Source: Ancylobacter vacuolatus (GTDB taxonomy: Bacteria > Pseudomonadota > Alphaproteobacteria > Rhizobiales > Xanthobacteraceae). From it: a DNA stretch of 64,000 nt. The stretch is from the NCBI RefSeq assembly GCF_030813595.1, contig NZ_JAUSUH010000002.1, positions 310,001 to 374,000 of the forward strand, written 5' to 3'. The stretch's first letter is position 1. Each line of letters starts with the position of its first letter. Made by a program: the position numbers and the translations under genes. The notes under the pieces are model-generated. The model made no database searches. It was not told the origin of the DNA and worked only from the letters and a program-made list of their open reading frames with translations. This document shows positions 1 to 64,000 of the stretch, piece after piece.

Positions 1-1397
1 GTGAGCGTGCCGAGCGCGCCGGCCGCGCCCGGCGCCAGCGTGCCGCCGGCCTGGACATAGCCCGAGGCCGCGCGGAGGGTTCCGGTGCCGGAGACGACGC
101 CGCCAAATTGCAGCAGGCCGCCCGTCACCAGCGTGCCGCCAATGGCGAGGCTTCCGCCGCCCAGCGCGGTGTCGAGCAGCACCTCCAGCTGCGTGCCGGC
201 GGCGATGTCCAGCCGCGCCGCCGGATGCGCCAGGGTGAGCCGGTCTAGGGTGGGCGAGAGGTCGAGGTGGATCTGCGCGGCGTTGGCGAGCGTCACCTCA
301 TAATAGCGGCCGAGCGTTCCGTAGAAGGCGAAGTCGCCATCCACATTGTCCGGCGTCTCGTGGCGGCCGAGCGTGTCGGTCCAGCGAGAGGCGTCGCTCC
401 AGGCGAAGGCGCCAGCGGCGGCGGAGGTGCTGCGCAGCGGGTTGGCGGCGGCGAGCCAGTCCACATGGTCGGCGACGGCGCCGTAGGTGGCGAAGCTTCC
501 ATAGGTGAAGATGGGCTGGCCCGGATTGTCGGGGTCCTCGATTCCCGCCATCGAGGCCACGCCGATCTGGACCAGCGCGCCATCGGGCATGACCATAAAG
601 AGCGGGCCGCCGCTGTCGCCTGGCGCCGGACTGCCCTGCCAGGCCGGCACCGGGGCCGTGAGGTCATAGTCGTTCGGATTGTTCGGGTTCAGCGGGTCGC
701 GAAACTCGAGATTGAGCAGATAGCCGCCATCCGGCAGCGCCTCGATCTCGCCGAGCGAGCCGGTGACAGCGCGGCGGCGCTCGTCATAGCCGAGATTGTT
801 CTGGGTCCCGGTACCCATTTCGCCATAGCCGGCCATCCACACCACATCGCCGACACCGGGCAACTGAGCGGGCGAGGTGGCGAGCGTTACCGGCGCGATC
901 TCGGTCACCGGCCGGGCCAGCGAGATCAGCGCGACGTCATTATAGGGATAGCCGGCGGGAGCATAGGCGGGATTGACCGCGACGCCGCTGAGGGCGCGAT
1001 CATTGGCGGTCGGCTGCGTCGAGTCGGGGGAGAAGCGGACCTCCACCTCGTTCAACCAGCTGAGCACCACCCCCGTCTCGTCGCTCAGCGCGCAATGGCC
1101 GGCGGTGAGCACGGTGCGGGAATTGATCAGCGTGCCGGTGCAGATCGCCAGGCCGTCGATCGAGAGCGCGACGACATTGGCGAAGCGGTTTTCGCTGTCG
1201 TACCAGTTCTGCACGCCGCCCACGGCCGCGGCATCGACATCGTTGAGATAGATCGCGCCCGCCGGCGCGGCGGCGAGCAGCAGGCCGGCGGCCAGCGCGA
1301 GAACAGGGGCGAGGCGCCGTCCGGCACCCGGCCTGCGCACGCGGACACGCCGCGCAGCGGGGAGGTTCGCCGCCGATCGCGTTGCGTTCGCGCCCAC
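1..1397 (-). CDS. Secreted trypsin-like (S1) serine protease, partial, with autotransporter-like repeats
   Basis: The gene runs leftward off the window, so only the N-terminal part is visible. The whole catalytic triad can be read on the minus strand: TAGHC (His) near 1100, PYNDVALISL (Asp) near 940 and PGDSGGPL (Ser) at 603-620. A signal peptide precedes the mature start: an Arg-rich n-region, then LAPVLALAAGLLLAAAPAGA. Beyond the protease domain, at 1-300, lie Gly-rich segments (GGSLAIGGTL, GGLLQFGGVVSGTGTL) typical of passenger-associated repeats of autotransporters. An autotransporter beta-barrel further left is therefore likely but unseen. I chose the GTG at 1397 because AAAGG lies just upstream; a GTG at 1340, right before the signal peptide, is the alternative. 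Likely role: an extracellular or surface protease of unknown substrate. Confidence 0.8.
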   Translation of the reverse strand, partial: MGANATRSAANLPAARRVRVRRPGAGRRLAPVLALAAGLLLAAAPAGAIYLNDVDAAAVGGVQNWYDSENRFANVVALSIDGLAICTGTLINSRTVLTAGHCALSDETGVVLSWLNEVEVRFSPDSTQPTANDRALSGVAVNPAYAPAGYPYNDVALISLARPVTEIAPVTLATSPAQLPGVGDVVWMAGYGEMGTGTQNNLGYDERRRAVTGSLGEIEALPDGGYLLNLEFRDPLNPNNPNDYDLTAPVPAWQGSPAPGDSGGPLFMVMPDGALVQIGVASMAGIEDPDNPGQPIFTYGSFATYGAVADHVDWLAAANPLRSTSAAAGAFAWSDASRWTDTLGRHETPDNVDGDFAFYGTLGRYYEVTLANAAQIHLDLSPTLDRLTLAHPAARLDIAAGTQLEVLLDTALGGGSLAIGGTLVTGGLLQFGGVVSGTGTLRAASGYVQAGGTLAPGAAGALGTL

Positions 1398-1453
1398 CTC
1401 GCCTTTGCCCCCGTACCGTGCTTTCCCTTTCGATAGCCCGGATTCCGCCGCGC

Positions 1454-2491
1454 TCACAAGCGCGCCGGACCGGCCGCGCGGCTCTTTATGGCAGGGGCGG
1501 TAACGGGAGGAGCGGTGCTGGCGCGCAGCACCAGCTCGGTGGGGAGCACGATGTCGCCCTCCAGCGCCTCGCCGCCGATCATCGCCAGCAGGCATTGCGC
1601 CGCCCGGCGGCCGATCGCCTCGCGCGGCTGGCGGATGGTGGAGAGCGCCGGCGTCATGTGCGAGACCAGCTCGATATCGTCGAACCCCATCACCGACACG
1701 TCGCGCGGCACGGCAAGGCCGCGATGCTGCACCTCGCCGATGAAGCCGCAGGCCATAGCGTCGCTGGCGAGGAACATTGCCGTGGGACGCTCTTGCGCCG
1801 GCAAAGCGAGCCAGGCGGCGCCGGCGACGCGGCCGGAATCGAGGCTGAAATCGCCGGGAAGCACGAGCGGCGGCGGCAGGCCGCGCGCGGCCAGCGCCTG
1901 CTCGGTGCCGGCGAGGCGCGCCTCGCTCAGCACATTACCCGGCGGGCCCATCACATGGCCGATGCGCGTGTGGCCGAGATCGGCGAGATGGCCGACCGCG
2001 ACCCGCGCCGCCGCGCGGTTATCGATCTTCACCCGCGGCGCCTCGATACCCGGTATCCATTCGCAGGCCAGCACGATCGGCACCCGGCGCTTGAGGCCCT
2101 CGGCCGGCAGCGTGCCGTCGAGCACGATCAGCCCGTCGGCACGGCTCGGCTCGGCATAGCCGAGCAGGGTTTCCCCACCCATGGCGCAGGTATCGGCGAT
2201 CAGCAGATTATAGCCCGCCCCGGCGAGCACCGCCGCCATGCCGGCGAGGATCTGCGAGAAGAACGGGTTGGACAGGTTCGGCACCAGCGCCACCACCCCG
2301 CCGGTGCGCCGGTGGCGCAGATTGCGCGCGGCGTGGTTGAGCCGATAGCCGGTCTGGCGGATCGCCTCCTCGACGCTGCGCCGCGTCTCCGCGCTCACCA
2401 CGTCGGGATTTGAGAGCACGCGGCTGACCGTCGCGGTGGAAACGCCGGCGAGCCGCGCCACGTCCACGATCTTCGGTCTCTGGTGCTGCAT
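1454..2491 (-). CDS. LacI-family transcriptional repressor of the adjacent sugar operon
   Basis: The N-terminus KIVDVARLAGVSTATVSRVL is a textbook LacI helix-turn-helix, followed by the hinge (AARNLRHRRTGGVVALVP) and a periplasmic-binding-protein-like effector domain of about 280 residues. An upstream in-frame ATG exists at 2527, but the ATG at 2491 is preceded by GGAGGGG and starts right at the HTH, so it is preferred. The gene is divergent from the sugar utilisation operon beginning at 2656, and two LacI-type inverted sites lie in the gap. It very probably represses that operon and perhaps itself, with release by the imported sugar or a derivative. The effector cannot be deduced from sequence. 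Confidence 0.92.
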   Translation of the reverse strand: MQHQRPKIVDVARLAGVSTATVSRVLSNPDVVSAETRRSVEEAIRQTGYRLNHAARNLRHRRTGGVVALVPNLSNPFFSQILAGMAAVLAGAGYNLLIADTCAMGGETLLGYAEPSRADGLIVLDGTLPAEGLKRRVPIVLACEWIPGIEAPRVKIDNRAAARVAVGHLADLGHTRIGHVMGPPGNVLSEARLAGTEQALAARGLPPPLVLPGDFSLDSGRVAGAAWLALPAQERPTAMFLASDAMACGFIGEVQHRGLAVPRDVSVMGFDDIELVSHMTPALSTIRQPREAIGRRAAQCLLAMIGGEALEGDIVLPTELVLRASTAPPVTAPAIKSRAAGPARL

Positions 2492-2569
2492 GGCCCCTCC
2501 ATAGACGCGCCGGGGGCTCTCTGGCAATGCACGCGCGCTGGCGTTGCGGCATTCCCGTCCACACCCTCT

Positions 2570-2615
2570 TGCAATCGATTACAAGCCTCCGCTAGGCTGA
2601 ATGCAACCGATTACA
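2570..2615. promoter_or_regulatory. Paired LacI-type operators
   Basis: Two near-identical 14-mers, TGCAATCGATTACA at 2570-2583 and TGCAACCGATTACA at 2602-2615, differ at one position. Each is an imperfect palindrome around the central CG, as LacI/PurR-family sites are. Their spacing is 32 bp start to start, close to three helical turns, so two dimers would sit on the same DNA face. They lie between the lacI gene and the isomerase start at 2656, in a locally AT-richer stretch. Regulation by the adjacent LacI protein is inferred. Confidence 0.75.
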
Positions 2616-2655
2616 AAAACCAACGGTTGGCCGGTACGCCGGTCGGGAGGAAAAC

Positions 2656-3714
2656 ATGCGGACCATCAAGGGGCCGGGCCTGTTTCTGGCCCAGTTCATC
2701 GGCACAGACGCGCCCTTCGACAGCTGGCAGAACATCACGCGCTGGGCGGCCGAATGCGGCTATGCCGGCGTGCAGGTGCCCACCAACGACCCGCGCATCC
2801 TCGATCTCGACCAGGCCGCCGCCTCGCGCGACTGGTGCGCGCAATGGGCCGGGCAGGGGTCGCAGAACGGCGTCGTCGTCACCGAGCTCTCCACCCATCT
2901 GCAGGGCCAGCTGGTGGCGGTGCATCCCGCCTATGACGCGATGTTCGACGGCTTCGCGGCGCCCCAGGTGCGCGGCAATCCGGCGGCGCGGCAGGAATGG
3001 GCGGTCGACCAGATGAAGAAGGCGCTCACCGCCTCGAAGCATCTCGGCCTCACCGCCATGGTGACCTTCTCCGGCGCGCTCGCCTGGCCCTATGTCTATC
3101 CCTGGCCGCAGCGCCCGGCCGGGCTGGTGGAAGAGGCGTTCGACGAACTGGCCCGCCGCTGGCGCCCGCTGCTCGACTTCGCCGACGACTGCGGCGTCGA
3201 TCTCTGCTTCGAGATCCATCCGGGTGAGGATCTGCACGACGGCGACACGTTCGAGATGTTCCTGGAGCGGGTGGACAACCATCCGCGTGCCAAGATGCTC
3301 TACGACCCCTCGCATTACGTGCTGCAGCAGCTCGACTATCTCGACCATCTCGACATCTATGCCGAGCGCATCGGCATGTTTCACGTCAAGGACGCCGAGT
3401 TCAACCCGACCGGCCGCAAGGGCGTCTATGGCGGCTACCAGCCCTGGCTGAAGCGCGCCGGCCGCTTCCGCAGCCCGGGCGACGGGCAGGTGGATTTCGG
3501 CGCCATCTTCTCCAAGCTGGCGGCGATGGATTTCGACGGCTGGGCGGTGGTCGAGTGGGAATGCTGCCTGAAGCACCCCGAGGACGGGGCGCGCGAGGGA
3601 GCCGCGTTCGTGAAGAACCACATCATCCGCGTCACCGAGAAGGCGTTCGATGATTTCGCCGCTGGCGCCACCGACCGCGCCGCCAATCGCGCGCTGCTGG
3701 GGCTGGACCGATGA
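2656..3714 (+). CDS. Sugar phosphate isomerase/epimerase family protein (xylose-isomerase-like TIM barrel)
   Basis: 352 residues matching the AP-endonuclease-2/xylose-isomerase-like TIM-barrel family used in sugar, inositol and keto-sugar catabolism. Family features visible are metal-ligand-rich strands such as CFEIHPGEDLHDGD, KMLYDPSHYVLQQ, GMFHVKDAEF and WAVVEWECC, with Glu, Asp and His residues in the usual places for a divalent-metal site. The start is supported by GGGAGG about 8 bases upstream. It is the first gene of the operon, overlaps the downstream oxidoreductase by 4 bp (ATGA), and is paired with it as usual in inositol or scyllo-inosose-type pathways. The exact substrate is not readable. 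Confidence 0.87.
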   Translation: MRTIKGPGLFLAQFIGTDAPFDSWQNITRWAAECGYAGVQVPTNDPRILDLDQAAASRDWCAQWAGQGSQNGVVVTELSTHLQGQLVAVHPAYDAMFDGFAAPQVRGNPAARQEWAVDQMKKALTASKHLGLTAMVTFSGALAWPYVYPWPQRPAGLVEEAFDELARRWRPLLDFADDCGVDLCFEIHPGEDLHDGDTFEMFLERVDNHPRAKMLYDPSHYVLQQLDYLDHLDIYAERIGMFHVKDAEFNPTGRKGVYGGYQPWLKRAGRFRSPGDGQVDFGAIFSKLAAMDFDGWAVVEWECCLKHPEDGAREGAAFVKNHIIRVTEKAFDDFAAGATDRAANRALLGLDR

Positions 3715-4862
3715 GCGCCCCCTCAGCGAATGCCCCGCTGCGGCTCGGCATGGTGGGCGGCGGTTCGGGGGCCTTCATCGGCGCCGTGCACCGCATCGCC
3801 GCCCGGCTCGACGGCGAATTCACGCTCATGGCTGGCGCGCTCTCCTCCACCCCGGAGAAATCCCGCGCCTCGGCGGCGGCGCTGGGAATCCCGCGCGCCT
3901 ATGACGACTACCTCGCCATGGCCAAGGGCGAGGCGCGGCGCAAGGACGGCATCGAGGCGGTGGCGATCGTCACGCCGAACCACATGCATGCCGGCCCGGC
4001 GATCGAGTTTCTCAAGCGCGGCATTCATGTCATCTGCGACAAGCCGCTGACCGCGACCATGGCGGAAGCGAAGAAGCTGGCCAAGGTCGCGGAGCAGGCC
4101 AAGGCGCTGTTCGTACTCACGCATAACTACACCGGCTACCCGATGATCCGGCAGGCCCGCGCCATGGTGGCGGCGGGCGACATTGGCCGAATCCGGCTGG
4201 TGCAGGTGGAATATGTGCAGGACTGGCTGACCGAGGCGGCGGAGAAATCCGGCTCGAAGCAGGCGGAATGGCGCACCGACCCGGAACGCTCCGGCGCGGG
4301 CGGGGCGACCGGCGACATCGGCACCCATGCCTATAACCTCGCCTGCTTCGTCTCCGGCCTGACGCCGGAAGCGCTGGCGGCCGACCTCTCCATCTTCGTG
4401 CCCGGCCGGGCGCTCGACGACAACGCCCATGTGCTGCTGCGCTTTGAAGGCGGGGCGCGCGGCATGCTGTGGGCGAGCCAGGTGGCGCCGGGCAATGAGA
4501 ACGGGCTGCGCCTGCGCGTCTATGGCGAGAAGGGCGGGCTGGAATGGGCGCAGGAGGACCCGAACTATCTCTGGTTCACCCCCTTCGGCGAGCCGAGGCG
4601 CCGCATCACCCGCAACGGGGCCGGCGCGGGGCCGGAGGCCGGGCGCGTCTCGCGCATTCCGCCCGGCCATCCGGAAGGGTATCTGGAAGGCTTCGCCAAT
4701 ATCTATGCCGAGGCGGCGCGGGCCATCCGCGCCCATCAGGCGGGTGAGAAGGTGCCGGAAGGCGTGCTCTACCCCACGCTGGCGGACGGGCTGGCCGGCA
4801 TGCGCTTCGTCGAGGCCTGCGTGCAGTCCTCGCGCCGCAATGCCGGCTGGGTGACGCTGTGA
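3711..4862 (+). CDS. Gfo/Idh/MocA family NAD(P)-dependent oxidoreductase
   Basis: 383 residues. The N-terminal Rossmann fold begins LRLGMVGGGSGAFIGAVHR, followed by the family signature around VTPNHMHAGPAIEFLKRGIHVICDKPLT, where the CDKP Lys is the conserved catalytic lysine (usually EKP). The C-terminal alpha/beta domain contains GGATGDIGTHAYNLACFVSG with the conserved Asp/His pair. It overlaps the isomerase upstream and the ABC ATPase downstream (GTGA), so the three are translationally coupled. Likely role: oxidation or reduction of the imported sugar or cyclitol in the cytoplasm; the substrate is unknown. Confidence 0.9.
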   Translation: MSAPSANAPLRLGMVGGGSGAFIGAVHRIAARLDGEFTLMAGALSSTPEKSRASAAALGIPRAYDDYLAMAKGEARRKDGIEAVAIVTPNHMHAGPAIEFLKRGIHVICDKPLTATMAEAKKLAKVAEQAKALFVLTHNYTGYPMIRQARAMVAAGDIGRIRLVQVEYVQDWLTEAAEKSGSKQAEWRTDPERSGAGGATGDIGTHAYNLACFVSGLTPEALAADLSIFVPGRALDDNAHVLLRFEGGARGMLWASQVAPGNENGLRLRVYGEKGGLEWAQEDPNYLWFTPFGEPRRRITRNGAGAGPEAGRVSRIPPGHPEGYLEGFANIYAEAARAIRAHQAGEKVPEGVLYPTLADGLAGMRFVEACVQSSRRNAGWVTL

Positions 4863-6388
4863 GCACCGCCCCGGAGCGCGCGGCCGCCCCGGTGCTCGAA
4901 CTCGTCGATGTGCGCAAGAGCTTCGGGCCGATCGAGATCCTGCACGGCATCGACTTCGCGCTCCACGCCGGGGAAGTGCACGCGCTGATCGGCGAGAACG
5001 GCGCCGGCAAGTCGACGATCATGAAGATCCTCGGCGGCTTCCTTGCGCCCTCCTCCGGCGCGGTGCGGCTGGACGGGGCGCCGGCGCCCTACACGACCGG
5101 CGCGCAAGCCGAGGCTTTGGGCGTGGTGGTGATCCACCAGGAGTTCAACCTCGCCCCCGACCTCACCGTCAGCGAGAACATCTGGCTCGGGCGCGAGCTG
5201 GGCGGGCTGTTCCTCGACCACCGGGCGATGCGGACGGGAACGCAGGCGCTGCTGGATGAGCTCGACAGCCCGATCCGCCCGGAGGCGCGCATCCGCGACC
5301 TGCCCGTCTCCGACCGGCAGATGGTGGAGATCGCCAAGGCGCTGGCCCGCAAGGCGCGGGTGCTTGTTATGGACGAGCCTTCCGCCGTGCTCACCCATAA
5401 AGAGGTGGAGGTGCTTTTCCGCCAGATCGAGCGGCTGCGGGCGCAGGGCGTGGCGCTGCTCTACACCTCGCACCGGCTGGAGGAGATCACCCGCCTCGCC
5501 GACCGCGTCACCGTGCTGCGCGACGGAGCGGTGGTACGAAAGGCCGGGCGCGGCGAACTGACCGAGGACGGCATGGCCACCGCCATGGTCGGGCGCAAGC
5601 TGGAGGATATCTACCCGCCCAAGCGCCACCATGCCGGCGCGGTGGCGCTGGAGGTGCGGGGCTTCTCCGTGCCGCCGCTGGTGAAGGACATTTCCTTCAC
5701 CCTGCGGCGCGGCGAGGTGCTGGGCATTTCAGGCCTGGTCGGCTCCGGCCGCACCGAACTCGCCGAGGGGCTGGTGGGCCTGCGCCCCGCCAGCGGCGAG
5801 ATCCTGCGCCACGGCGTGCCGGTCAAGGTCGGCTCGGTGCGCGAGGCGGCCGCCTGCGGCATGGCCTATCTCACCGAGGACCGGAAGGAGCACGGGCTGC
5901 TGCTCGACAAGAACCTCGCGGTGAACCTCACCCTCTCGACGCTGGCCCGCTTCGGCACGCCCTTCATCGATGCCGGGCGCGAGGAGGCGGCGCTGACGCG
6001 GGCGATCGGCGATTTCGATATTCGCGCCCCGCGCCGCGACATGAAGGTGGGAAACCTCTCCGGCGGCAACCAGCAGAAGCTGCTGCTGGCCAAGACCATG
6101 CTCGGCGACCCGGAGGTGGTGATCATCGACGAGCCGACGCGCGGCATCGATGTCGGCACCAAGAGCCAGATCTACGCCTTTATCGACGCGCTGGCCGCCG
6201 AGGGGCGCAGCGTCATCGTCATCTCTTCCGACATGCCGGAGATTCTCGGCCTGTCCGACCGGGTGCTGGTGATGCGCCACGGCCGGATCGCCGGCGAGCT
6301 GGAGGGCGAGCGCCTCACCGAGAACGCCGTGGTGCGCCTCGTCATGGGCACCAATGAACAGGCCTCAGGGAGCGCCTCGCATGTCTGA
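4859..6388 (+). CDS. Sugar ABC transporter ATP-binding protein (RbsA/MglA type)
   Basis: 509 residues with two tandem nucleotide-binding domains, as in RbsA/MglA/XylG. The first has Walker A GENGAGKST and Walker B VLVMDEPSA. The second has a degenerate P-loop (GLVGSGRTELAEG) but a good signature (LSGGNQQKLLL) and VIIDEPTRGIDVG. This asymmetry is normal for carbohydrate-uptake CUT2 ATPases. The start is GTG, overlapping the previous stop by 4 bp. It powers sugar uptake with the permease and binding protein immediately downstream. Confidence 0.95.
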   Translation: MSTAPERAAAPVLELVDVRKSFGPIEILHGIDFALHAGEVHALIGENGAGKSTIMKILGGFLAPSSGAVRLDGAPAPYTTGAQAEALGVVVIHQEFNLAPDLTVSENIWLGRELGGLFLDHRAMRTGTQALLDELDSPIRPEARIRDLPVSDRQMVEIAKALARKARVLVMDEPSAVLTHKEVEVLFRQIERLRAQGVALLYTSHRLEEITRLADRVTVLRDGAVVRKAGRGELTEDGMATAMVGRKLEDIYPPKRHHAGAVALEVRGFSVPPLVKDISFTLRRGEVLGISGLVGSGRTELAEGLVGLRPASGEILRHGVPVKVGSVREAAACGMAYLTEDRKEHGLLLDKNLAVNLTLSTLARFGTPFIDAGREEAALTRAIGDFDIRAPRRDMKVGNLSGGNQQKLLLAKTMLGDPEVVIIDEPTRGIDVGTKSQIYAFIDALAAEGRSVIVISSDMPEILGLSDRVLVMRHGRIAGELEGERLTENAVVRLVMGTNEQASGSASHV

Positions 6389-7418
6389 CTCAACGCGCTC
6401 CGACCCCGCGCGCGCCGACCTCGCGCGCGCCGACACAGCGCGCCCTTCCCTCGCCGCGCGGCTGCCGGGCCTGTCGGCGCTCGGCCCGCTGCTGGCGCTG
6501 ATCCTGCTGGTGGCGCTGGGGGCGTATCTCAACGAGAACTTCCTCTCCGCTGGCAACGTCACCAATGTGCTGGCCCGCTCCGCCTTCATCGGCATGATCG
6601 CGGTGGGGATGACCTTCGTCATCACGTCAGGCGGGCTCGATCTCTCCGTCGGCTCGATGGCGGCGTTCATCGCCGGGGTGATGATTCTCGCCATGAACGC
6701 GCTGCTGCCCTCGATGGGCGTTGGCGTGCCGCTGATCCTCGCCGGCATGGGCATCGCGCTCGGCGCCGGGCTGCTGGCGGGGCTCGGCAACGGGCTATTG
6801 GTGACGAAGGCCCGGATCGAGCCGTTCATCGTCACGCTCGGCACCATGGGCATCTTCCGCTCGCTGGTGACGTGGCTGGCCGATGGCGGCACGATCAGCC
6901 TCGATTTCGGCGTCCGCCAGCTCTACCGGCCGGTCTATTATTCCGGCCTGTTCGGTATCGCCTGGCCGATCCTCGTCTTCGCTGTGGTGGCCATCGCCGG
7001 GCAGATCGCCATGCGCCATACGCGCTTCGGCCGCTACTGCGAGGCGATCGGCTCCAATGACAAGGTGGCGCTGTATTCGGCGGTGAATGTCGAGCGCATC
7101 CGGCTGATGACCTATGTGCTGCTCGGCCTGCTCGTCGGCCTTGCCACCATCATGTATGTGCCGCGCCTCGGCTCGGCCTCGGGCTCCACCGGCATGCTGT
7201 GGGAGCTGGAGGCGATCGCCGCCGTCATCATCGGCGGCACGGCGCTGAAGGGCGGCTATGGCCGGGTCTGGGGCACGGTAATCGGCGTGCTGATCCTGAG
7301 CCTGATCGACAACATCCTCATTCTGGCGGACCTCGTCTCTCCCTATCTCAACGGGACGATCCAGGGCGTCATCATCGTGCTCGCGGTGGTTCTCCAGCGC
7401 AGCAAATCATCCGCCTGA
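6381..7418 (+). CDS. Sugar ABC transporter permease (RbsC type)
   Basis: Inner-membrane permease of the CUT2 family with about 8-10 hydrophobic helices. The conserved loop GGLDLSVGSMAAF and the segment GGTALKGGYGRVWGT are hallmarks of RbsC/XylH/MglC. An in-frame ATG lies 27 bases upstream at 6354, but the ATG at 6381 has AGGGAG at a better distance and is preferred; this gives an 8-bp overlap with the ATPase gene. The N-terminus carries a short repeat rich in Ala-Arg (PARADLARADTARP), encoded by a GC-rich 15-base repeat, before the first membrane helix. Confidence 0.93.
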   Translation: MSDSTRSDPARADLARADTARPSLAARLPGLSALGPLLALILLVALGAYLNENFLSAGNVTNVLARSAFIGMIAVGMTFVITSGGLDLSVGSMAAFIAGVMILAMNALLPSMGVGVPLILAGMGIALGAGLLAGLGNGLLVTKARIEPFIVTLGTMGIFRSLVTWLADGGTISLDFGVRQLYRPVYYSGLFGIAWPILVFAVVAIAGQIAMRHTRFGRYCEAIGSNDKVALYSAVNVERIRLMTYVLLGLLVGLATIMYVPRLGSASGSTGMLWELEAIAAVIIGGTALKGGYGRVWGTVIGVLILSLIDNILILADLVSPYLNGTIQGVIIVLAVVLQRSKSSA

Positions 7419-7445
7419 GAGCGGAAATAACGGGAGGAAAACACA

Positions 7446-8411
7446 ATGGAACGCAGGACATTTCTCACCACCGCCGCCATTGGCACCGCGGCTGCCGCCA
7501 CCGGCCTCTCCCTGCCCGCCATGGCACAGGGCAAGAAGGCGGTGATCGGCGTCTCGATCCCCTCCGCCACCCACGGCTTCATGGGCGGGCTGAACTGGCA
7601 CGCGCAGGACACCATCAAGCGGCTGAAGGCGACCTATCCTAACCTCGAATTCGTGCTCGCCACCGCCGGCGCGGTCGGCAAGCAGGTCAATGACATCGAG
7701 GACATGGTGGCGACCCGCAACATCGACGCGCTTGTCGTGCTGCCCTTCGAATCCGAGCCGCTGACCAGCCCGGTCAAGGCGGTGAAGGACGCCGGCAAAT
7801 GGGTGACGGTGGTCGATCGCGGCCTCTCGCAGGCCGGCATCGAGGACCTCTATGTCGCCGGCGACAACACCGCCTTCGGTCGCGTCTCGGGCGAGTACTT
7901 CAAGGCCAACCTGAAGCCCGGCGCCAAGATCGTGGTGCTGCGTGGCATCCCGACCACGCTCGACAATGAGCGCGTCGAAGCTTTCCAGGCGGCCATTGCC
8001 GGCTCGGGGATCGAGATCCTCGACATGCAGCACGGCAATTGGAACCGCGACAAGGCGTTCTCGGTGATGCAGGACTACCTGTCCAAGCACAAGAAGATCG
8101 ACGCCGTCTGGGCGGCCGATGACGACATGGCGATCGGCGTCATGGAGGCCATCGCCCAGTCCGGGCGGCAGAAGGAAATGTGGATCGTCGGCGGCGCCGG
8201 CATGAAGCAGATCATCAAGCGGGTGATGGACAAGGACACGCAGATCCCGGTCGACGTGTCCTATCCCCCGGCGCTGATCTCCACCGCGCTGGAGGTCACG
8301 GCGCTGAACTTCGTGTCCGCCACGCCGGTCTATGGCCGCTTCATCATCGGCTCGACGCTGATCACGGCGGAGAACGCGGCGCAGTTCTACTTCCCCGACA
8401 GCCCGTTCTGA
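7446..8411 (+). CDS. Periplasmic sugar-binding protein of the ABC transporter
   Basis: 321 residues. The N-terminus ERRTFLTTAAIGTAAAATG followed by LSLPAMAQG is a twin-arginine-like signal peptide with an AxA-type cleavage site. The mature part is a type I periplasmic-binding fold of the ribose/galactose group: VIGVSIPSATHGFMGGL, IDALVVLPFESEPL, VDRGLSQAG, DAVWAADDDMAIGVMEA. It ends the operon, following the permease by 27 bp with GGGAGG before the ATG. A hairpin at 8428-8448 follows. It supplies substrate specificity for the uptake system. Confidence 0.93.
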   Translation: MERRTFLTTAAIGTAAAATGLSLPAMAQGKKAVIGVSIPSATHGFMGGLNWHAQDTIKRLKATYPNLEFVLATAGAVGKQVNDIEDMVATRNIDALVVLPFESEPLTSPVKAVKDAGKWVTVVDRGLSQAGIEDLYVAGDNTAFGRVSGEYFKANLKPGAKIVVLRGIPTTLDNERVEAFQAAIAGSGIEILDMQHGNWNRDKAFSVMQDYLSKHKKIDAVWAADDDMAIGVMEAIAQSGRQKEMWIVGGAGMKQIIKRVMDKDTQIPVDVSYPPALISTALEVTALNFVSATPVYGRFIIGSTLITAENAAQFYFPDSPF

Positions 8412-8427
8412 ACGGGCCGCATCTTCC

Positions 8428-8448
8428 GAGGGGGCCGGGCGCCCCCTC
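8428..8448 (+). terminator. Hairpin terminator after the sugar operon
   Basis: GAGGGGGC and GCCCCCTC form an 8-bp perfect stem around a 5-nt loop, 17 bases after the binding-protein stop. No strong T-run follows, so termination efficiency is uncertain. Confidence 0.55.
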
Positions 8449-8478
8449 CCGCCGCATGGCTCGTGATAAGCTCGCGTC

Positions 8479-9039
8479 ATGATTCAGTTTGACGGCGACG
8501 CGCTCGCCCTCGCGCCCCGCCTGATCGGCGTGACGCTGCTGGTCGACGGGGTGGGCGGGCTCATCGTCGAGACCGAGGCCTATCGCCGCGACGACCCCGC
8601 CTCGCACAGCTTTTCCGGCCCGGGCCGGCGCAATGCCGCGATGTTCGGGCCGCCCTTCCATGCCTATGTCTACCGCTCCTACGGCCTGCACTGGTGCTTC
8701 AACATCGTGGCGCAGGGCCATGGCGCCGTGCTGGTGCGGGCGCTGGCGCCGCTGATCGGGCTGGAGCGCATGGCGGAACGCCGGGGCGGGGCGGCCCGGC
8801 TCTGCGCGGGACCCGGTCGGCTCACCCAGGCGCTCGCCATAACAGGCGCCCTCGATGGCGCGCCGCTCGACCGCCCGCCCTTTGAATGGCGGGAGCGCGA
8901 GGGCGTGCCCGACATCGTCAGCGGACCGCGTATCGGCATCACCCAGGCGGTGGATGAACCCTGGCGCTTCGGGCTGCGCGGCTCGCCCTTTCTCAGCCGG
9001 CGCTTCGCCCGACCCTCACCGAGTACCCCTGGCCGGTAG
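8479..9039 (+). CDS. mpg: DNA-3-methyladenine glycosylase (AAG/MPG family)
   Basis: 186 residues of the AAG family, which excises alkylated purines to start base-excision repair. Motifs: [18 protein letters not shown] with the catalytic-region Glu, [22 protein letters not shown] and [11 protein letters not shown]. The protein is near normal bacterial length, but its C-terminus is a little divergent ([14 protein letters not shown]). It is a stand-alone gene after the sugar-operon hairpin. The catalase and exonuclease III genes downstream make a loose DNA-damage and oxidative-stress group. Confidence 0.92.
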
Positions 9040-9170
9040 CCGGCGAAGCGCGTCGCCCGGAGCAGACGAATCTGCCCCGCGAAAGCGTCCTCGCCGGCAA
9101 CGAAACCCCTCCCCTGCGGTTAGAGACGCAACGACCGATCACCGATCGCACGCCCAGGGAGCGCAGACAC

Positions 9171-11282
9171 ATGGCACGCAAGACCAAGGGGGCCGCAGGG
9201 TCAACCGCCAGGATTCACGACCAGACGCTGACGCGTGGCACTGGCGGGGAGCTACACCAGTTCGCTCAGGGCGACACGCCTGTCATGACGACCGCCCAGG
9301 GCGGGCCGGTGGCGGACGACCAGAACTCGCTGAAAGTGGGGGCGCGCGGCCCGGCGCTGATCGAGGACTTCCACTTTCGCGAGAAGATGTTCCATTTCGA
9401 CCATGAGCGCATTCCCGAGCGCGTGGTGCATGCGCGCGGTTATGGCGCGCATGGCTATTTCGAAACCTATGAATCGCTGGCGAAATACACCCGCGCCGAC
9501 CTGTTCCAGCGCGCCGGCGAGAAGACCCCGGCCTTTGTCCGCTTCTCGACGGTGGCGGGCTCCAAGGGCTCGTTCGACCTCGCCCGCGACGTGCGCGGCT
9601 TCGCGGTCAAGATCTACACGCAGGAGGGCAATTGGGACCTCGTCGGTAACAACATCCCGGTGTTCTTCATCCAGGACGCGATCAAGTTTCCCGATATCAT
9701 CCACGCGGTGAAGCCGGAGCCGGACCGCGCCTTTCCGCAGGCGCAGTCGGCGCATGACAATTTCTGGGACTTCATTTCGCTGACCCCGGAATCCATGCAC
9801 ATGATCATGTGGGTGATGTCCGACCGGGCGATCCCGCGCTCCTTCCGCTTCATGGAAGGCTTCGGCGTCCACACCTTCCGCCTGCTGAACGCGCAGGACG
9901 AATCCACCTTCGTCAAGTTCATCTGGAAGCCCAAGCTCGGCCTGCAATCGGTGGTGTGGAACGAGGCGGTGAAGATCAATGGGGCGGACCCGGATTTCCA
10001 TCGCCGCGATTTGTGGGAGGCCATCCAGTCCGGCAATTTCCCGGAATGGGAACTGTGCGTGCAGCTGTTCGACCAGGAGTTCGCCGACAGCTTCGATTTC
10101 GACGTGCTCGACCCGACCAAGCTGATCCCGGAAGAGATCCTCAAGCCGGTGCCGATCGGCCGGCTGGTGCTGGACCGGATGCCGGACAATTTCTTCGCCG
10201 AGACCGAGCAGGTGGCGTTCATGACGCAGAACGTGCCGCCGGGCATCGATTTCTCCAACGACCCGCTGCTGCAGGGCCGCAACTTCTCCTATCTCGACAC
10301 CCAGCTGAAGCGGCTCGGCAGCCCGAACTTCACCCATATCCCGATCAACGCGCCGAAATGCCCCTTCGCCCATTTCCAGCAGGACGGGCACATGGCGATG
10401 CGCAACCCGGTGGGGCGCACCAACTACCAGCCGAATTCGCGCGGCGAGGGGCCTCGCCCCGACCCGGTGCGCGGCTTCCGCTCCTTCGCCGAGGAGATCG
10501 AAGCGCCGAAAGTGCGGCTGCGGCCGGAAAGCTTCGCGGACCATTACAGCCAGGCGCGGCAGTTCTTCAACAGCCAGACCGGGCCAGAGCAGAAGCACAT
10601 CGCCATGGCGCTGACCTTCGAGCTCGCCAAGGTGGAAGACGTGGTGATCCGCGAGCGGATGGTGGCGCATCTGCTCACCATCGACGCGGCTCTGGGCGCC
10701 ACGGTGGCCGACAAGCTCGGCATCGAGACGCTGCCCAAGCCCGCCGAGGCGGCGGTGACCCCGCGCGACGACCTGCCCGCCTCGCCCGCGCTCAGCATCA
10801 TCCAGAACGGGCCTGAGAGCTTCAAAGGCCGCAAGGTCGGCGTGCTGGTCAGCAATGGCTGCGACGGCGCACTGCTGACGGCGCTCCAGGCGGCGCTGGC
10901 GGCGGAAGGCGCGACGATGGAGCTGATCGCGCCGAAGGTCGGCGGCGTCGAGACCGCCGACGGCACCAAGCTTCCCGCCCATCACATGATCGATGGCGGC
11001 CCCTCGGTGCTGTTCGACGCGGTGGCGCTGCTGCTGTCGGAAGAGGGCGCCGAACGACTGGCGGGCGAGGCGGCGGCGCGCGACTTCGTGGCGGACGCCT
11101 TCGCCCATTGCAAGTTCATCGGCTTCACCGCCGCCGCCCTGCCGCTGATGGCCAAGGCCGGCGTCGCCCCGGATGAAGATGAGGGGCTGATCGCGCTGGA
11201 GGAGGGCGCGTCGGTGGACGCCTTCATCGCGAGCTGCCGCACGCTGCGCCTGTGGGCGCGCGAGGGCGCGGTCAAGCTCTGA
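9171..11282 (+). CDS. katE: Large-subunit monofunctional catalase (KatE/HPII type)
   Basis: 703 residues, the size of clade-2 catalases. The heme-side His lies in [15 protein letters not shown], followed by [15 protein letters not shown] and the proximal heme Tyr in [15 protein letters not shown]. The C-terminal 170 residues ([15 protein letters not shown] onward) form the DJ-1/flavodoxin-like domain that distinguishes large catalases. It decomposes hydrogen peroxide in the cytoplasm. A terminator-like hairpin follows immediately. Confidence 0.97.
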
Positions 11283-11285
11283 CAC

Positions 11286-11323
11286 GGCGGGGCGGCGCGC
11301 ACCGGCGCCGCTCCCCGCTTTTT
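11286..11323 (+). terminator. Intrinsic terminator after katE
   Basis: A GC-rich imperfect stem-loop begins just after the katE stop (GCGGGG...CGGCGC pairing with GCGCCG...CCCCGC) and is followed by TTTTT at 11319-11323. It lies between katE and xthA, so xthA probably has its own promoter or depends on read-through. Confidence 0.7.
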
Positions 11324-11338
11324 GCCCGAACCGCGCCG

Positions 11339-12145
11339 ATGAAGATCGCCACCTTCAACGTCAACGGCATCAATGGTCGGCTCGCCGTGCTGCTGCGCTG
11401 GCTGGAGGAGGCGCGCCCGGATGCGGTGTGCCTGCAGGAGCTGAAGGCGCCGGACGCGCGCTTTCCCATCCGCGCCATCGAGCAGGCCGGCTATGGCGCG
11501 ATCTGGCACGGCCAGAAGAGCTGGAACGGCGTCGCCATCCTCGCCCTCGGGCGCGAACCGATCGAGACAAGGCGGGGGCTGCCGGGCGATCCGGATGACG
11601 AACAGGCCCGCTATATCGAGGCGGCGGTCGAGGGCCTGCTGATCGGCTGCCTGTATCTGCCGAACGGCAATCCGGCGCCGGGGGCGAAATTCGACGCCAA
11701 GCGGCGCTGGTTCGCGCGGCTCGCCGCCCATGCGGCGGAACTGCTGGCGCTCGACGTGCCCGTCATCCTCGCCGGCGACTACAATGTGATGCCGACCGAA
11801 CTCGACGTGTATAAGCCCGAGCGCTGGGTGGACGACGCGCTGTTCCGTCCGGAGGTGCGCGCGGCCTTCCATGCGCTCATCGCGCAGGGCTGGACCGATG
11901 CGCTGCGCGCGCGGCATCCCGACGCGCGGCTCTACACCTTCTGGGACTATCTCCGCCACGCCTTCGCGCGCGACGCCGGCCTGCGGCTCGATCACCTGCT
12001 GCTCAGCCCCAAACTGGCGCCGCGCCTCTCCGCCGCCGGGGTCGACCGTGCCGTGCGCAGCTGGGAGAAGGCGAGCGACCACGCCCCGGCCTGGATCGAG
12101 TTGGCACCCGCCCGCGCGGCCCGGCGCCGCAAGCCGGCAGGTTAA
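11339..12145 (+). CDS. xthA: Exodeoxyribonuclease III
   Basis: 268 residues of the exonuclease III/AP endonuclease family. MKIATFNVNGINGRL (with the metal-site Asn), VCLQELK (metal Glu), AGDYNVMPTELDVY (catalytic Asp/Asn) and the C-terminal LRLDHLLLS and SDHAPAWIEL (catalytic Asp-His) are all present. The open frame extends upstream, but the family N-terminus fixes the start at ATG 11339. It cleaves AP sites and removes 3' blocking groups. Its stop overlaps the convergent sigma-factor gene by 4 bp. Confidence 0.95.
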   Translation: MKIATFNVNGINGRLAVLLRWLEEARPDAVCLQELKAPDARFPIRAIEQAGYGAIWHGQKSWNGVAILALGREPIETRRGLPGDPDDEQARYIEAAVEGLLIGCLYLPNGNPAPGAKFDAKRRWFARLAAHAAELLALDVPVILAGDYNVMPTELDVYKPERWVDDALFRPEVRAAFHALIAQGWTDALRARHPDARLYTFWDYLRHAFARDAGLRLDHLLLSPKLAPRLSAAGVDRAVRSWEKASDHAPAWIELAPARAARRRKPAG

Positions 12146-13395
12146 AGCTTCAACCCGTCGAGATGGCCGCGGATATGCGCGGCTTCGGCCGGCGTGGTGG
12201 CGAGGCTGATGGCGGTCATGAAGCCCTCACGCGCCTCCCTGGTCCGGCCGAGCTGCATCAGCAGCGCCCCGCGCAGGCCGTGATAATGAAAATAGCCGCC
12301 CAGCCGGTCGCCCAGCGGCTCCACCATGGCGAGCGCCGCTTCCGGCCCGCGGAGCTTGGAAATCACCACTGCGCGGTTGAGCGTCACCACGGGCGAGGGT
12401 TGGAGGATCTCCAGCGTGCCGTAGAGCAGGTCGATCTGCGCCCAGTCGGTGGCCTCGGGCGTCTCCGCCCGCGCATGCAGCGCCGCAATCGCCGCCTGCA
12501 CCTGATAGGCTCCCGGCCTGCGGTGGCGGATGGCCTTTTCGAGCAGCGCGAGGCCCTCGGCGATCATCGCCCGGTTCCACAGGGCGCGGTCCTGCTGGTC
12601 GAGCAGGATCACCGCGCCCCCGGCATCGAAGCGGGCAGAGGCCCGGGCGTGCTGGAGCAGCATGAGGGCGGCAAGACCCATGATCTCCGGCTCGGCCGGA
12701 AACAGGCGCAGCAGCAGCCGGGCGAGGCGGATCGCTTCCTCGCACAGCGGCTCGCGGGCGGCAGTCTGGTCGCCGGCGGCGGAATAACCCTCGTTGAAGA
12801 TGAGGTAGAGCATGGCGGCGACAGCGCCGAGCCGCTCCGCCCGCTCCACCGGCCCCGGCGGCTCGAAAGGCACCCCGCCCTCCCCGCTTTGCGCCCGGGC
12901 GATGCGGGCCTTGGCCCGCGTGAGGCGCTGTTCCATCGCCGCCTCGCTGACCAGAAAGGCGCGGGCGATCTGGCCGACGGAGAGGCCCGAGACGATGCGC
13001 AGCGCGAGCGCGATCTGCTGCGTCGCCGGCAGCTCGGGATGGCAGCAGATGAACAGAAGGCGCAGCACGTCGTCTCGGTAATGGGCGCCGTCCATGCGCG
13101 CGGCGATCTCCGCCTCGGCGTCTTCGGTGTCGGAGAAGACTTCCTCGGGCGGCAGTTCCGCCTGCTTTGCGCGCCGCCGCACACTGTCGAGCGCGACATT
13201 GCGGCCGACAAAGATCAGCCAGGCGGCAGGGTCGCGCGGCGGTCCGTTCTGCGGCCAACTCTTCAGCGCCCGCAGGCACGCCTCCTGAAAGGCCTCCTCG
13301 GCGAGGTCGAGATCGCGGAAATAGCGCAGCAGTGCCGCGAGTGCCTGCGGGCGCGCCGCCGTGAGCGTGGTGCCGATGCTCCGCGCCGCGTCCAT
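12142..13395 (-). CDS. ECF42-type sigma factor with C-terminal TPR-like extension
   Basis: 417 residues. The N-terminal 180 residues carry sigma region 2 (YFRDLDLAEEAFQEACLRALKSWP...PAAWLIFVGRNVALDSVRR) and region 4 (ATQQIALALRIVSGLSVGQIARAFLVSEAAMEQRLTRAK). The remaining 230 residues form the helical TPR-like extension (GYSAAGD; LLYGTLEILQPSPVVTLNRAVV) typical of ECF42. These sigma factors lack a normal anti-sigma and sit beside a YciI/DGPF protein, exactly as here: the YciI gene directly upstream overlaps this start by 1 base (TGATG). The stimulus is not known from sequence. Confidence 0.93.
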   Translation of the reverse strand: MDAARSIGTTLTAARPQALAALLRYFRDLDLAEEAFQEACLRALKSWPQNGPPRDPAAWLIFVGRNVALDSVRRRAKQAELPPEEVFSDTEDAEAEIAARMDGAHYRDDVLRLLFICCHPELPATQQIALALRIVSGLSVGQIARAFLVSEAAMEQRLTRAKARIARAQSGEGGVPFEPPGPVERAERLGAVAAMLYLIFNEGYSAAGDQTAAREPLCEEAIRLARLLLRLFPAEPEIMGLAALMLLQHARASARFDAGGAVILLDQQDRALWNRAMIAEGLALLEKAIRHRRPGAYQVQAAIAALHARAETPEATDWAQIDLLYGTLEILQPSPVVTLNRAVVISKLRGPEAALAMVEPLGDRLGGYFHYHGLRGALLMQLGRTREAREGFMTAISLATTPAEAAHIRGHLDGLKL

Positions 13396-13766
13396 CAGGG
13401 CCGCGCGCCGCCATCAAGGAACAGGCCGACCGGGCGTACCTCATAGCAGCCGCCGGGATTGGCGACGCCGAGCTCGCGGGCGATGCCGAGCGCCTCTTCC
13501 AGATCGGCACAGTCGAGGATGTAGAAGCCGAGCAACTGCTCCTTGGTCTCGGCGAAGGGGCCGTCGAGCACGAGCGGCGGATCCTGGTCCTTGCGCAGCG
13601 TGGTGGCGGCGGTGGTGGGCAGCAGCCGCGCGGCCGGGCCGAGCTTGCCGGCCGCCGTCAGCCGCTCATGGACGATGCCGAGCCGCGCCATCACGGCGTC
13701 GTCCTCTTCCTTGGTCCAGGCGCAGACGACATCTTCCTGGTGGTAGCAGAGCAGGGCGTAGAACAT
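13395..13766 (-). CDS. YciI/DGPF-domain protein, partner of ECF42 sigma factor
   Basis: 123 residues with MFYALLCYHQED at the start and the DGPF-family signature LVLDGPFAETKEQLLGFYIL followed by YEVRPVGLF. The fold is the dimeric alpha/beta ferredoxin-like YciI family. It is translationally coupled to the ECF42 sigma gene downstream, a conserved association in Proteobacteria and Actinobacteria. It may sense or process a small molecule or take part in sigma-factor control; the mechanism is not established from the sequence. Confidence 0.92.
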   Translation of the reverse strand: MFYALLCYHQEDVVCAWTKEEDDAVMARLGIVHERLTAAGKLGPAARLLPTTAATTLRKDQDPPLVLDGPFAETKEQLLGFYILDCADLEEALGIARELGVANPGGCYEVRPVGLFLDGGARP

Positions 13767-13790
13767 GGGGCACCTTTCGTGAGACAGGGA

Positions 13791-14108
13791 TCAGCCGCCG
13801 CTGATCGCGGTGATGACGAAGACATCCGCCCCGGGGGCGAGCAGGGTGGAGAGACGGGCGCGGCGGCCGGCGACGAAAACGTTGATATGGCGCCGGATCG
13901 CCGGCGTCTCGTCGCAGATGCGCTCGCGCATGCCGGGCCAGAGCGCGTCGAGCCCGTCGACCATCTCCGCGACGCTTGAAGCGTTCACCGGCACCAGCCG
14001 GTCGGCGCCGGGAAACAGCACGACGAGATGCGGCGGCAGGCGCACAAGGACGGGGGCGGGGCCGTCATGCGAAGCCGCCGCCGGCTCTTGCCCGCCCATC
14101 GGCTTCAC
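13791..14108 (-). CDS. MoaD/ThiS-like ubiquitin-fold protein with C-terminal Gly-Gly
   Basis: 105 residues. After a short N-terminal tail, VLVRLPPHLVVLFPGADRLVPV, then INVFVAGRRARLSTLLAPGADVFVITAISGG match a beta-grasp MoaD/ThiS fold. The chain ends in the free Gly-Gly that sulfur-carrier and ubiquitin-like proteins need for adenylation and thiocarboxylation. No molybdopterin or thiamine genes are nearby. It overlaps the upstream propeller gene by 4 bp, so the two are coupled; function as a sulfur carrier or protein tag for an unknown pathway is inference. Confidence 0.8.
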   Translation of the reverse strand: MKPMGGQEPAAASHDGPAPVLVRLPPHLVVLFPGADRLVPVNASSVAEMVDGLDALWPGMRERICDETPAIRRHINVFVAGRRARLSTLLAPGADVFVITAISGG

Positions 14109-15190
14109 CGCTCCAGCACCAGCGTTTCGACCGAGGTGATGGTCGGCAGATGCGGGGCCACGCAGTCCCAGCTCTCGCCCTCATCCGTGCTGGCATAGAG
14201 CCCGCCGGCATTGCTGCCGAAATAGACCCCAGCCGGCTCTAGCGTGTCGGTCGCCATCGCCTGGCGCAGCACGTTGAAATAGGCGCCGCCCTGCGGCAGG
14301 CCGGCGCGGTTCGCCTGCCAGCTGGCGCCGGCGTCCCCCGTTCGCCACACGGCGGCGTTGCCCTCCGGCATGAAGCGGCCCTTGATGTCGCCGTTCAGCG
14401 GGATGAGATAGAGCCCGTCCGGGTCGCGCGGATGCACGGCGGCCGGAAAGCCGAAGGAGGAGGGCAGGCCCTTTTCGATGCTCTCCCAGCTGCGGCCGCC
14501 ATCGTCGGAGCGGTACATGCCGCAATGGTTCTGCTGGTAGAGTCGGCCGCGCCCGCCCGGCGCCATCACCAGGCAGTGCACGCACTGGCCGAACTCCAGA
14601 TAGTTCTGCCCCTCCGGCATGAAGTCGGCGCGGGTCCCGCGGTTGCGGGCTTCCCAGGTGGCGCCGCCATCCTCGCTGGCGAAAACGCCCGCGGCGGAAA
14701 TGCCGACCCAGATCTTGTTCGGATCGGCCGGGTCGAGCACCAGCGAATGCAGGATCAGCCCGGCGCCGCCGGGGTTCCATTCCGGCCGGCTCGGGTGCTT
14801 TTGCAAGCCGTCGATGTGGGTCCAGCTCACCCCGCCATCGGTGCTGCGGAACAGCCCGGCCGGCTCGACGCCGGCATAGAGGCTGCCATCGGCGCCGACG
14901 GCGAGGCTCCAGACCGATTTCACCGGCGCCTGCCCGGCCTCATAGGCGAGGCCCTGGCTCGAATGGGTCCAGCTGGCGCCGAGATCAGTCGATTTCCACA
15001 CTGCCGGGCCGAACCATTCATTGCCGCCGCCGGCATAGAGCGTGCCGCTCAAAGGATCGGCGACCACATGGTTGGTCGGCCATGTCTCGCAGAACGGGCC
15101 GCGCAGCTGCCAGGCGCGCCGCGTCGCGTCGCTCTCCAGCACAAAGGCGCCCTTACGGGTGCCGACGAGAACGAAAACCTGCCGTGCCAT
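14105..15190 (-). CDS. Beta-propeller (BNR/sialidase-like repeat) protein paired with MoaD-like protein
   Basis: 361 residues with no signal peptide. Repeated blades with Asp-box/BNR signatures are evident: WKSTDLGASWTHSS, FRSTDGGVSWTHID, FASEDGGATWEARN, YRSDDGGRSWESIE, WRTGDAGASWQANR and YASTDEGESWDCVA, about one per 50 residues. This indicates a 6-7-bladed propeller of the COG4447 type, annotated in databases as exo-alpha-sialidase or WD40/YVTN-like. Nothing marks it as a true sialidase (no FRIP motif or Arg triad recognised). It overlaps the MoaD-like gene (ATGA). The cytoplasmic role is unknown; binding the Gly-Gly partner is speculation. Confidence 0.83.
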   Translation of the reverse strand: MARQVFVLVGTRKGAFVLESDATRRAWQLRGPFCETWPTNHVVADPLSGTLYAGGGNEWFGPAVWKSTDLGASWTHSSQGLAYEAGQAPVKSVWSLAVGADGSLYAGVEPAGLFRSTDGGVSWTHIDGLQKHPSRPEWNPGGAGLILHSLVLDPADPNKIWVGISAAGVFASEDGGATWEARNRGTRADFMPEGQNYLEFGQCVHCLVMAPGGRGRLYQQNHCGMYRSDDGGRSWESIEKGLPSSFGFPAAVHPRDPDGLYLIPLNGDIKGRFMPEGNAAVWRTGDAGASWQANRAGLPQGGAYFNVLRQAMATDTLEPAGVYFGSNAGGLYASTDEGESWDCVAPHLPTITSVETLVLER

Positions 15191-15203
15191 CGCCGCCTCC
15201 CCC

Positions 15204-15620
15204 TCAACTCACCACGACCACGACCATCCAGGACACGCCGAAACGGTCGACGAGCGAGCCGAAGGCCGGGGCGAAGAAGGTGGGGCCGAGCGGCATCGTC
15301 ACCTGCCCGCCCTCGGACAGGGCGGCAAACCGCGTCTCGGCCTCTTGCGTTGTCGCGACCGACAGCGCCAGCGAGACGCCGGCAAAGCCGGCCGCGTCGG
15401 ACTGGCAGCCATCGGACGCCATCAGCTCAGCGTCACCGACGCGGAAGCTGGCATGCATCACCTTGTCGTCCCAGCCCTCCGGTATCATGCCCGGCGGCGG
15501 TGCCTCGGGCGCCTCGCCAAAGCGCATCAGCGCCGTCACCTCAGCCCCCACCGCCTGGGCGTAGAACGCCAGCGCCTCTTCGGTGCGCCCGTTGAACATC
15601 AGATAGGCCTGCACGTTCAT
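15204..15620 (-). CDS. VOC superfamily protein (PhnB-like)
   Basis: 138 residues of the glyoxalase/VOC fold: MNVQAYLMFNGRTEEALAFYAQAVGAEV, then GDAELMASDG and MPLGPTFFAPAFGSLVDRFGVSWMVVV, the two beta-alpha-beta-beta-beta modules of PhnB/YjdN-type proteins. These often accompany SRPBCC (AHSA1) and YciI proteins in ECF-associated stress clusters, as in this neighbourhood. Catalytic activity, if any, is unknown. It lies 13 bases downstream of the beta-propeller gene's start side, on the same strand, and may be the first gene of that run. Confidence 0.88.
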   Translation of the reverse strand: MNVQAYLMFNGRTEEALAFYAQAVGAEVTALMRFGEAPEAPPPGMIPEGWDDKVMHASFRVGDAELMASDGCQSDAAGFAGVSLALSVATTQEAETRFAALSEGGQVTMPLGPTFFAPAFGSLVDRFGVSWMVVVVVS

Positions 15621-15677
15621 TGCGGTTCTCCCCTTGATTGCCTTCGACGACCCGAGGACGATCGGCGACGCGCGGAA

Positions 15678-15714
15678 CCGACAGGGACTGAGAAAATTTT
15701 CGCGGCCCTGTCGG
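15678..15714. repeat. Nested inverted repeat in the VOC/SRPBCC intergenic region
   Basis: CCGACAGGG (15678-15686) and CCCTGTCGG (15706-15714) form a perfect 9-bp inverted repeat around a 19-base centre that itself contains the palindrome GAAAATTTTC (15692-15701). It lies in the 150-bp divergent gap between the VOC gene (starts 15620) and the SRPBCC gene (starts 15773). It could be an operator or an RNA hairpin; which one is unresolved. Confidence 0.55.
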
Positions 15715-15772
15715 CGGGTGGCCGGATCGCGCGTCCTTGGGCATCACCGGCAGATCAGGAGGCTCACCCGCC

Positions 15773-16216
15773 ATGCCCAGCACGATACGCCTGCACCGCG
15801 TCCTCGCAACCCGCCCGGAGAAGGTCTACCGCGCCTTTATCGAGGTGGACGCGCTGGCGAAGTGGATTCCGCCGAACGGCTTCACCTGCACCGTGGACCA
15901 TCTCGATGCCCGCGTCGGTGGCACGTTCCGGATGGCGTTCCGCAACTTCACCACCGGCGCCAGCCATGCCTTCGGCGGCACCTATCTGGAGCTGAACCCC
16001 GGCAAGAGCCTGCGCTACACCGACCGCTTCGACGACCCCGCCTTGCCTGGCGAGATTGTGGTGAGCGTCAGCCTGAGGGAGGTGTCGGTGGGCACCGAGC
16101 TGGAGATCGAGCAGGCGGGCATACCGGACGCCATTCCGCCCGAGGCCTGCACGCTGGGCTGGCAGCAGTCGCTGGAGAACCTCGCCCGGCTGGTGGAGCC
16201 GGAGATCCCCGGCTAG
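15773..16216 (+). CDS. SRPBCC (AHSA1-like) family protein
   Basis: 147 residues from the ATG at 15773, which follows AGGAGG; an upstream ATG at 15737 is in frame but leads through non-family sequence. STIRLHRVLATRPEKVYRAFIEVDALAKWIPPNGFTC and the strand-rich remainder (GGTFRMAFRNFTTG, GGTYLELNPGKSLRYTDRF) match the activator-of-Hsp90 homologue 1-like START-fold family. Such proteins bind hydrophobic ligands; none is known for this one. It is divergent from the VOC gene, with which it probably shares regulation. Confidence 0.9.
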   Translation: MPSTIRLHRVLATRPEKVYRAFIEVDALAKWIPPNGFTCTVDHLDARVGGTFRMAFRNFTTGASHAFGGTYLELNPGKSLRYTDRFDDPALPGEIVVSVSLREVSVGTELEIEQAGIPDAIPPEACTLGWQQSLENLARLVEPEIPG

Positions 16217-16239
16217 AGCACAAGGCCGGGCGGCGCGCC

Positions 16240-16878
16240 CTACCAGCGCGCCACGCGCGGGGCGAGGAGCGCCCCCGCCCCGGCGAGGCCGGCAATGGCC
16301 AGGCTGTACCAGGCGGCGACGAAGAGCGGGGAATCGTCCGGGCAATGGGCGGCATAGAACGCGCCCGCCAGCCCGCCCGCCAGCAGCCCCGCCACCGCGC
16401 CGGCCAGCGCCGGGCGCGCCGGCGCGCCATGGCGCAGCACCGCCAGGAACACCACCAGCGGCGCGGCGCCGATCAGCGGAATGAAGGTGAGGCAGACGCG
16501 GGCATTGACCCCGACCAGCCGCACGGCCCAGTCGGCAGAGGGAACCGCCAGCAGTTCCAGCCCCACCGCGGCGAGCAGCAGCAGCGGCCCAGCCAGCAGC
16601 CAGCCCAGCGGCGCGCGCGCCTCCTCGCCCGGCCGCACCAGCCGGCGCAGCAGGACAAAGGCGCTGGCGGCCAAAGCGAGCGTCACCACGAATTTGAACA
16701 CGAAGCGCGCCGTCTCCAGCGAGGCCAGCGCATCGGGGCGTGGACCGAGGGCGAGCGCAAACACCGCACCCGCCAGCACAAGCGCGAGCGCCAGCGCCAC
16801 GCGCCAGGCGGTTGCCAGCGGCAGCGCCTGGCGGCGTGTATCGGCGGCCATCGCCCGGATGAGGTCTTGCGTGTCCAT
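16240..16878 (-). CDS. nrsF: Membrane anti-sigma factor NrsF (DUF1109)
   Basis: 212 residues with six hydrophobic segments after a short cytoplasmic N-terminus (MDTQDLIRAMAADTRRQALPL), the DUF1109/NrsF layout. Two cysteines, C129 (ARVCLTF) and C179 (AAHCPDD), sit where Caulobacter NrsF has the conserved cysteines needed for metal-responsive release of SigF. The ATG at 16878 lies one base after the sigF stop, so the pair is coupled; an upstream TTG at 16893 is possible but less likely. Expected role: it holds SigF at the inner membrane until oxidising or metal stress. Confidence 0.92.
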   Translation of the reverse strand: MDTQDLIRAMAADTRRQALPLATAWRVALALALVLAGAVFALALGPRPDALASLETARFVFKFVVTLALAASAFVLLRRLVRPGEEARAPLGWLLAGPLLLLAAVGLELLAVPSADWAVRLVGVNARVCLTFIPLIGAAPLVVFLAVLRHGAPARPALAGAVAGLLAGGLAGAFYAAHCPDDSPLFVAAWYSLAIAGLAGAGALLAPRVARW

Positions 16879-16879
16879 G

Positions 16880-17416
16880 TCACTCACGTCCAAATCGCCG
16901 CGCGATCGCGGCCAGTCCCCGGTGCAGCGCCACCCGCACCGCCGCCTCGGTCATCGCATAGGTCCGCGCCGTCTCCTCGACCGAGCGGCCGTCGACCGAA
17001 ATCGCCGCCACCACCGAGCGCTGCGTCGGCGCGAGCCCGTCGAGCGCCCGGGTGATGTCGCGCGCGCTCACCGTCTCGACCTCCGGCTGGGCGAAGGTTT
17101 CGGCAATGTCGTCGACGTCGATCTCCACCCGCCGGCCACGCCGGCGGAAGGCGTCGATCAGCTTGAAGCGCGCAATGGCATAGACCCAGGGCAGAACCGG
17201 CGCCTCGGGCAGCCATGTATGGCGCTTCAGATGGATCGCCAGCAGCACCTCCTGCACCACATCTTCCGCATCGACCCCGCCATGGGTGATCTTGCCGCGC
17301 GCATAGGCACGGACAAGGCCCGCGACACGGTCGAGAAACGCTGAATAGCAGCGCTCGTCGCCCGCGAGGGCGGCGCGGAGCAGATCGGCAAGTTCGCGCT
17401 CGTTCTTGCCGCTCAA
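16880..17416 (-). CDS. sigF: ECF sigma factor SigF (NrsF-controlled)
   Basis: 178 residues with region 2 ([21 protein letters not shown]...[21 protein letters not shown]) and region 4 ([51 protein letters not shown]). No ATG is available; the TTG at 17416 is preceded by AAGGAG at good spacing, so TTG is the likely start. With nrsF downstream and the bufferin operon divergent, this is the SigF-NrsF-bufferin arrangement known from Caulobacter. It likely drives the bufferin operon and its own gene from the twin sites at 17432-17457 and 17523-17548. Confidence 0.92.
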
Positions 17417-17431
17417 CGCCGGTCTCTCCTT

Positions 17432-17457
17432 TTCGCGCGCCCGGGCCGCCTTGTTAC
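17432..17457 (-). promoter_or_regulatory. Candidate SigF promoter upstream of sigF
   Basis: On the minus strand, GTAACA is followed after exactly 16 bases by CGAA, the SigF-type -35/-10 pattern. It repeats identically in spacing upstream of bufA. The -10 is only 15 bases from the TTG start of sigF, and the ribosome-binding site AAGGAG directly follows CGAA. Transcripts from this promoter would therefore be nearly leaderless or lose the RBS, which lowers confidence. Confidence 0.5.
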
Positions 17458-17522
17458 GGACGGGCGGAAATAATCTGCGAAAGCCACGCCCACCTCATCA
17501 CGAATTCGTGTCGGAGAGGAGC

Positions 17523-17548
17523 GTAACACCGCCGGCTCCCGTCTCGAA
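17523..17548 (+). promoter_or_regulatory. SigF-type promoter of the bufferin operon
   Basis: GTAACA (17523-17528), 16-base spacer, CGAA (17545-17548). This matches the published Caulobacter SigF consensus (GTAACC and CGAA) as I recall it. It sits 55 bases ahead of the bufA ATG, leaving a normal leader with GGAGA before the start. Confidence 0.75.
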
Positions 17549-17603
17549 TGGACCGATGCAGGGTCAAGCACGGCCCGCTGCACCGTTCAACAGGAGACGA
17601 CCC

Positions 17604-17891
17604 ATGAACCGCTCGACCCTCGCTCTCGCGCTCGCCGGCTCCCTCGCCACTGCCCTTGCCGGCGCCGCCTTCGCCGCCCCGCTGTCGCCGGAAAAGATGG
17701 CCGGCAACGAGAAGTGCTACGGCGTTGCCCTGAAGGGACAGAATGACTGCGCCGCCGGCGCCGGCACCACCTGCGCCGGCACGTCGACCATGGACTATCA
17801 GGGCAATGCCTGGAAGGCGGTTCCCAAGGGCACTTGCGTGACCATGAAGGGCGGCATGCATATGGGCTCGCTGACCCCGATCAAGAGCTGA
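17604..17891 (+). CDS. bufA: Bufferin BufA1 (DUF2282), copper-binding RiPP precursor
   Basis: 95 residues: a Sec signal peptide ([24 protein letters not shown]) and a short mature part with four cysteines, C38, C49, C57 and C78, in the DUF2282 pattern [37 protein letters not shown]. Bufferins are periplasmic RiPPs whose cysteines are converted by the MNIO enzyme BufB (with BufC) into heterocycles that chelate copper. The frame extends upstream, but the signal peptide and the RBS at 17592 fix the ATG at 17604. It is the first gene after the SigF-type promoter and is followed by a strong hairpin before bufB. Confidence 0.93.
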
Positions 17892-17899
17892 GCCGGCTC

Positions 17900-17924
17900 A
17901 GGAGGCCCGCGCCGCGGGCCTCCT
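17900..17924 (+). terminator. Strong hairpin between bufA and bufB (attenuator)
   Basis: An 11-bp perfect stem (AGGAGGCCCGC with GCGGGCCTCCT) around a 3-base loop starts 8 bases after the bufA stop. The downstream tract is C/T-rich rather than pure T. Likely effect: partial termination or 3' protection of the bufA message, giving more precursor than enzyme. Confidence 0.65.
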
Positions 17925-17961
17925 CTTCCCGCCTTGCCCCGTCCCCGATGCCGCGAGACCG

Positions 17962-18843
17962 ATGATGAACGCCGTCCCCCGCGACTGTCTGCCCGCCCGC
18001 GCCGGGCTCGGGCTCAAGCCCGAGCATTACAGCCATGTGCTGGAGGCGCGCCCGGATATCGGCTTCTTCGAGGTCCATGCCGAGAACTACATGGGCGCCG
18101 GCGGGCCGCCGCACCTCTATCTGGAAGCGGTGGCCGGCCTCTACCCGCTCTCGCTGCACGGCGTCGGCCTCTCCATCGGCGCGGCGGGACCGCTCGACGC
18201 GACGCATCTGCGCCGGCTGCGCGACCTGATCGACCGCTACCGGCCGCAGAGCTTCTCCGAGCACCTGGCCTGGTCGACGCACGATACCGGCTTTCTCAAC
18301 GACCTGCTGCCGCTGCCCTACACGCCGGAAACGCTGGCGCGGGTGAGCGAACATGTCGACGAGGCGCAGCAGGCGATCGGGCGGCAGCTGCTGCTGGAGA
18401 ACCCGTCGACCTATCTGCTGTTCGCCGAGAGCACGATCGATGAGATCGACTTCCTGGAGGCGGTCGCGGAGCGCACCGGCTGCGGCCTGCTGCTCGACGT
18501 CAACAATGTGATGGTGTCCTGCGTCAATCACCGGCTGGACCCGACCGCCTATATCGACCGTTTCCCGGTCGAGCGCGTCGGCGAGATCCATCTGGCCGGC
18601 TATGACGAGACGGTGGACGGCGCCGGCGACCGGCTGCTGATCGACGCCCATGGCTCACCGGTCAAGACCGACGTCATGGCGCTGTACGAGCTCACTCTGG
18701 CGCGCACCGGGCCGCTGCCGACGCTGATCGAATGGGACAATGACGTGCCGGCCTTCCCCACGCTCCATGCCGAGGCGGTGCGCGTCGACGCGTTGATCGC
18801 CGGGCAGGCGGTCCGGCGCAACGTGCTGAAGCGGGCGGGCTGA
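17962..18843 (+). CDS. bufB: BufB, MNIO-family (DUF692) bufferin-modifying enzyme
   Basis: 293 residues of the multinuclear non-heme iron oxidative enzyme family (TIM barrel, DUF692). Metal-ligand motifs are all visible in order: [61 protein letters not shown] and LIEWDNDVP. It installs the cysteine-derived modifications on BufA using oxygen and iron, guided by BufC. It follows bufA after the 17900-17924 hairpin and precedes bufC by 3 bases. ATGs at 17962 and 17965 are equivalent candidate starts. Confidence 0.95.
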
Positions 18844-18846
18844 GCC

Positions 18847-19617
18847 ATGGATTTCGCCACGGGCCAGCATGCCTTCGCGCAGGCGCTGCTCCATGCCGAC
18901 GCCCCCCTGCCCTTGGGCCTGACAGGCGCCGGCGGGGCGGTCGATGCGGCCCGCTTCGCGGTCTATCGCAACAATGTCCATGTCGGCCTGACCCGCGCCC
19001 TGGCGCAGCGCTTCGGCGTGACGGAGCGGCTGGTGGGCGCGGAATTCTTCGCCGGCATGGCGCGGGCCTATGCGCAGGACCATAAGCCGTCCTCGCCGCT
19101 GATCATCGACTATGGCGACGACTTCCCCGATTTCATTGCCGGCTTCGAACCGGCGCAGACGCTGCCCTATCTCCCCGATGTCGCCCGGCTGGAAGCCGCC
19201 TGGACGCGGGCCTACCACGCGGCCGATGCCGCTCCGCTCGCCTTTTCCCGGCTCGCCGCCTTCACCCCGGAGGCGCTGGCGACGCTCACCCTGAAACCGC
19301 ACCCTTCCGCTACGCTGCTGCGCTCGCCCTATCCCGCCGGCGCGATCTGGGCCGCGCATCAGGGCACGGAGCTCGCCGACATCGAGGCGTGGCAGCCCGA
19401 GACCGTGCTGGTCGTGCGGCCGGAGATGGCGGTGAACGTCCATGTCCTGCCGGCCAGCGACGGGCTGTTCGCCGCGCTTCTGTTTGCCGGCGGCACGCTC
19501 GGCGCGGCGGCGGAGGCCGCTCTCACCGAGGAACCCACCTTCGATTTCGGCGCCGCCCTGGTCGGCCTTCTCACCCTCAGTGCCTTTGCCGGCATCCATC
19601 AAGGGGACGTGCCATGA
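18847..19617 (+). CDS. bufC: BufC, DUF2063 partner protein of the MNIO enzyme
   Basis: 256 residues with the DUF2063/HvfC N-terminal helical domain (FAVYRNNVHVGLTRALAQRFGVTERLVGAEFFAGMARAY, then LIIDYGDDFPDFIAGF and LPYLPDVARLEAAWTRAYHA) and a C-terminal RRE-like beta-rich part. In MNIO systems this protein binds the precursor and presents it to the enzyme. It overlaps the DoxX gene by 4 bp. The database label of putative DNA-binding domain for this family is misleading. Confidence 0.93.
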   Translation: MDFATGQHAFAQALLHADAPLPLGLTGAGGAVDAARFAVYRNNVHVGLTRALAQRFGVTERLVGAEFFAGMARAYAQDHKPSSPLIIDYGDDFPDFIAGFEPAQTLPYLPDVARLEAAWTRAYHAADAAPLAFSRLAAFTPEALATLTLKPHPSATLLRSPYPAGAIWAAHQGTELADIEAWQPETVLVVRPEMAVNVHVLPASDGLFAALLFAGGTLGAAAEAALTEEPTFDFGAALVGLLTLSAFAGIHQGDVP

Positions 19618-20138
19618 AACCTGCCATCAATCCTGACACGGCCGCTGAAACCCGTGCCCTGCCGCCGCGCACGCTCCTCGCGCCGCTCGAACGGGCGGAC
19701 GGTCTGCTAGCGTCGATCCCGCCCGCCTTGCCACTCCTGAGCCTGCGCGTCGCGCTGGCGGTGCCATTCTTGCTATCGGGCCTCACCAAATGGGACGGGT
19801 TTCTCACCCTGTCCGCCGGGGCGCACTTCCTGTTCGAGGAGGAGTTCCGGCTACACCTCTTCGGCGGCACCTATGCCTATCCCTTCCCCACACTGATGGC
19901 GGCGGCGGCGGGAACGGGCGAGATCGTGCTGCCGCTTTTCTTGCTGCTCGGCCTCGGCACCCGCTTCGCCGCGCTCGGCCTGCTGGTCATGACCGCCATC
20001 ATCCAGCTCACCATTCCCGAGGGCTGGGCGAATTTTCACCTGCCCTGGGCCGCCATGGCTTTTGCGCTGGTGGTGTTCGGCGGCGGCCCCCTGGGGGTCG
20101 AGGGGCTGTGGCGGCGGGCGTTGCCGCCACAGCCCTGA
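19614..20138 (+). CDS. DoxX-family membrane protein of the bufferin operon
   Basis: 174 residues with four hydrophobic helices of the DoxX family (LSLRVALAVPFLLSGLTKWDGF; YPFPTLMAAAAGTGEIVLPLFLLLGLGTRFAALGLLVMTAIIQL). DoxX proteins are common final genes of bufferin operons and may supply electrons or quinone-linked redox activity, but their role is not settled. The frame is open far upstream; the ATG at 19614 overlapping the bufC stop is the correct start. It converges on the megasynthase gene with a 12-bp gap. Confidence 0.9.
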   Translation: MKPAINPDTAAETRALPPRTLLAPLERADGLLASIPPALPLLSLRVALAVPFLLSGLTKWDGFLTLSAGAHFLFEEEFRLHLFGGTYAYPFPTLMAAAAGTGEIVLPLFLLLGLGTRFAALGLLVMTAIIQLTIPEGWANFHLPWAAMAFALVVFGGGPLGVEGLWRRALPPQP

Positions 20139-20150
20139 CATGGCGTCCCC

Positions 20151-23100
20151 TCAGCTGAATTGGGTCAGCAGGTCGAGGTCCTCCTGGCTGAGATCGAGCG
20201 CCGCGAAGTCGCTCGGCGAATAGCGGCGCTCCGAGCGCGCCGCAACCGAGCGGCAGGCTTCGGCCTCGTCGCGGATGGCGGCGAGCAGCCGCTCGATGGT
20301 CGCCGCGTTATGGCCGGCGCCGAATTCACAGCGAATGACCAGGGCGCCGCCCTCCTGCCAGCAATTGAAGGCGAGGCGGTGCGGACGCGCCGCCTGCGCC
20401 GCTCGCTCCCGGCCCGCTCCCAGCCGCACCAGAGCGAGGCCGGCATGGCCGAAGCGGCTGATGTCGCCGAGGAAGTTGAACGACACAAGCGGCCGCGCCC
20501 CGGCGAGCGGCACGGCGGCGGCGCGCAGCAGGCCATAGCCCATGGAGCGCCCCGCCGCGGCCCGCGCCAGATCCTTCACCGCCAGCAGCCAGTCCGGCAG
20601 GTCGCTCGCCTCTCCCGGCAGTGCCAGGGGATAGCGGGTGGTAAACCAGCCAAGGGTGCGCGACAGGTCGATGGCGGCATCGCCCGGCTCGCGGCCATGG
20701 CCTTCCAGCTCGACCTGTAGCGCTCCCCCCGTCCACTGCACCAGCGGGCGGGCGATGAGGGCGAGCGCGCTCTCCTGCGGCTGGTGGCCGAAGCGCTCGG
20801 TGAGATCGGCCAGCAGCGGCTGGCACAACGCCGCGTCGAGCCGGAGATCGCGGGTCTGCGCGGCGCCCTCAACGTCCGGCGCGTTTGGATGATCGAGCGG
20901 CACGGCGGTGGGCGCCTGCGTCACGCCTTGCCAATAGGGGCGATCGACCTCGAAGGCCGCCCCCATCCCCGCCTGGTGGCGGCACCACCAAGACCAGGAG
21001 GTCGGCGGCGCCAGGACCGGCAGCGGCGGGTCGGACAGCGCCTTGGCGAGATCATCAGCGAGGATCGCCCAGGACACCATGTCGAACACGAGGTGATGCA
21101 CGGCGAGGACGAGACGCAGCGCGGCGCCGGCCTCGATCATGCCGGCGGCGAAGGGCCGGCCCGCCATCGGGTCGAGCATCGCCACCAGACGGTCGGCCAT
21201 GCGGTCCTCGATCGGCGACACATCCTTCCCGACCGCCACCTGCTGGCGCAGCAGCGCCGGCAGGACGGCGGCGTCCTCCACCTGCTGCAGCGGCGGCACC
21301 CCATCCTGCAGGCGCACGCGCAGCCCATCATGGCGCTGCACCGCGCCCGCCAACGCCGCATCCACCGCCTCGCCCTTGGTGCCGGGCGGCAGGTCGAACA
21401 CGGCGGTGAGCGCCCAGTGCCGGCGGTCGGGCATGGCGAGCCCCATGAACCAGTTCTGGATCGGCGTCAGCGGCACCGGCTCGGACACGGGCCCGCGCTC
21501 TTCGGTTGGGTGCGTGGACACGGGTTGCATCACGCCGGCCAGAGCGCGCGGCGTCGGCGCGGTGAAGATCTGCGCCGGGGAGAGCAGCCACCCCGCCGCC
21601 CGGGCCTTGCCGGCCAGCTGGATCGCCAGGATCGAATCGCCGCCCAGCGCGAAGAAGTCATCATCCGGGCGGATGACGGTGGCACCGAGCCCGGCGAAAA
21701 GCTCCCGCCACAGCGCCAGAACGGTGGCGAGCGGGTCCCGCGCGCCAGCAGCGGCGGAGGGAGCCGGCACAGCGGAGGCGACGCTCTCGACGGGCGGGGG
21801 CGCGGCGAACAGCGCCCGCAGCGCCGGCCGGTCCACCTTGCCATTGGCGGTGAGCGGCAGCGCCTCAAGGATGATGAGGCGCGACAGGCGCTGCGCCTCC
21901 GGCAGCGCCTCGCTGAGCAGGGCACCGAGGCTCTGCGCGCGCTCCCCCGGCGCCACCGCCGCGCCGACAAGGCGCACCGTGCCATCCTCCTCGCGCAGGG
22001 CCAGCACGGCGGCATCGCGCACCCCAGGACAGGCGCGCAGCTGCGCCGCCACCCCATTGGGATCGACCCGGTGGCCACGGACCTTCACCATATCGTCCTT
22101 GCGGCCGAGAAAGCGGATCAGCCCGTCTTCATCCCGGCTGCCAAGATCGCCGGTGAGATAGGCCCGCGTCCCGTCGGCCAGCCGGATGAAGCCGGAAGCG
22201 GCCTCCGCGGCTGGCTCGTCTTCGCTCTGGCCGACATAGCCCAGTGCTACGCCGGCCCCGCTCACCCGGATCTCGCCAGTTTCGCCGGCCGCCAGCACCG
22301 CACCGTGCTCGTCGACAATGTCGATCCGCGCGCCATCGAGCGCCTGGCCCACCGGCACGCGGTCCGTCGCCTGCGTGCCGGCGGCGAGCGCCGGCGTCAC
22401 CTCCACCATGGTGCAGCCAATGGTGGTCTCGGTCGGGCCATAATGATTAAACACGCGCAGCTCCGGCCGCAGCGCCGTCAGCCTCTCGACGAGGCCAAAG
22501 GTCAGCACGTCGCCGCCTGAGATCAGCGCCCGCCGGGGCAGCAGCGCGGCCGCCTCGGGATGCGCCATCAGCGCCGCGAGATGGCTGGGAACGATCTTCA
22601 GCACGTCGGCGGGGTGGCGCGCCATCCAGTCGATGAAGGCGGCGGGGTCGCGGGCGGTCGCCGCGTCCAGCACGTTGAGCGTGCCGCCCGAAGCCACCGC
22701 GCCGACGACGCTGGTATAGCCGAGATCGGCGGCAAACGAGGTGGCGATGGCAAACACCTGCGGGCCGGGGAGCGCCAGCCGGTGCAGCAGCGCCTGGGCA
22801 TAGGCGTCGAGCCCGCCGCAGGACACCCTCACCCCCTTCGGCCGCCCGGTGGAGCCTGAGGTGAAGAGGATATAGGCGAGGTCGCCGGCCGTGCAGGTCG
22901 CCCGCGGGGGCGGCGCTATCTTTGCCGGATGACGGCTCCAGCCGAGCACGGGCACCGGGGCCGGCTCGCTCTCAAGGGCGCCATCCGCCACCAGCACCTT
23001 GGCACCGCTCTCGGCGAGAAGCGTGGCGCGGTAATCGGCGGGATAATCCGGATCGAGCGGGACGAAGGCCGCACCCAGATGGCTCGCCGCCGCCATCGCC

Positions 23101-26100
23101 ACCAGCGGACCGGCGCCGCGTGTCAGGCAGAAGGCGACGCGATCGCCCCGCCGCACGCCCTGCACCGCCAGCCGCATGGCGAGCGCGCCGCTGGCGCGCG
23201 CGAGTTCCGCCCAGCTGAGCGTGCCCTCGCGGTCGATCACCGCCGGCGCCTCCGGCTGCAGCGCCGCCCAGTGCGCGACATGATCGGCGAGGCTGGTCGG
23301 CCGCGGCGCGACGGCCGGGGCCGCCTCGGTCGGGGTTGCCTCCGTCGGGGCTGCCTCGGTCGGGGCCGTGCCGATCGCTGCCAGCACGGCGCGGTAGCGG
23401 GCAACCCAGCTCTCCACCCGGGCGGCATCGAACAGATCGGTGTTGAAATTGGCCTCGACGACGAGACCCTCCGCGCTGGCTTCAAGATTCCAGTTCAAGT
23501 CCCAGCGCACACTGCCATGGGCGTTGGCGCGGATGGCCGGCGCCAGCCCGGCAAAGGCAGCGAGCGGCTCCACCTTGTCCAGATTGAACGACACGCTCGC
23601 CAGCGGCGGACGGGAGGGGTCCCGCCGCACACCGCTGGCCTTGACGATGGCGGAGAGCGGATAGGCGGGGAAGGCCATCGCCTGCACCATGGCGGCGCGG
23701 GTGACGCCGAGAGCATCGCCCCCCAGACCGGCAAGCCGCACCGGCACGGTGGAGATGCAATAGCCGGTCAGTCCCGGCTCGCCCACCAGCGGCTGGCCGG
23801 CCGCGAAGATCGCCACCACCAGGTCGTCCTGCCCGGAAAGCTCCGCCAGCAGCTGGCCATGGGCGGCGAGGCACAGGGTGAAAAGCGAGCAGTCGAGCGT
23901 GCGCGCCCGCGCCGACAGTTCAGTGGCGACGTCCCGCGGCAGCAGCGCCCGCACGGTGCCGCCCGCATAGGTCTGCAGCGGCGGGCGCGGCCGGTCGGTG
24001 GGAAGATCCAGCACCGGCGGCGGGCTGGCGAACACGCCCTGCCAATACGCGGCGGCGTCCGGATCGGCGGCCGCCTCGCGGGCAAAACTGGCGAAGCGCT
24101 CATAGGCGACGGGGGCCGGCAGCATCGCCTCGGTCCCCGCCAGACGGGCGGAATAGAGCAGGCCCAGCTCATTGGCCAGCACCTGCAGCGACCAGCCATC
24201 GGTGACGATATGCGGCTGGATCAGCGCCAGCGCCGTCTCCGCCCCGCAGCGCAGCACGCCGACCCGCAGTTGCCCGGCGCGTGCCAGATCGAACGGCTGC
24301 GCTGCTGCCTGCCGCACCCAGGTGGCTATGGCGACGTCGTCGAGAAGATCGGCCTCTTCCAGCGCCACCACGGCCTGCGGCTCGATCACCGCCTCGCCGC
24401 CGCCGTCCGAAAACCGCATGCGCAGGCTGTCATGGCGCGCCACGAGATCGGCCAGCGCCGCGTTCAGCGCCGCCGCATCTATCAGACCGGGCAGGCGCAG
24501 CACCAGCGACTGGTTATAGGCCGCCGCGCTCTCCGGGCTGAAGGCGGCGAGCGTCCACAGCGCCTGCTGCCCGGGGGCGGTGGCGATGGTCCGGGGCATG
24601 GCGGGGGCATCGAACACGGCGGGGAGGGACGCCCCGCCCATCAGGCCGACCGTTGCGAGGGCGCGGGCACTCTCCCGCACCGCCCGTGCCACCGTGTCGA
24701 GGTCGTCTTCGCTATGGGCGGTGGAGAGGAAGCAGGTGCGCCCCTCCCAGACATAGACGCCGCGCGAGATCAGCTGGCTGTAGAACAGATCGCTCGCGCC
24801 GGAAAAGCGCAGCACGGAGGAGAAGTGCTCCACCCGCAGCGGGCTGCCATCTTCCTCCAGCGCGGCGTTCAGCGTGGCGCACAGCGCCTGCGTGCGGGCG
24901 TTCAGCTGCTCCTGCAGCGTCGGGCCGGACGCTTCCAGATGACCGAGCATGGCGCTGGCCGCCGCCATGGCGAGCGGGTTCTTGTTGAAGGTGCCAGCGA
25001 AGAAGGTCCGCTCCGCCTTGGGGCCGCCGGCGCCCTCCAGCGGCCAGACGCCGCCGTCGATGCCGTCGAGAAAGGCACTGCGGCCGGAGACGACGCCAAT
25101 GGGCAGGCCGCCGCCGACGATCTTGCCATAGGTAACGAGATCGGCCCGCACCCCCGCCCAGGCCTGCGCCCCGCCGGCGGCGACGCGGAAGCCGAGCAGC
25201 ACCTCGTCGAAGATCAGCGCCGCGCCGGCGCGGGCGGTGAAGCCGCGCAGCCACTGCAGGAAATCGCGCGGCTGCAGGCCCGGACGCCGGCTCTGCACCG
25301 GCTCGACGATAACAGCCGCCAGCCGGTCGCCCAACGCTTCCAGTGCGCTCTGGCTGCCTTCGGGGTCGGCATAGTCGAGCACCACCACATCGGCCAGCAT
25401 GCCGGGCGGGGTGCCTCTGGCGAGCGGCAGGCTGGCGCCGTCCGTGCCGGAGCGCGCCAGCGTGCCGTCGAAATGGCCGTGATAGGAGCCGGCGAACATC
25501 GCCACCAGCGGGCGGCCGGTGGCGTGGCGGGCGAGGCGTAGCGCGGTCATCACCGCTTCGGTGCCGGTGTTGCAGAACAGCACCCGCTCATTGCCGGTGA
25601 GCCGGGCGATCGCCGCCGCCGCCGCGCCGGCCTTTTCCGCCTGTGGGCCGAGAAAAAGCCCCTGCTCGGCGATCTGGCGCTGGATCGCCTCCACCACCAT
25701 GGGCGGGTTGTGGCCGAGCAGCTGGACGCCGAAGCCCATGGTGAGGTCGACATAATCGTTGCCGTCGGCATCGACGATATGACTGCCCTGCCCCTTCACA
25801 CCGATGATCGGGTAGAGCAGCGACTTGGTTTCGGGCCGGAACCCGGCCACCGCCCGGCTGTCGGCCAGCACGGCGCCATAGGCTTCGCGCTGGTGGCGGG
25901 AGGCGCCGTGCGTGGCACCGTAGCGGGCGGCGAAATCGGTGATGAAGCTGGCCGCCTGCGGGCTCAGCGTTTCGGCCGGCGCGACGGGAGGAGCGTCCGG
26001 CGGGGGTAGGGCTGGGCTGGACACATGGGCCTCCGTCGCCGCACCCATGGCGGCAGAAGTCGGGATGGCGGAAGAGAGCGGCGTCGAAAGCGCGGGCTCG

Positions 26101-29100
26101 CAGGATGAGGCGGGCGCAGAGGCCTTGGCCTCCACCTCGCGCAGCACCCGCTCCAGCAGCGCCCGTGGCGTGGTGAGGGTGGTGAACAGCTCGCGGCGCG
26201 GGATCGCCACCTTCCACCGCCGCTCCAGCGTCGAGAGCGCCTCGGTGAGGGCGAGCGAATCCACCCCCAGCGTGAAGAAGCCGGCGTCGCCGGAAAGTGC
26301 CGCCTCGCTCAGCTGCAGGCTGCGGCGCAGGCTGGCGGCGATGCCGGCGCGAACGTCCTCGCGGCTCGGCGCCGGGAGGGCCGGCACGACCGCCGCCGAC
26401 GGGGGCGCGGGCGCGTGCAGGGCGAGCGGCGCCACCGGCCGCCGGGAGGGAGCGTCGACCCAATGCCGTTCACCGGCGAAAGGATAGGGCGGCAGGTGCG
26501 CGCGCGGCGCGCCGCTCTCTGGCCATTGCACGTCGATGCCGGCGACGAACAGGCGGCAGAGCGCCAGCGCCAGGGTTTCGCCCGCCGCGCGGTTGCGACG
26601 GAGAGTCGGGATAAAGCGGGCGTCCCGGCCCTCGAAGCCGGGAGCGCGCTGGGCGAAGCCGACCAGCGTCGCGGCCGGGCCGATCTCCACCACCACCTGC
26701 ACGCCCGCGCCGGCCATCGTCTCGAGGCAGGCGCCGAATCGCACCGGCTGGCGGATCTGCCGCCCCCAATAGGCGGGATCGGTCAGATCGGCGGAGAGAT
26801 CGCCTGTCACATTGGAAACCACGGGCAGGCGCGGGCTCGCGAGAGCCGCGCCGCGCACCTTCTCCGCGAATGGTGCCACCACGTCGTCCATGAGGTGGGA
26901 ATGGAAGGCGTGGCTGGTGGCGATCCGCTGGCTGCGGATGCCGTGCGCATCGAGCGCGGCGAGCAGCGCGGCGACCGCCTCGCTCTCCCCCGACACCACC
27001 ACCTCCTCCGGTGCGTTCAGCGCGGCGATATCGAGCCGCGCGGCGTAAGGCTCCAGCAGCGGGGCGATGCGCTCCTGCGTCGCGAACACCGCCGCCATCT
27101 CGCCGCCCTGCGGCAGCGCGCCCATCAGCGCGCCGCGCGCCGCCACCAGGTCGAGCGCCGCCTCGAAAGGCAGCAGGCCGGCGACGCAGGCGGCCGACCA
27201 TTCGCCGAGGCTGTGGCCAGCGACGATGTCGGGCGTGACGCCGAACACCTTGAGCCGCTCGGCCAGCGCGACCTCCAGCACGAACAGCGCGGGCTGCACC
27301 TCGGCGGTCTCGGTCAGCGGGCCGCGTGCCGGATCGAACATGCGCGCGGCGAAATCGAGGCCGAGCTGAGCCCCGGCGGCGTCGACCCGGGCGCGAAAGG
27401 CCGGGTCGGCCTCATAAAGCTCCGCCGCCATGCCCGGCCACTGGCTGCCCTGGCCGGAAAACAGGAAGGCGATCTTCGGCCGTTCAGAGATGGCGAAGCC
27501 AGTCGCGCCGGGGGTCGGCGCTTCGCCCTCGGCGACCGCGCGCAGGCCCGCCAGCGCTTCCTCATAGCTGCGCGCCAGCAGGGCAGCGCGGTGGGAAAAA
27601 CGCCCGCGTCCGGCGTTCAGCGCCGCCGCCATGCCGGCCAGCGAGACCTGCGGTTCGGCGGCGAGATGATCGGCCAGCGCGGTGGCCATACGGCGCAGGC
27701 CGTCGGCATCGGGAGCGGAGAAGGCGAGGACGGTCGGCAGCGGCGCGTCGATTGCCGCCGGCGCGACCAGCGGGGCCTGTTCGAGAATGAGATGGGCATT
27801 GGTGCCGGAAAAGCCGAAGCTGCTCACGCCGGCGCGGCGCGTGTCGCAGGCCGGCCAGTCCATCGCCTGTTCGACGACGCGCACGGGGAGTTCGTCCCAG
27901 GCAATGCGCGGATTGGCTTGCGCCTGGTGCAGCGTGGCCGGCAACCGCCCGGCTTCCAGCGCCAGCACCATCTTGATGAGGCCGGCAATGCCGGCGGCGG
28001 CCTCCAGATGGCCGATATTGGTCTTGGCCGAGCCCAGCAGCAGCGGCGCGGCGCGGCCCTCGCCATAGGCGGCGGCAAGCGCCTGCACCTCGATCGGATC
28101 GCCGAGCGGCGTGCCGGTGCCGTGGCATTCCACCGCCTGCACGTCCGCCGCTGATAGGCGCGCATCGGCCAATGCGGCAGCGATCACCGCCCGCTGGGCG
28201 GCGCCATTGGGGGCGGTGAGCGCGCTGGAGTGGCCGTCATGATTGATGGCGGAGCCGCGAATGATGCCGCGGATGGCGTCGCCATCGCACAGGGCGTCGG
28301 AGAGGCGCTTCAGCACCACCAGCCCGCCGCCCTCGCCGCGGACATAGCCATCCGCGCCCGCGTCGAAGGTGCGGCAGGCATGGCCGGGCCCCAGCATGCC
28401 GGCGGCAGCGAGCGCAGCGGTTACGTCGGCGTCCAGTGTCAGATTGACCCCGCCCGCCAGGGCAAGGTCGCATTCGTCGCCGCGCAGCGCGCGGCAGGCG
28501 GCATGCACGGCGACCAGCGAGGAGGAGCAGGCGGTGTCGATCACCAGAGCCGGGCCGGTGACATCGAGCCAATGGCTGATGCGACCGGCGGCGATCGAGC
28601 CGGCATTGCCCAGAATGGCAGCGGGGGAGAGCGTGTCGGTCGCCTGGAACCGGGCCTCGTATTCATTGGCGCCGAGGCCGAGAAACACGCCGGTCGCGCG
28701 CGGCCGCCGGGCGGCATCGGCATAGCCGGCATCTTCCAGCGCCTGAAAGGCCAGCATCAGCGCCAGGCGGTGCTGCGGGTCCATGGCCTCGGCCTCGATC
28801 GGCCGGAGGCCGAAGAAGCCGGGGTCGAAGCGCTCCACGCCATCGATATAGCCGCCGGGCGGCAATCCCTCGCGCTCCGGCCGGTCGGCCGGGGCGGGGC
28901 GGACGGCATCGCGACCCTGGAACAACAGCGCGCCATAGGCGGTGGCGCTGGCGGCCTCGGCAAAACGGGCGGCAAGGCCGATGATCGCCACCGGCTGGCG
29001 TGCCCGCGCCGTCTCGGCGCGCAGCGCGTCGATGCGCCCTTCCAGCGCCAGCATCAGATCGGTGATCTGTTCGGGGTGCAGCCGGCTCAGCCGCGTCAGC

Positions 29101-29132
29101 AGTCCCGCGCGCCGCTCCTCACTCGTGGCCAC
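20151..29132 (-). CDS. Hybrid PKS-aminotransferase-NRPS megasynthase (KS-AT-ACP-AmT-C-A-PCP-E)
   Basis: About 2,993 residues. Domains in order: KS (DTACSSS near 200, HGTGT near 337, NIGHLEAA near 374); AT (GHSLGEW near 639, HAFH near 742, malonyl-type); ACP (GVDSLAL near 957); class III PLP aminotransferase (about 1060-1495; TYGKIVGGGLP carries the Lys); C (HIVTDGW near 1640); A (about 1945-2435); PCP (LGGDSILAI near 2497); E (HHLVFDMVSW near 2684, GWFTTRYPL). There is no KR, DH or ER. This is the iturin/mycosubtilin logic: extend an activated fatty acid by malonate, transaminate the beta-keto group, then add an amino acid. A-domain residues read D-L-T-K-I-G-H-I-G-K, close to the Asp code. 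GTG 29132 follows AAGGAGG; TTG 29147 is less likely. Confidence 0.95.
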   Translation of the reverse strand: MATSEERRAGLLTRLSRLHPEQITDLMLALEGRIDALRAETARARQPVAIIGLAARFAEAASATAYGALLFQGRDAVRPAPADRPEREGLPPGGYIDGVERFDPGFFGLRPIEAEAMDPQHRLALMLAFQALEDAGYADAARRPRATGVFLGLGANEYEARFQATDTLSPAAILGNAGSIAAGRISHWLDVTGPALVIDTACSSSLVAVHAACRALRGDECDLALAGGVNLTLDADVTAALAAAGMLGPGHACRTFDAGADGYVRGEGGGLVVLKRLSDALCDGDAIRGIIRGSAINHDGHSSALTAPNGAAQRAVIAAALADARLSAADVQAVECHGTGTPLGDPIEVQALAAAYGEGRAAPLLLGSAKTNIGHLEAAAGIAGLIKMVLALEAGRLPATLHQAQANPRIAWDELPVRVVEQAMDWPACDTRRAGVSSFGFSGTNAHLILEQAPLVAPAAIDAPLPTVLAFSAPDADGLRRMATALADHLAAEPQVSLAGMAAALNAGRGRFSHRAALLARSYEEALAGLRAVAEGEAPTPGATGFAISERPKIAFLFSGQGSQWPGMAAELYEADPAFRARVDAAGAQLGLDFAARMFDPARGPLTETAEVQPALFVLEVALAERLKVFGVTPDIVAGHSLGEWSAACVAGLLPFEAALDLVAARGALMGALPQGGEMAAVFATQERIAPLLEPYAARLDIAALNAPEEVVVSGESEAVAALLAALDAHGIRSQRIATSHAFHSHLMDDVVAPFAEKVRGAALASPRLPVVSNVTGDLSADLTDPAYWGRQIRQPVRFGACLETMAGAGVQVVVEIGPAATLVGFAQRAPGFEGRDARFIPTLRRNRAAGETLALALCRLFVAGIDVQWPESGAPRAHLPPYPFAGERHWVDAPSRRPVAPLALHAPAPPSAAVVPALPAPSREDVRAGIAASLRRSLQLSEAALSGDAGFFTLGVDSLALTEALSTLERRWKVAIPRRELFTTLTTPRALLERVLREVEAKASAPASSCEPALSTPLSSAIPTSAAMGAATEAHVSSPALPPPDAPPVAPAETLSPQAASFITDFAARYGATHGASRHQREAYGAVLADSRAVAGFRPETKSLLYPIIGVKGQGSHIVDADGNDYVDLTMGFGVQLLGHNPPMVVEAIQRQIAEQGLFLGPQAEKAGAAAAAIARLTGNERVLFCNTGTEAVMTALRLARHATGRPLVAMFAGSYHGHFDGTLARSGTDGASLPLARGTPPGMLADVVVLDYADPEGSQSALEALGDRLAAVIVEPVQSRRPGLQPRDFLQWLRGFTARAGAALIFDEVLLGFRVAAGGAQAWAGVRADLVTYGKIVGGGLPIGVVSGRSAFLDGIDGGVWPLEGAGGPKAERTFFAGTFNKNPLAMAAASAMLGHLEASGPTLQEQLNARTQALCATLNAALEEDGSPLRVEHFSSVLRFSGASDLFYSQLISRGVYVWEGRTCFLSTAHSEDDLDTVARAVRESARALATVGLMGGASLPAVFDAPAMPRTIATAPGQQALWTLAAFSPESAAAYNQSLVLRLPGLIDAAALNAALADLVARHDSLRMRFSDGGGEAVIEPQAVVALEEADLLDDVAIATWVRQAAAQPFDLARAGQLRVGVLRCGAETALALIQPHIVTDGWSLQVLANELGLLYSARLAGTEAMLPAPVAYERFASFAREAAADPDAAAYWQGVFASPPPVLDLPTDRPRPPLQTYAGGTVRALLPRDVATELSARARTLDCSLFTLCLAAHGQLLAELSGQDDLVVAIFAAGQPLVGEPGLTGYCISTVPVRLAGLGGDALGVTRAAMVQAMAFPAYPLSAIVKASGVRRDPSRPPLASVSFNLDKVEPLAAFAGLAPAIRANAHGSVRWDLNWNLEASAEGLVVEANFNTDLFDAARVESWVARYRAVLAAIGTAPTEAAPTEATPTEAAPAVAPRPTSLADHVAHWAALQPEAPAVIDREGTLSWAELARASGALAMRLAVQGVRRGDRVAFCLTRGAGPLVAMAAASHLGAAFVPLDPDYPADYRATLLAESGAKVLVADGALESEPAPVPVLGWSRHPAKIAPPPRATCTAGDLAYILFTSGSTGRPKGVRVSCGGLDAYAQALLHRLALPGPQVFAIATSFAADLGYTSVVGAVASGGTLNVLDAATARDPAAFIDWMARHPADVLKIVPSHLAALMAHPEAAALLPRRALISGGDVLTFGLVERLTALRPELRVFNHYGPTETTIGCTMVEVTPALAAGTQATDRVPVGQALDGARIDIVDEHGAVLAAGETGEIRVSGAGVALGYVGQSEDEPAAEAASGFIRLADGTRAYLTGDLGSRDEDGLIRFLGRKDDMVKVRGHRVDPNGVAAQLRACPGVRDAAVLALREEDGTVRLVGAAVAPGERAQSLGALLSEALPEAQRLSRLIILEALPLTANGKVDRPALRALFAAPPPVESVASAVPAPSAAAGARDPLATVLALWRELFAGLGATVIRPDDDFFALGGDSILAIQLAGKARAAGWLLSPAQIFTAPTPRALAGVMQPVSTHPTEERGPVSEPVPLTPIQNWFMGLAMPDRRHWALTAVFDLPPGTKGEAVDAALAGAVQRHDGLRVRLQDGVPPLQQVEDAAVLPALLRQQVAVGKDVSPIEDRMADRLVAMLDPMAGRPFAAGMIEAGAALRLVLAVHHLVFDMVSWAILADDLAKALSDPPLPVLAPPTSWSWWCRHQAGMGAAFEVDRPYWQGVTQAPTAVPLDHPNAPDVEGAAQTRDLRLDAALCQPLLADLTERFGHQPQESALALIARPLVQWTGGALQVELEGHGREPGDAAIDLSRTLGWFTTRYPLALPGEASDLPDWLLAVKDLARAAAGRSMGYGLLRAAAVPLAGARPLVSFNFLGDISRFGHAGLALVRLGAGRERAAQAARPHRLAFNCWQEGGALVIRCEFGAGHNAATIERLLAAIRDEAEACRSVAARSERRYSPSDFAALDLSQEDLDLLTQFS
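23319..23363 (-). repeat. Three 15-bp tandem repeats in the C-A linker
   Basis: Three successive 15-base units (consensus GGCTGCCTCGGTCGG on the plus strand), differing by one to three bases, encode PTEAA/PTEAT-like Pro-Thr-Glu-Ala repeats. They fall in the flexible linker between the C and A domains of the megasynthase, so length variation should be tolerated. Confidence 0.8.
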
Positions 29133-31284
29133 GGGCGCCTCCTTCAATCATCGACAACAGTTCTTCCAGATCCCCGCCGGCAGCCGGCGGTGGCGCTGGT
29201 ATCGAAGGCGAGGCTTGCGCCGGGCTCGCCGGTGGCGCCCCGGTCAGATGCGCCACCATGGCGCGGATGGTGGGGTGGTCGAAGGCGAGGGTTTGCGGCA
29301 GGGCACGGCCGAGATGGGTGCCGAGCGCCCCGGCGAGATCGACCGCATCGAGCGAGGTGAGGCCGAGTTCGCCCATGCCACGATCCCCCGGCACGGCGGA
29401 GGCGGGCAGGGAGAGCCGTTGTGACAGCCAGTCGCGCAGCCAGTTCTCCAGCGCCGGCGCCGCCATCGCGAGAGCCATTGTCGGGACGGCCGGCTGGGGT
29501 TCCCGCGCCGCGTCGAGCACCGCGTCCAGCGCTTCTTGCCGCGCACTGCGCCACTCGGCGATGACGGGCAGCGCGCCCTCGCGCCAGGCCTGCCGGTTGG
29601 CGGCGCGCTGGATCTTGCCGCTGGAGGTGCGCAGCACCGCCCCGGGTTCGACCAGCACGATGCGAGAGAGCTGCAGCTCCAGCGTCTGCCACACGCAAGC
29701 GCTGATGGCGCTAAACAGCGGCGCCGGGTCGGTGCGGCGCTGGGTGCGCTCCAGCTCCTGCACCAGCACCACCTGCTCGCCGCCCGGCTCGCGGACCACG
29801 CCGAAGGCGGCGCCGCCGCCCGCCCGCAGCGCCGGATGCGCGCCCTGCGCCACCCGCTCGATATCCTGCGGGTAATGATTGGCGCCGGACAGGATGATGA
29901 GGTCCTTGATCCGGCCGGTGACGCAGAGCTCGTCGCCGATCATCGCGCCGAGATCGCCGGTGCGCAGATATCCGGTCGGGTCATCCTCGTCGGCCACCCG
30001 CACCCCGAAGGTCGCGGCGCTCTCCTCCGGCCGGCGCCAATAGCCGCGCGCAATGGTGGGACCGCCGAGCCAGATTTCGCCCACCCGGTCGGGCGGCTGC
30101 CGGCGCCCGGTCTCGGGATCGACGATGGCCACGCTCACATCCGCCAATGGTGCACCGCTGCCGGGGATCACGAGACGCCGGGACGCGGCGCCGGCCTCGA
30201 CGATGCGTCCCGCTTCCAGCGCGGCGGCATCGAGGGCGAACAGCCGGGGGGCCACGCCCACGGGGCTGGCGGTCACGGCCAGCGTCGATTCGGCCAGCCC
30301 ATAGGCGGGGGCGAACGTCTCGCGGCGGAAGCCCTGCGGGCCGAACACGCCGACGAAATCCTCCATCACCTGCGGGTCGATCGGCTCGGCCGCGTTCATC
30401 GCCATGACCAGGGAGGACAGATCGAGCCCTTCGCGCGCTTCCGCCGGAATGCGGCGGGCGCAGAGGTCGTAGGCAAAACTGGGCGCCGCCGTATGGGTGC
30501 CGCGAAAGCGGCTGATCGCCTCCAGCCACAGCACCGGGCGCTGCAGAAAGCTGTTCGGCGCCATCTGCACGACGGGGCAGCCAGAGTACAACGTCTGCAG
30601 CAGCCCGAAGATCAGGCCGAGATCGTGGAAGGCCGGCAGCCACGTCACCATCGTGCTCGCCGGCGACAGTCCCCACGCCGCCTCCATCCGCGCCATGTCG
30701 GCCATGAGATTGGCATGGCTCACTTCCACCCCCTTGGGCAGGGCGGTGGAGCCGGAGGTGTACTGGATGAAGCAGGTGGCGGTGGGGTCGACCTCGCGCA
30801 GGGGGGTGGCCTGCGCCGGATCGCCGTCGATGTCGCCAATATCCTGCCAGCGGATCGCCGCGAGCTCGGCGCTGTCGGCCTGCCAGAGGCCGGACTGCTC
30901 GGCGACCCCGCCGCCGGTCAGGGCGACCGTGGCGCCGCTGTCGGCGGCCACCGCCTGCAGGCGCTGAATCAGCCGGTGCCGGCGCGGCGGGTTGATCGGC
31001 ACGGCGAGCCGCCCCGACCACTGGCAGGCGAGGAACGCCACCAGGAAGTCGACGCAGGGCTGAAACACCAGCAGCACCGGCGCGCCGGGCGCGCTCTCCC
31101 TCTCCAGGAATCCGGCGACGCGGGCGGCCCGCGCCGCCAGCTCCGCCGCGCCGCAGCGCTCGAAAACGGCACCATGGCTGTCGAGGAAGGTGATGGACCA
31201 GCGGCTGTCGGGGCTCGCGGCAAGCGCCGCGAGCCGGGTGGCGACGGTGCCGGACGGGGTGCCGGCGGGCAGAACGGAGCTCAT
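29119..31284 (-). CDS. Fatty-acyl-AMP ligase fused to an acyl carrier protein (FAAL-ACP)
   Basis: 721 residues. Residues 1-570 form an adenylate-forming FAAL: FIQYTSGSTALPKGVEVSHANL, TWLPAFHDLGLIFGLLQTL, APSFAYDLCARR, YGLAESTLAV, GYLRTGDLG and GANHYPQDIE. A carrier domain follows (GLTSLDAVDLAGALGTHLG, Ser near 645) before an Ala/Pro-rich tail. It activates a free fatty acid and loads it on its ACP for the KS of the megasynthase. The frame extends to 31779 through the ABC gene, but the ATG at 31284 overlaps the ABC stop (ATGA) and begins the family sequence. Its 3' end overlaps the megasynthase start by 14 bp, so the genes are coupled. Confidence 0.94.
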   Translation of the reverse strand: MSSVLPAGTPSGTVATRLAALAASPDSRWSITFLDSHGAVFERCGAAELAARAARVAGFLERESAPGAPVLLVFQPCVDFLVAFLACQWSGRLAVPINPPRRHRLIQRLQAVAADSGATVALTGGGVAEQSGLWQADSAELAAIRWQDIGDIDGDPAQATPLREVDPTATCFIQYTSGSTALPKGVEVSHANLMADMARMEAAWGLSPASTMVTWLPAFHDLGLIFGLLQTLYSGCPVVQMAPNSFLQRPVLWLEAISRFRGTHTAAPSFAYDLCARRIPAEAREGLDLSSLVMAMNAAEPIDPQVMEDFVGVFGPQGFRRETFAPAYGLAESTLAVTASPVGVAPRLFALDAAALEAGRIVEAGAASRRLVIPGSGAPLADVSVAIVDPETGRRQPPDRVGEIWLGGPTIARGYWRRPEESAATFGVRVADEDDPTGYLRTGDLGAMIGDELCVTGRIKDLIILSGANHYPQDIERVAQGAHPALRAGGGAAFGVVREPGGEQVVLVQELERTQRRTDPAPLFSAISACVWQTLELQLSRIVLVEPGAVLRTSSGKIQRAANRQAWREGALPVIAEWRSARQEALDAVLDAAREPQPAVPTMALAMAAPALENWLRDWLSQRLSLPASAVPGDRGMGELGLTSLDAVDLAGALGTHLGRALPQTLAFDHPTIRAMVAHLTGAPPASPAQASPSIPAPPPAAGGDLEELLSMIEGGARGHE

Positions 31285-34058
31285 AGGGTCGGCACCTGCA
31301 GCTTCAGCCAGGTATAATGCTTCATCATGGCCTCGTAGCGCGGGGTAAAGGTAGACACGATCCGCTGCTCGACCTCGGGATGCGCGGCGAGCAGCCCGCG
31401 CAGCGTGGCGTGGTCGATGGTCAGCAGGTGGCAGGGCTTGCGCGCCACCACGCGGGTGAACTCCTCGGCCTTTTCCAGCGCGGCATTCTCGCCCAGCGCA
31501 TCGCCGGCTTCCAGTACCTCCACCGGCATGAAGGTGCCGTCGGGCAGGCGCACGCTCTGCTGCGCCTCGCCCTGGGTGATGAAGATCAGCCGGCTGGCGG
31601 GCTGGCCATCCTCGATCAGCACCGTGTCCGGTCCCACCGTTTCCACCGTCATGCGGGCGAGGAGCCGTTCGAGGAATTCCGCCGGCACGCCTTGCAGCAG
31701 GGGACGCTTGCGCAGCCGGTCCAGAAGCTGCTCGCGCGGCACGACGCCCTCCGCACCGGCGATCACGCTGCGCTGCCACAGATCGGCATAGACGCCATCG
31801 GCGTCGAGCAGCGACTGGTGGGTGCCGCTTTCCACCACCCGGCCCGCCTTCACCACATAGACGAGATCAGCTTGCTCGCACTGGGTCAGGTCATGGGTGA
31901 CGGCGACCACGGTGCGCCCCTGCGTGACCTTGCGCAGCGTCTCCTCCACCGCCACGCGGCTGGCGGGATCGAGCGCGGAGGTCGCCTCGTCCAGCAGCAT
32001 GATCTGCGGGTCGTGCAGGATGGCGCGGGCGATGGCGATGCGCTGGCGCTGCCCGCCCGAAAGCTTGCTGCCGCCCTCGCCGACATCGGTGTCGTAGCCG
32101 TCCGGTAGCGACATGATGATGGGATGGATGTCGGCGGCCTTGGCGGCGGCCTCCACCTCGGCATCGGTGGCCTTGAGCTTGCCCATGCGGATGTTCTCCC
32201 GCACCGAGGCCTGGAACAGGATGGTCTCCTGCGGCACCAGCGAGATGAGCTGGCGCACCTGCTCCTCCCCCAGCAGCCGCATGTCGACCCCGTTCACCCG
32301 GACATGGCCGCTGCCGGGCGAGAACTGGTTCTCGATCAGCCGCAGGATGGTCGACTTGCCGGAGCCGGACGGCCCCACCACCATCACCCGTCGCGGGCAG
32401 TCGATCGTCAGCGACACCTTGTCGAGCGTGCTTGTGCTGCCGTCATAGCTGAAGCTCACCTCGTCGAAGCGCAACGAGCTGACCTTGCCGCCGATCGATT
32501 CCGGCCGTTCCGGGTCCGGGGCGGCATCAGGCTTGCCGAGCAGGGCCTGCACCCGCTCCAGCCCGCCGACGCCCTGGATCAGCAGCGGCAGCTGGGCGCC
32601 GATGAAGCCGGCGGCACCACCAATGGTGAGCAGAAGCGTGATGAAGGCGACGATCGTGCCCGAGGACACCTCGCCCTCGACCGACTGCATGGCGCCGAGA
32701 CCGATGACCAGGAGCTGCGCCGCGCTGACGCCGAAGCTGGTGAGGCGCCCGACAAGGCCGGAGGAGAAGTACTGGTGGTAGCTGGCGTTGAACAGCCGGC
32801 CGAGTTGCCCGGTGAACAGCTTCGCCTGCAGCTCGCGCAGGCCGAAAATGCGGATCACCCGCTGCATCAGCAGGGTTTCCTTGACCACATGGGCGACCCT
32901 GGCGTCTTCGGCGCCGCGCTCGTAATTGTAGCGCACGGCGCGCTTGCTGAAGCCCCTCGGCAGCCAGAACGCGATCAGCAGCGATACCAGGGTGGCGATG
33001 GCCAACTGGGTGTCCAGCGAGAACGCCACCACCACCGAGCCGATCAGCATCAGCCCCTTGGAGAACAAGCCTGGCACCGCCCAGATGACGGCCTTTTCCA
33101 CCACGGTGATGTCGTTTGAAAAATCGGCGATGATCTCGTCGGTGTCGGAGCTGGCGAGTTCGCGCGCGTCCATGTTGTTGATCTTGGCGAACATGCGCGC
33201 GCGCAGATCATTGATGATGCGCGGCCCGAGCTTGGCCACGGTATAGTCGAGGATCACGCCGAAGAAGGACGCCGCCAGGAAGCCCCAGGTCAGATAGGCG
33301 AGATAGGTGCGGATGATCGCGACATCGCTGGGCTTGATGCCCTCGTCGAACAGCGCCTGCAGCCAGAGCGGCACATAGACCGCGTAGAGAATCTGCACCG
33401 CATTGGCGAGCAGGAACCAGAACAGCAGCATCTTGTGCCGTGCCGCCGCCTTCGCCACCCACACCACCAGATGGGTCGGGCCCCTCTCCGGGGTGCCGGC
33501 GCGGATGGCGTCCTGCCATTTCAGCTCCAGCGCCCCGGCGGAGATGCCGGCCACGGCCTCGCTTGCGGCGTCGACATTGCCATTGGCGCCCATCTTGCGC
33601 CCGAACTTGATGAAGCCCCGCGCCCCCTTGGCCTTCAGCAGATATTCGACGAAGGCCGCTGCCCGGCGCACATCCTTCTGGTCCACCTCCGGCAGCAGGA
33701 GGCGGCTCGCCAGGCCGTTGAGATCATGGGCCTCGGTGCGTGGGATTCGCACCGGCGCGGGCTTCTTGCCATCCTCGCGCGCCACTTCCAGCAGCACGGA
33801 ATGCAGCAGGCCGAGCCCCAGCAGGCCCCACGCCCCGCTCGGCATCGCCAGCTTGTAGGTGAACAGGTGATGGGCAAGCCGGCGCACTGGGTCGCGCCGG
33901 GCTTCTTCCGGATCGGCGGCCATGGCGGCGGCGATGAAACCGCTGTCCGGCTTCATCGCCAGCCGGTCGCAGGCGAGGCCGTAGAGGCGCTGCAGCTTGT
34001 GCTGCACCTCGTCCTCGGTCTCGTGTTTCTTGAACCAGTCGAAATGCCGGTTGGACAT
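31281..34058 (-). CDS. ABC exporter (TMD-NBD) with N-terminal extension and C-terminal cyclic-nucleotide-binding domain
   Basis: 925 residues. Residues 1-190 are a soluble helical extension I do not recognise (start NRHFDWFKKHETEDEVQHKL). About 195-480 is a six-helix exporter membrane domain. The NBD follows, with Walker A VVGPSGSGKST (near 563), LSGGQRQRIAIARAI and IMLLDEATSALD. Residues 760-890 form a cyclic-nucleotide-binding fold (FLERLLARMTVETVGPDTVLIEDGQPASRLIFITQGEA; GDALGENAALEKAEE). This architecture resembles ABC transporters of natural-product clusters that carry regulatory CNB domains. It sits between the thioesterase and the FAAL and probably moves the lipopeptide or precursor across the inner membrane. 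Confidence 0.9.
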   Translation of the reverse strand: MSNRHFDWFKKHETEDEVQHKLQRLYGLACDRLAMKPDSGFIAAAMAADPEEARRDPVRRLAHHLFTYKLAMPSGAWGLLGLGLLHSVLLEVAREDGKKPAPVRIPRTEAHDLNGLASRLLLPEVDQKDVRRAAAFVEYLLKAKGARGFIKFGRKMGANGNVDAASEAVAGISAGALELKWQDAIRAGTPERGPTHLVVWVAKAAARHKMLLFWFLLANAVQILYAVYVPLWLQALFDEGIKPSDVAIIRTYLAYLTWGFLAASFFGVILDYTVAKLGPRIINDLRARMFAKINNMDARELASSDTDEIIADFSNDITVVEKAVIWAVPGLFSKGLMLIGSVVVAFSLDTQLAIATLVSLLIAFWLPRGFSKRAVRYNYERGAEDARVAHVVKETLLMQRVIRIFGLRELQAKLFTGQLGRLFNASYHQYFSSGLVGRLTSFGVSAAQLLVIGLGAMQSVEGEVSSGTIVAFITLLLTIGGAAGFIGAQLPLLIQGVGGLERVQALLGKPDAAPDPERPESIGGKVSSLRFDEVSFSYDGSTSTLDKVSLTIDCPRRVMVVGPSGSGKSTILRLIENQFSPGSGHVRVNGVDMRLLGEEQVRQLISLVPQETILFQASVRENIRMGKLKATDAEVEAAAKAADIHPIIMSLPDGYDTDVGEGGSKLSGGQRQRIAIARAILHDPQIMLLDEATSALDPASRVAVEETLRKVTQGRTVVAVTHDLTQCEQADLVYVVKAGRVVESGTHQSLLDADGVYADLWQRSVIAGAEGVVPREQLLDRLRKRPLLQGVPAEFLERLLARMTVETVGPDTVLIEDGQPASRLIFITQGEAQQSVRLPDGTFMPVEVLEAGDALGENAALEKAEEFTRVVARKPCHLLTIDHATLRGLLAAHPEVEQRIVSTFTPRYEAMMKHYTWLKLQVPTL

Positions 34059-34067
34059 GGCGGCTCT

Positions 34068-34937
34068 TTATGATTGGCGTGCGGGCTGGGAAAGGGCGGA
34101 CCGCCCGGCGAGCGCCGGGACGGCGGCGACCGGGCGCGCGGACGCGACCAGTTCGCCAACAAGGCGGGCAAAGGCGGCGGTGGCGCCGCTCCAGGGAAAA
34201 TGGCCGGCGTCGAGCGCACGGTTTCGGACAGGCCCGGCGCACACCTCGCGCCAGGCCTCGCATTCCTCGGCGGACACCGAGGAGTCGGCAGTGAGGCGGA
34301 TGACGGAAACCGCGCAGCGCAGCGCCGGCGCGTCACCCAGCCGATAGGTCTCGCAGGCTTCGAGATCGGCCCGTAGGGCCGCCTCCTCGCGCGGGCCGAG
34401 CAGGTCGCCGAGATCTGGCCCGACAGCGCCGAAGCACTCGCGCAGCTCGGCCAGCAGCACGGCGCGCGGGAGAAGGTGCAGCGGCGCCTCAAAGGGCGGG
34501 CGGCTCGGCGCGCGGAAGCCGGAGACGACAAGATGCAGCCGGGGCGCGTAGGCGGCGTCGGCCCGCTCCAGCGCCAGCGCCGTCTCGAAGGCGAGCAGCG
34601 CACCAAAGCTGTTGCCCAGCAGGGTTAGCCCCGCCCCCCGCGGCGCGAGTTCGGCGCCAAGGGTGCTGACGATCTCACCCGCCAGCCGGGCCGCCAGAAG
34701 GCGGGCATCGGCCATCGGCGCTCCCGGCACATCGGGCGCATGTCCCGGCAGCGCCACCGTGGCGATGGCGAGATGATCTGGCAGGGCGGCAGCGAGGCCG
34801 AGGCAGGACAGGACGCTGCCACCGGCATGGGGAAAACAGAGGACCGCCGGCGCGCCCGCTGGCCGACGCACCCAGCGCAGCAGGGCGGGCGACACGGCTT
34901 CGGGCTCGGCCCGGACAGTCGACAGGATCGAATTCAT
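34068..34937 (-). CDS. Type II thioesterase (alpha/beta hydrolase) of the NRPS cluster
   Basis: 289 residues from the ATG at 34937; the frame is open further upstream, but MNSILSTVRAEPEAVSPALLRWVRRPAG is the natural family start. It has LLCFPHAGGS-like VLCFPHAGGSVLSCL, the nucleophile elbow GNSFGALLAFE (GHSMG in most homologues) and a late catalytic His in ALDAGHFPW. Such proteins free carrier domains from stalled or wrong acyl groups. It lies 9 bases ahead of the ABC exporter gene in the minus-strand operon and is divergent from the dioxygenase gene. Confidence 0.85.
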   Translation of the reverse strand: MNSILSTVRAEPEAVSPALLRWVRRPAGAPAVLCFPHAGGSVLSCLGLAAALPDHLAIATVALPGHAPDVPGAPMADARLLAARLAGEIVSTLGAELAPRGAGLTLLGNSFGALLAFETALALERADAAYAPRLHLVVSGFRAPSRPPFEAPLHLLPRAVLLAELRECFGAVGPDLGDLLGPREEAALRADLEACETYRLGDAPALRCAVSVIRLTADSSVSAEECEAWREVCAGPVRNRALDAGHFPWSGATAAFARLVGELVASARPVAAVPALAGRSALSQPARQS

Positions 34938-35101
34938 GCCAAAATTCGCCAATGGACAGCGCCCGCCAATGTGCCCCACCGTGGGCCGGCGGCGCCACGT
35001 GACCGCCCCGTCGCACGCCGTGCCCCTCGCACGGCCCGCGTTCTTCCAAGGGAGAGCACCCGGGGAAAACGGCCTAGCCGCACACATGTCCAGGAGGATT
35101 C

Positions 35102-35968
35102 ATGCCGAACGACACTTCCCCCATCGACGAGGCCATGATCGAGACCCTCGACCGCGACGGCGCCATCTGCCTGAAGGGCGCCTTCGGACCGGAATGGGTC
35201 GATCTCGCCGCGGAGGGCATCAGGCGCAACATCGAAAGCCCCGGCGCCCTGTTCCAGAGCTTCTCGCCCAATGACAAGGGCGCCTTCTACTCCGACATCT
35301 GGTCGCGTCGGCACATTTCGGAACTTGAAACCTTCGCGCTGGAATCGCCGTCCGCCGCCATCGCCGCCCGCTGCCTGCGTACCCCCACCGTGCGGCTGCT
35401 GCAGGACACCTGGTTCTACAAGAGCCCCGGCACTCAGGCCCGCACGCCCTGGCACCACGACAATGTCGTGCTTGGCCCGTTCTGCTCCATCTGGGTCGCG
35501 CTCGACCCGATCCCGCGCGAAGCTGCGCTTGAATTCGTGCGCGGCTCGCACCGCTGGAACAAGCTGTTCATGCCGGCGAACTTCTTCGAGGGCGAACAGG
35601 AGGCGCTGCCGGCGGTGGAGGAATTCTATGCCCGCTACCACGGCGAATTCGACATTTCCGCCAGCGACACCTTCTCCCGCGTTCCCGACATCCAGGGCCA
35701 CCGCGCCGAGTACGACATTCTGAGCTGGGACATGGAGCCGGGCGACTGCCTCGTCTTCCACGCCCGCACGCTGCACGGCTCGCCGGGCAACACGCTCGAC
35801 CACGACACGCGCCGCATGGTGACGCGCTGGGTCGACGAGACGGCGGTGCTGGCGCCGCATGGCCGCACCGTGGTCGACCGGCTGGTGGCCGAGGGCTTCG
35901 AGGTGGATCTCGCCGTCGGCGCGCCCATTCGCGGAAATCTGTTCCCGGTTCTCTCGCCCCTCGCCTGA
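35102..35968 (+). CDS. Phytanoyl-CoA dioxygenase (PhyH) family Fe(II)/2-oxoglutarate oxygenase
   Basis: 288 residues. Metal ligands H118 and D120 lie in PWHHDN and the distal H225 in ARTLHGSPGN, with Arg residues after it (HDTRRMVTRW) for the 2-oxoglutarate carboxylate. The ATG at 35102 is preceded by AGGAGG. It is the first plus-strand gene after the divergent 164-bp gap of the cluster. Plausible role: hydroxylation of the fatty acyl chain or of a carrier-bound amino acid such as Asp. The target is inference; other PhyH enzymes act on CoA esters, amino acids or natural products. Confidence 0.88.
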   Translation: MPNDTSPIDEAMIETLDRDGAICLKGAFGPEWVDLAAEGIRRNIESPGALFQSFSPNDKGAFYSDIWSRRHISELETFALESPSAAIAARCLRTPTVRLLQDTWFYKSPGTQARTPWHHDNVVLGPFCSIWVALDPIPREAALEFVRGSHRWNKLFMPANFFEGEQEALPAVEEFYARYHGEFDISASDTFSRVPDIQGHRAEYDILSWDMEPGDCLVFHARTLHGSPGNTLDHDTRRMVTRWVDETAVLAPHGRTVVDRLVAEGFEVDLAVGAPIRGNLFPVLSPLA

Positions 35969-36022
35969 GGGACCACGCGGCCGGCGCGCTGGCCCGAGGT
36001 CGCCACACCAGAACCGTGCCGC

Positions 36023-36047
36023 GCCCGCCCGGACCGGGAGGGCGGGC
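36023..36047 (+). terminator. Hairpin downstream of the PhyH gene
   Basis: GCCCGCCC and GGGCGGGC form an 8-bp stem with a 9-base loop, 55 bases after the dioxygenase stop. No T-tract follows; it is a possible terminator. Confidence 0.45.
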
Positions 36048-36604
36048 CGGCCCTCCATGGGCACGGCCGGATAGGCGCCTAGCCGGCTCGCGAGAGCCGA
36101 CCGCCGCCCTGCGGCGCCGCGACCGTCACCCGCCCTCGCCGGACGCCGCACGGGAGCGCGCGACGCACCCGTCCGGGCGTCGCGCCCCGTTGTGCCGCCG
36201 GCGCCGTTCCGCCCCGGGACGGCGCGAGTCTTGTCCACGCCCCGGCCCAGATGGCGGCTTTCTTCCTCTACGGAATACATCAGCGGGTGCCCATTATCGT
36301 CGATGCCGGCCCGGTGCCCAGGGCGGCGACGGGCGCGCTCCACCGCCCCATGCAGGCCTCCACCGCCAGTGTCGCGACACTTCCAGCGCAGGCGCCGCAC
36401 GCGGGGGTTGACGTGCAAACGGGGCCGAACTCAAAGTCGACTGAGCTAGTCATGATACTCTGGCCATGTGGAGCATTCATGAATTGCTAGAACCTTATTG
36501 AACGGCTTGCGAGAAAATACTGAGAAGGGAACAAAAATAGACAGTTGCCGGTTCGCGAGCCCCGCTGTATGCCATCATTCGCAACTCTGGCTGGAGAAGA
36601 TCCT
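36048..36604 (+). promoter_or_regulatory. Long non-coding leader with AT-rich promoter region of the plus-strand NRPS genes
   Basis: No convincing gene is seen. About 36060-36410 is GC-rich and holds only short open frames without family features. About 36430-36540 turns sharply AT-richer (stretches such as GAAAATACTGAGAAGGG and AACAAAAATAG) and contains the 10-bp palindrome ATTCATGAAT at 36475-36484 and GACT-N5-AGTC at 36439-36451. This looks like the control region for the ABM-like and NRPS genes; no specific binding protein or clear -35/-10 could be assigned. Confidence 0.45.
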
Positions 36605-36931
36605 GTGGCAAGTATGTTTATGACGATCTCTCGTTGTCACGTTAAGGCGGGTAGCGAGCAGGATGCGCGCGCGCTTCTCGAGAAGGAAATGCTCCCCAAC
36701 GACGGCAAGAAGCCGGGCGATGTCATCGAAGGCCTGGTCGGCTTTGGACTTATGAAGTCCAAGAAGGACCCGTCGATGTACGGCATCGCGACTGTGTGGG
36801 AGAGCGAAGCTGCTTTCGACAAGATGGCCGCCAATCCTCGCGCCAAGGACGGTGGCGGGATCGTCGAGAAGCTGCAGAAGCTTTGCGACGGCGACATCAA
36901 GGGCGAAGGCTTCTACATCGAAAGCCTCTGA
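36605..36931 (+). CDS. Small ABM/dimeric alpha-beta barrel-like protein of the lipopeptide cluster
   Basis: 108 residues from a GTG at 36605 with GGAG at 36593-36596; ATGs at 36614 and 36620 are alternatives, while the upstream ATG at 36545 lacks an RBS. The pattern FMTISRCHVKAGSEQDARALLEKEM, IEGLVGFGLMKSKKDPSMYGIATVWESEAAFDKM fits the antibiotic-biosynthesis-monooxygenase (ferredoxin-like) superfamily by eye, though not closely enough to assign activity. Lys-rich and less GC-rich than its neighbours. It is the first gene after the AT-rich control region and precedes the NRPS gene, with a strong hairpin between them. It may tailor or bind the product; function unknown. Confidence 0.65.
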   Translation: MASMFMTISRCHVKAGSEQDARALLEKEMLPNDGKKPGDVIEGLVGFGLMKSKKDPSMYGIATVWESEAAFDKMAANPRAKDGGGIVEKLQKLCDGDIKGEGFYIESL

Positions 36932-36937
36932 TACTTT

Positions 36938-36961
36938 CGGCGGCGGCCAAGGCCGCCGCCG
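36938..36961 (+). terminator. GC hairpin between the ABM-like and NRPS genes
   Basis: An 11-bp perfect stem (CGGCGGCGGCC with GGCCGCCGCCG) around AA starts 7 bases after the ABM-like stop. There is no T-tract. It may attenuate transcription so that the small protein is made in excess over the NRPS. Confidence 0.5.
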
Positions 36962-37159
36962 ACTCCCCGCGCCGCAGGGGCCGGCGTTACAAGCCCAGAT
37001 TGTAGATCCAGAATTATTTCGTGCTTGGCAGCACGGCTCGGCGCACCCTTGCCCGGCGGTCTTTCGACGGCACACGGAATGAACGCCGACAAGCAGATGC
37101 CGCGGCGGTTACACGCTGGACGAGCCCGTGGACTGCACTTTTCTTCAAAAGGTTGTGAT

Positions 37160-40100
37160 GTGGCCCGAGGTCCGATCGAAGACATCTATGGCCTGACTGA
37201 TCTTCAGCGCTCAATGCTGGTGCGATGCGTAAGTTATCCTGACCAGCCTCTCTTCATGGGCCAGTGGTGGGCCGCGCTGGCCGGCCCTCTCGATGCCGAG
37301 AGTTTCGCCGCCGCCTGGGCCGCCGTCGTCCAGCGCCACAGCGCGCTGCGCTCCGGCTTCCACTGGGAGCTCAAGGGCGTGCCGGCCCAGGTGGTGGTGG
37401 CCGCGCCCGCCTTCGAGGTCGAGCGCCTCGACTGGAGCGCCCGTGATAACTGGCGCGCCGCCCTCGACGCGCTGCTGGAAGAGGACCGGGCCCACCCGTT
37501 CGACCTGCGCCGCCCGCCGCTGATGCGGGTGCGCCTCGTCACCCTGGCCCCCGAAGGTCCGGCGCCGCGCCACCTGCTGGTGTGGACGCGCCATCACCTC
37601 GCGGTCGATGGCTGGTCGCTGGGTGAGATTCTGGACGAGGTTCTGACCCTGTATCGCGGCGGCACGGTGCCGCCCGCCCTCTCCTTCCGCCGCTATGTGG
37701 AATGGTGGCAGGGCCGGGACGTTGACGCCGCGCGGGCGCATTGGGGCGCGGCACTGGCCGGCCACAGCCCGGACTCGGCGGTGCGCAGTTCCACCGTTCA
37801 TGCCCCGCATATCGGCGAGGCGTGCCACATTCTTGCCCCCGCCCTTGCCGACCGGCTTGGCGCTCTCGCGCGGTCCGAGCGGCTAACCCTCAGCACCCTG
37901 GTCGAAGGTGCCTGGGCGCTGGTGCTGGCCCGCACTGAGGGCACCGACGACCTCGTGATGGGCTGCGTCGAGACGGTGCGCCCACCGGAACTTCTGGGCG
38001 ATCGCTCGAGCCACATGGTGGGGCCGCAGATCGGCGTGCTCCCCAGCCGCGTGCGCCGCGACGCCAGGCCCCTGCGGCACTGGCTGGCCGAGCTGCAGAA
38101 CGCCCGGGCCGCCGGCCGCGAGGCCGGCCCGCTCGGGCTCGACACCATGCGGGACCTGCTCGGCCTGCCGAGCGACGCGCTGCCGCTGCGCAGCCTGATC
38201 GCGGTGCAGACCTATCCGCTTGCGCTTGCCGCCGCCTTCCGCGCCGCCGGGCTGGAGATCCTCGCCAGCGGCGACGTGACCCTGCCGGACATGCCGCTCA
38301 ATTTGATGGTGGAGATCGGCGAGGCATTCGAGCTGCGACTGATGGTCGATCAGCAGCATGTTGCGCTGACGCAGGCGCGCCAGCTTCTCGACATGCTCGC
38401 CACGGCGCTGGAGCGCCTTCCCGCCCATCTCGATGCCCCCGCCAACACGCTGGACGTGATGCCGGACGCCATGCGCCGGGACATTGAGGCGGCCCTGACC
38501 GGGCAGCCTCTGCCCGCGCCCGCAGGCACGGCCCTCGACCTCATCCTGGCGCAGATGCGGGCCCGACCGGAAGCGCCGGCGCTGATCGCTACCGGCGGCG
38601 TCTGGACCTATGGTGACCTCGGCGCGCGCGCCGCCGCGATCGCGGCACGGCTTGCCGGAGCCGGGGTGAGGCCCGGCGCCCGGGTCGCGGTGATGCTGGA
38701 ACACGGGCCGGAAGCGGTCGCCGCCATTCTCGGCATCCTCTGCGCCGGTGCCTCCTATGTCCCGCTCGACCCCGAGGCGCCGGCCGAGCGACGGGCGATG
38801 ATACTCGCCAGCGCCGGCGTCGCCGCGCTCGTCACCCGCCGCGCCCTCGCCGACGCCTTCCCCGCCCTTGCGACGCTCGCAGTGGAGGACATCACGCCGG
38901 AACCGGCCGATCTCGACGCGCTGACGCGGCCGGCGGCGGTAGACGAGGCCTATGTCATCTTCACCTCCGGCTCCACCGGGCGGCCGAAGGGCGTGAGCGT
39001 CGGCCATGACAATCTTCGCACCCATGTCGCGGCCAGCGCGGCGGAGAATGCCGATCTGCCGATCGGCCGCTTCCTGCTGACCTTCCCGCTGTTCTTCGAC
39101 GGATCGGTGACCGGGCTGTTCTGCACCCTCTGCGAGGGCGGCACGCTGGTCTTGCCCGATGCCACGCAGGCGCGCGACGTCGACCGGCTGCTGGCGCTCA
39201 TCCGCGACAACGCCGTCACCCATGTCTGCCTGACCCCCTCGCTCTGGGCGTTGCTGCTGGAAGCCGCCGGCCCGCAGGGCCTGCCCGGCCTGCGCCTCGC
39301 CAAGGTGGCGGCCGAGCCCTGCCCGCCGGCCCTTGTCGCGGCCCATGCCGCCCGCGCCCCGAACGCCGTGCTGTGCAACGAATACGGCCCGACCGAGGCG
39401 ACTGTGTGGGTCTGCGTCGAACGCTGCCGGCCGGAGACGACAGGCGCCAGCGTCGCCATCGGCCACCCCATTCCCGGCACAAGGCTGCATGTGCTGGATG
39501 CCGAGGGCCGGCCCTGCCCCTTCGGCACCATCGGCGAACTGGTGGTGTCCGGTCCTGCCGTCGCCCGGGCCTATATCGGCGCGGAGCCGGGGGTCGCCTT
39601 GCGCACGCCGCTCGGTGGCACGGGAGCGACCCCGGCCGTCGTGGCCTATCGCACGGGCGACCGGGTCTCGCTTGGCTTTGACGGGCGGCTGTTCTTCCAT
39701 GGTCGCCGCGACCGGCAGGTGAAGATTGCCGGCTATAGGGTTGAGCCCGGCGAGGTCGAGGCGGCGCTGCAGGCACTGCCCGGCATACTCGACGTGGCCG
39801 TGGTGGTGGACGAGACCGACGGGCGGCCCGCCCGCCTCGTCGCGCATATCGGTGCCGGCCCTGCCACGCCCGACGATGCCGCGCTACGCCAGCTTCTTGC
39901 CGCCCGGCTGCCCGCTTACATGATCCCGCACACCTTCCTGCGCCATTCCCGCCTGCCGCGCACCGCCAATGGCAAGGTGGATCTGGCCGCCCTTCCGCCC
40001 GCCCCCTTCACAGAGACCGTCGACGCCGCGCCGGAGGGCACCTTCGAGACCGCGCTGGCCGCCCTGTGGAGCGAGGCGCTGGGTGGGGTCCGGATCGGGC

Positions 40101-40321
40101 GGCATGACCATTTCTTCGCCCTCGCCGGCACGTCGCTCCTTGCCATGCAGATGATCGCGCGGGTGCGCCGCGAACTGGCGCCGGCGGCAACCCTCGCCGA
40201 CCTGTTCGAGGCGCCGCAGCTGGCGGCGCTGGCCGCGCGACTGGCGGCGGCGGCGAACCGTCCGGAGCCCGGCCCCGCCCTCGCCGGGCGCCAGCGCGCG
40301 CGGGTGGAGCTGCCCTCGTGA
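37160..40321 (+). CDS. NRPS module (C-A-PCP)
   Basis: 1,053 residues from the GTG at 37160 (AAAAGG upstream; the condensation family start IEDIYGLTDLQRSM follows at once). ATG 37079 and the first in-frame start at 37025 are alternatives. C domain: HHLAVDGWSLG, canonical; as it accepts a chain from an E-ending protein, a DCL type is expected. A domain: FTSGSTGRPKG, NEYGPTEATVW, YRTGDRV, TANGKVD. The pocket residues read D-G-T-C-K-A-E-V-W-K, seven of ten shared with the published Tyr code DGTITAEVAK, so the substrate is uncertain. PCP: FFALAGTSLLAM with the phosphopantetheine Ser. There is no terminal domain; the chain passes to the next protein, whose gene starts 28 bases later. Confidence 0.94.
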   Translation: MARGPIEDIYGLTDLQRSMLVRCVSYPDQPLFMGQWWAALAGPLDAESFAAAWAAVVQRHSALRSGFHWELKGVPAQVVVAAPAFEVERLDWSARDNWRAALDALLEEDRAHPFDLRRPPLMRVRLVTLAPEGPAPRHLLVWTRHHLAVDGWSLGEILDEVLTLYRGGTVPPALSFRRYVEWWQGRDVDAARAHWGAALAGHSPDSAVRSSTVHAPHIGEACHILAPALADRLGALARSERLTLSTLVEGAWALVLARTEGTDDLVMGCVETVRPPELLGDRSSHMVGPQIGVLPSRVRRDARPLRHWLAELQNARAAGREAGPLGLDTMRDLLGLPSDALPLRSLIAVQTYPLALAAAFRAAGLEILASGDVTLPDMPLNLMVEIGEAFELRLMVDQQHVALTQARQLLDMLATALERLPAHLDAPANTLDVMPDAMRRDIEAALTGQPLPAPAGTALDLILAQMRARPEAPALIATGGVWTYGDLGARAAAIAARLAGAGVRPGARVAVMLEHGPEAVAAILGILCAGASYVPLDPEAPAERRAMILASAGVAALVTRRALADAFPALATLAVEDITPEPADLDALTRPAAVDEAYVIFTSGSTGRPKGVSVGHDNLRTHVAASAAENADLPIGRFLLTFPLFFDGSVTGLFCTLCEGGTLVLPDATQARDVDRLLALIRDNAVTHVCLTPSLWALLLEAAGPQGLPGLRLAKVAAEPCPPALVAAHAARAPNAVLCNEYGPTEATVWVCVERCRPETTGASVAIGHPIPGTRLHVLDAEGRPCPFGTIGELVVSGPAVARAYIGAEPGVALRTPLGGTGATPAVVAYRTGDRVSLGFDGRLFFHGRRDRQVKIAGYRVEPGEVEAALQALPGILDVAVVVDETDGRPARLVAHIGAGPATPDDAALRQLLAARLPAYMIPHTFLRHSRLPRTANGKVDLAALPPAPFTETVDAAPEGTFETALAALWSEALGGVRIGRHDHFFALAGTSLLAMQMIARVRRELAPAATLADLFEAPQLAALAARLAAAANRPEPGPALAGRQRARVELPS

Positions 40322-40349
40322 CACTCCCCCCTCTGCCGGGAGACCGCTG

Positions 40350-43300
40350 ATGGCGAGCGGCTACATTGCCGGCCTTTCCTTCGGCCAGCGACAGATCCGG
40401 TTGGCGGAGCTGCTGCGGCCGGGGCGCACCCTGTTCGCCATGCCGATTCTCGTGCGGCTCTCGGGGCGCGTCGATGAGGCCGCGCTGCGCGGCGCGCTCG
40501 CCGCGCTGGTCCGGCGCCATGATAGCCTGCGCGCCGCCTTTCCTCTGGTGGATGGCGCCCTGGTGCAGGCAGTGGCCGATGAGATCGCGCTTCCCCTGAC
40601 AGTGGAGGCCACGGAACTGCCCTTCGCCAGCCCGGCCTTCGCAGCGAGGATGGCCGCACGGGCGCAGGCGCTGGTGGACGAGCCTTTCGACCTCTCGGCC
40701 GGTCCGCTCGCCCGCTTCCTGCTGCTGCGCGCCGGCGATGACGGGGCGGCGCTGGTGGCGGTGTTCCATCACATCATCTGCGATGGTGCCTCGCTCGACC
40801 TGTTCCTCGACGAATTGAAAGCGGGCTATGACGAGGCGCTCGGCGCCGGCGGGGCGCCTCACCCGGCGCTGCCGCTGCAGTTTCCCGATGTCGCCGACTG
40901 GGAGCAGGAATGTTTCGGCGCCGGTGGGCCGGTGCTGGAGGCCGCCATGGCCACATGGCGCGCGGCGCTGCAGGGCGCCCCCGCGCGGCTCGACCTGCCC
41001 TATGACCGGCGGCCGGGCAGCCTGCACGCTGCCCCCTCGGCCCAGGCCGAGCTTGAGGTGCCGGGCGATGTCGCCGCCCGCCTAACGGCACTGGCCCGCC
41101 AGGAGGGAACCAGCGAGTTCAGCCTCTACCTCGCCCTCATGTTCGCGGTGCTGCGGCGCTGGAGCGGGCTCGACGATCTCGTCGTCACCATTCCCGCCGC
41201 GCGGCGCGACCGGCCGGAACTGGCCGAGGTGATCGGCCTGCTGGTGGACACGCTGCCGATTCGCGCCGTGCTGACCGACGACACCCGCTTTCCCGCGCTG
41301 GTGGCGCAGCTGCGCGACGCGCTGCGCGGCGCCATGGCGCATCGCGAGCTGCCCTTCGAGCGCATCGTCGAGGCGAGCGGGGTCGAGCGGCGCGGCGAGG
41401 CGGCGCCCTTCCTACAGGTACTGTTCGGCACGGCGGAGCCAGCTTCCGCCCCGCTCACCGCCTGCGACGGCACAATGTTCGAGCGACTGCCCGAGCAGCT
41501 CGAACAGGAGGCGAAGGCCGATCTGTCCGTGGTCTATGCGAACGGCGAAGACGGGCTGCGCCTGTGGTGCCGCTACGATGCCAGCCTGTTCGAAGCCCAG
41601 ACCATCGAGGCGGTGCTCAATGGCTTCGGCTGTCTCGCCCAGGCGCTGGCCGCGCAGCCGGACCAGGCGGTGCTGGAGGTTCCACTGCTGGCGCCGGCAG
41701 ACGGCGCGGTGCTAGTGGCGCGCTTCAACGCCACCAGCCTTGCCTATGAGCGCGAGGCGAGCGCCATCGATCTGTTCTTCCGCGAGGCCGAGCGTCATCC
41801 CCACGCACCTGCCATCGAGGAGAACGGCGTCGCGCTGAGCTATGGCGCGCTCGCCGCGCGGGTGCGCCGTCTGGCGACGGTCCTTGCCGCCCATGGGCTG
41901 GGCCAGGGCGACGTCGCCATACTCGCCCTGCCCGTCTCGGCGGCCCTCATCGAGGCGCAGCTGGCGGTACTGACGCTCGGCGCCGCCCATGCACCTGTTG
42001 ACCCGACCTTTCCCGCCGAGCAGCGCGACCAGCGCGCCCACATCGCCGGCGCCCGGCACGCCGTGGTACTCGATCCCGCGCAGGCCACATCCGGCTGCGC
42101 CACGCTGGACTGGACGCAGCTGAGGGCCGAGGCGGACACCGCCGCGCCGCACCCGGGATGCGTCGTGAGCGCGCAGAGCCCGGCCTATGTGATGTTCACC
42201 TCCGGCTCTACCGGCGTCCCCAAGGGCGTGTGCGTGCCGCACCGCGCCATTGTGCGGCTGGCACGGTCACGCCGGCTGGCAGCGCCGGGGCTGCGCGCCG
42301 CCGTCTATTCCAACCCCGCCTTCGATGCCTCGACGCTTGAAATCTGGCTGCCCCTGCTCAATGGCGGCACGCTGCTGCCGGTCGACCGCACCGTGGTGAT
42401 GGACCCACGCGCGCTGCGCCTGTTCCTCGCCGAGGCGCGCGTGTCGCTGCTCTGGGTCACGGCTGGCCTGTTCCAGCAGATCGCCGCGCTCGACCCTGCC
42501 GCCTTCGCCGGCCCGCGCGTGGTTGTAACCGGCGGCGACGTGGTCAATCCGGTGGCGGCGAGGGCGGTGCTGGCGGCGGGCCGCGACCAGGGGCTGGTGC
42601 TGCTCAATGGCTATGGCCCGACCGAGAACACCACTTTCAGCACGCTGTTCGACATTGCCGGCCTCGCCGAAGACGAACTGAGCATCCCGATCGGCACGCC
42701 CATATCCAACAGCACCGCCTATGTGCTGGACCCCACGGGCCGGCCGCTGCCGCCGGGCCTGGTGGGCGAGATCTGGCTGGGCGGCGACGGCCTCGCGCTC
42801 TTCTATGCCGGCGATGCCGCACTGACCGCTGAGCGCTTCCGCCCCGACCCATTCGCCGGCGCGCCCGAGGCGCGCATGTACCGCACCGGCGACCTCGGCC
42901 GCTGGCGCGCGGATGGCAACATCGTCTTTCTCGGCCGCGCCGACAAGCAGGTGAAGGTCCGCGGCTTCCGCATCGAGCTCGGCGAAATCGAGGCGATGCT
43001 GGCGCTGCACCCGGCGGTCGGCGGCGCGGCGGTGCTCGCCCCCCGCCGGCCAAGCGGCGAGCGCGACCTGCTCGCCTATGTCGCCCCAAAGCCGGGCCTG
43101 ACGCTGACCCAGGGGGAGCTGCGCGCGCATCTGGAGGCGCGCCTGCCCCGGCAGATGCTGCCGCACGCCTTCATGGTGCTCGACAGGCTGCCGCTGAACG
43201 CCAACGGCAAGATCGACGCCCGCGCCCTGCCGCCGATGGAACTGGTCGACACCCCGGCCGAGCCGCCGCTGGAACCGCGCACGCCCGAAGAGAGGATATT

Positions 43301-46300
43301 GGCCCGCATCTGGGGCGATCTGCTCGGCAGCGGTGCCGGAAGCCGACCGCTGGTGGGGATTCAGGACAATTTCTTCCATGTCGGCGGCGATTCCATCCTC
43401 ACTATCCGTTTGGTGGCGCGGGCTTTTGAAGCCGGGCTCGACATCGAGCTGAAGGATGTTTTCGATCAGCCGACCATCGAGGGCCTCGCCGCCATCGCGC
43501 TCCGCCGCAAGCGGGCGGTGCAGGCGCAGGGCCACGGCGCCCGCCATGGGGCGGAGCTGATCGCCGCCGCCTGCGATCCCCGTAATCCCTGCCGCTTCGT
43601 CAGCGTCACGGTCGCCGCGACGGTTTCGGCGGTGGATCTCGGCTATGCCATCCAGCGCCTCGCTGAGCGGCACGACGCGCTGCGCCTCATTCGGGTGGAG
43701 GATGCAAGCGGGCGCTCTCTAGCCGTCTCGGATTTCCTGCCCACAGTCCCGGTGCGCTTTGTCGATGTGGCCGCCGGCGCGCTGGACGATCTCGATAGCT
43801 GGATCGCCGACCACGACGCCCGGCTGGCGCGCGGCATCGATCTCGCGGCGGGCGTGACCATCGCTGCGACGCTGGTGAAGCAGGAGGCGCCCTCTGGGGC
43901 CGGATCCACCGTTGTGCTGGCGCTGCACGAGGCGGTGGCCGACGACCGCGCTTTGCTGCTGCTCGCCACCGAGCTGGAGGCCGCGTTGGCGGCCGGCCCT
44001 GACAGCGCCCGGCAGCCGGCCCCCTCGCTCAGTTTCTCGCAATGGCTCGCCTGGCTCGCCAGCCATGCCACGAGCCCGCATGTGCGCGAAGCGGCGATCG
44101 CCTGCGAGGCCGCACAGGCTGAGGCCCCACCGGATGGCTTCGCCGCCACTGCCGCCACCTTTGCCGCCGCGCAGCGGCTGCTGGACGCCGGCACGTCACG
44201 CGTGCTGCTGGAGGACCTGCCGGGCCGGCTCGGGGTGTCGCTGCTGGACGCTGTTCTCGTCGCCCTCGGCGAGGCGCTGGGTGGCACGCCCGCCATCGAG
44301 CTGGTGGACGGCCGCCGCACCCTGCCCGACGGGGCGCCGGAAGCCGCCGGCCTCGTCGCCAATCTCGATACGCTCCTGCCACTGCAGGCCTGCGCGCCGG
44401 GAAACGGGGCTTGCCGCGCGCTCGATCTGCGGTTGCGCGAGGCTAAGTCGGCCCGTCAGCGCGCCGAACCGCTCGGCCTCGCCTTCAGCGCCGTGCGCTC
44501 GGCCTTTCGCCTCGCCCCGCCCACGATCGGCCTCGCTTTGCTGCCGGCGCCGGCGCAGGACCCGGCGATCCGCCTGCACCCTCACGCGCCGAACGTCCCG
44601 GCCTCTGTCCGCGCCAGCCTGACCGTGCGGGTGACGGGCGGACGCCTCGCGCTCTGCTGGTCGCAGGCCGCGCCCGCCCCGGCGGCGCAGGCGCGGCTGG
44701 AGGCAATCGCGCAGGCGCTGGGCGCCATCGCGCAGTGGGCGCCGCAACAGGCGGGGCCTCTGCTCACCCCGGGCGACTTCCCGCTCGCCGGCCTTGATGC
44801 GGCGACGCTGGACGAGGTGGCCGGAAGCGCTGGCGACATCGAGGACATCTACCCGCTCTCACCCATGCAGGAGGCGATGCTGCTGCATTCGCTGAGCCGG
44901 CAGGGGTCGGCGGTGAATTTCGAGCAGAGCTGCATGCGCTTCACCGGCACGCTCGACACGGCCGCGCTGCGCAAGGCGTGGACGCTGGTGTTCGAGCGCC
45001 ACCCGGTGCTACGCACGGTGTTCCGCTGGCGCGGGCTGGAGCGCCCGCTACAGCTGGTTGGACGCAACGCCCGCCCGCCGGTGGAGCTGGAAACCTGGCC
45101 GGGCTTCAGCGCCGAGCGGCTGGACCAGCGCCTGGCGCAGGACCGTGCCGAGGGCTTCGATCTGGAGGCCGGTCCGCTCGCCCGGCTGATCCTTATTCGG
45201 GTGAGCGCGAGCGAGGCCTATCTCATCGCCAGCTTCCACCACATGCTGGCGGATGGCTGGTGCCTCGCCCAGCTGGAGCGAGAGGCCCGCGCCGCCTATG
45301 AGGCCTTCCGGCGCGGCATCTCGCCGGCGCTGCCGCCGCCCGCCCGGTTTCGCGATTTCATCGCCTGGACCACCACAATCGAGCGGGCCGGCCTGCGCGC
45401 CGCCTTCGTCCCGCTTCTCGCCGGTGCACCGGCCCAGCCGGCGCTGCTGGCGGCCGGCACCGGCGCGGCGGCCTATGTCACCGTCCGCCGCCAGCTCTCA
45501 GTGGCGCAGAGCAAGGCGCTGAGCGATCTCTCGCGCCGACGCGGCCTCACCATCGCCGCTCTGGCGCATCTGGCCTGGGGGCTTTGGACGGGCGCGCGGC
45601 GCGGTGTCGACGACACGGTCTTCTGCACCACCGTTTCCGGCCGGCCGCCACAGGTGCCCGGCGTCGAGCAGATGGTCGGCCTGTTCATCAACAATCTGCC
45701 GGTGCGGCTGCGCTTCGCGCCCGGTAGCGCGGTGCTCGCCCTCGCGCAGGAGATGCAGCGCCAGATCGCCGCCCTGCAGTCGCAGGCACAGCTGTCGCTG
45801 ATGGAGGTGGCGGAGGCCGCCGGCCTTGGCGACCGCGCCTCCTGCCTGTTCGACACACTGCTGGTGGTGGAGAACATGCCTGCGGGCTCCGACGCCTGGA
45901 CCGGCGCCGGCGGGCTGCGGGTGGAGAGCGTGCACAATGCGCTGAAATCGGCCTACAGCCTCACCGGCGTGGTTGTGCCGGGCGAGCGCGTCGGCCTGTC
46001 GCTGGTGCTGCCGGACACGGACGGCACCGCCGAAGCTCTCGGCGAGGCGATGATCACGGAGTTCGCCGCGCTTTTTGCCGCCCTTCCCGGCGCTATCGAA
46101 CAAACCGTCGCCATGGTGCCGCTCCCCGTCGCCGCCCCGGTTGCCCGCGCGGTGGAGCGCAGCGCGCCGGCGGCGGCGGAGGTGCTGGCGCCCGCGTCCG
46201 TCCACGCCAACGCCACCGAGGCGGCGGCGCTCGACGTGCTCTCGGCCATTCTCGGTCGTCAGCTCGGCCTCACGGAGGATGTGCTCGATGCCGGGCTGAC

Positions 46301-47312
46301 CTCGCTCGGCCTGGCGACAGTGGCCGCCCGCCTGTCCGAGCGCCTTCGCCGTCCGGTGCCGGTCACGGCGCTGATCGAGCATCGCAGCGCCGCCGCGCTG
46401 GCCCGCGCCCTGGCGCGTGCAGGCACCTCGGAACCGGTATGGGACGCGGTGGTGCCGCTCACCGGCGGGAACGGCGAACCCTTCGTCTGCGTCCATCCCA
46501 TCGCCGGCGATGTCAGCGCATTCCTCGATCTCGCCCGCGCCTTCCCGCCCCAGACCGCCTTCTGGGCGGTTCAGGCGCCAGGGCTGGAACCGGGACAGCA
46601 GCCGCCCGCAAGCGTCGCGGCGCTGGCGGAGGCAAACCTTGCCGCGCTGGCCCGCCGGGGAGTGCCGGCCCCGCGCTTGCTCGGCGGCTATTCCTTCGGC
46701 GGCATCGTCGCCTATGAAATGGCCTGCCAGCTGAGCGCGCGCGGCACCCCGCCCGAGCGGCTCGTCATCATCGACACCCCCGCCCCGCTCGGCAGCCACT
46801 CCGTCCTGCCACCCGACCCGGAACGCGCGCAGGCGCACTGGCTGCTGCGGATGGCCGATGTGCGCGCCCGCCACCATGGCACCCCGCTCGATCTCGGCAT
46901 GGACGAGCTGCTGCCGCTCGACGAGGAGGCCCGCTTCGCCCTCGCCTGGGCGCGGATGCGCGACGCCGGGCTGATCGCCGCGGAATCCGATGTCGCCTGG
47001 CTTGGCCGCGCCTATCGCGCCAGCCGCGCTCTCTATGAGGCATTTCTCGCCTATGCCCCCGCTGTGGGGGCGCCGCGCGACCTGCCGCTGTGCCTGGTGC
47101 GGGCCGCCAGCCTACACCAGGGCGACCTAAGCGAGGCCGACCGGGCGATCCTCGCAACGCCCGACATGGGCTGGTCGCGCCTCAATGATCGACTCCTCGG
47201 CGTGGAGACGGTTGCCGGCGACCATGTGTCGATGCTCTCAGATGAGGGGGCCGTGCAGACAGCGGCGGCCATCGCTGCTTTTCTCGACCTGCCTTGCCCG
47301 GCGCGCAGGTAG
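40350..47312 (+). CDS. Terminal NRPS (C-A-PCP-degenerate E-C-PCP-TE)
   Basis: 2,320 residues. C1 (HHIICDG near 140); A (FTSGSTGVPKG near 617, NGYGPTENTTF, NANGKID); PCP (VGGDSILTI near 1012); an epimerisation-like domain at about 1075-1480 whose motif reads LHEAVADD instead of HHxxxDG, so the catalytic His is Glu; C2 (HHMLADGW near 1629); a second PCP (GLTSLGLA near 1983); TE (GGYSFGG near 2113, GDHVSML near 2290). The A pocket reads D-A-L-W-V-G-G-T-F-K, eight of ten with the gramicidin S Val code. There is no A domain between C2 and the last PCP, so the final building block must come in trans, or C2 acts differently. TE releases or cyclises the product. Confidence 0.95.
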   Translation: MASGYIAGLSFGQRQIRLAELLRPGRTLFAMPILVRLSGRVDEAALRGALAALVRRHDSLRAAFPLVDGALVQAVADEIALPLTVEATELPFASPAFAARMAARAQALVDEPFDLSAGPLARFLLLRAGDDGAALVAVFHHIICDGASLDLFLDELKAGYDEALGAGGAPHPALPLQFPDVADWEQECFGAGGPVLEAAMATWRAALQGAPARLDLPYDRRPGSLHAAPSAQAELEVPGDVAARLTALARQEGTSEFSLYLALMFAVLRRWSGLDDLVVTIPAARRDRPELAEVIGLLVDTLPIRAVLTDDTRFPALVAQLRDALRGAMAHRELPFERIVEASGVERRGEAAPFLQVLFGTAEPASAPLTACDGTMFERLPEQLEQEAKADLSVVYANGEDGLRLWCRYDASLFEAQTIEAVLNGFGCLAQALAAQPDQAVLEVPLLAPADGAVLVARFNATSLAYEREASAIDLFFREAERHPHAPAIEENGVALSYGALAARVRRLATVLAAHGLGQGDVAILALPVSAALIEAQLAVLTLGAAHAPVDPTFPAEQRDQRAHIAGARHAVVLDPAQATSGCATLDWTQLRAEADTAAPHPGCVVSAQSPAYVMFTSGSTGVPKGVCVPHRAIVRLARSRRLAAPGLRAAVYSNPAFDASTLEIWLPLLNGGTLLPVDRTVVMDPRALRLFLAEARVSLLWVTAGLFQQIAALDPAAFAGPRVVVTGGDVVNPVAARAVLAAGRDQGLVLLNGYGPTENTTFSTLFDIAGLAEDELSIPIGTPISNSTAYVLDPTGRPLPPGLVGEIWLGGDGLALFYAGDAALTAERFRPDPFAGAPEARMYRTGDLGRWRADGNIVFLGRADKQVKVRGFRIELGEIEAMLALHPAVGGAAVLAPRRPSGERDLLAYVAPKPGLTLTQGELRAHLEARLPRQMLPHAFMVLDRLPLNANGKIDARALPPMELVDTPAEPPLEPRTPEERILARIWGDLLGSGAGSRPLVGIQDNFFHVGGDSILTIRLVARAFEAGLDIELKDVFDQPTIEGLAAIALRRKRAVQAQGHGARHGAELIAAACDPRNPCRFVSVTVAATVSAVDLGYAIQRLAERHDALRLIRVEDASGRSLAVSDFLPTVPVRFVDVAAGALDDLDSWIADHDARLARGIDLAAGVTIAATLVKQEAPSGAGSTVVLALHEAVADDRALLLLATELEAALAAGPDSARQPAPSLSFSQWLAWLASHATSPHVREAAIACEAAQAEAPPDGFAATAATFAAAQRLLDAGTSRVLLEDLPGRLGVSLLDAVLVALGEALGGTPAIELVDGRRTLPDGAPEAAGLVANLDTLLPLQACAPGNGACRALDLRLREAKSARQRAEPLGLAFSAVRSAFRLAPPTIGLALLPAPAQDPAIRLHPHAPNVPASVRASLTVRVTGGRLALCWSQAAPAPAAQARLEAIAQALGAIAQWAPQQAGPLLTPGDFPLAGLDAATLDEVAGSAGDIEDIYPLSPMQEAMLLHSLSRQGSAVNFEQSCMRFTGTLDTAALRKAWTLVFERHPVLRTVFRWRGLERPLQLVGRNARPPVELETWPGFSAERLDQRLAQDRAEGFDLEAGPLARLILIRVSASEAYLIASFHHMLADGWCLAQLEREARAAYEAFRRGISPALPPPARFRDFIAWTTTIERAGLRAAFVPLLAGAPAQPALLAAGTGAAAYVTVRRQLSVAQSKALSDLSRRRGLTIAALAHLAWGLWTGARRGVDDTVFCTTVSGRPPQVPGVEQMVGLFINNLPVRLRFAPGSAVLALAQEMQRQIAALQSQAQLSLMEVAEAAGLGDRASCLFDTLLVVENMPAGSDAWTGAGGLRVESVHNALKSAYSLTGVVVPGERVGLSLVLPDTDGTAEALGEAMITEFAALFAALPGAIEQTVAMVPLPVAAPVARAVERSAPAAAEVLAPASVHANATEAAALDVLSAILGRQLGLTEDVLDAGLTSLGLATVAARLSERLRRPVPVTALIEHRSAAALARALARAGTSEPVWDAVVPLTGGNGEPFVCVHPIAGDVSAFLDLARAFPPQTAFWAVQAPGLEPGQQPPASVAALAEANLAALARRGVPAPRLLGGYSFGGIVAYEMACQLSARGTPPERLVIIDTPAPLGSHSVLPPDPERAQAHWLLRMADVRARHHGTPLDLGMDELLPLDEEARFALAWARMRDAGLIAAESDVAWLGRAYRASRALYEAFLAYAPAVGAPRDLPLCLVRAASLHQGDLSEADRAILATPDMGWSRLNDRLLGVETVAGDHVSMLSDEGAVQTAAAIAAFLDLPCPARR

Positions 47313-47321
47313 AATGACGCC

Positions 47322-48983
47322 ATGGGCGCCCCCCCGATTCGCACGCGACAGACACAGCAACATGGTCCCCGCCATGCGCGGCCGGCTGCCGCCGTGGCGC
47401 TGGCGCGGCGGCTCTGCGCCGGTGCCACCCCGCTGCTGCTGGCGGGCTGCATGGTGGGGCCGAATTTCCAGGCCCCGCCAGCGCCTGCCGTGAGCGGCTA
47501 CACCGTCGAGGCCCGGCTGCGGCCGGCCATGGCAACCGATGTCGTTGGCGGCGCACAGCAGAATTTCGTGGAAGCACTCGATGTGGGCGGGCAATGGTGG
47601 CGGGAGTTCAACTCGCCGCAGATCAACGCCTTCGTCGAGGAGGCCGTGCGCAACCACCCGGATGTGCGGGCGGCGCAATATGCCCTGCGCGCGGCGCGGG
47701 AGACGACGCTGCAGGTGCGCGGCCAGTTCGTGCCGCAGGTGAGTGGCAACGTCACGGCTACGCGCGAACAGATCACCGCCGCTTCCGGCGGGACGACGGG
47801 CAGTCCGACGCTCTACAATCTCTACGAGACGACGGTGAACGTCTCCTACACGCTCGATGTGTTTGGCGGCATTCGCCGGCAGGTGGAATCCGCCGAGGCG
47901 CAGGCGCAGTACCAGCGGTTCGAGATGGAGGCGACCTATCTCTCCCTCACCGCCAATGTCGTCACCTCGGCCATCACCGATGCCTCGCTGCGCGCGCAGA
48001 TCGCCGCCACCCAGGCGATCGTCACGGCGGAAACCGACCAGCTGCGCCGCGTCCAGCGCCAGTTCGAGGTGGGGGCGGTTTCGCAGGCCGACGTGCTGGC
48101 GCAGCAGACGACTCTGGCGCAGACCCAGGCGACCCTGCCACCGCTGCAGAAGCAGCTGGCCCAGGGCCGCAACCAACTCATGGCCTATCTCGGCCGCCTG
48201 CCCAGCGAGGATCGCGGCGAGAGCGTGGATCTGAGAAGCCTGCGCCTGCCGCGCAAGCTGCCGGTGAGCCTGCCCTCGCAGCTCGTGCGCCAGCGCCCCG
48301 ACATCCGCCTGGCCGAGGCGACGCTGCACCAGGCGGCGGCGACGGTGGGCGTCAACACGGCGAACCTGCTGCCGCAGTTCACCCTCACCCCCTCGGTGAG
48401 TTCCCAGGCGCTGACCGTCGGCCAGCTGTTCACGCCGCAGGGCCTCGCCTGGACCGCCGCCGCCAGCATCGCGCAGACGCTGATGGACGGCGCCCAGCTC
48501 TACCGCACCAAGGAAGCCAGCGTCGCCACCTTCGAACAGGACTATGCGCTCTACCAGAGCACGGTGCTCACTGCCTTCCAGAATGTGGCGGACGCGCTGC
48601 GGGCCGTGCAGTACGACGCCGGCACCCTGCGTGCGCAGGCGCTGGCGGAACAATCGGCGCTGGACAGCCTAAAGATGGCGCAGGAACAGTTCAAGGTCGG
48701 CGCCATCGGCTACGCCATCGTCATCGAGGCGCAGCAGGCCTATCAGAACGCCGTCATCGCCCGCATCCAGGCCCAGGCCACGCGCTACAGCGATACGGTG
48801 GCGCTGTTCCAGGCGCTGGGCGGTGGGTGGTGGAACCGTGTCGACGAAACCAGCGATGCCGCCATTCGCAATGGCGGCTATTTCGAAGGACCGGACGGGC
48901 CCGCCCTCGCCGCGACCCGGCCCGGCCTGCCCGACCTGCCGCCCACGCCCGAGCCCGGCACTGCCAAGGAGAAATCCCGGTGA
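47322..48983 (+). CDS. Outer-membrane efflux lipoprotein (NodT/OprM-type OMF)
   Basis: 553 residues with a lipoprotein signal ending LLLAGCMVGPNFQAPPAP and two outer-membrane-efflux repeats (EEAVRNHPDVRAAQYALRAAR; QLVRQRPDIRLAEATLHQAAATVGV). It forms the TolC-like duct of the RND system encoded next. It begins 9 bases after the terminal NRPS stop and overlaps the adaptor gene by 4 bp, so the exporter is co-transcribed with the synthetase genes. Confidence 0.94.
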   Translation: MGAPPIRTRQTQQHGPRHARPAAAVALARRLCAGATPLLLAGCMVGPNFQAPPAPAVSGYTVEARLRPAMATDVVGGAQQNFVEALDVGGQWWREFNSPQINAFVEEAVRNHPDVRAAQYALRAARETTLQVRGQFVPQVSGNVTATREQITAASGGTTGSPTLYNLYETTVNVSYTLDVFGGIRRQVESAEAQAQYQRFEMEATYLSLTANVVTSAITDASLRAQIAATQAIVTAETDQLRRVQRQFEVGAVSQADVLAQQTTLAQTQATLPPLQKQLAQGRNQLMAYLGRLPSEDRGESVDLRSLRLPRKLPVSLPSQLVRQRPDIRLAEATLHQAAATVGVNTANLLPQFTLTPSVSSQALTVGQLFTPQGLAWTAAASIAQTLMDGAQLYRTKEASVATFEQDYALYQSTVLTAFQNVADALRAVQYDAGTLRAQALAEQSALDSLKMAQEQFKVGAIGYAIVIEAQQAYQNAVIARIQAQATRYSDTVALFQALGGGWWNRVDETSDAAIRNGGYFEGPDGPALAATRPGLPDLPPTPEPGTAKEKSR

Positions 48984-50092
48984 GCAAACCGCGTGTCATC
49001 TTGTGGCTGGCCGTCGCTGCCCTTGCCGGCGGGGCCTTCTATGTCGTGAAGGAGCGCATGGCCCCGGCAGGCGCCCCGGCCCATGGCGGCGCCCCGGCCC
49101 AGACCGTGGCGGCGCAGCCGGCGCAGATGCAGACATGGCAGCCGACCATGGAACTGGTGGGTGATCTGCGGGCCTCGGAGGGGGCCGATCTCTCGCTCCA
49201 GGTCTCCGGCATCGTGGAATCGCTCGCCTTCGAGTCCGGTCAGACGGTGCAGGCCGGCACGCCGCTGCTGCAGCTGGTCGCCGAAGACCAGGTCGCCAAG
49301 CTCGCCTCGCTCAAGGCCACCGCCGAACTCAACGCCATCATCCTGAAGCGCGACACCGAGCAGCTCAAGATCAAGGCGGTGAGCCAAGCCACGGTCGATA
49401 CCGACGAGGCCAATCTGAAAAACTCGCAGGCGCTGGTGAAGCAGCAGGAGGCACTGGTCTCCTACTACGCGCTCAAGGCGCCCTTCACCGGACGGCTGGG
49501 CATCCGCAATGTCGATCTCGGCCAGTATCTGAGCGCCGGCACCGCCATCGTCACCCTGCAGGCGCTCGATCCGCTCTTCGCCGATTTCTTCGTGCCGCAG
49601 AAGTTCTTCGGGCAGTTGAAGGTGGGCGAGCCGGTGAAGGTGACCGTGGATGCGTATCCCGGCCAGTCCTTTCCCGGCACGGTGAGCGCCATCAATGCGA
49701 AGGTCGAAAGCGGCAGCCGCAACGTCAAGGTGCGGGCGACGCTGAAGAACCCGGACGGCAAGCTGGTGCCGGGCATGTTCGCCAAGGTCGCGCTCGACGT
49801 CGGCGCTGCCGAGCGTTTCGTCACCCTGCCGCAGACCGCCATTGTCGCCAATCCCTATGGCTCGACCGTGTTCGTGCTGGAGAAGACCCCCGACGGCAAG
49901 GGGCTGGTGGCGCGCGAGACCTTCGTCAAGCTGGGACAGGCGCGCGGCGACTTCATCGCTGTCACCTCCGGGCTGAGCGAGGGCGAGACGGTGGTGGTGG
50001 CCGGCCAGATCAAGCTGCGCAACGGCACTCCCGCCGTGGTCGACAACAGCCACATTCCCAAGGTCGAGCTTGATCCGAACGTGTCGGACTGA
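48980..50092 (+). CDS. RND efflux periplasmic adaptor (membrane fusion protein)
   Basis: 370 residues from the GTG at 48980, which overlaps the OMF stop and follows AAGGAGAAA. A single N-terminal hydrophobic anchor (VILWLAVAALAGGAFYVV) is followed by biotinyl-lipoyl-like halves (VSGIVESLAFESGQTVQAGTPLLQL; LKAPFTGRLGIRNVDLGQYLSAG), a short coiled hairpin and beta-barrel/MP domains (GTVSAINAKVESGSRNVKVRATL). It links the inner-membrane pump to the outer-membrane duct. A much longer frame exists upstream but is out of family. Confidence 0.94.
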   Translation: MSKPRVILWLAVAALAGGAFYVVKERMAPAGAPAHGGAPAQTVAAQPAQMQTWQPTMELVGDLRASEGADLSLQVSGIVESLAFESGQTVQAGTPLLQLVAEDQVAKLASLKATAELNAIILKRDTEQLKIKAVSQATVDTDEANLKNSQALVKQQEALVSYYALKAPFTGRLGIRNVDLGQYLSAGTAIVTLQALDPLFADFFVPQKFFGQLKVGEPVKVTVDAYPGQSFPGTVSAINAKVESGSRNVKVRATLKNPDGKLVPGMFAKVALDVGAAERFVTLPQTAIVANPYGSTVFVLEKTPDGKGLVARETFVKLGQARGDFIAVTSGLSEGETVVVAGQIKLRNGTPAVVDNSHIPKVELDPNVSD

Positions 50093-50103
50093 CAGGAGCG
50101 GCC

Positions 50104-53100
50104 ATGCCCATCACCGACATCTTCGTCCGCCGCCCGGTGCTCTCGCTGGTGGTCAGCGCGCTGATCCTGGTGATCGGCGTGCGCGCCATGTTCGCGCTGC
50201 CGATCCTGCAATATCCGGCTATGCAGAACGGCGTGGTGACGGTGACCACCACCTATGCCGGCGCCGATTCCGACATCATCGCCGGCTTCATCACCTCGCC
50301 GCTGGAGAACGTGATCGCCCAGGCCAACGGCATCGACTACATGACCTCGTCCAGCCAGACCGGGGTCAGCTCGATCACCGTCAACCTGCGGCTGAACTAC
50401 AATACCGGCGACGCCCTCACCGAGATCAGCACCAAGGTGAGCTCGGTGCTGAACCAGCTGCCGAACGGCACCCAGCAGCCGATCCTCGCACTGAAAACCG
50501 GCTCCACCATCGATGCGATGTACATCGCTTTCTCCAGCACGGTGCTGGCCGAGAACGAGGTGACGGACTATGTCGCCCGCGTGGTGCAGCCCAAGCTGCA
50601 GGCGGTGGCCGGCGTGCAGGTGGCGGAAATCCTCGGCGGCAAGAACTTCGCCCTGCGCGCCTGGCTCGACCCGGACAAGCTGGCCTCGCTCGGCCTCACC
50701 GCCACCGATGTGGCGACCGCGCTGGAGACCAACGACTACATCGCCGGCGTCGGCACCACCAAGGGCAGGCTGATCCAGGTGAAGCTCTCCGCCGCCACCA
50801 ATCTGCATTCGGTGGAGGAGTTCCGCGAGCTCATCATCAAGAATGTCGATGGCGCGGTGATCCGCCTGAAGGACGTGGCGAATGTCACGCTGGGCAGCGA
50901 CGACTATGATTCGCGCACCAGTTTCGACGGCAAGTCCGCCGTCTATATCGGCATCCAGGTGGCGCCCTCCGCCAATCTGCTGAACGTCGTCGCCGGCGTG
51001 CGGGACATGCTGCCGACCATCTTCGCCGACCTGCCGACCGGGCTGTCGGGCACGGTGCTCTACGACGCCACCAACTTCGTCAACACCTCGATCCACGAAG
51101 TGGTCAGCTCGCTGTTCGAGGCGGCGCTGATCGTCACCCTCGTGGTCTTCGTGTTCCTCGGCTCCTGGCGCTCGGTGTTCATTCCCATCGTCGCCATTCC
51201 CCTCTCGCTGATCGGCAGCTTCGCGCTGATGCTGGCCTTCGGCTTCTCCATCAACCTGCTCACCCTGCTCGCTTTGGTGCTTGCGATCGGCCTGGTGGTC
51301 GACGATGCCATCATCGTGGTGGAAGGGGTGAACCGCCACATGGAGCAGGGCCTCAAGCCGGTGGACGCCGCCATCGCCGCGGCGCGGGAGCTGGCCGGGC
51401 CGATCATCGCCATGACCGCGGTGCTGATCGCGGTCTATGTGCCGGTGGGCTTCCAGGGCGGCCTCACCGGCTCGCTGTTCACCGAATTCGCCTTCACCCT
51501 GGTGGCGGCGGTGATGGTGTCGGCGGTCATCGCGCTCACCCTGTCGCCGATGAGCTGCGCCTATCTGCTGGCGCCCTACGACCCCTCCGCCCGCACGGTG
51601 GAGGCGCGCATGGTCCGCACCATCGACGGCGCCATGAAGGCCGTCACCCGGGTCTACCGCGCCGCGCTCTCCGCCTCGCTGCACGTGCTGCCGCTCACCA
51701 TTCTCTTCGGCGCGCTGGTGCTGTCGAGCATCTACTGGCTCTATTCCAACTCCACCTCGCAGCTGGCGCCGCCGGAGGATGAGGGGGTGATCCTGACCAT
51801 GATGAGCGCGGCACCGAACGCCACGCTGGAGCAGCGCGAATTCTACGTGCAGCAGATCTACGCCATTCTCGACAAGCGGCCGGAGACCGACCTCGTCTTC
51901 CAGATCGACATGCCCGGGCAGGTCATCGGCGGCTGGGTGCTCAAGCCGTGGGACGAGCGCAGCGTCTCGGCACTGGCGCTCGCCCCGCTGATCCAGCAGG
52001 AGTTCAACAAGATCGCCGGCGTGCGCGTCGCCGCCTTCCAGCTGCCGCCCCTGCCCGGCAGCAGCGGCCTGCCGATCCAGTTCGTGCTGAAGTCCAACGA
52101 CACCTATGAGCGGCTCTACGAGGCCTCGCAGAACTTCCTCGCCGAGGCGATGAAGAGCGGCAAGTTCATCTTTCTCGACAGCGACATGAAGATCGACCAG
52201 CCGCACGCCGCCATCCATTTCGACCGCGACAAGGTCTCGTCGCTGGGTCTGAACATGAGCGATGTCGGCGCCGCCATGGCCACCATGCTGGGCGGCAACT
52301 ACGCCAATTATTTCGATCTCGGCGGCAAGTCCTACAAGGTCATCCCGCAGGTGAAGCAGCAGCACCGGCTCAACACCGACCAGTTGCTGAACTATTACAT
52401 CAAAGCCTCGGACGGCACCTCGGTCCCGCTGTCCACCATCGCCTGGATCGAGATGAAGACCGTCCCGCAGTCGCTCAACCATTTCCAGCAGCTCAATTCC
52501 TCGACGATCTCCGGCATCGCCATGCCCGGCGTGTCCGATGGCGAGGCGCTGGCGGAGCTGGAGGCCATCGCCGCCCGCTCGCTGCCCTCGGGCTACAGCT
52601 ACGATTTCGCCGGTTCCTCGCGCCAGTTGGAGCAGGAATCGAACGGCTTCGTCACCACTTTCGCGCTGGCGCTGGTCATCATCTTCCTGGTGCTGGCGGC
52701 GCTGTTCAACAGCTTCCGCGATCCACTCGTCATCCTGGTCTCGGTGCCGATGTCGCTGGCCGGCGCGCTGGTCTTCATCTGGCTCGGCATTGGCGGCGCC
52801 ACTATCAACATCTACACCCAGGTGGGCCTGGTCACGCTCATGGGGCTGGTGAGCAAGCACGGCATCCTGATGGTGGAAGTGGCCAACACGCTGCGCAAGC
52901 AGGGGCTCGCCAAGCGCGAGGCGGTCATCGAGGCGGCGACCATCCGCCTGCGGCCGATCCTGATGACCACGGCGGCGATGGTGCTGGGCGTGACCCCCCT
53001 CATCATCGCCACCGGGGCGGGCGCCAATTCGCGCTACAATATGGGTCTGGTCATCGCCTCCGGCCTGTCCATCGGCACGCTGTTCACCCTGTTCGTGGTG

Positions 53101-53178
53101 CCCGCCTTCTACCTGCTGCTGAGCCATCGCGACGAGGCCGTGCCGGCGACGACGGTGCCCCCGGCGGCGACGGCGTGA
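50104..53178 (+). CDS. RND multidrug/lipopeptide efflux transporter
   Basis: 1,024 residues of the HAE1/AcrB family with two 6-TM halves and large periplasmic loops. The start ITDIFVRRPVLSLVVSALILVIGV and TM4 GLVVDDAIIVVEGVNRH (proton-relay Asp pair) are diagnostic, as are the late segments LVLAALFNSFRDPLVI and VGLVTLMGLVSKHGILMVE. The closest subgroup by these motifs is MexK/MuxB/MdtB-like. It is coupled to the adaptor (11 bases apart) and, within this cluster, probably exports the lipopeptide or confers self-protection. Confidence 0.95.
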   Translation: MPITDIFVRRPVLSLVVSALILVIGVRAMFALPILQYPAMQNGVVTVTTTYAGADSDIIAGFITSPLENVIAQANGIDYMTSSSQTGVSSITVNLRLNYNTGDALTEISTKVSSVLNQLPNGTQQPILALKTGSTIDAMYIAFSSTVLAENEVTDYVARVVQPKLQAVAGVQVAEILGGKNFALRAWLDPDKLASLGLTATDVATALETNDYIAGVGTTKGRLIQVKLSAATNLHSVEEFRELIIKNVDGAVIRLKDVANVTLGSDDYDSRTSFDGKSAVYIGIQVAPSANLLNVVAGVRDMLPTIFADLPTGLSGTVLYDATNFVNTSIHEVVSSLFEAALIVTLVVFVFLGSWRSVFIPIVAIPLSLIGSFALMLAFGFSINLLTLLALVLAIGLVVDDAIIVVEGVNRHMEQGLKPVDAAIAAARELAGPIIAMTAVLIAVYVPVGFQGGLTGSLFTEFAFTLVAAVMVSAVIALTLSPMSCAYLLAPYDPSARTVEARMVRTIDGAMKAVTRVYRAALSASLHVLPLTILFGALVLSSIYWLYSNSTSQLAPPEDEGVILTMMSAAPNATLEQREFYVQQIYAILDKRPETDLVFQIDMPGQVIGGWVLKPWDERSVSALALAPLIQQEFNKIAGVRVAAFQLPPLPGSSGLPIQFVLKSNDTYERLYEASQNFLAEAMKSGKFIFLDSDMKIDQPHAAIHFDRDKVSSLGLNMSDVGAAMATMLGGNYANYFDLGGKSYKVIPQVKQQHRLNTDQLLNYYIKASDGTSVPLSTIAWIEMKTVPQSLNHFQQLNSSTISGIAMPGVSDGEALAELEAIAARSLPSGYSYDFAGSSRQLEQESNGFVTTFALALVIIFLVLAALFNSFRDPLVILVSVPMSLAGALVFIWLGIGGATINIYTQVGLVTLMGLVSKHGILMVEVANTLRKQGLAKREAVIEAATIRLRPILMTTAAMVLGVTPLIIATGAGANSRYNMGLVIASGLSIGTLFTLFVVPAFYLLLSHRDEAVPATTVPPAATA

Positions 53179-53179
53179 C

Positions 53180-53971
53180 ATGACCGGCCCCGGCGCCGCC
53201 TCTCCGGTCTTCGCGCGCGAGGCCGCCTTCGCCCTCCAGGCCGGCGGCCGCACTCTCGCCTGCGCCATGTCGCTGGTGTCGGCACCGCTGGAGGCGCTGG
53301 AGGCGGCGGCGGCGAACTGGCTCGCCCCCGAGGAGGAGGCCCTGCTGACCGAGCGGCTCGCCCCCGCCCGGCGCCAGTCGCTCCTCGCCGGGCGATGGGC
53401 GGCGAAGAACGCCCTCGGCCTGCTGGCGCCCGGCATTGCCGCCCGCGACATCTGCATCCTGCCGGGCCTGTTCGAGCAGCCCGTCGCCACGCTGACGGGC
53501 CGGGCCAATCTGCAGGTCACGCTGGCCCATGCCGGCGGGGCGGCGCTTGCCGTGGCGCACCCCGAATCCTGCCCGATGGGGGTGGACCTCGAGCGCGCCG
53601 CGCCTGAGCATCTCGGTGCGCTGAGCGAGCAGACCACGGCTCGGGAGCGGGAACGGGCGCACGCCGCCCTGGCCTTTGACGAACCCCAGCGGCTGCTGCT
53701 GCTGTGGTGCCTGAAGGAAGCGCTCTCCAAGGCGCTGCGCTGCGGGCTGACCGTGCCGTTTGGCCTGTTGGAAGTGACGAGCCTCGCGCCCCTGCCCGGC
53801 GGGGTTCGGGCCCGTTTCGAGAATTTCGCCCAGTATGAGGGCATCGCCTTCGCCGCCGCCCCCTTCGCCCTGGCGGTGGTGCACCCGCACATGGCGCAAT
53901 GGGAGGGCGGCGAGGGTGGCGCCTCGCCTCTGCGGCTGCACGACTGGCTGGCCTCGCTCGGCCAGAGATAG
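53180..53971 (+). CDS. 4'-phosphopantetheinyl transferase (Sfp type)
   Basis: 263 residues. Sfp-family motifs: MGVDLERAAP (metal-binding Asp-Glu) and LLLWCLKEALSKAL (WxxKEAxxK). The N-terminal half has the usual weakly conserved fold plus RRQSLLAGRWAAKNALG. It transfers phosphopantetheine from CoA to the serine of carrier domains, six of which are encoded in the cluster (two ACPs and four PCPs). It starts one base after the RND gene stop and closes the plus-strand operon, marking the cluster's right border. Confidence 0.93.
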   Translation: MTGPGAASPVFAREAAFALQAGGRTLACAMSLVSAPLEALEAAAANWLAPEEEALLTERLAPARRQSLLAGRWAAKNALGLLAPGIAARDICILPGLFEQPVATLTGRANLQVTLAHAGGAALAVAHPESCPMGVDLERAAPEHLGALSEQTTARERERAHAALAFDEPQRLLLLWCLKEALSKALRCGLTVPFGLLEVTSLAPLPGGVRARFENFAQYEGIAFAAAPFALAVVHPHMAQWEGGEGGASPLRLHDWLASLGQR

Positions 53972-54265
53972 GCGTTTGATCCCGGCCTTCGCTGGCGCGG
54001 TCTTTCGCGGGAATGGAGGTGGCGCAAGGGGCCGGGTTGTTCGCAGGAGCGCGGCGACGACCGAGGCGGTCCACCAAGCGCTGCAACCACGTCAGAAGCG
54101 CCGGATAGGCCTCGCCAACCGCCACGGGCGCGGTGTGGTAGGCCGGCGTCGCATCCTGGCAGACGTCGCCGCTGAGGCTCTCTCCGAACACCACGCCATG
54201 GCATGCGGATATTCTCTTCCGGGAGCACGGCTCCGCCCAGGCTGGGCGACGGCACATCGAAGCAG
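53972..54265. other. Intergenic region between the PPTase gene and the tRNA fragment
   Basis: 294 bp. No gene is recognised on either strand; open frames here lack family features and overlap the PPTase antisense. No clear terminator for the NRPS operon was found. Confidence 0.5.
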
Positions 54266-54284
54266 AAAACGCCCCGAAGGGGCG
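54266..54284 (-). terminator. Intrinsic terminator of the tRNA-Gly locus
   Basis: On the minus strand, CGCCCC-TTC-GGGGCG is followed by TTTTCTG. It lies 32 bases downstream of the tRNA 3' end, as expected for the original tRNA transcription unit. Confidence 0.8.
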
Positions 54285-54315
54285 CTTACCAACTATCACA
54301 TTTATTGGGAAAATT

Positions 54316-54363
54316 TGGAGCGGGCGATGGGATTCGAACCCACAACCCCAACCTTGGCAAGGT
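54316..54363 (-). tRNA. 3' half of tRNA-Gly(GCC), attachment-site duplicate (truncated)
   Basis: Read on the minus strand, the sequence gives the anticodon loop TTGCCAA (GCC), the 3' anticodon stem GGTTG, a T-arm GTGGG-TTCGAAT-CCCAT with a good stem, the 3' acceptor strand CGCCCGC, U73 and an encoded CCA. Upstream of position about 31 the sequence departs from any tRNA: no D-arm (no GGTAGAGC) and no 5' acceptor strand. It is therefore the 3' part left at one end of an element that integrated into tRNA-Gly. The terminator is on its intact flank and conjugative-element debris on the other. The intact tRNA should lie at the far end of the island, to the right of this window. Confidence 0.85.
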
Positions 54364-54393
54364 GCCCGAGAACTGTTCGCTACGATATCCGCG

Positions 54394-54714
54394 AGTTCCT
54401 TTGACGGCTGGGCATCGGCCGAGATGCTGGCGCTGATCCGCGAGGCGCGGATCTACCGCCCGGAAATGTTGGTCCGGTTCGTCCTCAACCGCTGCGGCGC
54501 GCGCACCGTTCTCGCCCGCGAGACCGCGCGGACGCTGGCCGACCACGATCCTCCGGTACTCGCCAGCACCATAGGTCAGCGCGTCACCTTTGCGGCGGCC
54601 GCGCAATCCGGACGTCTCGTCTTTGAGCGCGACGATGCCGGGCCGGCCACGCGCGAGATCGCCACGCTCGCCGCCGAGATCAATGGTCTCGACATCGGGA
54701 GGGCCGCGCCATGA
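54394..54714 (+). pseudogene. parA C-terminal remnant of an integrative conjugative element
   Basis: From SFDGWASAEMLALIREARIYRPEML to the end (LARETARTLADHDPPVLASTIGQRVTFAAAAQSGRLVFE) this is the last third of a ParA-type partition ATPase of the kind found in Tn4371-like conjugative elements. The Walker A half is absent: the frame runs directly into tRNA-derived sequence at about 54394. Its 3' end overlaps the next gene by 4 bp, preserving the element's normal order. Not expected to be functional. Confidence 0.8.
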
Positions 54715-54962
54715 GCGAACGCCCGATCCGCCGTGACTTCGCCTCCCGACCTGCCGATCCCGAGCACTGGATCAAGGCGGCGGATGTCGCGACGGAGCAA
54801 CGCCCCGGCGTCGCGTTCACTGCGCGGCTCACCATCGATGTGACGCCCGACCTGCGCGGGCGGATCAAGGTCGCCGCCTTCCGGCGCGACGTCACCGTCG
54901 CCGAGATGCTGCGCGACCTCCTCGCGCGCGAATTCCCTCCCCAATCCGGAGATCTGCCATGA
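54711..54962 (+). CDS. Small ribbon-helix-helix-like protein of the conjugative element backbone
   Basis: 83 residues, apparently intact. The C-terminal part VAFTARLTIDVTPDLRGRIKVAAFRRDVTVAEMLRDLLAREF fits a ribbon-helix-helix (CopG/ParG-like) fold. This gene typically sits between parA and a DUF2840 gene in alpha/betaproteobacterial conjugative elements, and both neighbours are here. It may have served as a partition or repressor partner of ParA; with parA truncated, its present role is doubtful. Confidence 0.75.
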   Translation: MSERPIRRDFASRPADPEHWIKAADVATEQRPGVAFTARLTIDVTPDLRGRIKVAAFRRDVTVAEMLRDLLAREFPPQSGDLP

Positions 54963-55426
54963 GCGCGGCGTTTGCGCCCCGTGCGGCCACCACGGCATCA
55001 GCGTCCAGTCCCCCGTCCGATGCCCTGACCCATGTCGAGCTGACCCATATCGAGAAGCGCATCGAGAACTGGATCCGCTTCGGCCATCACGCGCATGAGC
55101 AGCTTCTGGATCGCCGCCGGCGCATCCTGTCTTTCCATCCCGGTTGCATCTTCGCCTTTGTCCGGTGGGCGTCGAACGACTTCGGCACCGTCGCCTCCCG
55201 CCTTGATATCGTGCGCTGCGTGGCGCCGGGCGAAGGCTACCAGACGCTGCCCTTCAGGCGTCCCGTCGGTAAAATCCTGCTGTGGGTGGATGGCTGGCCG
55301 AAGGTCGAGAAAATCCTTCAGCACATCGACGCCAGCTGGGTAAAGCCCTTCGGCGCGATAGCTTGGGCCGGGACCGGCCGGTCTGGCAGGGGTGCCGGCG
55401 TATTGCTCCCGGTCATCTGTTCCTGA
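54959..55426 (+). pseudogene. DUF2840 protein, C-terminally disrupted
   Basis: 155-residue frame. LTHVELTHIEKRIENWIRFGHHAHEQLLDRRRRILSF, then FAFVRWASNDFGTVASRLDIVRCVAPGEGYQTLPFRRP and WPKVEKILQHIDA follow the DUF2840 family of conjugative elements. After about residue 130 the family sequence is lost and the frame continues into the reading shadow of traF-derived DNA, ending in an unrelated tail. It overlaps the RHH gene by 4 bp. A deletion joining DUF2840 to traF explains the break. Confidence 0.75.
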
Positions 55427-55464
55427 TGAACCCGGACGTCGGCGACAGTCTCGACGGACGGTAT
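55363..55464 (+). pseudogene. traF (S26 conjugal-transfer signal peptidase) C-terminal remnant
   Basis: In a different frame from DUF2840, GRDRPVWQGCRRIAPGHLF followed by LMNPDVGDSLDGRY matches the conserved C-terminal stretch of the S26-family TraF peptidase, which normally follows DUF2840 in these elements. The catalytic N-terminal part is missing, and the family sequence stops at about 55464. It is a short relic, useful only as evidence for the element's identity and decay. Confidence 0.7.
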
Positions 55465-55763
55465 TCGTGGGCATCGGAAAGAATTTTAATTTCTTTGATC
55501 GGCTTAGTTATGAGCCGACACGGCACCCCGACGAAGTGGTCGTCCCATCCATCTCGTCGGGCGAGGACGTCGATGCCGTCCTAATTCTGCCCGGCGCGGC
55601 CATATTCCTGCGCGTGAGGGTCGTTCAGCGCGGCACGGAACAGCAGAACGCAGTTTCGCTGGAATGCCTGCCAGTCCTTGGGCTTCGGTATCTCGCGCGC
55701 GAGTCGCGTCGTGATCGCGATGCTCGCCTTCCCGGCTTGGGGGAGAGTATAGACGCCGTTCAT
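55458..55763 (-). pseudogene. Broken Mrr/restriction-endonuclease-like protein fragment
   Basis: From 55763, the minus strand reads PKDWQAFQRNCVLLFRAALN, DPHAQEYGRAGQN, then an in-frame TAG at 55581-55583, and continues in the same frame as DGIDVLARRDGWDDHFVGV, CRLITKPIKEIKILSDAHEY. The join resembles the N-terminal region of large Mrr-like nuclease-fold proteins (DP...YGR.GQ.Q.GIDV...VGVQC). With one nonsense codon and no C-terminus, it is a decayed gene. The family assignment is by motif memory and moderate. Confidence 0.55.
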
Positions 55764-55888
55764 CTCCGCATCTAGGAAACTAAGTCAGCTCAGACAGCCG
55801 CTTCCTGGGCGTGTCCCCCTGCCGTTGCCCATTCAAAATCCCTAACCCGGCACCACAGGTCAATTCGTGGCTGGCCTAGGACGGCCGA

Positions 55889-56896
55889 CTACAGATCAAG
55901 CACCAGGCGCGGCGTGCGGGCCCGCCCGACACAGACGAACATGGCTGTTACGGCCGCCTTTTCGTCATCGGTGAGAATCGTGTCGCGATGATCGGGAACA
56001 CCGTCGAGCACCCGTGTCTCGCAGCTGCCGCAATAGCCCTCCTGGCAGGAGAACGGCACCGGCACGCCCGCCTCTTCCAGAACACTGCCCAGTGTGCGAT
56101 CGGCCGGAACCTGCAGCACCAGCCCGGACTGGCGCAGCTCGACCTCGAATGGAACGTCACCGGCCTCGGTGGACGGGGCCACAGCCTCTCCCGCAGCAGA
56201 AAAGCGCTCGATGTGGAGCCGCCACGTGCAGCCCTGCCGGTCCGCGGCCGCCTCGAGCGCCGCCAGCATGGGGCCGGGACCGCAACCATAGACGACCGTG
56301 TCGGGCCCCAGAGCAGCGATCAGGCCGCCAATATCCGGATGGCCGCTTTCGTCCTGGGCCACCACCTGCACCTCGCCGCCTTCACATGCCGCGACCTCGT
56401 CGAGGAATGCCATGGCCTCCCGCCGGCGCCCGCCATAGACGAGGCGCCAGGGGTGACCCGCCCGGCCGACATGCCGGATCATCGGCAGCAGGGGGGTGAT
56501 CCCGATCCCACCCGCGAGGAAGAGAAAGTCCGGCGCCTCCACCAGCGGGAAATGGTTGCGCGGACCCAGCACGGGCAACATAAGGCCGGGAGCGGCCACC
56601 GCATGGATTTCCTCCGATCCGCCGCGACCGGCCGCCTCGCGCAACACCGCGACACGGTAGCGCCGACGGTTTTCCGGGTCACCGCAGAGCGAATACTGCC
56701 GGACCTTGCCGGAGGGCAGCTTGAGGTCGATATGCGCTCCGGGTTGCCAGGGCGGCAGATTGCCACCCGCCGCGTCCGCCAGTTCCAGAATCACGACCTC
56801 CGGCGCGGCGTGGATGACGCGCTCGACAATCAGCCTCTGCGTCGCGTCACCCGCGACTGGGGATCGCACCTCAGTCGAACCGGCCGAATTTGACAT
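55889..56896 (-). CDS. Phthalate-dioxygenase-reductase-type ferredoxin reductase (FMN-NAD-2Fe2S)
   Basis: 335 residues in PDR order: an FMN/beta-barrel domain (WQPGAHIDLKLPSGKVRQYSLCG), an NAD-binding domain (FLFLAGGIGITPLLPMIRH; VYGCGPGPMLAALE) and a C-terminal plant-type [2Fe-2S] domain (FSCQEGYCGSCETRVLDG with the fourth Cys in MFVCVGRA). It passes NADH electrons to an oxygenase. It lies 13 bases after the P450 stop on the same strand, so the P450 is the evident partner: a split form of the class VII P450-PDR fusion. The start ATG is clear. Confidence 0.93.
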   Translation of the reverse strand: MSNSAGSTEVRSPVAGDATQRLIVERVIHAAPEVVILELADAAGGNLPPWQPGAHIDLKLPSGKVRQYSLCGDPENRRRYRVAVLREAAGRGGSEEIHAVAAPGLMLPVLGPRNHFPLVEAPDFLFLAGGIGITPLLPMIRHVGRAGHPWRLVYGGRRREAMAFLDEVAACEGGEVQVVAQDESGHPDIGGLIAALGPDTVVYGCGPGPMLAALEAAADRQGCTWRLHIERFSAAGEAVAPSTEAGDVPFEVELRQSGLVLQVPADRTLGSVLEEAGVPVPFSCQEGYCGSCETRVLDGVPDHRDTILTDDEKAAVTAMFVCVGRARTPRLVLDL

Positions 56897-56909
56897 GTCG
56901 CGCGTCCTT

Positions 56910-58187
56910 TCAGCCGGCTGCGGCGACGGTCCACTCGGCCCGCAGATGGTTGATGGTCGTGACGGTCATGACCGGCAGGTATTCCACCGTCTGTCCCGGC
57001 GTCACGCGGATGTCGGGAATGCGCCGCAGCAGTTCCTCGAAGGCCACGCGCGCCTCAAGCCGCGCCAGCGGATTGCCGAGGCAGGCGTGGCGGCCATGGC
57101 CGAAGGCCAGATGCTTGTCGCGGTTGGGACGATGGATGTCCCATTTCTCGGAATCAGGGAAATGGCTCTCATCGACGCCGCCGCCGATGAACAGTAGCCA
57201 CACCAGCGCTCCCTCGGGAATGTGGGCACCGCCCAGTTCGACCGCGCGGGTGGTGATGCGGAACAAGCCGGGTGAGGTGCCGCGCAACCTCAATGTCTCC
57301 TCCACGACATTCGACAGGAGCGCGGGGTCGGCGCTCACCTGCGCTCGCTCGGCCGCGTGGGCGGTCAGGTAGATGAGCATCAGGCCCATCAGATTGGCGG
57401 TGGTATCGTTGCCTGCCGCCACCAACTCGTGAATCTTGCGCACGATGCGCGGGATCGGCATCGCCTGCTCGCCCGTCGCCTTGTCCTTCACCTCAAGGAT
57501 CTGGCTGGTCAGATCGCCCATCGGGCAGCGGGCGCGCTCGGCGACGAACTCCTCGAAGAAGGCCTGGCTGGCGGCGAGCCGCGTCCACCGCTCGCGCCGC
57601 TCCTCTTCGCTCATCGGCTTGGTGACGGCGTCCTTGGTCTTGGGCGTCAGCACCGAGAACAGGTCTTCCGTCCAGATGCGGTAGTCGTCGGCGCGTTCGG
57701 GCGGTACGCCCAGAAGATTGATGATGACGTTGAGCGAGAGAGGGTAGCAGAATTCCTGCATGAAATCGCAGGAACCCTTGGCGATGAAGCCGTCGATGAG
57801 ACGATTGGCGATGGCCCGGATGACCGGCTCCTGCTTCTGAAGCTCGCGCGGCAGGAACTGCCGGGCCACCGCCGTGCGGTCGCTCGTGTGCTCGGGAGGG
57901 TCAAGCGAAATGAAGTGATCGGCGATGAAGTCCTCGGGAATATTGGCGCGCAGATCGTCTGGAGGAGGCACATAGGCCGTCGCCTTGGAGGAGAAGGTCT
58001 CGAAGTCGCGAGCGGCACGGCAGATGTCGTCATATTTGGTGACGACCCACATGCGCAGCGGCGGGTAGTAGAAGACCGGGCACTCCTGCTGCGCCCGCTT
58101 TATCGTGGGCACCGGGTTGCTCAGGAACTCCTGGCTGAAGGGGTCGAAATCTTCGAGCACCGGAAACGCAGTGGCATCAGTCGACAT
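56910..58187 (-). CDS. Cytochrome P450
   Basis: 425 residues of a soluble bacterial P450. I-helix HELVAAGNDTTANLMG (acid-alcohol pair), K-helix EETLRLRGTSP and the heme-Cys loop AFGHGRHACLGNPLARLEAR (Cys near 368). There is no fused reductase; the PDR-type reductase gene directly downstream supplies electrons. Within this catabolic set it probably performs the initial hydroxylation or O/N-dealkylation of an N-heteroaromatic substrate that leads to 2,5-dihydroxypyridine. The substrate is inferred from neighbours only. Confidence 0.95.
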   Translation of the reverse strand: MSTDATAFPVLEDFDPFSQEFLSNPVPTIKRAQQECPVFYYPPLRMWVVTKYDDICRAARDFETFSSKATAYVPPPDDLRANIPEDFIADHFISLDPPEHTSDRTAVARQFLPRELQKQEPVIRAIANRLIDGFIAKGSCDFMQEFCYPLSLNVIINLLGVPPERADDYRIWTEDLFSVLTPKTKDAVTKPMSEEERRERWTRLAASQAFFEEFVAERARCPMGDLTSQILEVKDKATGEQAMPIPRIVRKIHELVAAGNDTTANLMGLMLIYLTAHAAERAQVSADPALLSNVVEETLRLRGTSPGLFRITTRAVELGGAHIPEGALVWLLFIGGGVDESHFPDSEKWDIHRPNRDKHLAFGHGRHACLGNPLARLEARVAFEELLRRIPDIRVTPGQTVEYLPVMTVTTINHLRAEWTVAAAG

Positions 58188-58277
58188 GGCGGTGTCCCGT
58201 TCTTGGCTTCCATGCGGCAGGGGCCGTGAGCCTCACGCCGGTTCGGTGTCAATTTCGGCGCCCGGGCCGGTCCGCTG

Positions 58278-58511
58278 CTAGGGGGCAGCGGCGGCCCGCG
58301 CGGCGCGGCGTCGCTCCACCTCCTCGATGGTGAGCGGCTGACCGCCGGTGGCCCAGAGACCACTCGCTATCTCGCTCACCGTCACCAGCACATTGGCGCG
58401 GATGCCCTCGCCGGCGACGCGCACAAAGGCCTCGGTGATGTCGCCGATGAGCGCGGTCTGTTGCTCGCGGGTGAAGGCCCCGGCGAGGTGCTGCACTTGG
58501 ACGAGCGGCAT
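58278..58511 (-). CDS. 4-oxalocrotonate tautomerase-family protein
   Basis: 77 residues beginning MPLVQVQHLAGAFTREQQTALIGDITEAF. Removal of Met exposes the Pro-1 general base typical of the tautomerase superfamily. The start at 58511 gives this N-terminus; the frame is open further upstream without family match. It is located between nicX-like and P450 genes in one minus-strand run. It could isomerise a ring-cleavage or maleate-level intermediate, but the reaction is not known. Confidence 0.85.
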   Translation of the reverse strand: MPLVQVQHLAGAFTREQQTALIGDITEAFVRVAGEGIRANVLVTVSEIASGLWATGGQPLTIEEVERRRAARAAAAP

Positions 58512-58581
58512 GCGCGAACTCCCTTGACATTGGCAGCGGTCACGCGCCGCCGGCCGGCGCGCGCAAGAAGAGCGCAGCCGG

Positions 58582-59619
58582 CTATATCCCCGGCACGCGC
58601 ATCTCCTCGGGAAGGATTTCCCCCTCCCGCAGGATCTGGCGGCCATCGAGGAACAGCGAACAGTTCTTCAGCGGGATATCGAGGTGGCACATCGTGTCAT
58701 TGGTGCCGCCGAGTTCGGTGTTTGGACCGGTCGAGAACAGCACGTTGCCGTAGAAACAGCGCCCGTCCACGCCCAGGCTCTCGGAGGCGGCCGGATGGGT
58801 GGCGAGGAAGGTCCACTGGGCATTCGCATCCAGCCCCCAGCCGATATGCGAGACCGCATAGGCCTTGGGGTCGTTGAAGCCCTTCATGAAGTCGCGCATG
58901 AGCGCGCCTTCGGCGCCACCGCCGGCGATTTCGGTGATGTAGCCCTTGCGGATGGTGAGGACGATCGGCTCGGAGACGTAGCGCATGATCGGATCGAGCA
59001 GCAGATCGCCGGCATCGATCACCACCGTACCGTCCACGCCATCCTCGTCGCCCCCAGTCCACACAAAGGCGCCCGCCCAGGCATCCCATCGGCCGGGTTC
59101 GTCGGTGTAGCCATACTGGCTGACCGTCTTCAGCGTGCCGATCTTGTAGGTGACATCCGTCCCGCCCTGCGAGGTGACCCGCAATTCGCGGGCCTGCGAA
59201 ATGAGTTCGTGCGCCGCAGTCACCCGCCGGCGTGAGTCCGGCGAGGCGAGCAGGCGGGACAGCACGGCCATCGGTTCGAGCACCAGAAGCATGCGCGGGC
59301 CGGCCTCGGTGATCTGGTCCTGCTCCTTCGACCACAGCAGTCCGACAAGGTCGATGACCATGTCCATGGTCTTCAGCGCGTCGATCGCCGCCTGCTGACC
59401 GCACAGCGAATTGCCCGGGCCGAAGAAGCTCCCCGGCCGCTTGCGGATATTCACATGCAGCGTGTCGGCACCGAGATCCTCGGCGGCGGCGGCGAAGGCG
59501 AGCGCGTAGTCGCGCCGGATGCAGTCTTCGGAGAGAATGCCGATCCGCTCGCCGGCCTTGACCTTGCACAGTTCCAGTTCCTTGCGGAACAGGTCAAACA
59601 TATCTTTGTCGACCGACAT
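58582..59619 (-). CDS. nicX: 2,5-dihydroxypyridine 5,6-dioxygenase (NicX type)
   Basis: 345 residues, the NicX length. Conserved segments known from Pseudomonas NicX are present: QYGYTDEPGRWDAW (metal-ligand Glu), YAVSHIGWGLDANAQWT (His), FYGNVLFSTGPNTELGG and MCHLDIPLKNCSLFLD (His and Asp). The fold is of the M29-aminopeptidase type with a mononuclear Fe site. It opens 2,5-dihydroxypyridine to N-formylmaleamate with O2. AAAAGGGAC precedes the ATG. It is second in the minus-strand run after the NicF-like gene, with NicD-like encoded divergently, so most of the lower nicotinate/pyridine pathway is present. Confidence 0.92.
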   Translation of the reverse strand: MSVDKDMFDLFRKELELCKVKAGERIGILSEDCIRRDYALAFAAAAEDLGADTLHVNIRKRPGSFFGPGNSLCGQQAAIDALKTMDMVIDLVGLLWSKEQDQITEAGPRMLLVLEPMAVLSRLLASPDSRRRVTAAHELISQARELRVTSQGGTDVTYKIGTLKTVSQYGYTDEPGRWDAWAGAFVWTGGDEDGVDGTVVIDAGDLLLDPIMRYVSEPIVLTIRKGYITEIAGGGAEGALMRDFMKGFNDPKAYAVSHIGWGLDANAQWTFLATHPAASESLGVDGRCFYGNVLFSTGPNTELGGTNDTMCHLDIPLKNCSLFLDGRQILREGEILPEEMRVPGI

Positions 59620-59770
59620 GATGTCCCTTTTCCCTGGCGTCGCCCTCGGGGTCGTTTTGGCCTGCGCTTCCGTGCCGAGGCACCGGCGGCGGGGGGAGCG
59701 TTGGCTCGGACGCGCCCACCGCCGGTTCTCCGCAGCTGGCGCTCGGGAGAGACCGCCAGCCTGGCTCGGT

Positions 59771-60565
59771 CTATTCCGCCGCCTTGTCCCGGGCGAAAAT
59801 GCGCGCTGCGTTGGGATCGCCTTGCGGGAGATTGAAAAGCCCGTCCGGAAGGGTGGCGATGTAGTCGATCACCTCGGGGCTGTAGACGACATCGGCGTAT
59901 TTCGCGTTCATGTCGCACAGATTGATGGCGTGCGAGGCCTGCGAACGGTCGGCGCAGCCATCGGCAATCACCGAGACGCGGTAATTGTAGCTGAAGGCGT
60001 CCACCGCCGTCGCGCGCACGCAGCCCGATGTCGTCGTGCCCGTCACCAGCACGCTGTCGCAGCCCAGATGCACGAGATAGTCGAGCAGCGGCGTGCCGTG
60101 GAACGCGCTGGGTTTCTGCTTGCCGATGATCAGGTCCTGCGGTTCCGGCGCGATGTCCGGGACGATGATGTTGCTGCGAAGCGTCGCCGGGGACTTGCCG
60201 AGATAGTCCTTGTTCACCCGGCTGTTCTTGTACGCCCACGCACCTTGGTCCCAGGCGTCGCCCCGGCGGAGCCCTGAGGTGTAGATAACCGGAATGGCCT
60301 TGGCGCGCGCGGCCACCAGCAGCTTCTTGATGGCGGCGACAGCCTCCCAGCCATCCTCGCCACAGGAATTCATCCAACGCTTCACCGATTCCAGAATCGG
60401 CTCGGGCTTGTCGCCGACGAAGCCGTAATTGACATCGATGATCAGAAGTGCGGGCCGCTTGCCGAAGCCACCGCGCGCGCCATAGCCCGAGGCGGCGAAG
60501 ACCTGCTTGTCCCGGGGCGTCAGAAAGGCGTCCCAGATCGGGGGCACGTCGGGCTTCTCGGACAT
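59771..60565 (-). CDS. nicF: Isochorismatase-like amidohydrolase (NicF/N-carbamoylsarcosine amidase type)
   Basis: 264 residues from the ATG at 60565 (GAGAGA upstream; ATG 60607 is an alternative). The cysteine-hydrolase triad is readable: Asp in ALLIIDVNYGFVGD, a Lys in the central region (near SAFHGTPLLDYL), and Cys in TTTSGCVRATAVDAFS. Beside nicX and a NicD-like hydrolase, the expected reaction is maleamate to maleate plus ammonia. The N-carbamoylsarcosine-amidase-like stretch at the N-terminus leaves a related amide as an alternative substrate. It is the first gene of the minus-strand catabolic run. Confidence 0.8.
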   Translation of the reverse strand: MSEKPDVPPIWDAFLTPRDKQVFAASGYGARGGFGKRPALLIIDVNYGFVGDKPEPILESVKRWMNSCGEDGWEAVAAIKKLLVAARAKAIPVIYTSGLRRGDAWDQGAWAYKNSRVNKDYLGKSPATLRSNIIVPDIAPEPQDLIIGKQKPSAFHGTPLLDYLVHLGCDSVLVTGTTTSGCVRATAVDAFSYNYRVSVIADGCADRSQASHAINLCDMNAKYADVVYSPEVIDYIATLPDGLFNLPQGDPNAARIFARDKAAE

Positions 60566-60727
60566 CTGGTTTCTCTCTCGACTGATGGGGGACGAGGGCT
60601 TCGGCATCAGGCTGCGGCGCCGTCGGCACCGCGGGAACGCGCTGTGGTCGGGGCGATCGGCAGGGGCACAAACCGGCGAAAAAGAGTGCCTTTCCCTGTT
60701 GCCAACCCTCCGGCTATTACGTACATT

Positions 60728-60739
60728 ATTTATATAAAT
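60728..60739. promoter_or_regulatory. AT-rich divergent promoter region with 12-bp palindrome
   Basis: ATTTATATAAAT at 60728-60739 is a perfect palindrome within a conspicuously AT-rich stretch (about 60712-60745) of the gap between the nicF-like gene and the SDR gene. It is a plausible operator/promoter for both directions. No regulator gene is visible in the window. Confidence 0.5.
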
Positions 60740-60851
60740 TTACTCGTGTCAAGCGCGGATGAACGAGCGCGTGTCGACGGTGCGTCGAGGGGAATTCTCA
60801 ACGCCTACCGGCCCTTTCGCGCGCGTTCGCACGCCAGAGAGAAAGCCGGTC

Positions 60852-61601
60852 ATGAAGCTCTCGAACAAGGTCGCCCTCGTTACCGGCGCTGCCCGCGGCA
60901 TCGGATTCGCCCTGGCCGCCCGCCTGTGCGCGGAAGGTGCGCAGGTCGCCCTCGCCGATCTCGACGCAGCGAGTGTCACGGACGCTGCGGAGGCGATCCG
61001 CCGCGATCAGCCGGACGCGCGCTGCCTGCCTGTCACCGTCGATGTCGCCGATCGCGCCTCAGTGGAAGCGATGGCCGCGCAGGTCGTGGCCTCGCTGGGA
61101 CAGGTGGATGTGCTCGTCAGCAATGCCGGCATCTGGAAGCAGCTGGCCGCCGGCCCGTTCTGGCAAATACCGAACAGCGAGTGGCAGCGGGCCTTCAGCG
61201 TGAACACGGAAGGCGCCTTCAACTGCGCGGCGGCGATCGCTCCGCACATGATCGGCCGGAAGGGCGGACGGATCATCTTCGTCGGCTCCGCCGCCATCGG
61301 CGAAGCGCTGGCCCATGTCACCCATTACACCGCCTCGAAGGCGGCGCTCATTGGTCTGATGCGGTGCGCCGCCAAGCAGCTCGGCCCGGAGGGGATCACC
61401 GTCAACATGGTCAATCCCGGGCAGATCGACACCGGCGCCTTCTCCCGCGAACAGCTGGAGAGCAAGGCGCAGGTCAAGTTCATGCGCCGCGTCGGCGTTC
61501 CGCAGGACCTAGAGGGCATCGTCGCCTTCCTTGCCGGCGACGACAGCAGCTACATCACGGCGCAGCAGATTCATGTCGATGGCGGCGGGGTCATGAACTG
61601 A
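60852..61601 (+). CDS. Short-chain dehydrogenase/reductase
   Basis: 249 residues from the ATG at 60852 (AGAGAAAG upstream; the in-frame ATG at 60759 adds a non-family leader). Classical SDR motifs: ALVTGAARGIGFALA (NAD(P) binding), VLVSNAGIW, the catalytic Ser in IIFVGSAAIG, and HYTASKAALIG (YxxxK). It overlaps the next gene by one base (TGATG). It likely oxidises or reduces an upper-pathway intermediate; no standard nicotinate-pathway step calls for an SDR, which hints at a different starting substrate. Confidence 0.9.
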   Translation: MKLSNKVALVTGAARGIGFALAARLCAEGAQVALADLDAASVTDAAEAIRRDQPDARCLPVTVDVADRASVEAMAAQVVASLGQVDVLVSNAGIWKQLAAGPFWQIPNSEWQRAFSVNTEGAFNCAAAIAPHMIGRKGGRIIFVGSAAIGEALAHVTHYTASKAALIGLMRCAAKQLGPEGITVNMVNPGQIDTGAFSREQLESKAQVKFMRRVGVPQDLEGIVAFLAGDDSSYITAQQIHVDGGGVMN

Positions 61602-62425
61602 TGAGGGCCGCGCACCTCGCTTCGGTTCCGCATTGCCGTGGCGCGCATTGCCTCGCCAATGGCATCCGCCTGCACTATCTCGACTTCAATCCGGACGCCG
61701 CCGGCGCGCCGATCCTGCTGCTGCCCGGCATCACCAGCCCAGCCGCAACCTGGGCCTTCGTCGCCCAACCTCTCGCCGCCACGCGGCGCGTGATCGTGCC
61801 CGACCTTCGTGGCCGCGGCCTCTCGGAAAGCCGGGCCGGGCTGGGCTATGCGCTGGAGGATTACGCCCAGGATGCGCTGGAGCTGGTCGACGGCCTCGGG
61901 CTTCGCCAGCCCGTCATTCTCGGCCATTCCATGGGCGCCCGGATTGCCATCCGGCTCGCGGCCCGATCGTCCGGCGTCGTCTCCAGGCTGGTCCTTGTCG
62001 ACCCGCCGCTCTCGGGGCCCGGCAGGGCGCCTTACCCGACGCCGCTTTCCTCCTATCTCACCGCCCATGAGGCGGCCTCGCGCGGGGCGACGGTGGAGGC
62101 TTTTCGCCCGCTCACGCCCGGCTGGAGCGACCCGCAGATCGCCCTGCGCCTTCAGTGGCTGCCGACCTGCAGCGTCGAGGCAATCACACGCTCGCATGCC
62201 GGCTTCCATGAGGAAGACATCTTTCCCGACCTCCCCTTTCTGGACGTTCCCACCCTGCTGGTCTTCGCGCTGCGGGCGAAGGTCGTCTCGGCCGATGCCG
62301 CCAGCGAGATGGTCCGCCGGATGCCGAACGGGCGCGCCATCGGCATCGATGCCGGGCACATGATTCCCTGGGACAATCTGGACGACTTCCTGACCGCGAT
62401 TGCCGCCTTCCTCGACCACGGATGA
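61601..62425 (+). CDS. nicD: Alpha/beta hydrolase, probable N-formylmaleamate deformylase (NicD-like)
   Basis: 274 residues with oxyanion segment LLLPGITSPAATW, nucleophile elbow GHSMGARIA, DPPLSGPGR (a nearby Asp candidate) and catalytic His in IDAGHMIPWDN. Fold assignment is firm. The NicD function is inferred from the neighbouring nicX and nicF-like genes, since NicD is an alpha/beta hydrolase releasing formate from N-formylmaleamate. It is coupled to the SDR gene. Other ester or amide substrates are possible. Confidence 0.75.
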   Translation: MRAAHLASVPHCRGAHCLANGIRLHYLDFNPDAAGAPILLLPGITSPAATWAFVAQPLAATRRVIVPDLRGRGLSESRAGLGYALEDYAQDALELVDGLGLRQPVILGHSMGARIAIRLAARSSGVVSRLVLVDPPLSGPGRAPYPTPLSSYLTAHEAASRGATVEAFRPLTPGWSDPQIALRLQWLPTCSVEAITRSHAGFHEEDIFPDLPFLDVPTLLVFALRAKVVSADAASEMVRRMPNGRAIGIDAGHMIPWDNLDDFLTAIAAFLDHG

Positions 62426-62662
62426 TGCGGTGCGGCATCTTCTCCCCGTCGCTCGCTTGACAGATACAATTTTAACATAAAGACTGTAATTACAATTCGT
62501 CGATATCCATTCATCTCTCATCGGCCCCAGGTTGGCAGCCCCAGGCAGTGCCGCCGCATGGCATTTTTGGATCCCTCGACGGGCGACCCGTGAAGAACAG
62601 AGCCGGCTCACGCAAGTCGGCCCCTTTCTGAGACATGAAACAACAATCCAGGGGACCCAGAG

Positions 62663-63850
62663 ATGAAGACTTCAGTGCGCCTGTCTCTCGTCGCGTCCGC
62701 CGCCTTGGCGCTCACTTTCGCCATGGCGGCCCCCCATGCCCGCGCCGACGACCCGGGCATTACCCCGACCTCGATCAAGATCGGCATGATCGGCTCCCTC
62801 ACCGGCCCGGCAGCGGCGTGGGGATGGCCCACCATCAATGGCGCGCGTATGGTCTATGACGCGGTGAACGCGCAGGGCGGCATCAACGGACGCAAGATCG
62901 AGCTGGTGGTCGAGGATGAGCAATGCGCCCCGCCGATGGCGCTGGCGGCCGCCAAGAAGCTGATCCACCGCGACAAGGTCTTCATGCTGCATGGCGGCAG
63001 CTGCAGCGGGTCCATCCTCGCCACGCGCGACGAGGTGCTGGCCAATGAAGTGCCGATGATGATCCTCGTCGCGACCATGGACAAGATCGTCCAGGAAAAG
63101 CCGAACGATTACATCTACCGCGCCTTCCTGCCCGGCAGTTTCGACGGCAAGATCATCGCCGATTTCATCGCCACCATGCCGAACGTCAAGCGCGTCGTGG
63201 TCGTGGGCCATGCCGACGAACACGCCGGCGCGCGCTATGGCACGCTGACCGAAGGGCTGAAAAAGCACGGCGTCGAGCTGCTCGGCCTTGAGACCATCGA
63301 GACCGAGCTCACCGACGCGACCGCGCAGGTCCTGAAGATCAAGGACGCCAAGCCCGATGCCGTCGTGCTCGTCGGCCGGCCCGCCGCCTCGGCCGTCTTC
63401 CTGAAGGACGCCCACCGCCTGGGGCTGGATGTTCCCATGATCGGCGCCACCGTCGTCGATCTTCAGGATCTTGCCGACCGCATCGGCGGCACTGACGCGC
63501 TCAAGAACATGTATGTCGTCGCCGTCTATAAGGGCCCGCTCGGCAGCGAGGCCATGACGCCATGGCAGGAGATGCTGAAGAAGTACTATCCCTCCGACAA
63601 GGTGCAGGCCTCCTCCTTCCTCGGCACGTCCGGCGCCCTCGCAGTGGTCGAGGGGCTGAAGAAGGCCGGACCGGACCTCACTCGCGCGAAATTCGTCGAG
63701 GCGATGAACGGGATCCAGAATCTCGATGGCGGCCCGATGGCCTGCTCGCTCAGCTTCTCCGCCGCCGATCATGACGGCTGCCGGACGGGCGTGATGTGGG
63801 GCGTTCGCGACGGCAAGATCGTGGTGATCGGCGACCGCTGGAAGAACTGA
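62663..63850 (+). CDS. ABC transporter substrate-binding protein (branched-chain amino acid/aromatic type)
   Basis: 395 residues. Sec signal peptide MKTSVRLSLVASAALALTFA ending ...PHARA, then a type I periplasmic-binding fold of the LivK/HAAT group: IKIGMIGSLTGPAAAWG, INGRKIELVVEDEQCAPPMA, VFMLHGGSCSG, VVVGHADEHAGARYG. GGGGACC-type sequence precedes the ATG. Binding proteins of this class serve aromatic and heteroaromatic acids in many catabolic islands. It is followed by the start of its permease, so it probably takes up the substrate of the P450/nic pathway. Confidence 0.93.
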   Translation: MKTSVRLSLVASAALALTFAMAAPHARADDPGITPTSIKIGMIGSLTGPAAAWGWPTINGARMVYDAVNAQGGINGRKIELVVEDEQCAPPMALAAAKKLIHRDKVFMLHGGSCSGSILATRDEVLANEVPMMILVATMDKIVQEKPNDYIYRAFLPGSFDGKIIADFIATMPNVKRVVVVGHADEHAGARYGTLTEGLKKHGVELLGLETIETELTDATAQVLKIKDAKPDAVVLVGRPAASAVFLKDAHRLGLDVPMIGATVVDLQDLADRIGGTDALKNMYVVAVYKGPLGSEAMTPWQEMLKKYYPSDKVQASSFLGTSGALAVVEGLKKAGPDLTRAKFVEAMNGIQNLDGGPMACSLSFSAADHDGCRTGVMWGVRDGKIVVIGDRWKN

Positions 63851-63964
63851 ACCGTCCTGTCCATCCGCCGCGAGCAGTCCCAACGGGCCGCTCCTGGCCG
63901 ACATTCCCGCGTCCCGGCGGAGCCATTCCGCCGGGCCCTTCCTGCCGGACCGGATGGGGTTCAG

Positions 63965-64000
63965 ATGGAAATCGCGACACTGCTCTCCGTGGGGCTCTCC
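63965..64000 (+). CDS. ABC transporter permease (LivH-like), first codons only
   Basis: An ATG at 63965 opens MEIATLLSVGLS at the window's right edge, 115 bases after the binding-protein stop. The context and hydrophobic beginning suit a LivH-type permease, but only 12 codons are visible. Confidence 0.5.
   Translation, partial: MEIATLLSVGLS

What the first reader, a model, noticed from the sequence alone, without database searches (positions are those of the whole stretch)
20151..53971. Iturin-like beta-amino lipopeptide cluster in an alphaproteobacterium
FAAL-ACP, then KS-AT-ACP-aminotransferase-C-A-PCP-E, then C-A-PCP, then C-A-PCP-E*-C-PCP-TE, with PhyH, ABM-like, thioesterase, PPTase, ABC and RND genes. 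The first steps match mycosubtilin/iturin logic, but FAAL-ACP is a separate protein and the genes are split over two strands. A short acyl-beta-amino peptide from such a host appears new to me.
Basis: partly seen in the sequence, partly recalled or inferred. Interest (0 to 1): 0.85.

Follow-up and report, generated by a model that had tools for sequence, protein, structure and literature searches.

The report
Orphan beta-amino lipopeptide assembly line
A soil and water bacterium carries a conserved set of twelve genes that most likely builds and exports a short fat-tailed peptide by the same opening chemistry as the iturin antifungals, with an unusual dead domain kept near the end of the assembly line.

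Summary
Twelve genes at 20151-53971, in two divergent runs, encode FAAL-ACP, KS-AT-ACP-aminotransferase-C-A-PCP-E, C-A-PCP, C-A-PCP-E*-C-PCP-TE, PhyH, an ABM-like protein, thioesterase, ABC and RND exporters and a PPTase. The host is an Ancylobacter. The block is syntenic in 6 of 6 relatives fetched (12 of 12 genes in five, 11 of 12 in one), and related synthetases occur in Alcaligenaceae. The aminotransferase's closest solved structures are from mycosubtilin synthetase MycA. Hand-read codes suggest D-Asp, a His- or Tyr-like residue, then Val. "Starts like iturin" is supported; "is an iturin" is not. Neither a separate FAAL (puwainaphycins) nor a beta-amino tail in Alphaproteobacteria (fabrubactins, recalled) is unprecedented. 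The odd part is the tail: E* has lost its catalytic motifs in 31 of 31 relatives and groups with epimerization domains, yet shows dN/dS 0.13-0.24, similar to most neighbouring domains. It is followed by a C domain and an A-less PCP-TE. A non-catalytic role, such as recruiting the PhyH oxygenase, is the boldest reading. The product is unknown; MIBiG/antiSMASH could not be run.

The parts
20151..29132 (-). orfA: KS-AT-ACP-AMT-C-A(Asp-like)-PCP-E hybrid PKS-NRPS, 2993 aa (alternative TTG start 29147)
   Evidence: Pfam; NCBIfam; motifs; 62-93% identical full-length relatives
24849..25808 (-). class III beta-aminotransferase domain (MycA-like)
   Evidence: Pfam; closest PDB 6kfm/6kfr/6kfu MycA, E 4.5e-123
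21837..23276 (-). A1, hand-read code DLTKIGHIGK: Asp-like
   Evidence: sequence; family alignment; DLTKVGHVGK is Asp/Asn in PMC12283262 (passage)
20154..21497 (-). E1, intact epimerization domain: predicts D-Asp
   Evidence: HHxxxD, EGHGRE and GWFT motifs intact
29119..31284 (-). FAAL-ACP didomain, 721 aa
   Evidence: Pfam (as ORF 29119-31779); closest PDB chains 7r7f/7r7g/7r7e (named 'Polyketide synthase') and 3kxw, then FadD-type FAALs
31281..34058 (-). ABC exporter with C-terminal cNMP-binding domain
   Evidence: Pfam; NCBIfam
34068..34937 (-). stand-alone (type II) thioesterase
   Evidence: Pfam (as ORF 34068-35087)
35102..35968 (+). PhyH: Fe(II)/2-oxoglutarate dioxygenase; H118, D120, H225 invariant and R237 near-invariant in a 49-row alignment
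   Evidence: Pfam; alignment; MysH nearest in PDB by sequence and fold
36545..36931 (+). ABM-like small protein, 128 aa; conserved partner of unknown role
   Evidence: Pfam (80-aa start, just over cut-off); weak HmuQ match, below its cut-off; 86-98% identical in 6 of 6 relatives
37166..40321 (+). NRPS2: C(DCL-like)-A-PCP; A2 code DGTLKAEVWK, His- or Tyr-like, unresolved; start could be 37256
   Evidence: Pfam; tree; code conservation; His code DSALIAEVWK from PMC12283262 (passage)
40350..47312 (+). NRPS3: C-A(Val-like)-PCP-E*-C(DCL motif)-PCP-TE, 2320 aa
   Evidence: Pfam; 31-protein alignment
41775..43211 (+). A3, hand-read code DALWVGGTFK: Val-like
   Evidence: DALWIGGTFK in PMC12283262 (passages)
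43533..44819 (+). E*: catalytically dead epimerization-type domain (HEAVADD for HHxxxDG, VDGRR for EGHGR)
   Evidence: motifs lost in 31 of 31; tree sister to E domains; dN/dS 0.13-0.24
44832..46139 (+). C4, condensation domain with DCL-type N-terminal motif, HHMLADG intact
46212..46415 (+). PCP4 of the terminal module, which has no A domain
   Evidence: Pfam (2 PP-binding stretches); Ser conserved in 30 of 30 with the region
46482..47279 (+). terminal thioesterase
   Evidence: Pfam; GYSFGG in 30 of 30 with the region
47394..53178 (+). OEP (NodT type), HlyD adaptor, RND permease: tripartite exporter
   Evidence: Pfam; NCBIfam
53180..53971 (+). 4'-phosphopantetheinyl transferase
   Evidence: Pfam

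Best explanation
This is a complete assembly line for a short beta-amino lipopeptide, one member of a conserved proteobacterial family distinct from the iturins. FAAL adenylates a fatty acid and loads its own ACP. KS-AT-ACP adds one malonate and, having no reductive domains, leaves a beta-keto thioester. The aminotransferase turns it into a beta-amino acyl chain. The synthetases then add D-Asp (A1 plus intact E), an unresolved His- or Tyr-like residue, and Val. The chain passes the dead E*, and C4 with the A-less PCP4 adds one more residue, most simply a second Val loaded by A3. TE releases the product, probably by ring closure on the beta-amine. PhyH hydroxylates one residue or the acyl chain. 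ABC and RND pumps export it. Shown by sequence: gene and domain order, motifs, conservation, loss of E* catalytic residues and purifying selection on E*. Inferred: residue identities, loading of PCP4, cyclization, site of hydroxylation, export role and activity.
For: Domains. MycA is the nearest solved aminotransferase by a wide margin and FAALs the nearest solved ligases. KS, AT, ACP, AMT, A1, PCP1 and E1 motifs are kept in nearly all family members that cover them (exception under evidence against). Strict synteny in 6 of 6 relatives fetched. AMT tree (midpoint-rooted): 48 family sequences form one clade, support 0.999, of 175 in the tree. A3 code Val-like throughout the 31 NRPS3-type proteins, with changes at one position in some. 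C2 of NRPS2, which follows E1, has 3 DCL-labelled and 3 unlabelled domains as its six nearest neighbours. PhyH iron residues intact. In 15 of 70 PhyH rows above the identity gap the longest-contig length equals that of an orfA or NRPS3 row, against 0 of 47 below it.
Against: No product is known. Pocket codes were read by hand against recalled GrsA positions, and A2 fits His (7 of 10) and Tyr (8 of 10, recalled code) about equally. C1 has PHxxxDG instead of HHxxxDG (41 of 42 of P0001-P0042), which is unusual. One close relative, P0012 (Ancylobacter sp. IITR112), departs at several motifs and lacks the aligned ACP stretch: a damaged copy or a poor sequence. E* is dead, yet the next C domain carries the DCL-type motif, so the stereochemistry after Val is uncertain. 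How PCP4 is loaded is not shown.
Confidence: 0.72

Rival explanations
1. The PhyH/ABM pair alpha-hydroxylates the beta-amino acyl chain, giving a microginin- or puwainaphycin-like 3-amino-2-hydroxy-acyl peptide.
For: PhyH and ABM-like genes are kept in 6 of 6 relatives. The puwainaphycin line places an oxygenase next to the aminotransferase (PMC4219810 passages). The AMT family's next neighbours in the tree include cyanobacterial sequences.
Against: Puwainaphycin uses an in-line monooxygenase beside the aminotransferase; none is present in orfA. PhyH is an unrelated, stand-alone enzyme at the head of the other operon.
Confidence: 0.18
2. A lipopeptide metallophore related in logic to fabrubactins, using hydroxylated Asp and possibly His as iron ligands.
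For: Asp-like A1, possible His-like A2, and a linked Fe/2OG oxygenase. FAAL-primed siderophores are listed for Pseudomonadota (Table 2 rows, PMC11837247).
Against: None of the 12 genes is a TonB-dependent receptor or another siderophore-uptake gene. The oxygenase is PhyH/MysH-like rather than the Asp beta-hydroxylase type (recalled as TauD-like). A second NRPS, possibly for a siderophore, lies elsewhere in the genome.
Confidence: 0.1
3. E* is only a decaying remnant with no role.
For: It has lost both catalytic motifs and C4 can be pictured working without it.
Against: The domain is alignable through both motif regions in 31 of 31 relatives, from Alpha- to Betaproteobacteria. dN/dS 0.13-0.24 over five comparisons, close to the TE domain (0.18-0.27) and C3 (0.21-0.32).
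Confidence: 0.25
4. A true iturin-family antifungal cluster acquired from Bacillus.
For: MycA-like aminotransferase.
Against: Different protein layout, different residues, and host-like GC and GC3. The listed relatives of the AMT outside the family are cyanobacterial and other environmental sequences (MycA itself was not in the tree).
Confidence: 0.02

Closest known systems
Mycosubtilin / iturin / bacillomycin synthetases (MycA, ItuA, BamA)
   Same: FAAL, ACP, KS, AT, ACP, aminotransferase, C, A order (order recalled); AMT domain is the closest solved structure
   Different: FAAL-ACP is a separate protein; shorter line with three A domains; D-Asp first; E* and A-less terminal module; PhyH, ABC and RND genes; gram-negative host
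Puwainaphycin and other cyanobacterial beta-amino lipopeptide clusters
   Same: FAAL encoded apart from the PKS-AMT-NRPS protein; PKS module, AMT and one NRPS module in one protein (PMC4219810, passages)
   Different: In-line monooxygenase and an extra methylating PKS there; longer peptides (recalled)
Fabrubactins (Agrobacterium fabrum)
   Same: Alphaproteobacterial, FAAL-primed (Table 2 row of PMC11837247); beta-amino acyl tail (recalled)
   Different: Siderophore with Dmaq and alpha-hydroxycarboxylate groups (PMC12971057, passages); no homology test was made against its genes
X domain of glycopeptide antibiotic NRPSs
   Same: Non-catalytic C/E-fold domain after a PCP; HRxxxDD motif (PMC11546977, passage), which 3 of 31 E* domains show exactly and 22 show as HExxxDD
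   Different: X domains are closest to LCL domains (PMC8949500, passage); E* is sister to E domains and is followed by C-PCP-TE, not by TE
Syringomycin SyrE terminal C-T-TE
   Same: Terminal module without an A domain
   Different: Syringomycin has a stand-alone A-T protein SyrB1 (PMC8949500, passage); none lies in this cluster

Membership tests
Beta-amino lipopeptide synthetases (FAAL + PKS + class III AMT) | FAAL with carrier protein | tested here: met
Beta-amino lipopeptide synthetases (FAAL + PKS + class III AMT) | Non-reducing KS-AT-ACP followed by AMT in one protein | tested here: met
Beta-amino lipopeptide synthetases (FAAL + PKS + class III AMT) | Product with a beta-amino fatty acyl group | not testable with these tools
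   needs chemistry
Iturin family | Single MycA-type protein carrying FAAL, PKS, AMT and NRPS | tested here: not met
   FAAL-ACP is a separate gene, 29119-31284; single-ORF layout of MycA from PMC4219810 passage
Iturin family | Heptapeptide, seven NRPS modules with Asn/Tyr/Asn opening (recalled) | tested here: not met
   three A domains, Asp-like first
X domain (glycopeptide NRPS) | HHxxxDG replaced by HRxxxDD | tested here: inconclusive
   window HExxxDD; HRxxxDD exactly in 3 of 31 relatives
X domain (glycopeptide NRPS) | LCL-type ancestry | tested here: not met
   E* sister to E domains, support 1.0, in a 151-domain sample without an X domain; structural neighbours led by E domains, but model pLDDT 49
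X domain (glycopeptide NRPS) | Binds tailoring oxygenase | not testable with these tools
   no complex prediction available
Epimerization domain (active) | HHxxxDG and EGHGR catalytic motifs | tested here: not met
   lost in E* of 31 of 31
PhyH Fe/2OG dioxygenase | HxD...H iron triad and Arg for 2OG | tested here: met
   H118, D120, H225 invariant in 49 of 49, candidate Arg R237 near-invariant
Metallophore cluster | TonB receptor or other siderophore transport beside the NRPS | tested here: not met
   none among the 12 genes

The most novel reading that the evidence does not exclude
E* is an epimerization domain turned non-catalytic docking platform, an E-derived counterpart of the glycopeptide X domain that arose independently. 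It recruits the linked stand-alone PhyH dioxygenase (and perhaps the ABM protein) to oxidise the peptide on PCP3, before C4 and the A-less terminal module, whose PCP4 is loaded by A3, finish a small cyclic beta-amino lipopeptide.
Probability: 0.25. Interest if true: 0.7.

Novelty: new variant of a known kind. Interest (0 to 1): 0.45.

Why it matters
It defines an orphan lipopeptide family shared by Alpha- and Betaproteobacteria with culturable, named carriers (Ancylobacter aquaticus DSM 101, A. polymorphus DSM 2457), so the product can be sought directly. The conserved dead E* plus A-less ending offers a test of whether NRPS pseudo-domains other than the glycopeptide X domain act as recruitment platforms.
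Full report
OBSERVATION. The window is contig C2 310001-374000 of a 5.02-Mb genome. The genes form two divergent runs separated by the gap 34938-35101: leftward stand-alone thioesterase, ABC exporter, FAAL-ACP, orfA; rightward PhyH, ABM-like, NRPS2, NRPS3, OEP, HlyD, RND, PPTase. Motifs read from the translations: KS, AT (malonyl-type HAFH), ACP, AMT lysine, A1, PCP1 and E1 are intact; C1 reads PHIVTDG; in NRPS3 the domain after PCP3 reads HEAVADD, while the next C reads HHMLADG, followed by a PCP with no A domain and a TE with GYSFGG.

HOST AND DISTRIBUTION. Nearest proteins belong to Ancylobacter sp. FA202, A. polymorphus, A. aquaticus, then Rhodopseudomonas, Xanthobacter agilis, Rhodoplanes roseus, Segnochrobactrum spirostomi, and Alcaligenaceae such as Pusillimonas and Candidimonas (names). 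With the AMT domain as query, 12 of 198 family genomes match at E 1e-60, of which 6 (own included) at 83% identity or more and 6 at 44-51%; 4 of the 12 same-genus genomes listed carry it. In the order sample 13 of 397 match at E 1e-100, the close ones being G000, G022 and G280; in the phylum sample 19 of 398 match, close ones G000 and G022 only. So the family is rare and patchy in these samples, whereas beta-aminotransferase PKS-NRPS proteins in general are not.

BOUNDARIES. In six relatives the 12 genes keep order and orientation: 12 of 12 in G022, G103, G186, G046, G192 and 11 of 12 in G280 (PPTase not found). The left flank (sigma F to DoxX) is shared by the three Ancylobacter carriers and by G084, which has no AMT match; in G046, G192 and G280, where about 4-6 kb left of the cluster was fetched, it is not found. 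On the right only about 0.4-2.8 kb was fetched in the relatives; 183 bp in G186 matched the window's right flank, so that edge is less well tested. GC3 of the cluster genes (0.71-0.93, ABM lowest) is like that of the ten neighbours measured (0.79-0.92).

CHEMISTRY. The AMT domain hits MycA structures at 414 bits, the next family (glutamate-1-semialdehyde aminomutase) at 203; the FAAL hits natural-product and mycobacterial FAALs. Hand-read codes, using recalled GrsA positions: A1 DLTKIGHIGK, A2 DGTLKAEVWK, A3 DALWVGGTFK. A signature survey (PMC12283262, passages) gives DLTKVGHVGK for Asp/Asn, DALWIGGTFK among the Val codes, and DSALIAEVWK for His; the Tyr code DGTLTAEVAK is recalled. A1 and A3 are thus Asp- and Val-like; A2 is open. 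The A2 code is kept in 7 of 7 sequences compared apart from changes at 278 and 299. E1 intact predicts D-Asp; the six nearest tree neighbours of the following C2 are three DCL-labelled and three unlabelled domains.

THE ODD TAIL. In 31 of 31 aligned NRPS3-type proteins the second His of HHxxxDG is replaced (Glu 22, Asp 1, Arg 6, Pro 2) and EGHGR is absent. C4 keeps HHxxxDG in 30 of 31, PCP4 its Ser in 30 of 30 and TE its GYSFGG in 30 of 30 that cover the region. In a tree of 151 C-type domains, a sample of those retrieved and labelled by motif, the 11 E* sequences (plus a second copy of one, from the HMM search) form a clade (0.99) sister to the 31 E domains (1.0); C4 carries the DCL-type motif, and its six nearest neighbours are its own orthologues. 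Pairwise dN/dS of E* against G186, G103, G022, G046, G192 is 0.13, 0.24, 0.23, 0.24, 0.24; for TE 0.21, 0.18, 0.23, 0.21, 0.27; for C3 0.21-0.32; for C4 0.14-0.24; A3 0.17-0.27; the short PCPs vary more (PCP3 0-0.15, PCP4 0.03-0.46). So E* is non-catalytic but constrained. The glycopeptide X domain is the known precedent for a non-catalytic C/E-fold domain: HRxxxDD motif (PMC11546977, passage), recruits P450s, described as exclusive to glycopeptide lines and closest to LCL domains (PMC8949500, passages). E* shares the motif type but, as far as tested, not the ancestry.

PHYH. The linked dioxygenase has an intact iron triad, a good model (pLDDT 89.4) and MysH as nearest solved relative by sequence and fold. 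Of 502 homologues the best 120 were listed; a gap separates 72 rows at 47% identity or more from 48 at 43% or less (apart from one short fragment, P0316, 52%). Dropping three rows without contig data (P0301, P0311, P0316), 15 of 70 in the first set share the exact longest-contig length with an orfA or NRPS3 row, 0 of 47 in the second. 14 of 25 first-set rows on contigs of 30 kb or more found no such partner, which may reflect list limits but was not resolved. PhyH acting through E* is an inference; no test of contact was possible.

TERMINAL MODULE. The cluster holds no stand-alone A domain. In G022, G192 and G280 all 6 C-type hits lie in the cluster. The simplest reading is that A3 loads both PCP3 and PCP4; loading in trans, as in syringomycin (PMC8949500, passage), is not excluded.

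COMPARISON. What it works like: the first half of mycosubtilin/iturin or puwainaphycin synthesis. What it is: a separate proteobacterial family. The AMT tree puts 48 family sequences in one clade (0.999), with further environmental sequences and then a group that includes cyanobacterial ones as next neighbours; MycA itself was not in that tree. The Pseudomonadota rows seen of the FAAL review table (PMC11837247, passages; section 19 read) name no product that I can assign to this cluster, though fabrubactin, occidiofungin and other Pseudomonadota compounds are FAAL-primed. Searches showed no description of this cluster in the rows listed.

VERDICT. Interest 0.45.

Noticed in passing
16240-20138: NrsF, ECF sigma factor, DUF2282, MbnB/TglH/ChrH-type enzyme, DUF2063 and DoxX in a row: looks like a bufferin/gig-type RiPP operon (label recalled); syntenic in the three Ancylobacter carriers, and from the sigma factor to DoxX in G084.
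   Followed up: partly
54959-55426: DUF2840 gene just right of the cluster, a family I recall as linked to conjugative elements; possible trace of a mobile element.
   Followed up: no
55889-58187: Cytochrome P450 with an adjacent 2Fe-2S/NAD reductase; the fetched stretches of relatives end too near the cluster to say whether it travels with it.
   Followed up: no
L124:3109-7005 (G000:C2): A second NRPS (C and A domains, about 1300 aa) near an AMP-ligase ORF about 320 kb away, perhaps a siderophore synthetase.
   Followed up: partly
family f110 of G714: 103 of 233 genomes carry AMT-like matches at 42-53% identity, mostly in long open frames of 2200-3000 aa: beta-amino PKS-NRPS lines look very common in that unnamed family.
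   Followed up: no
31281-34058: ABC exporter with a C-terminal cyclic-nucleotide-binding domain and a long N-terminal extension, conserved in 6 of 6 relatives.
   Followed up: no
P0012 (Ancylobacter sp. IITR112): orfA homologue with altered AT and C1 motifs and no aligned ACP stretch: a damaged copy or a poor sequence.
   Followed up: no
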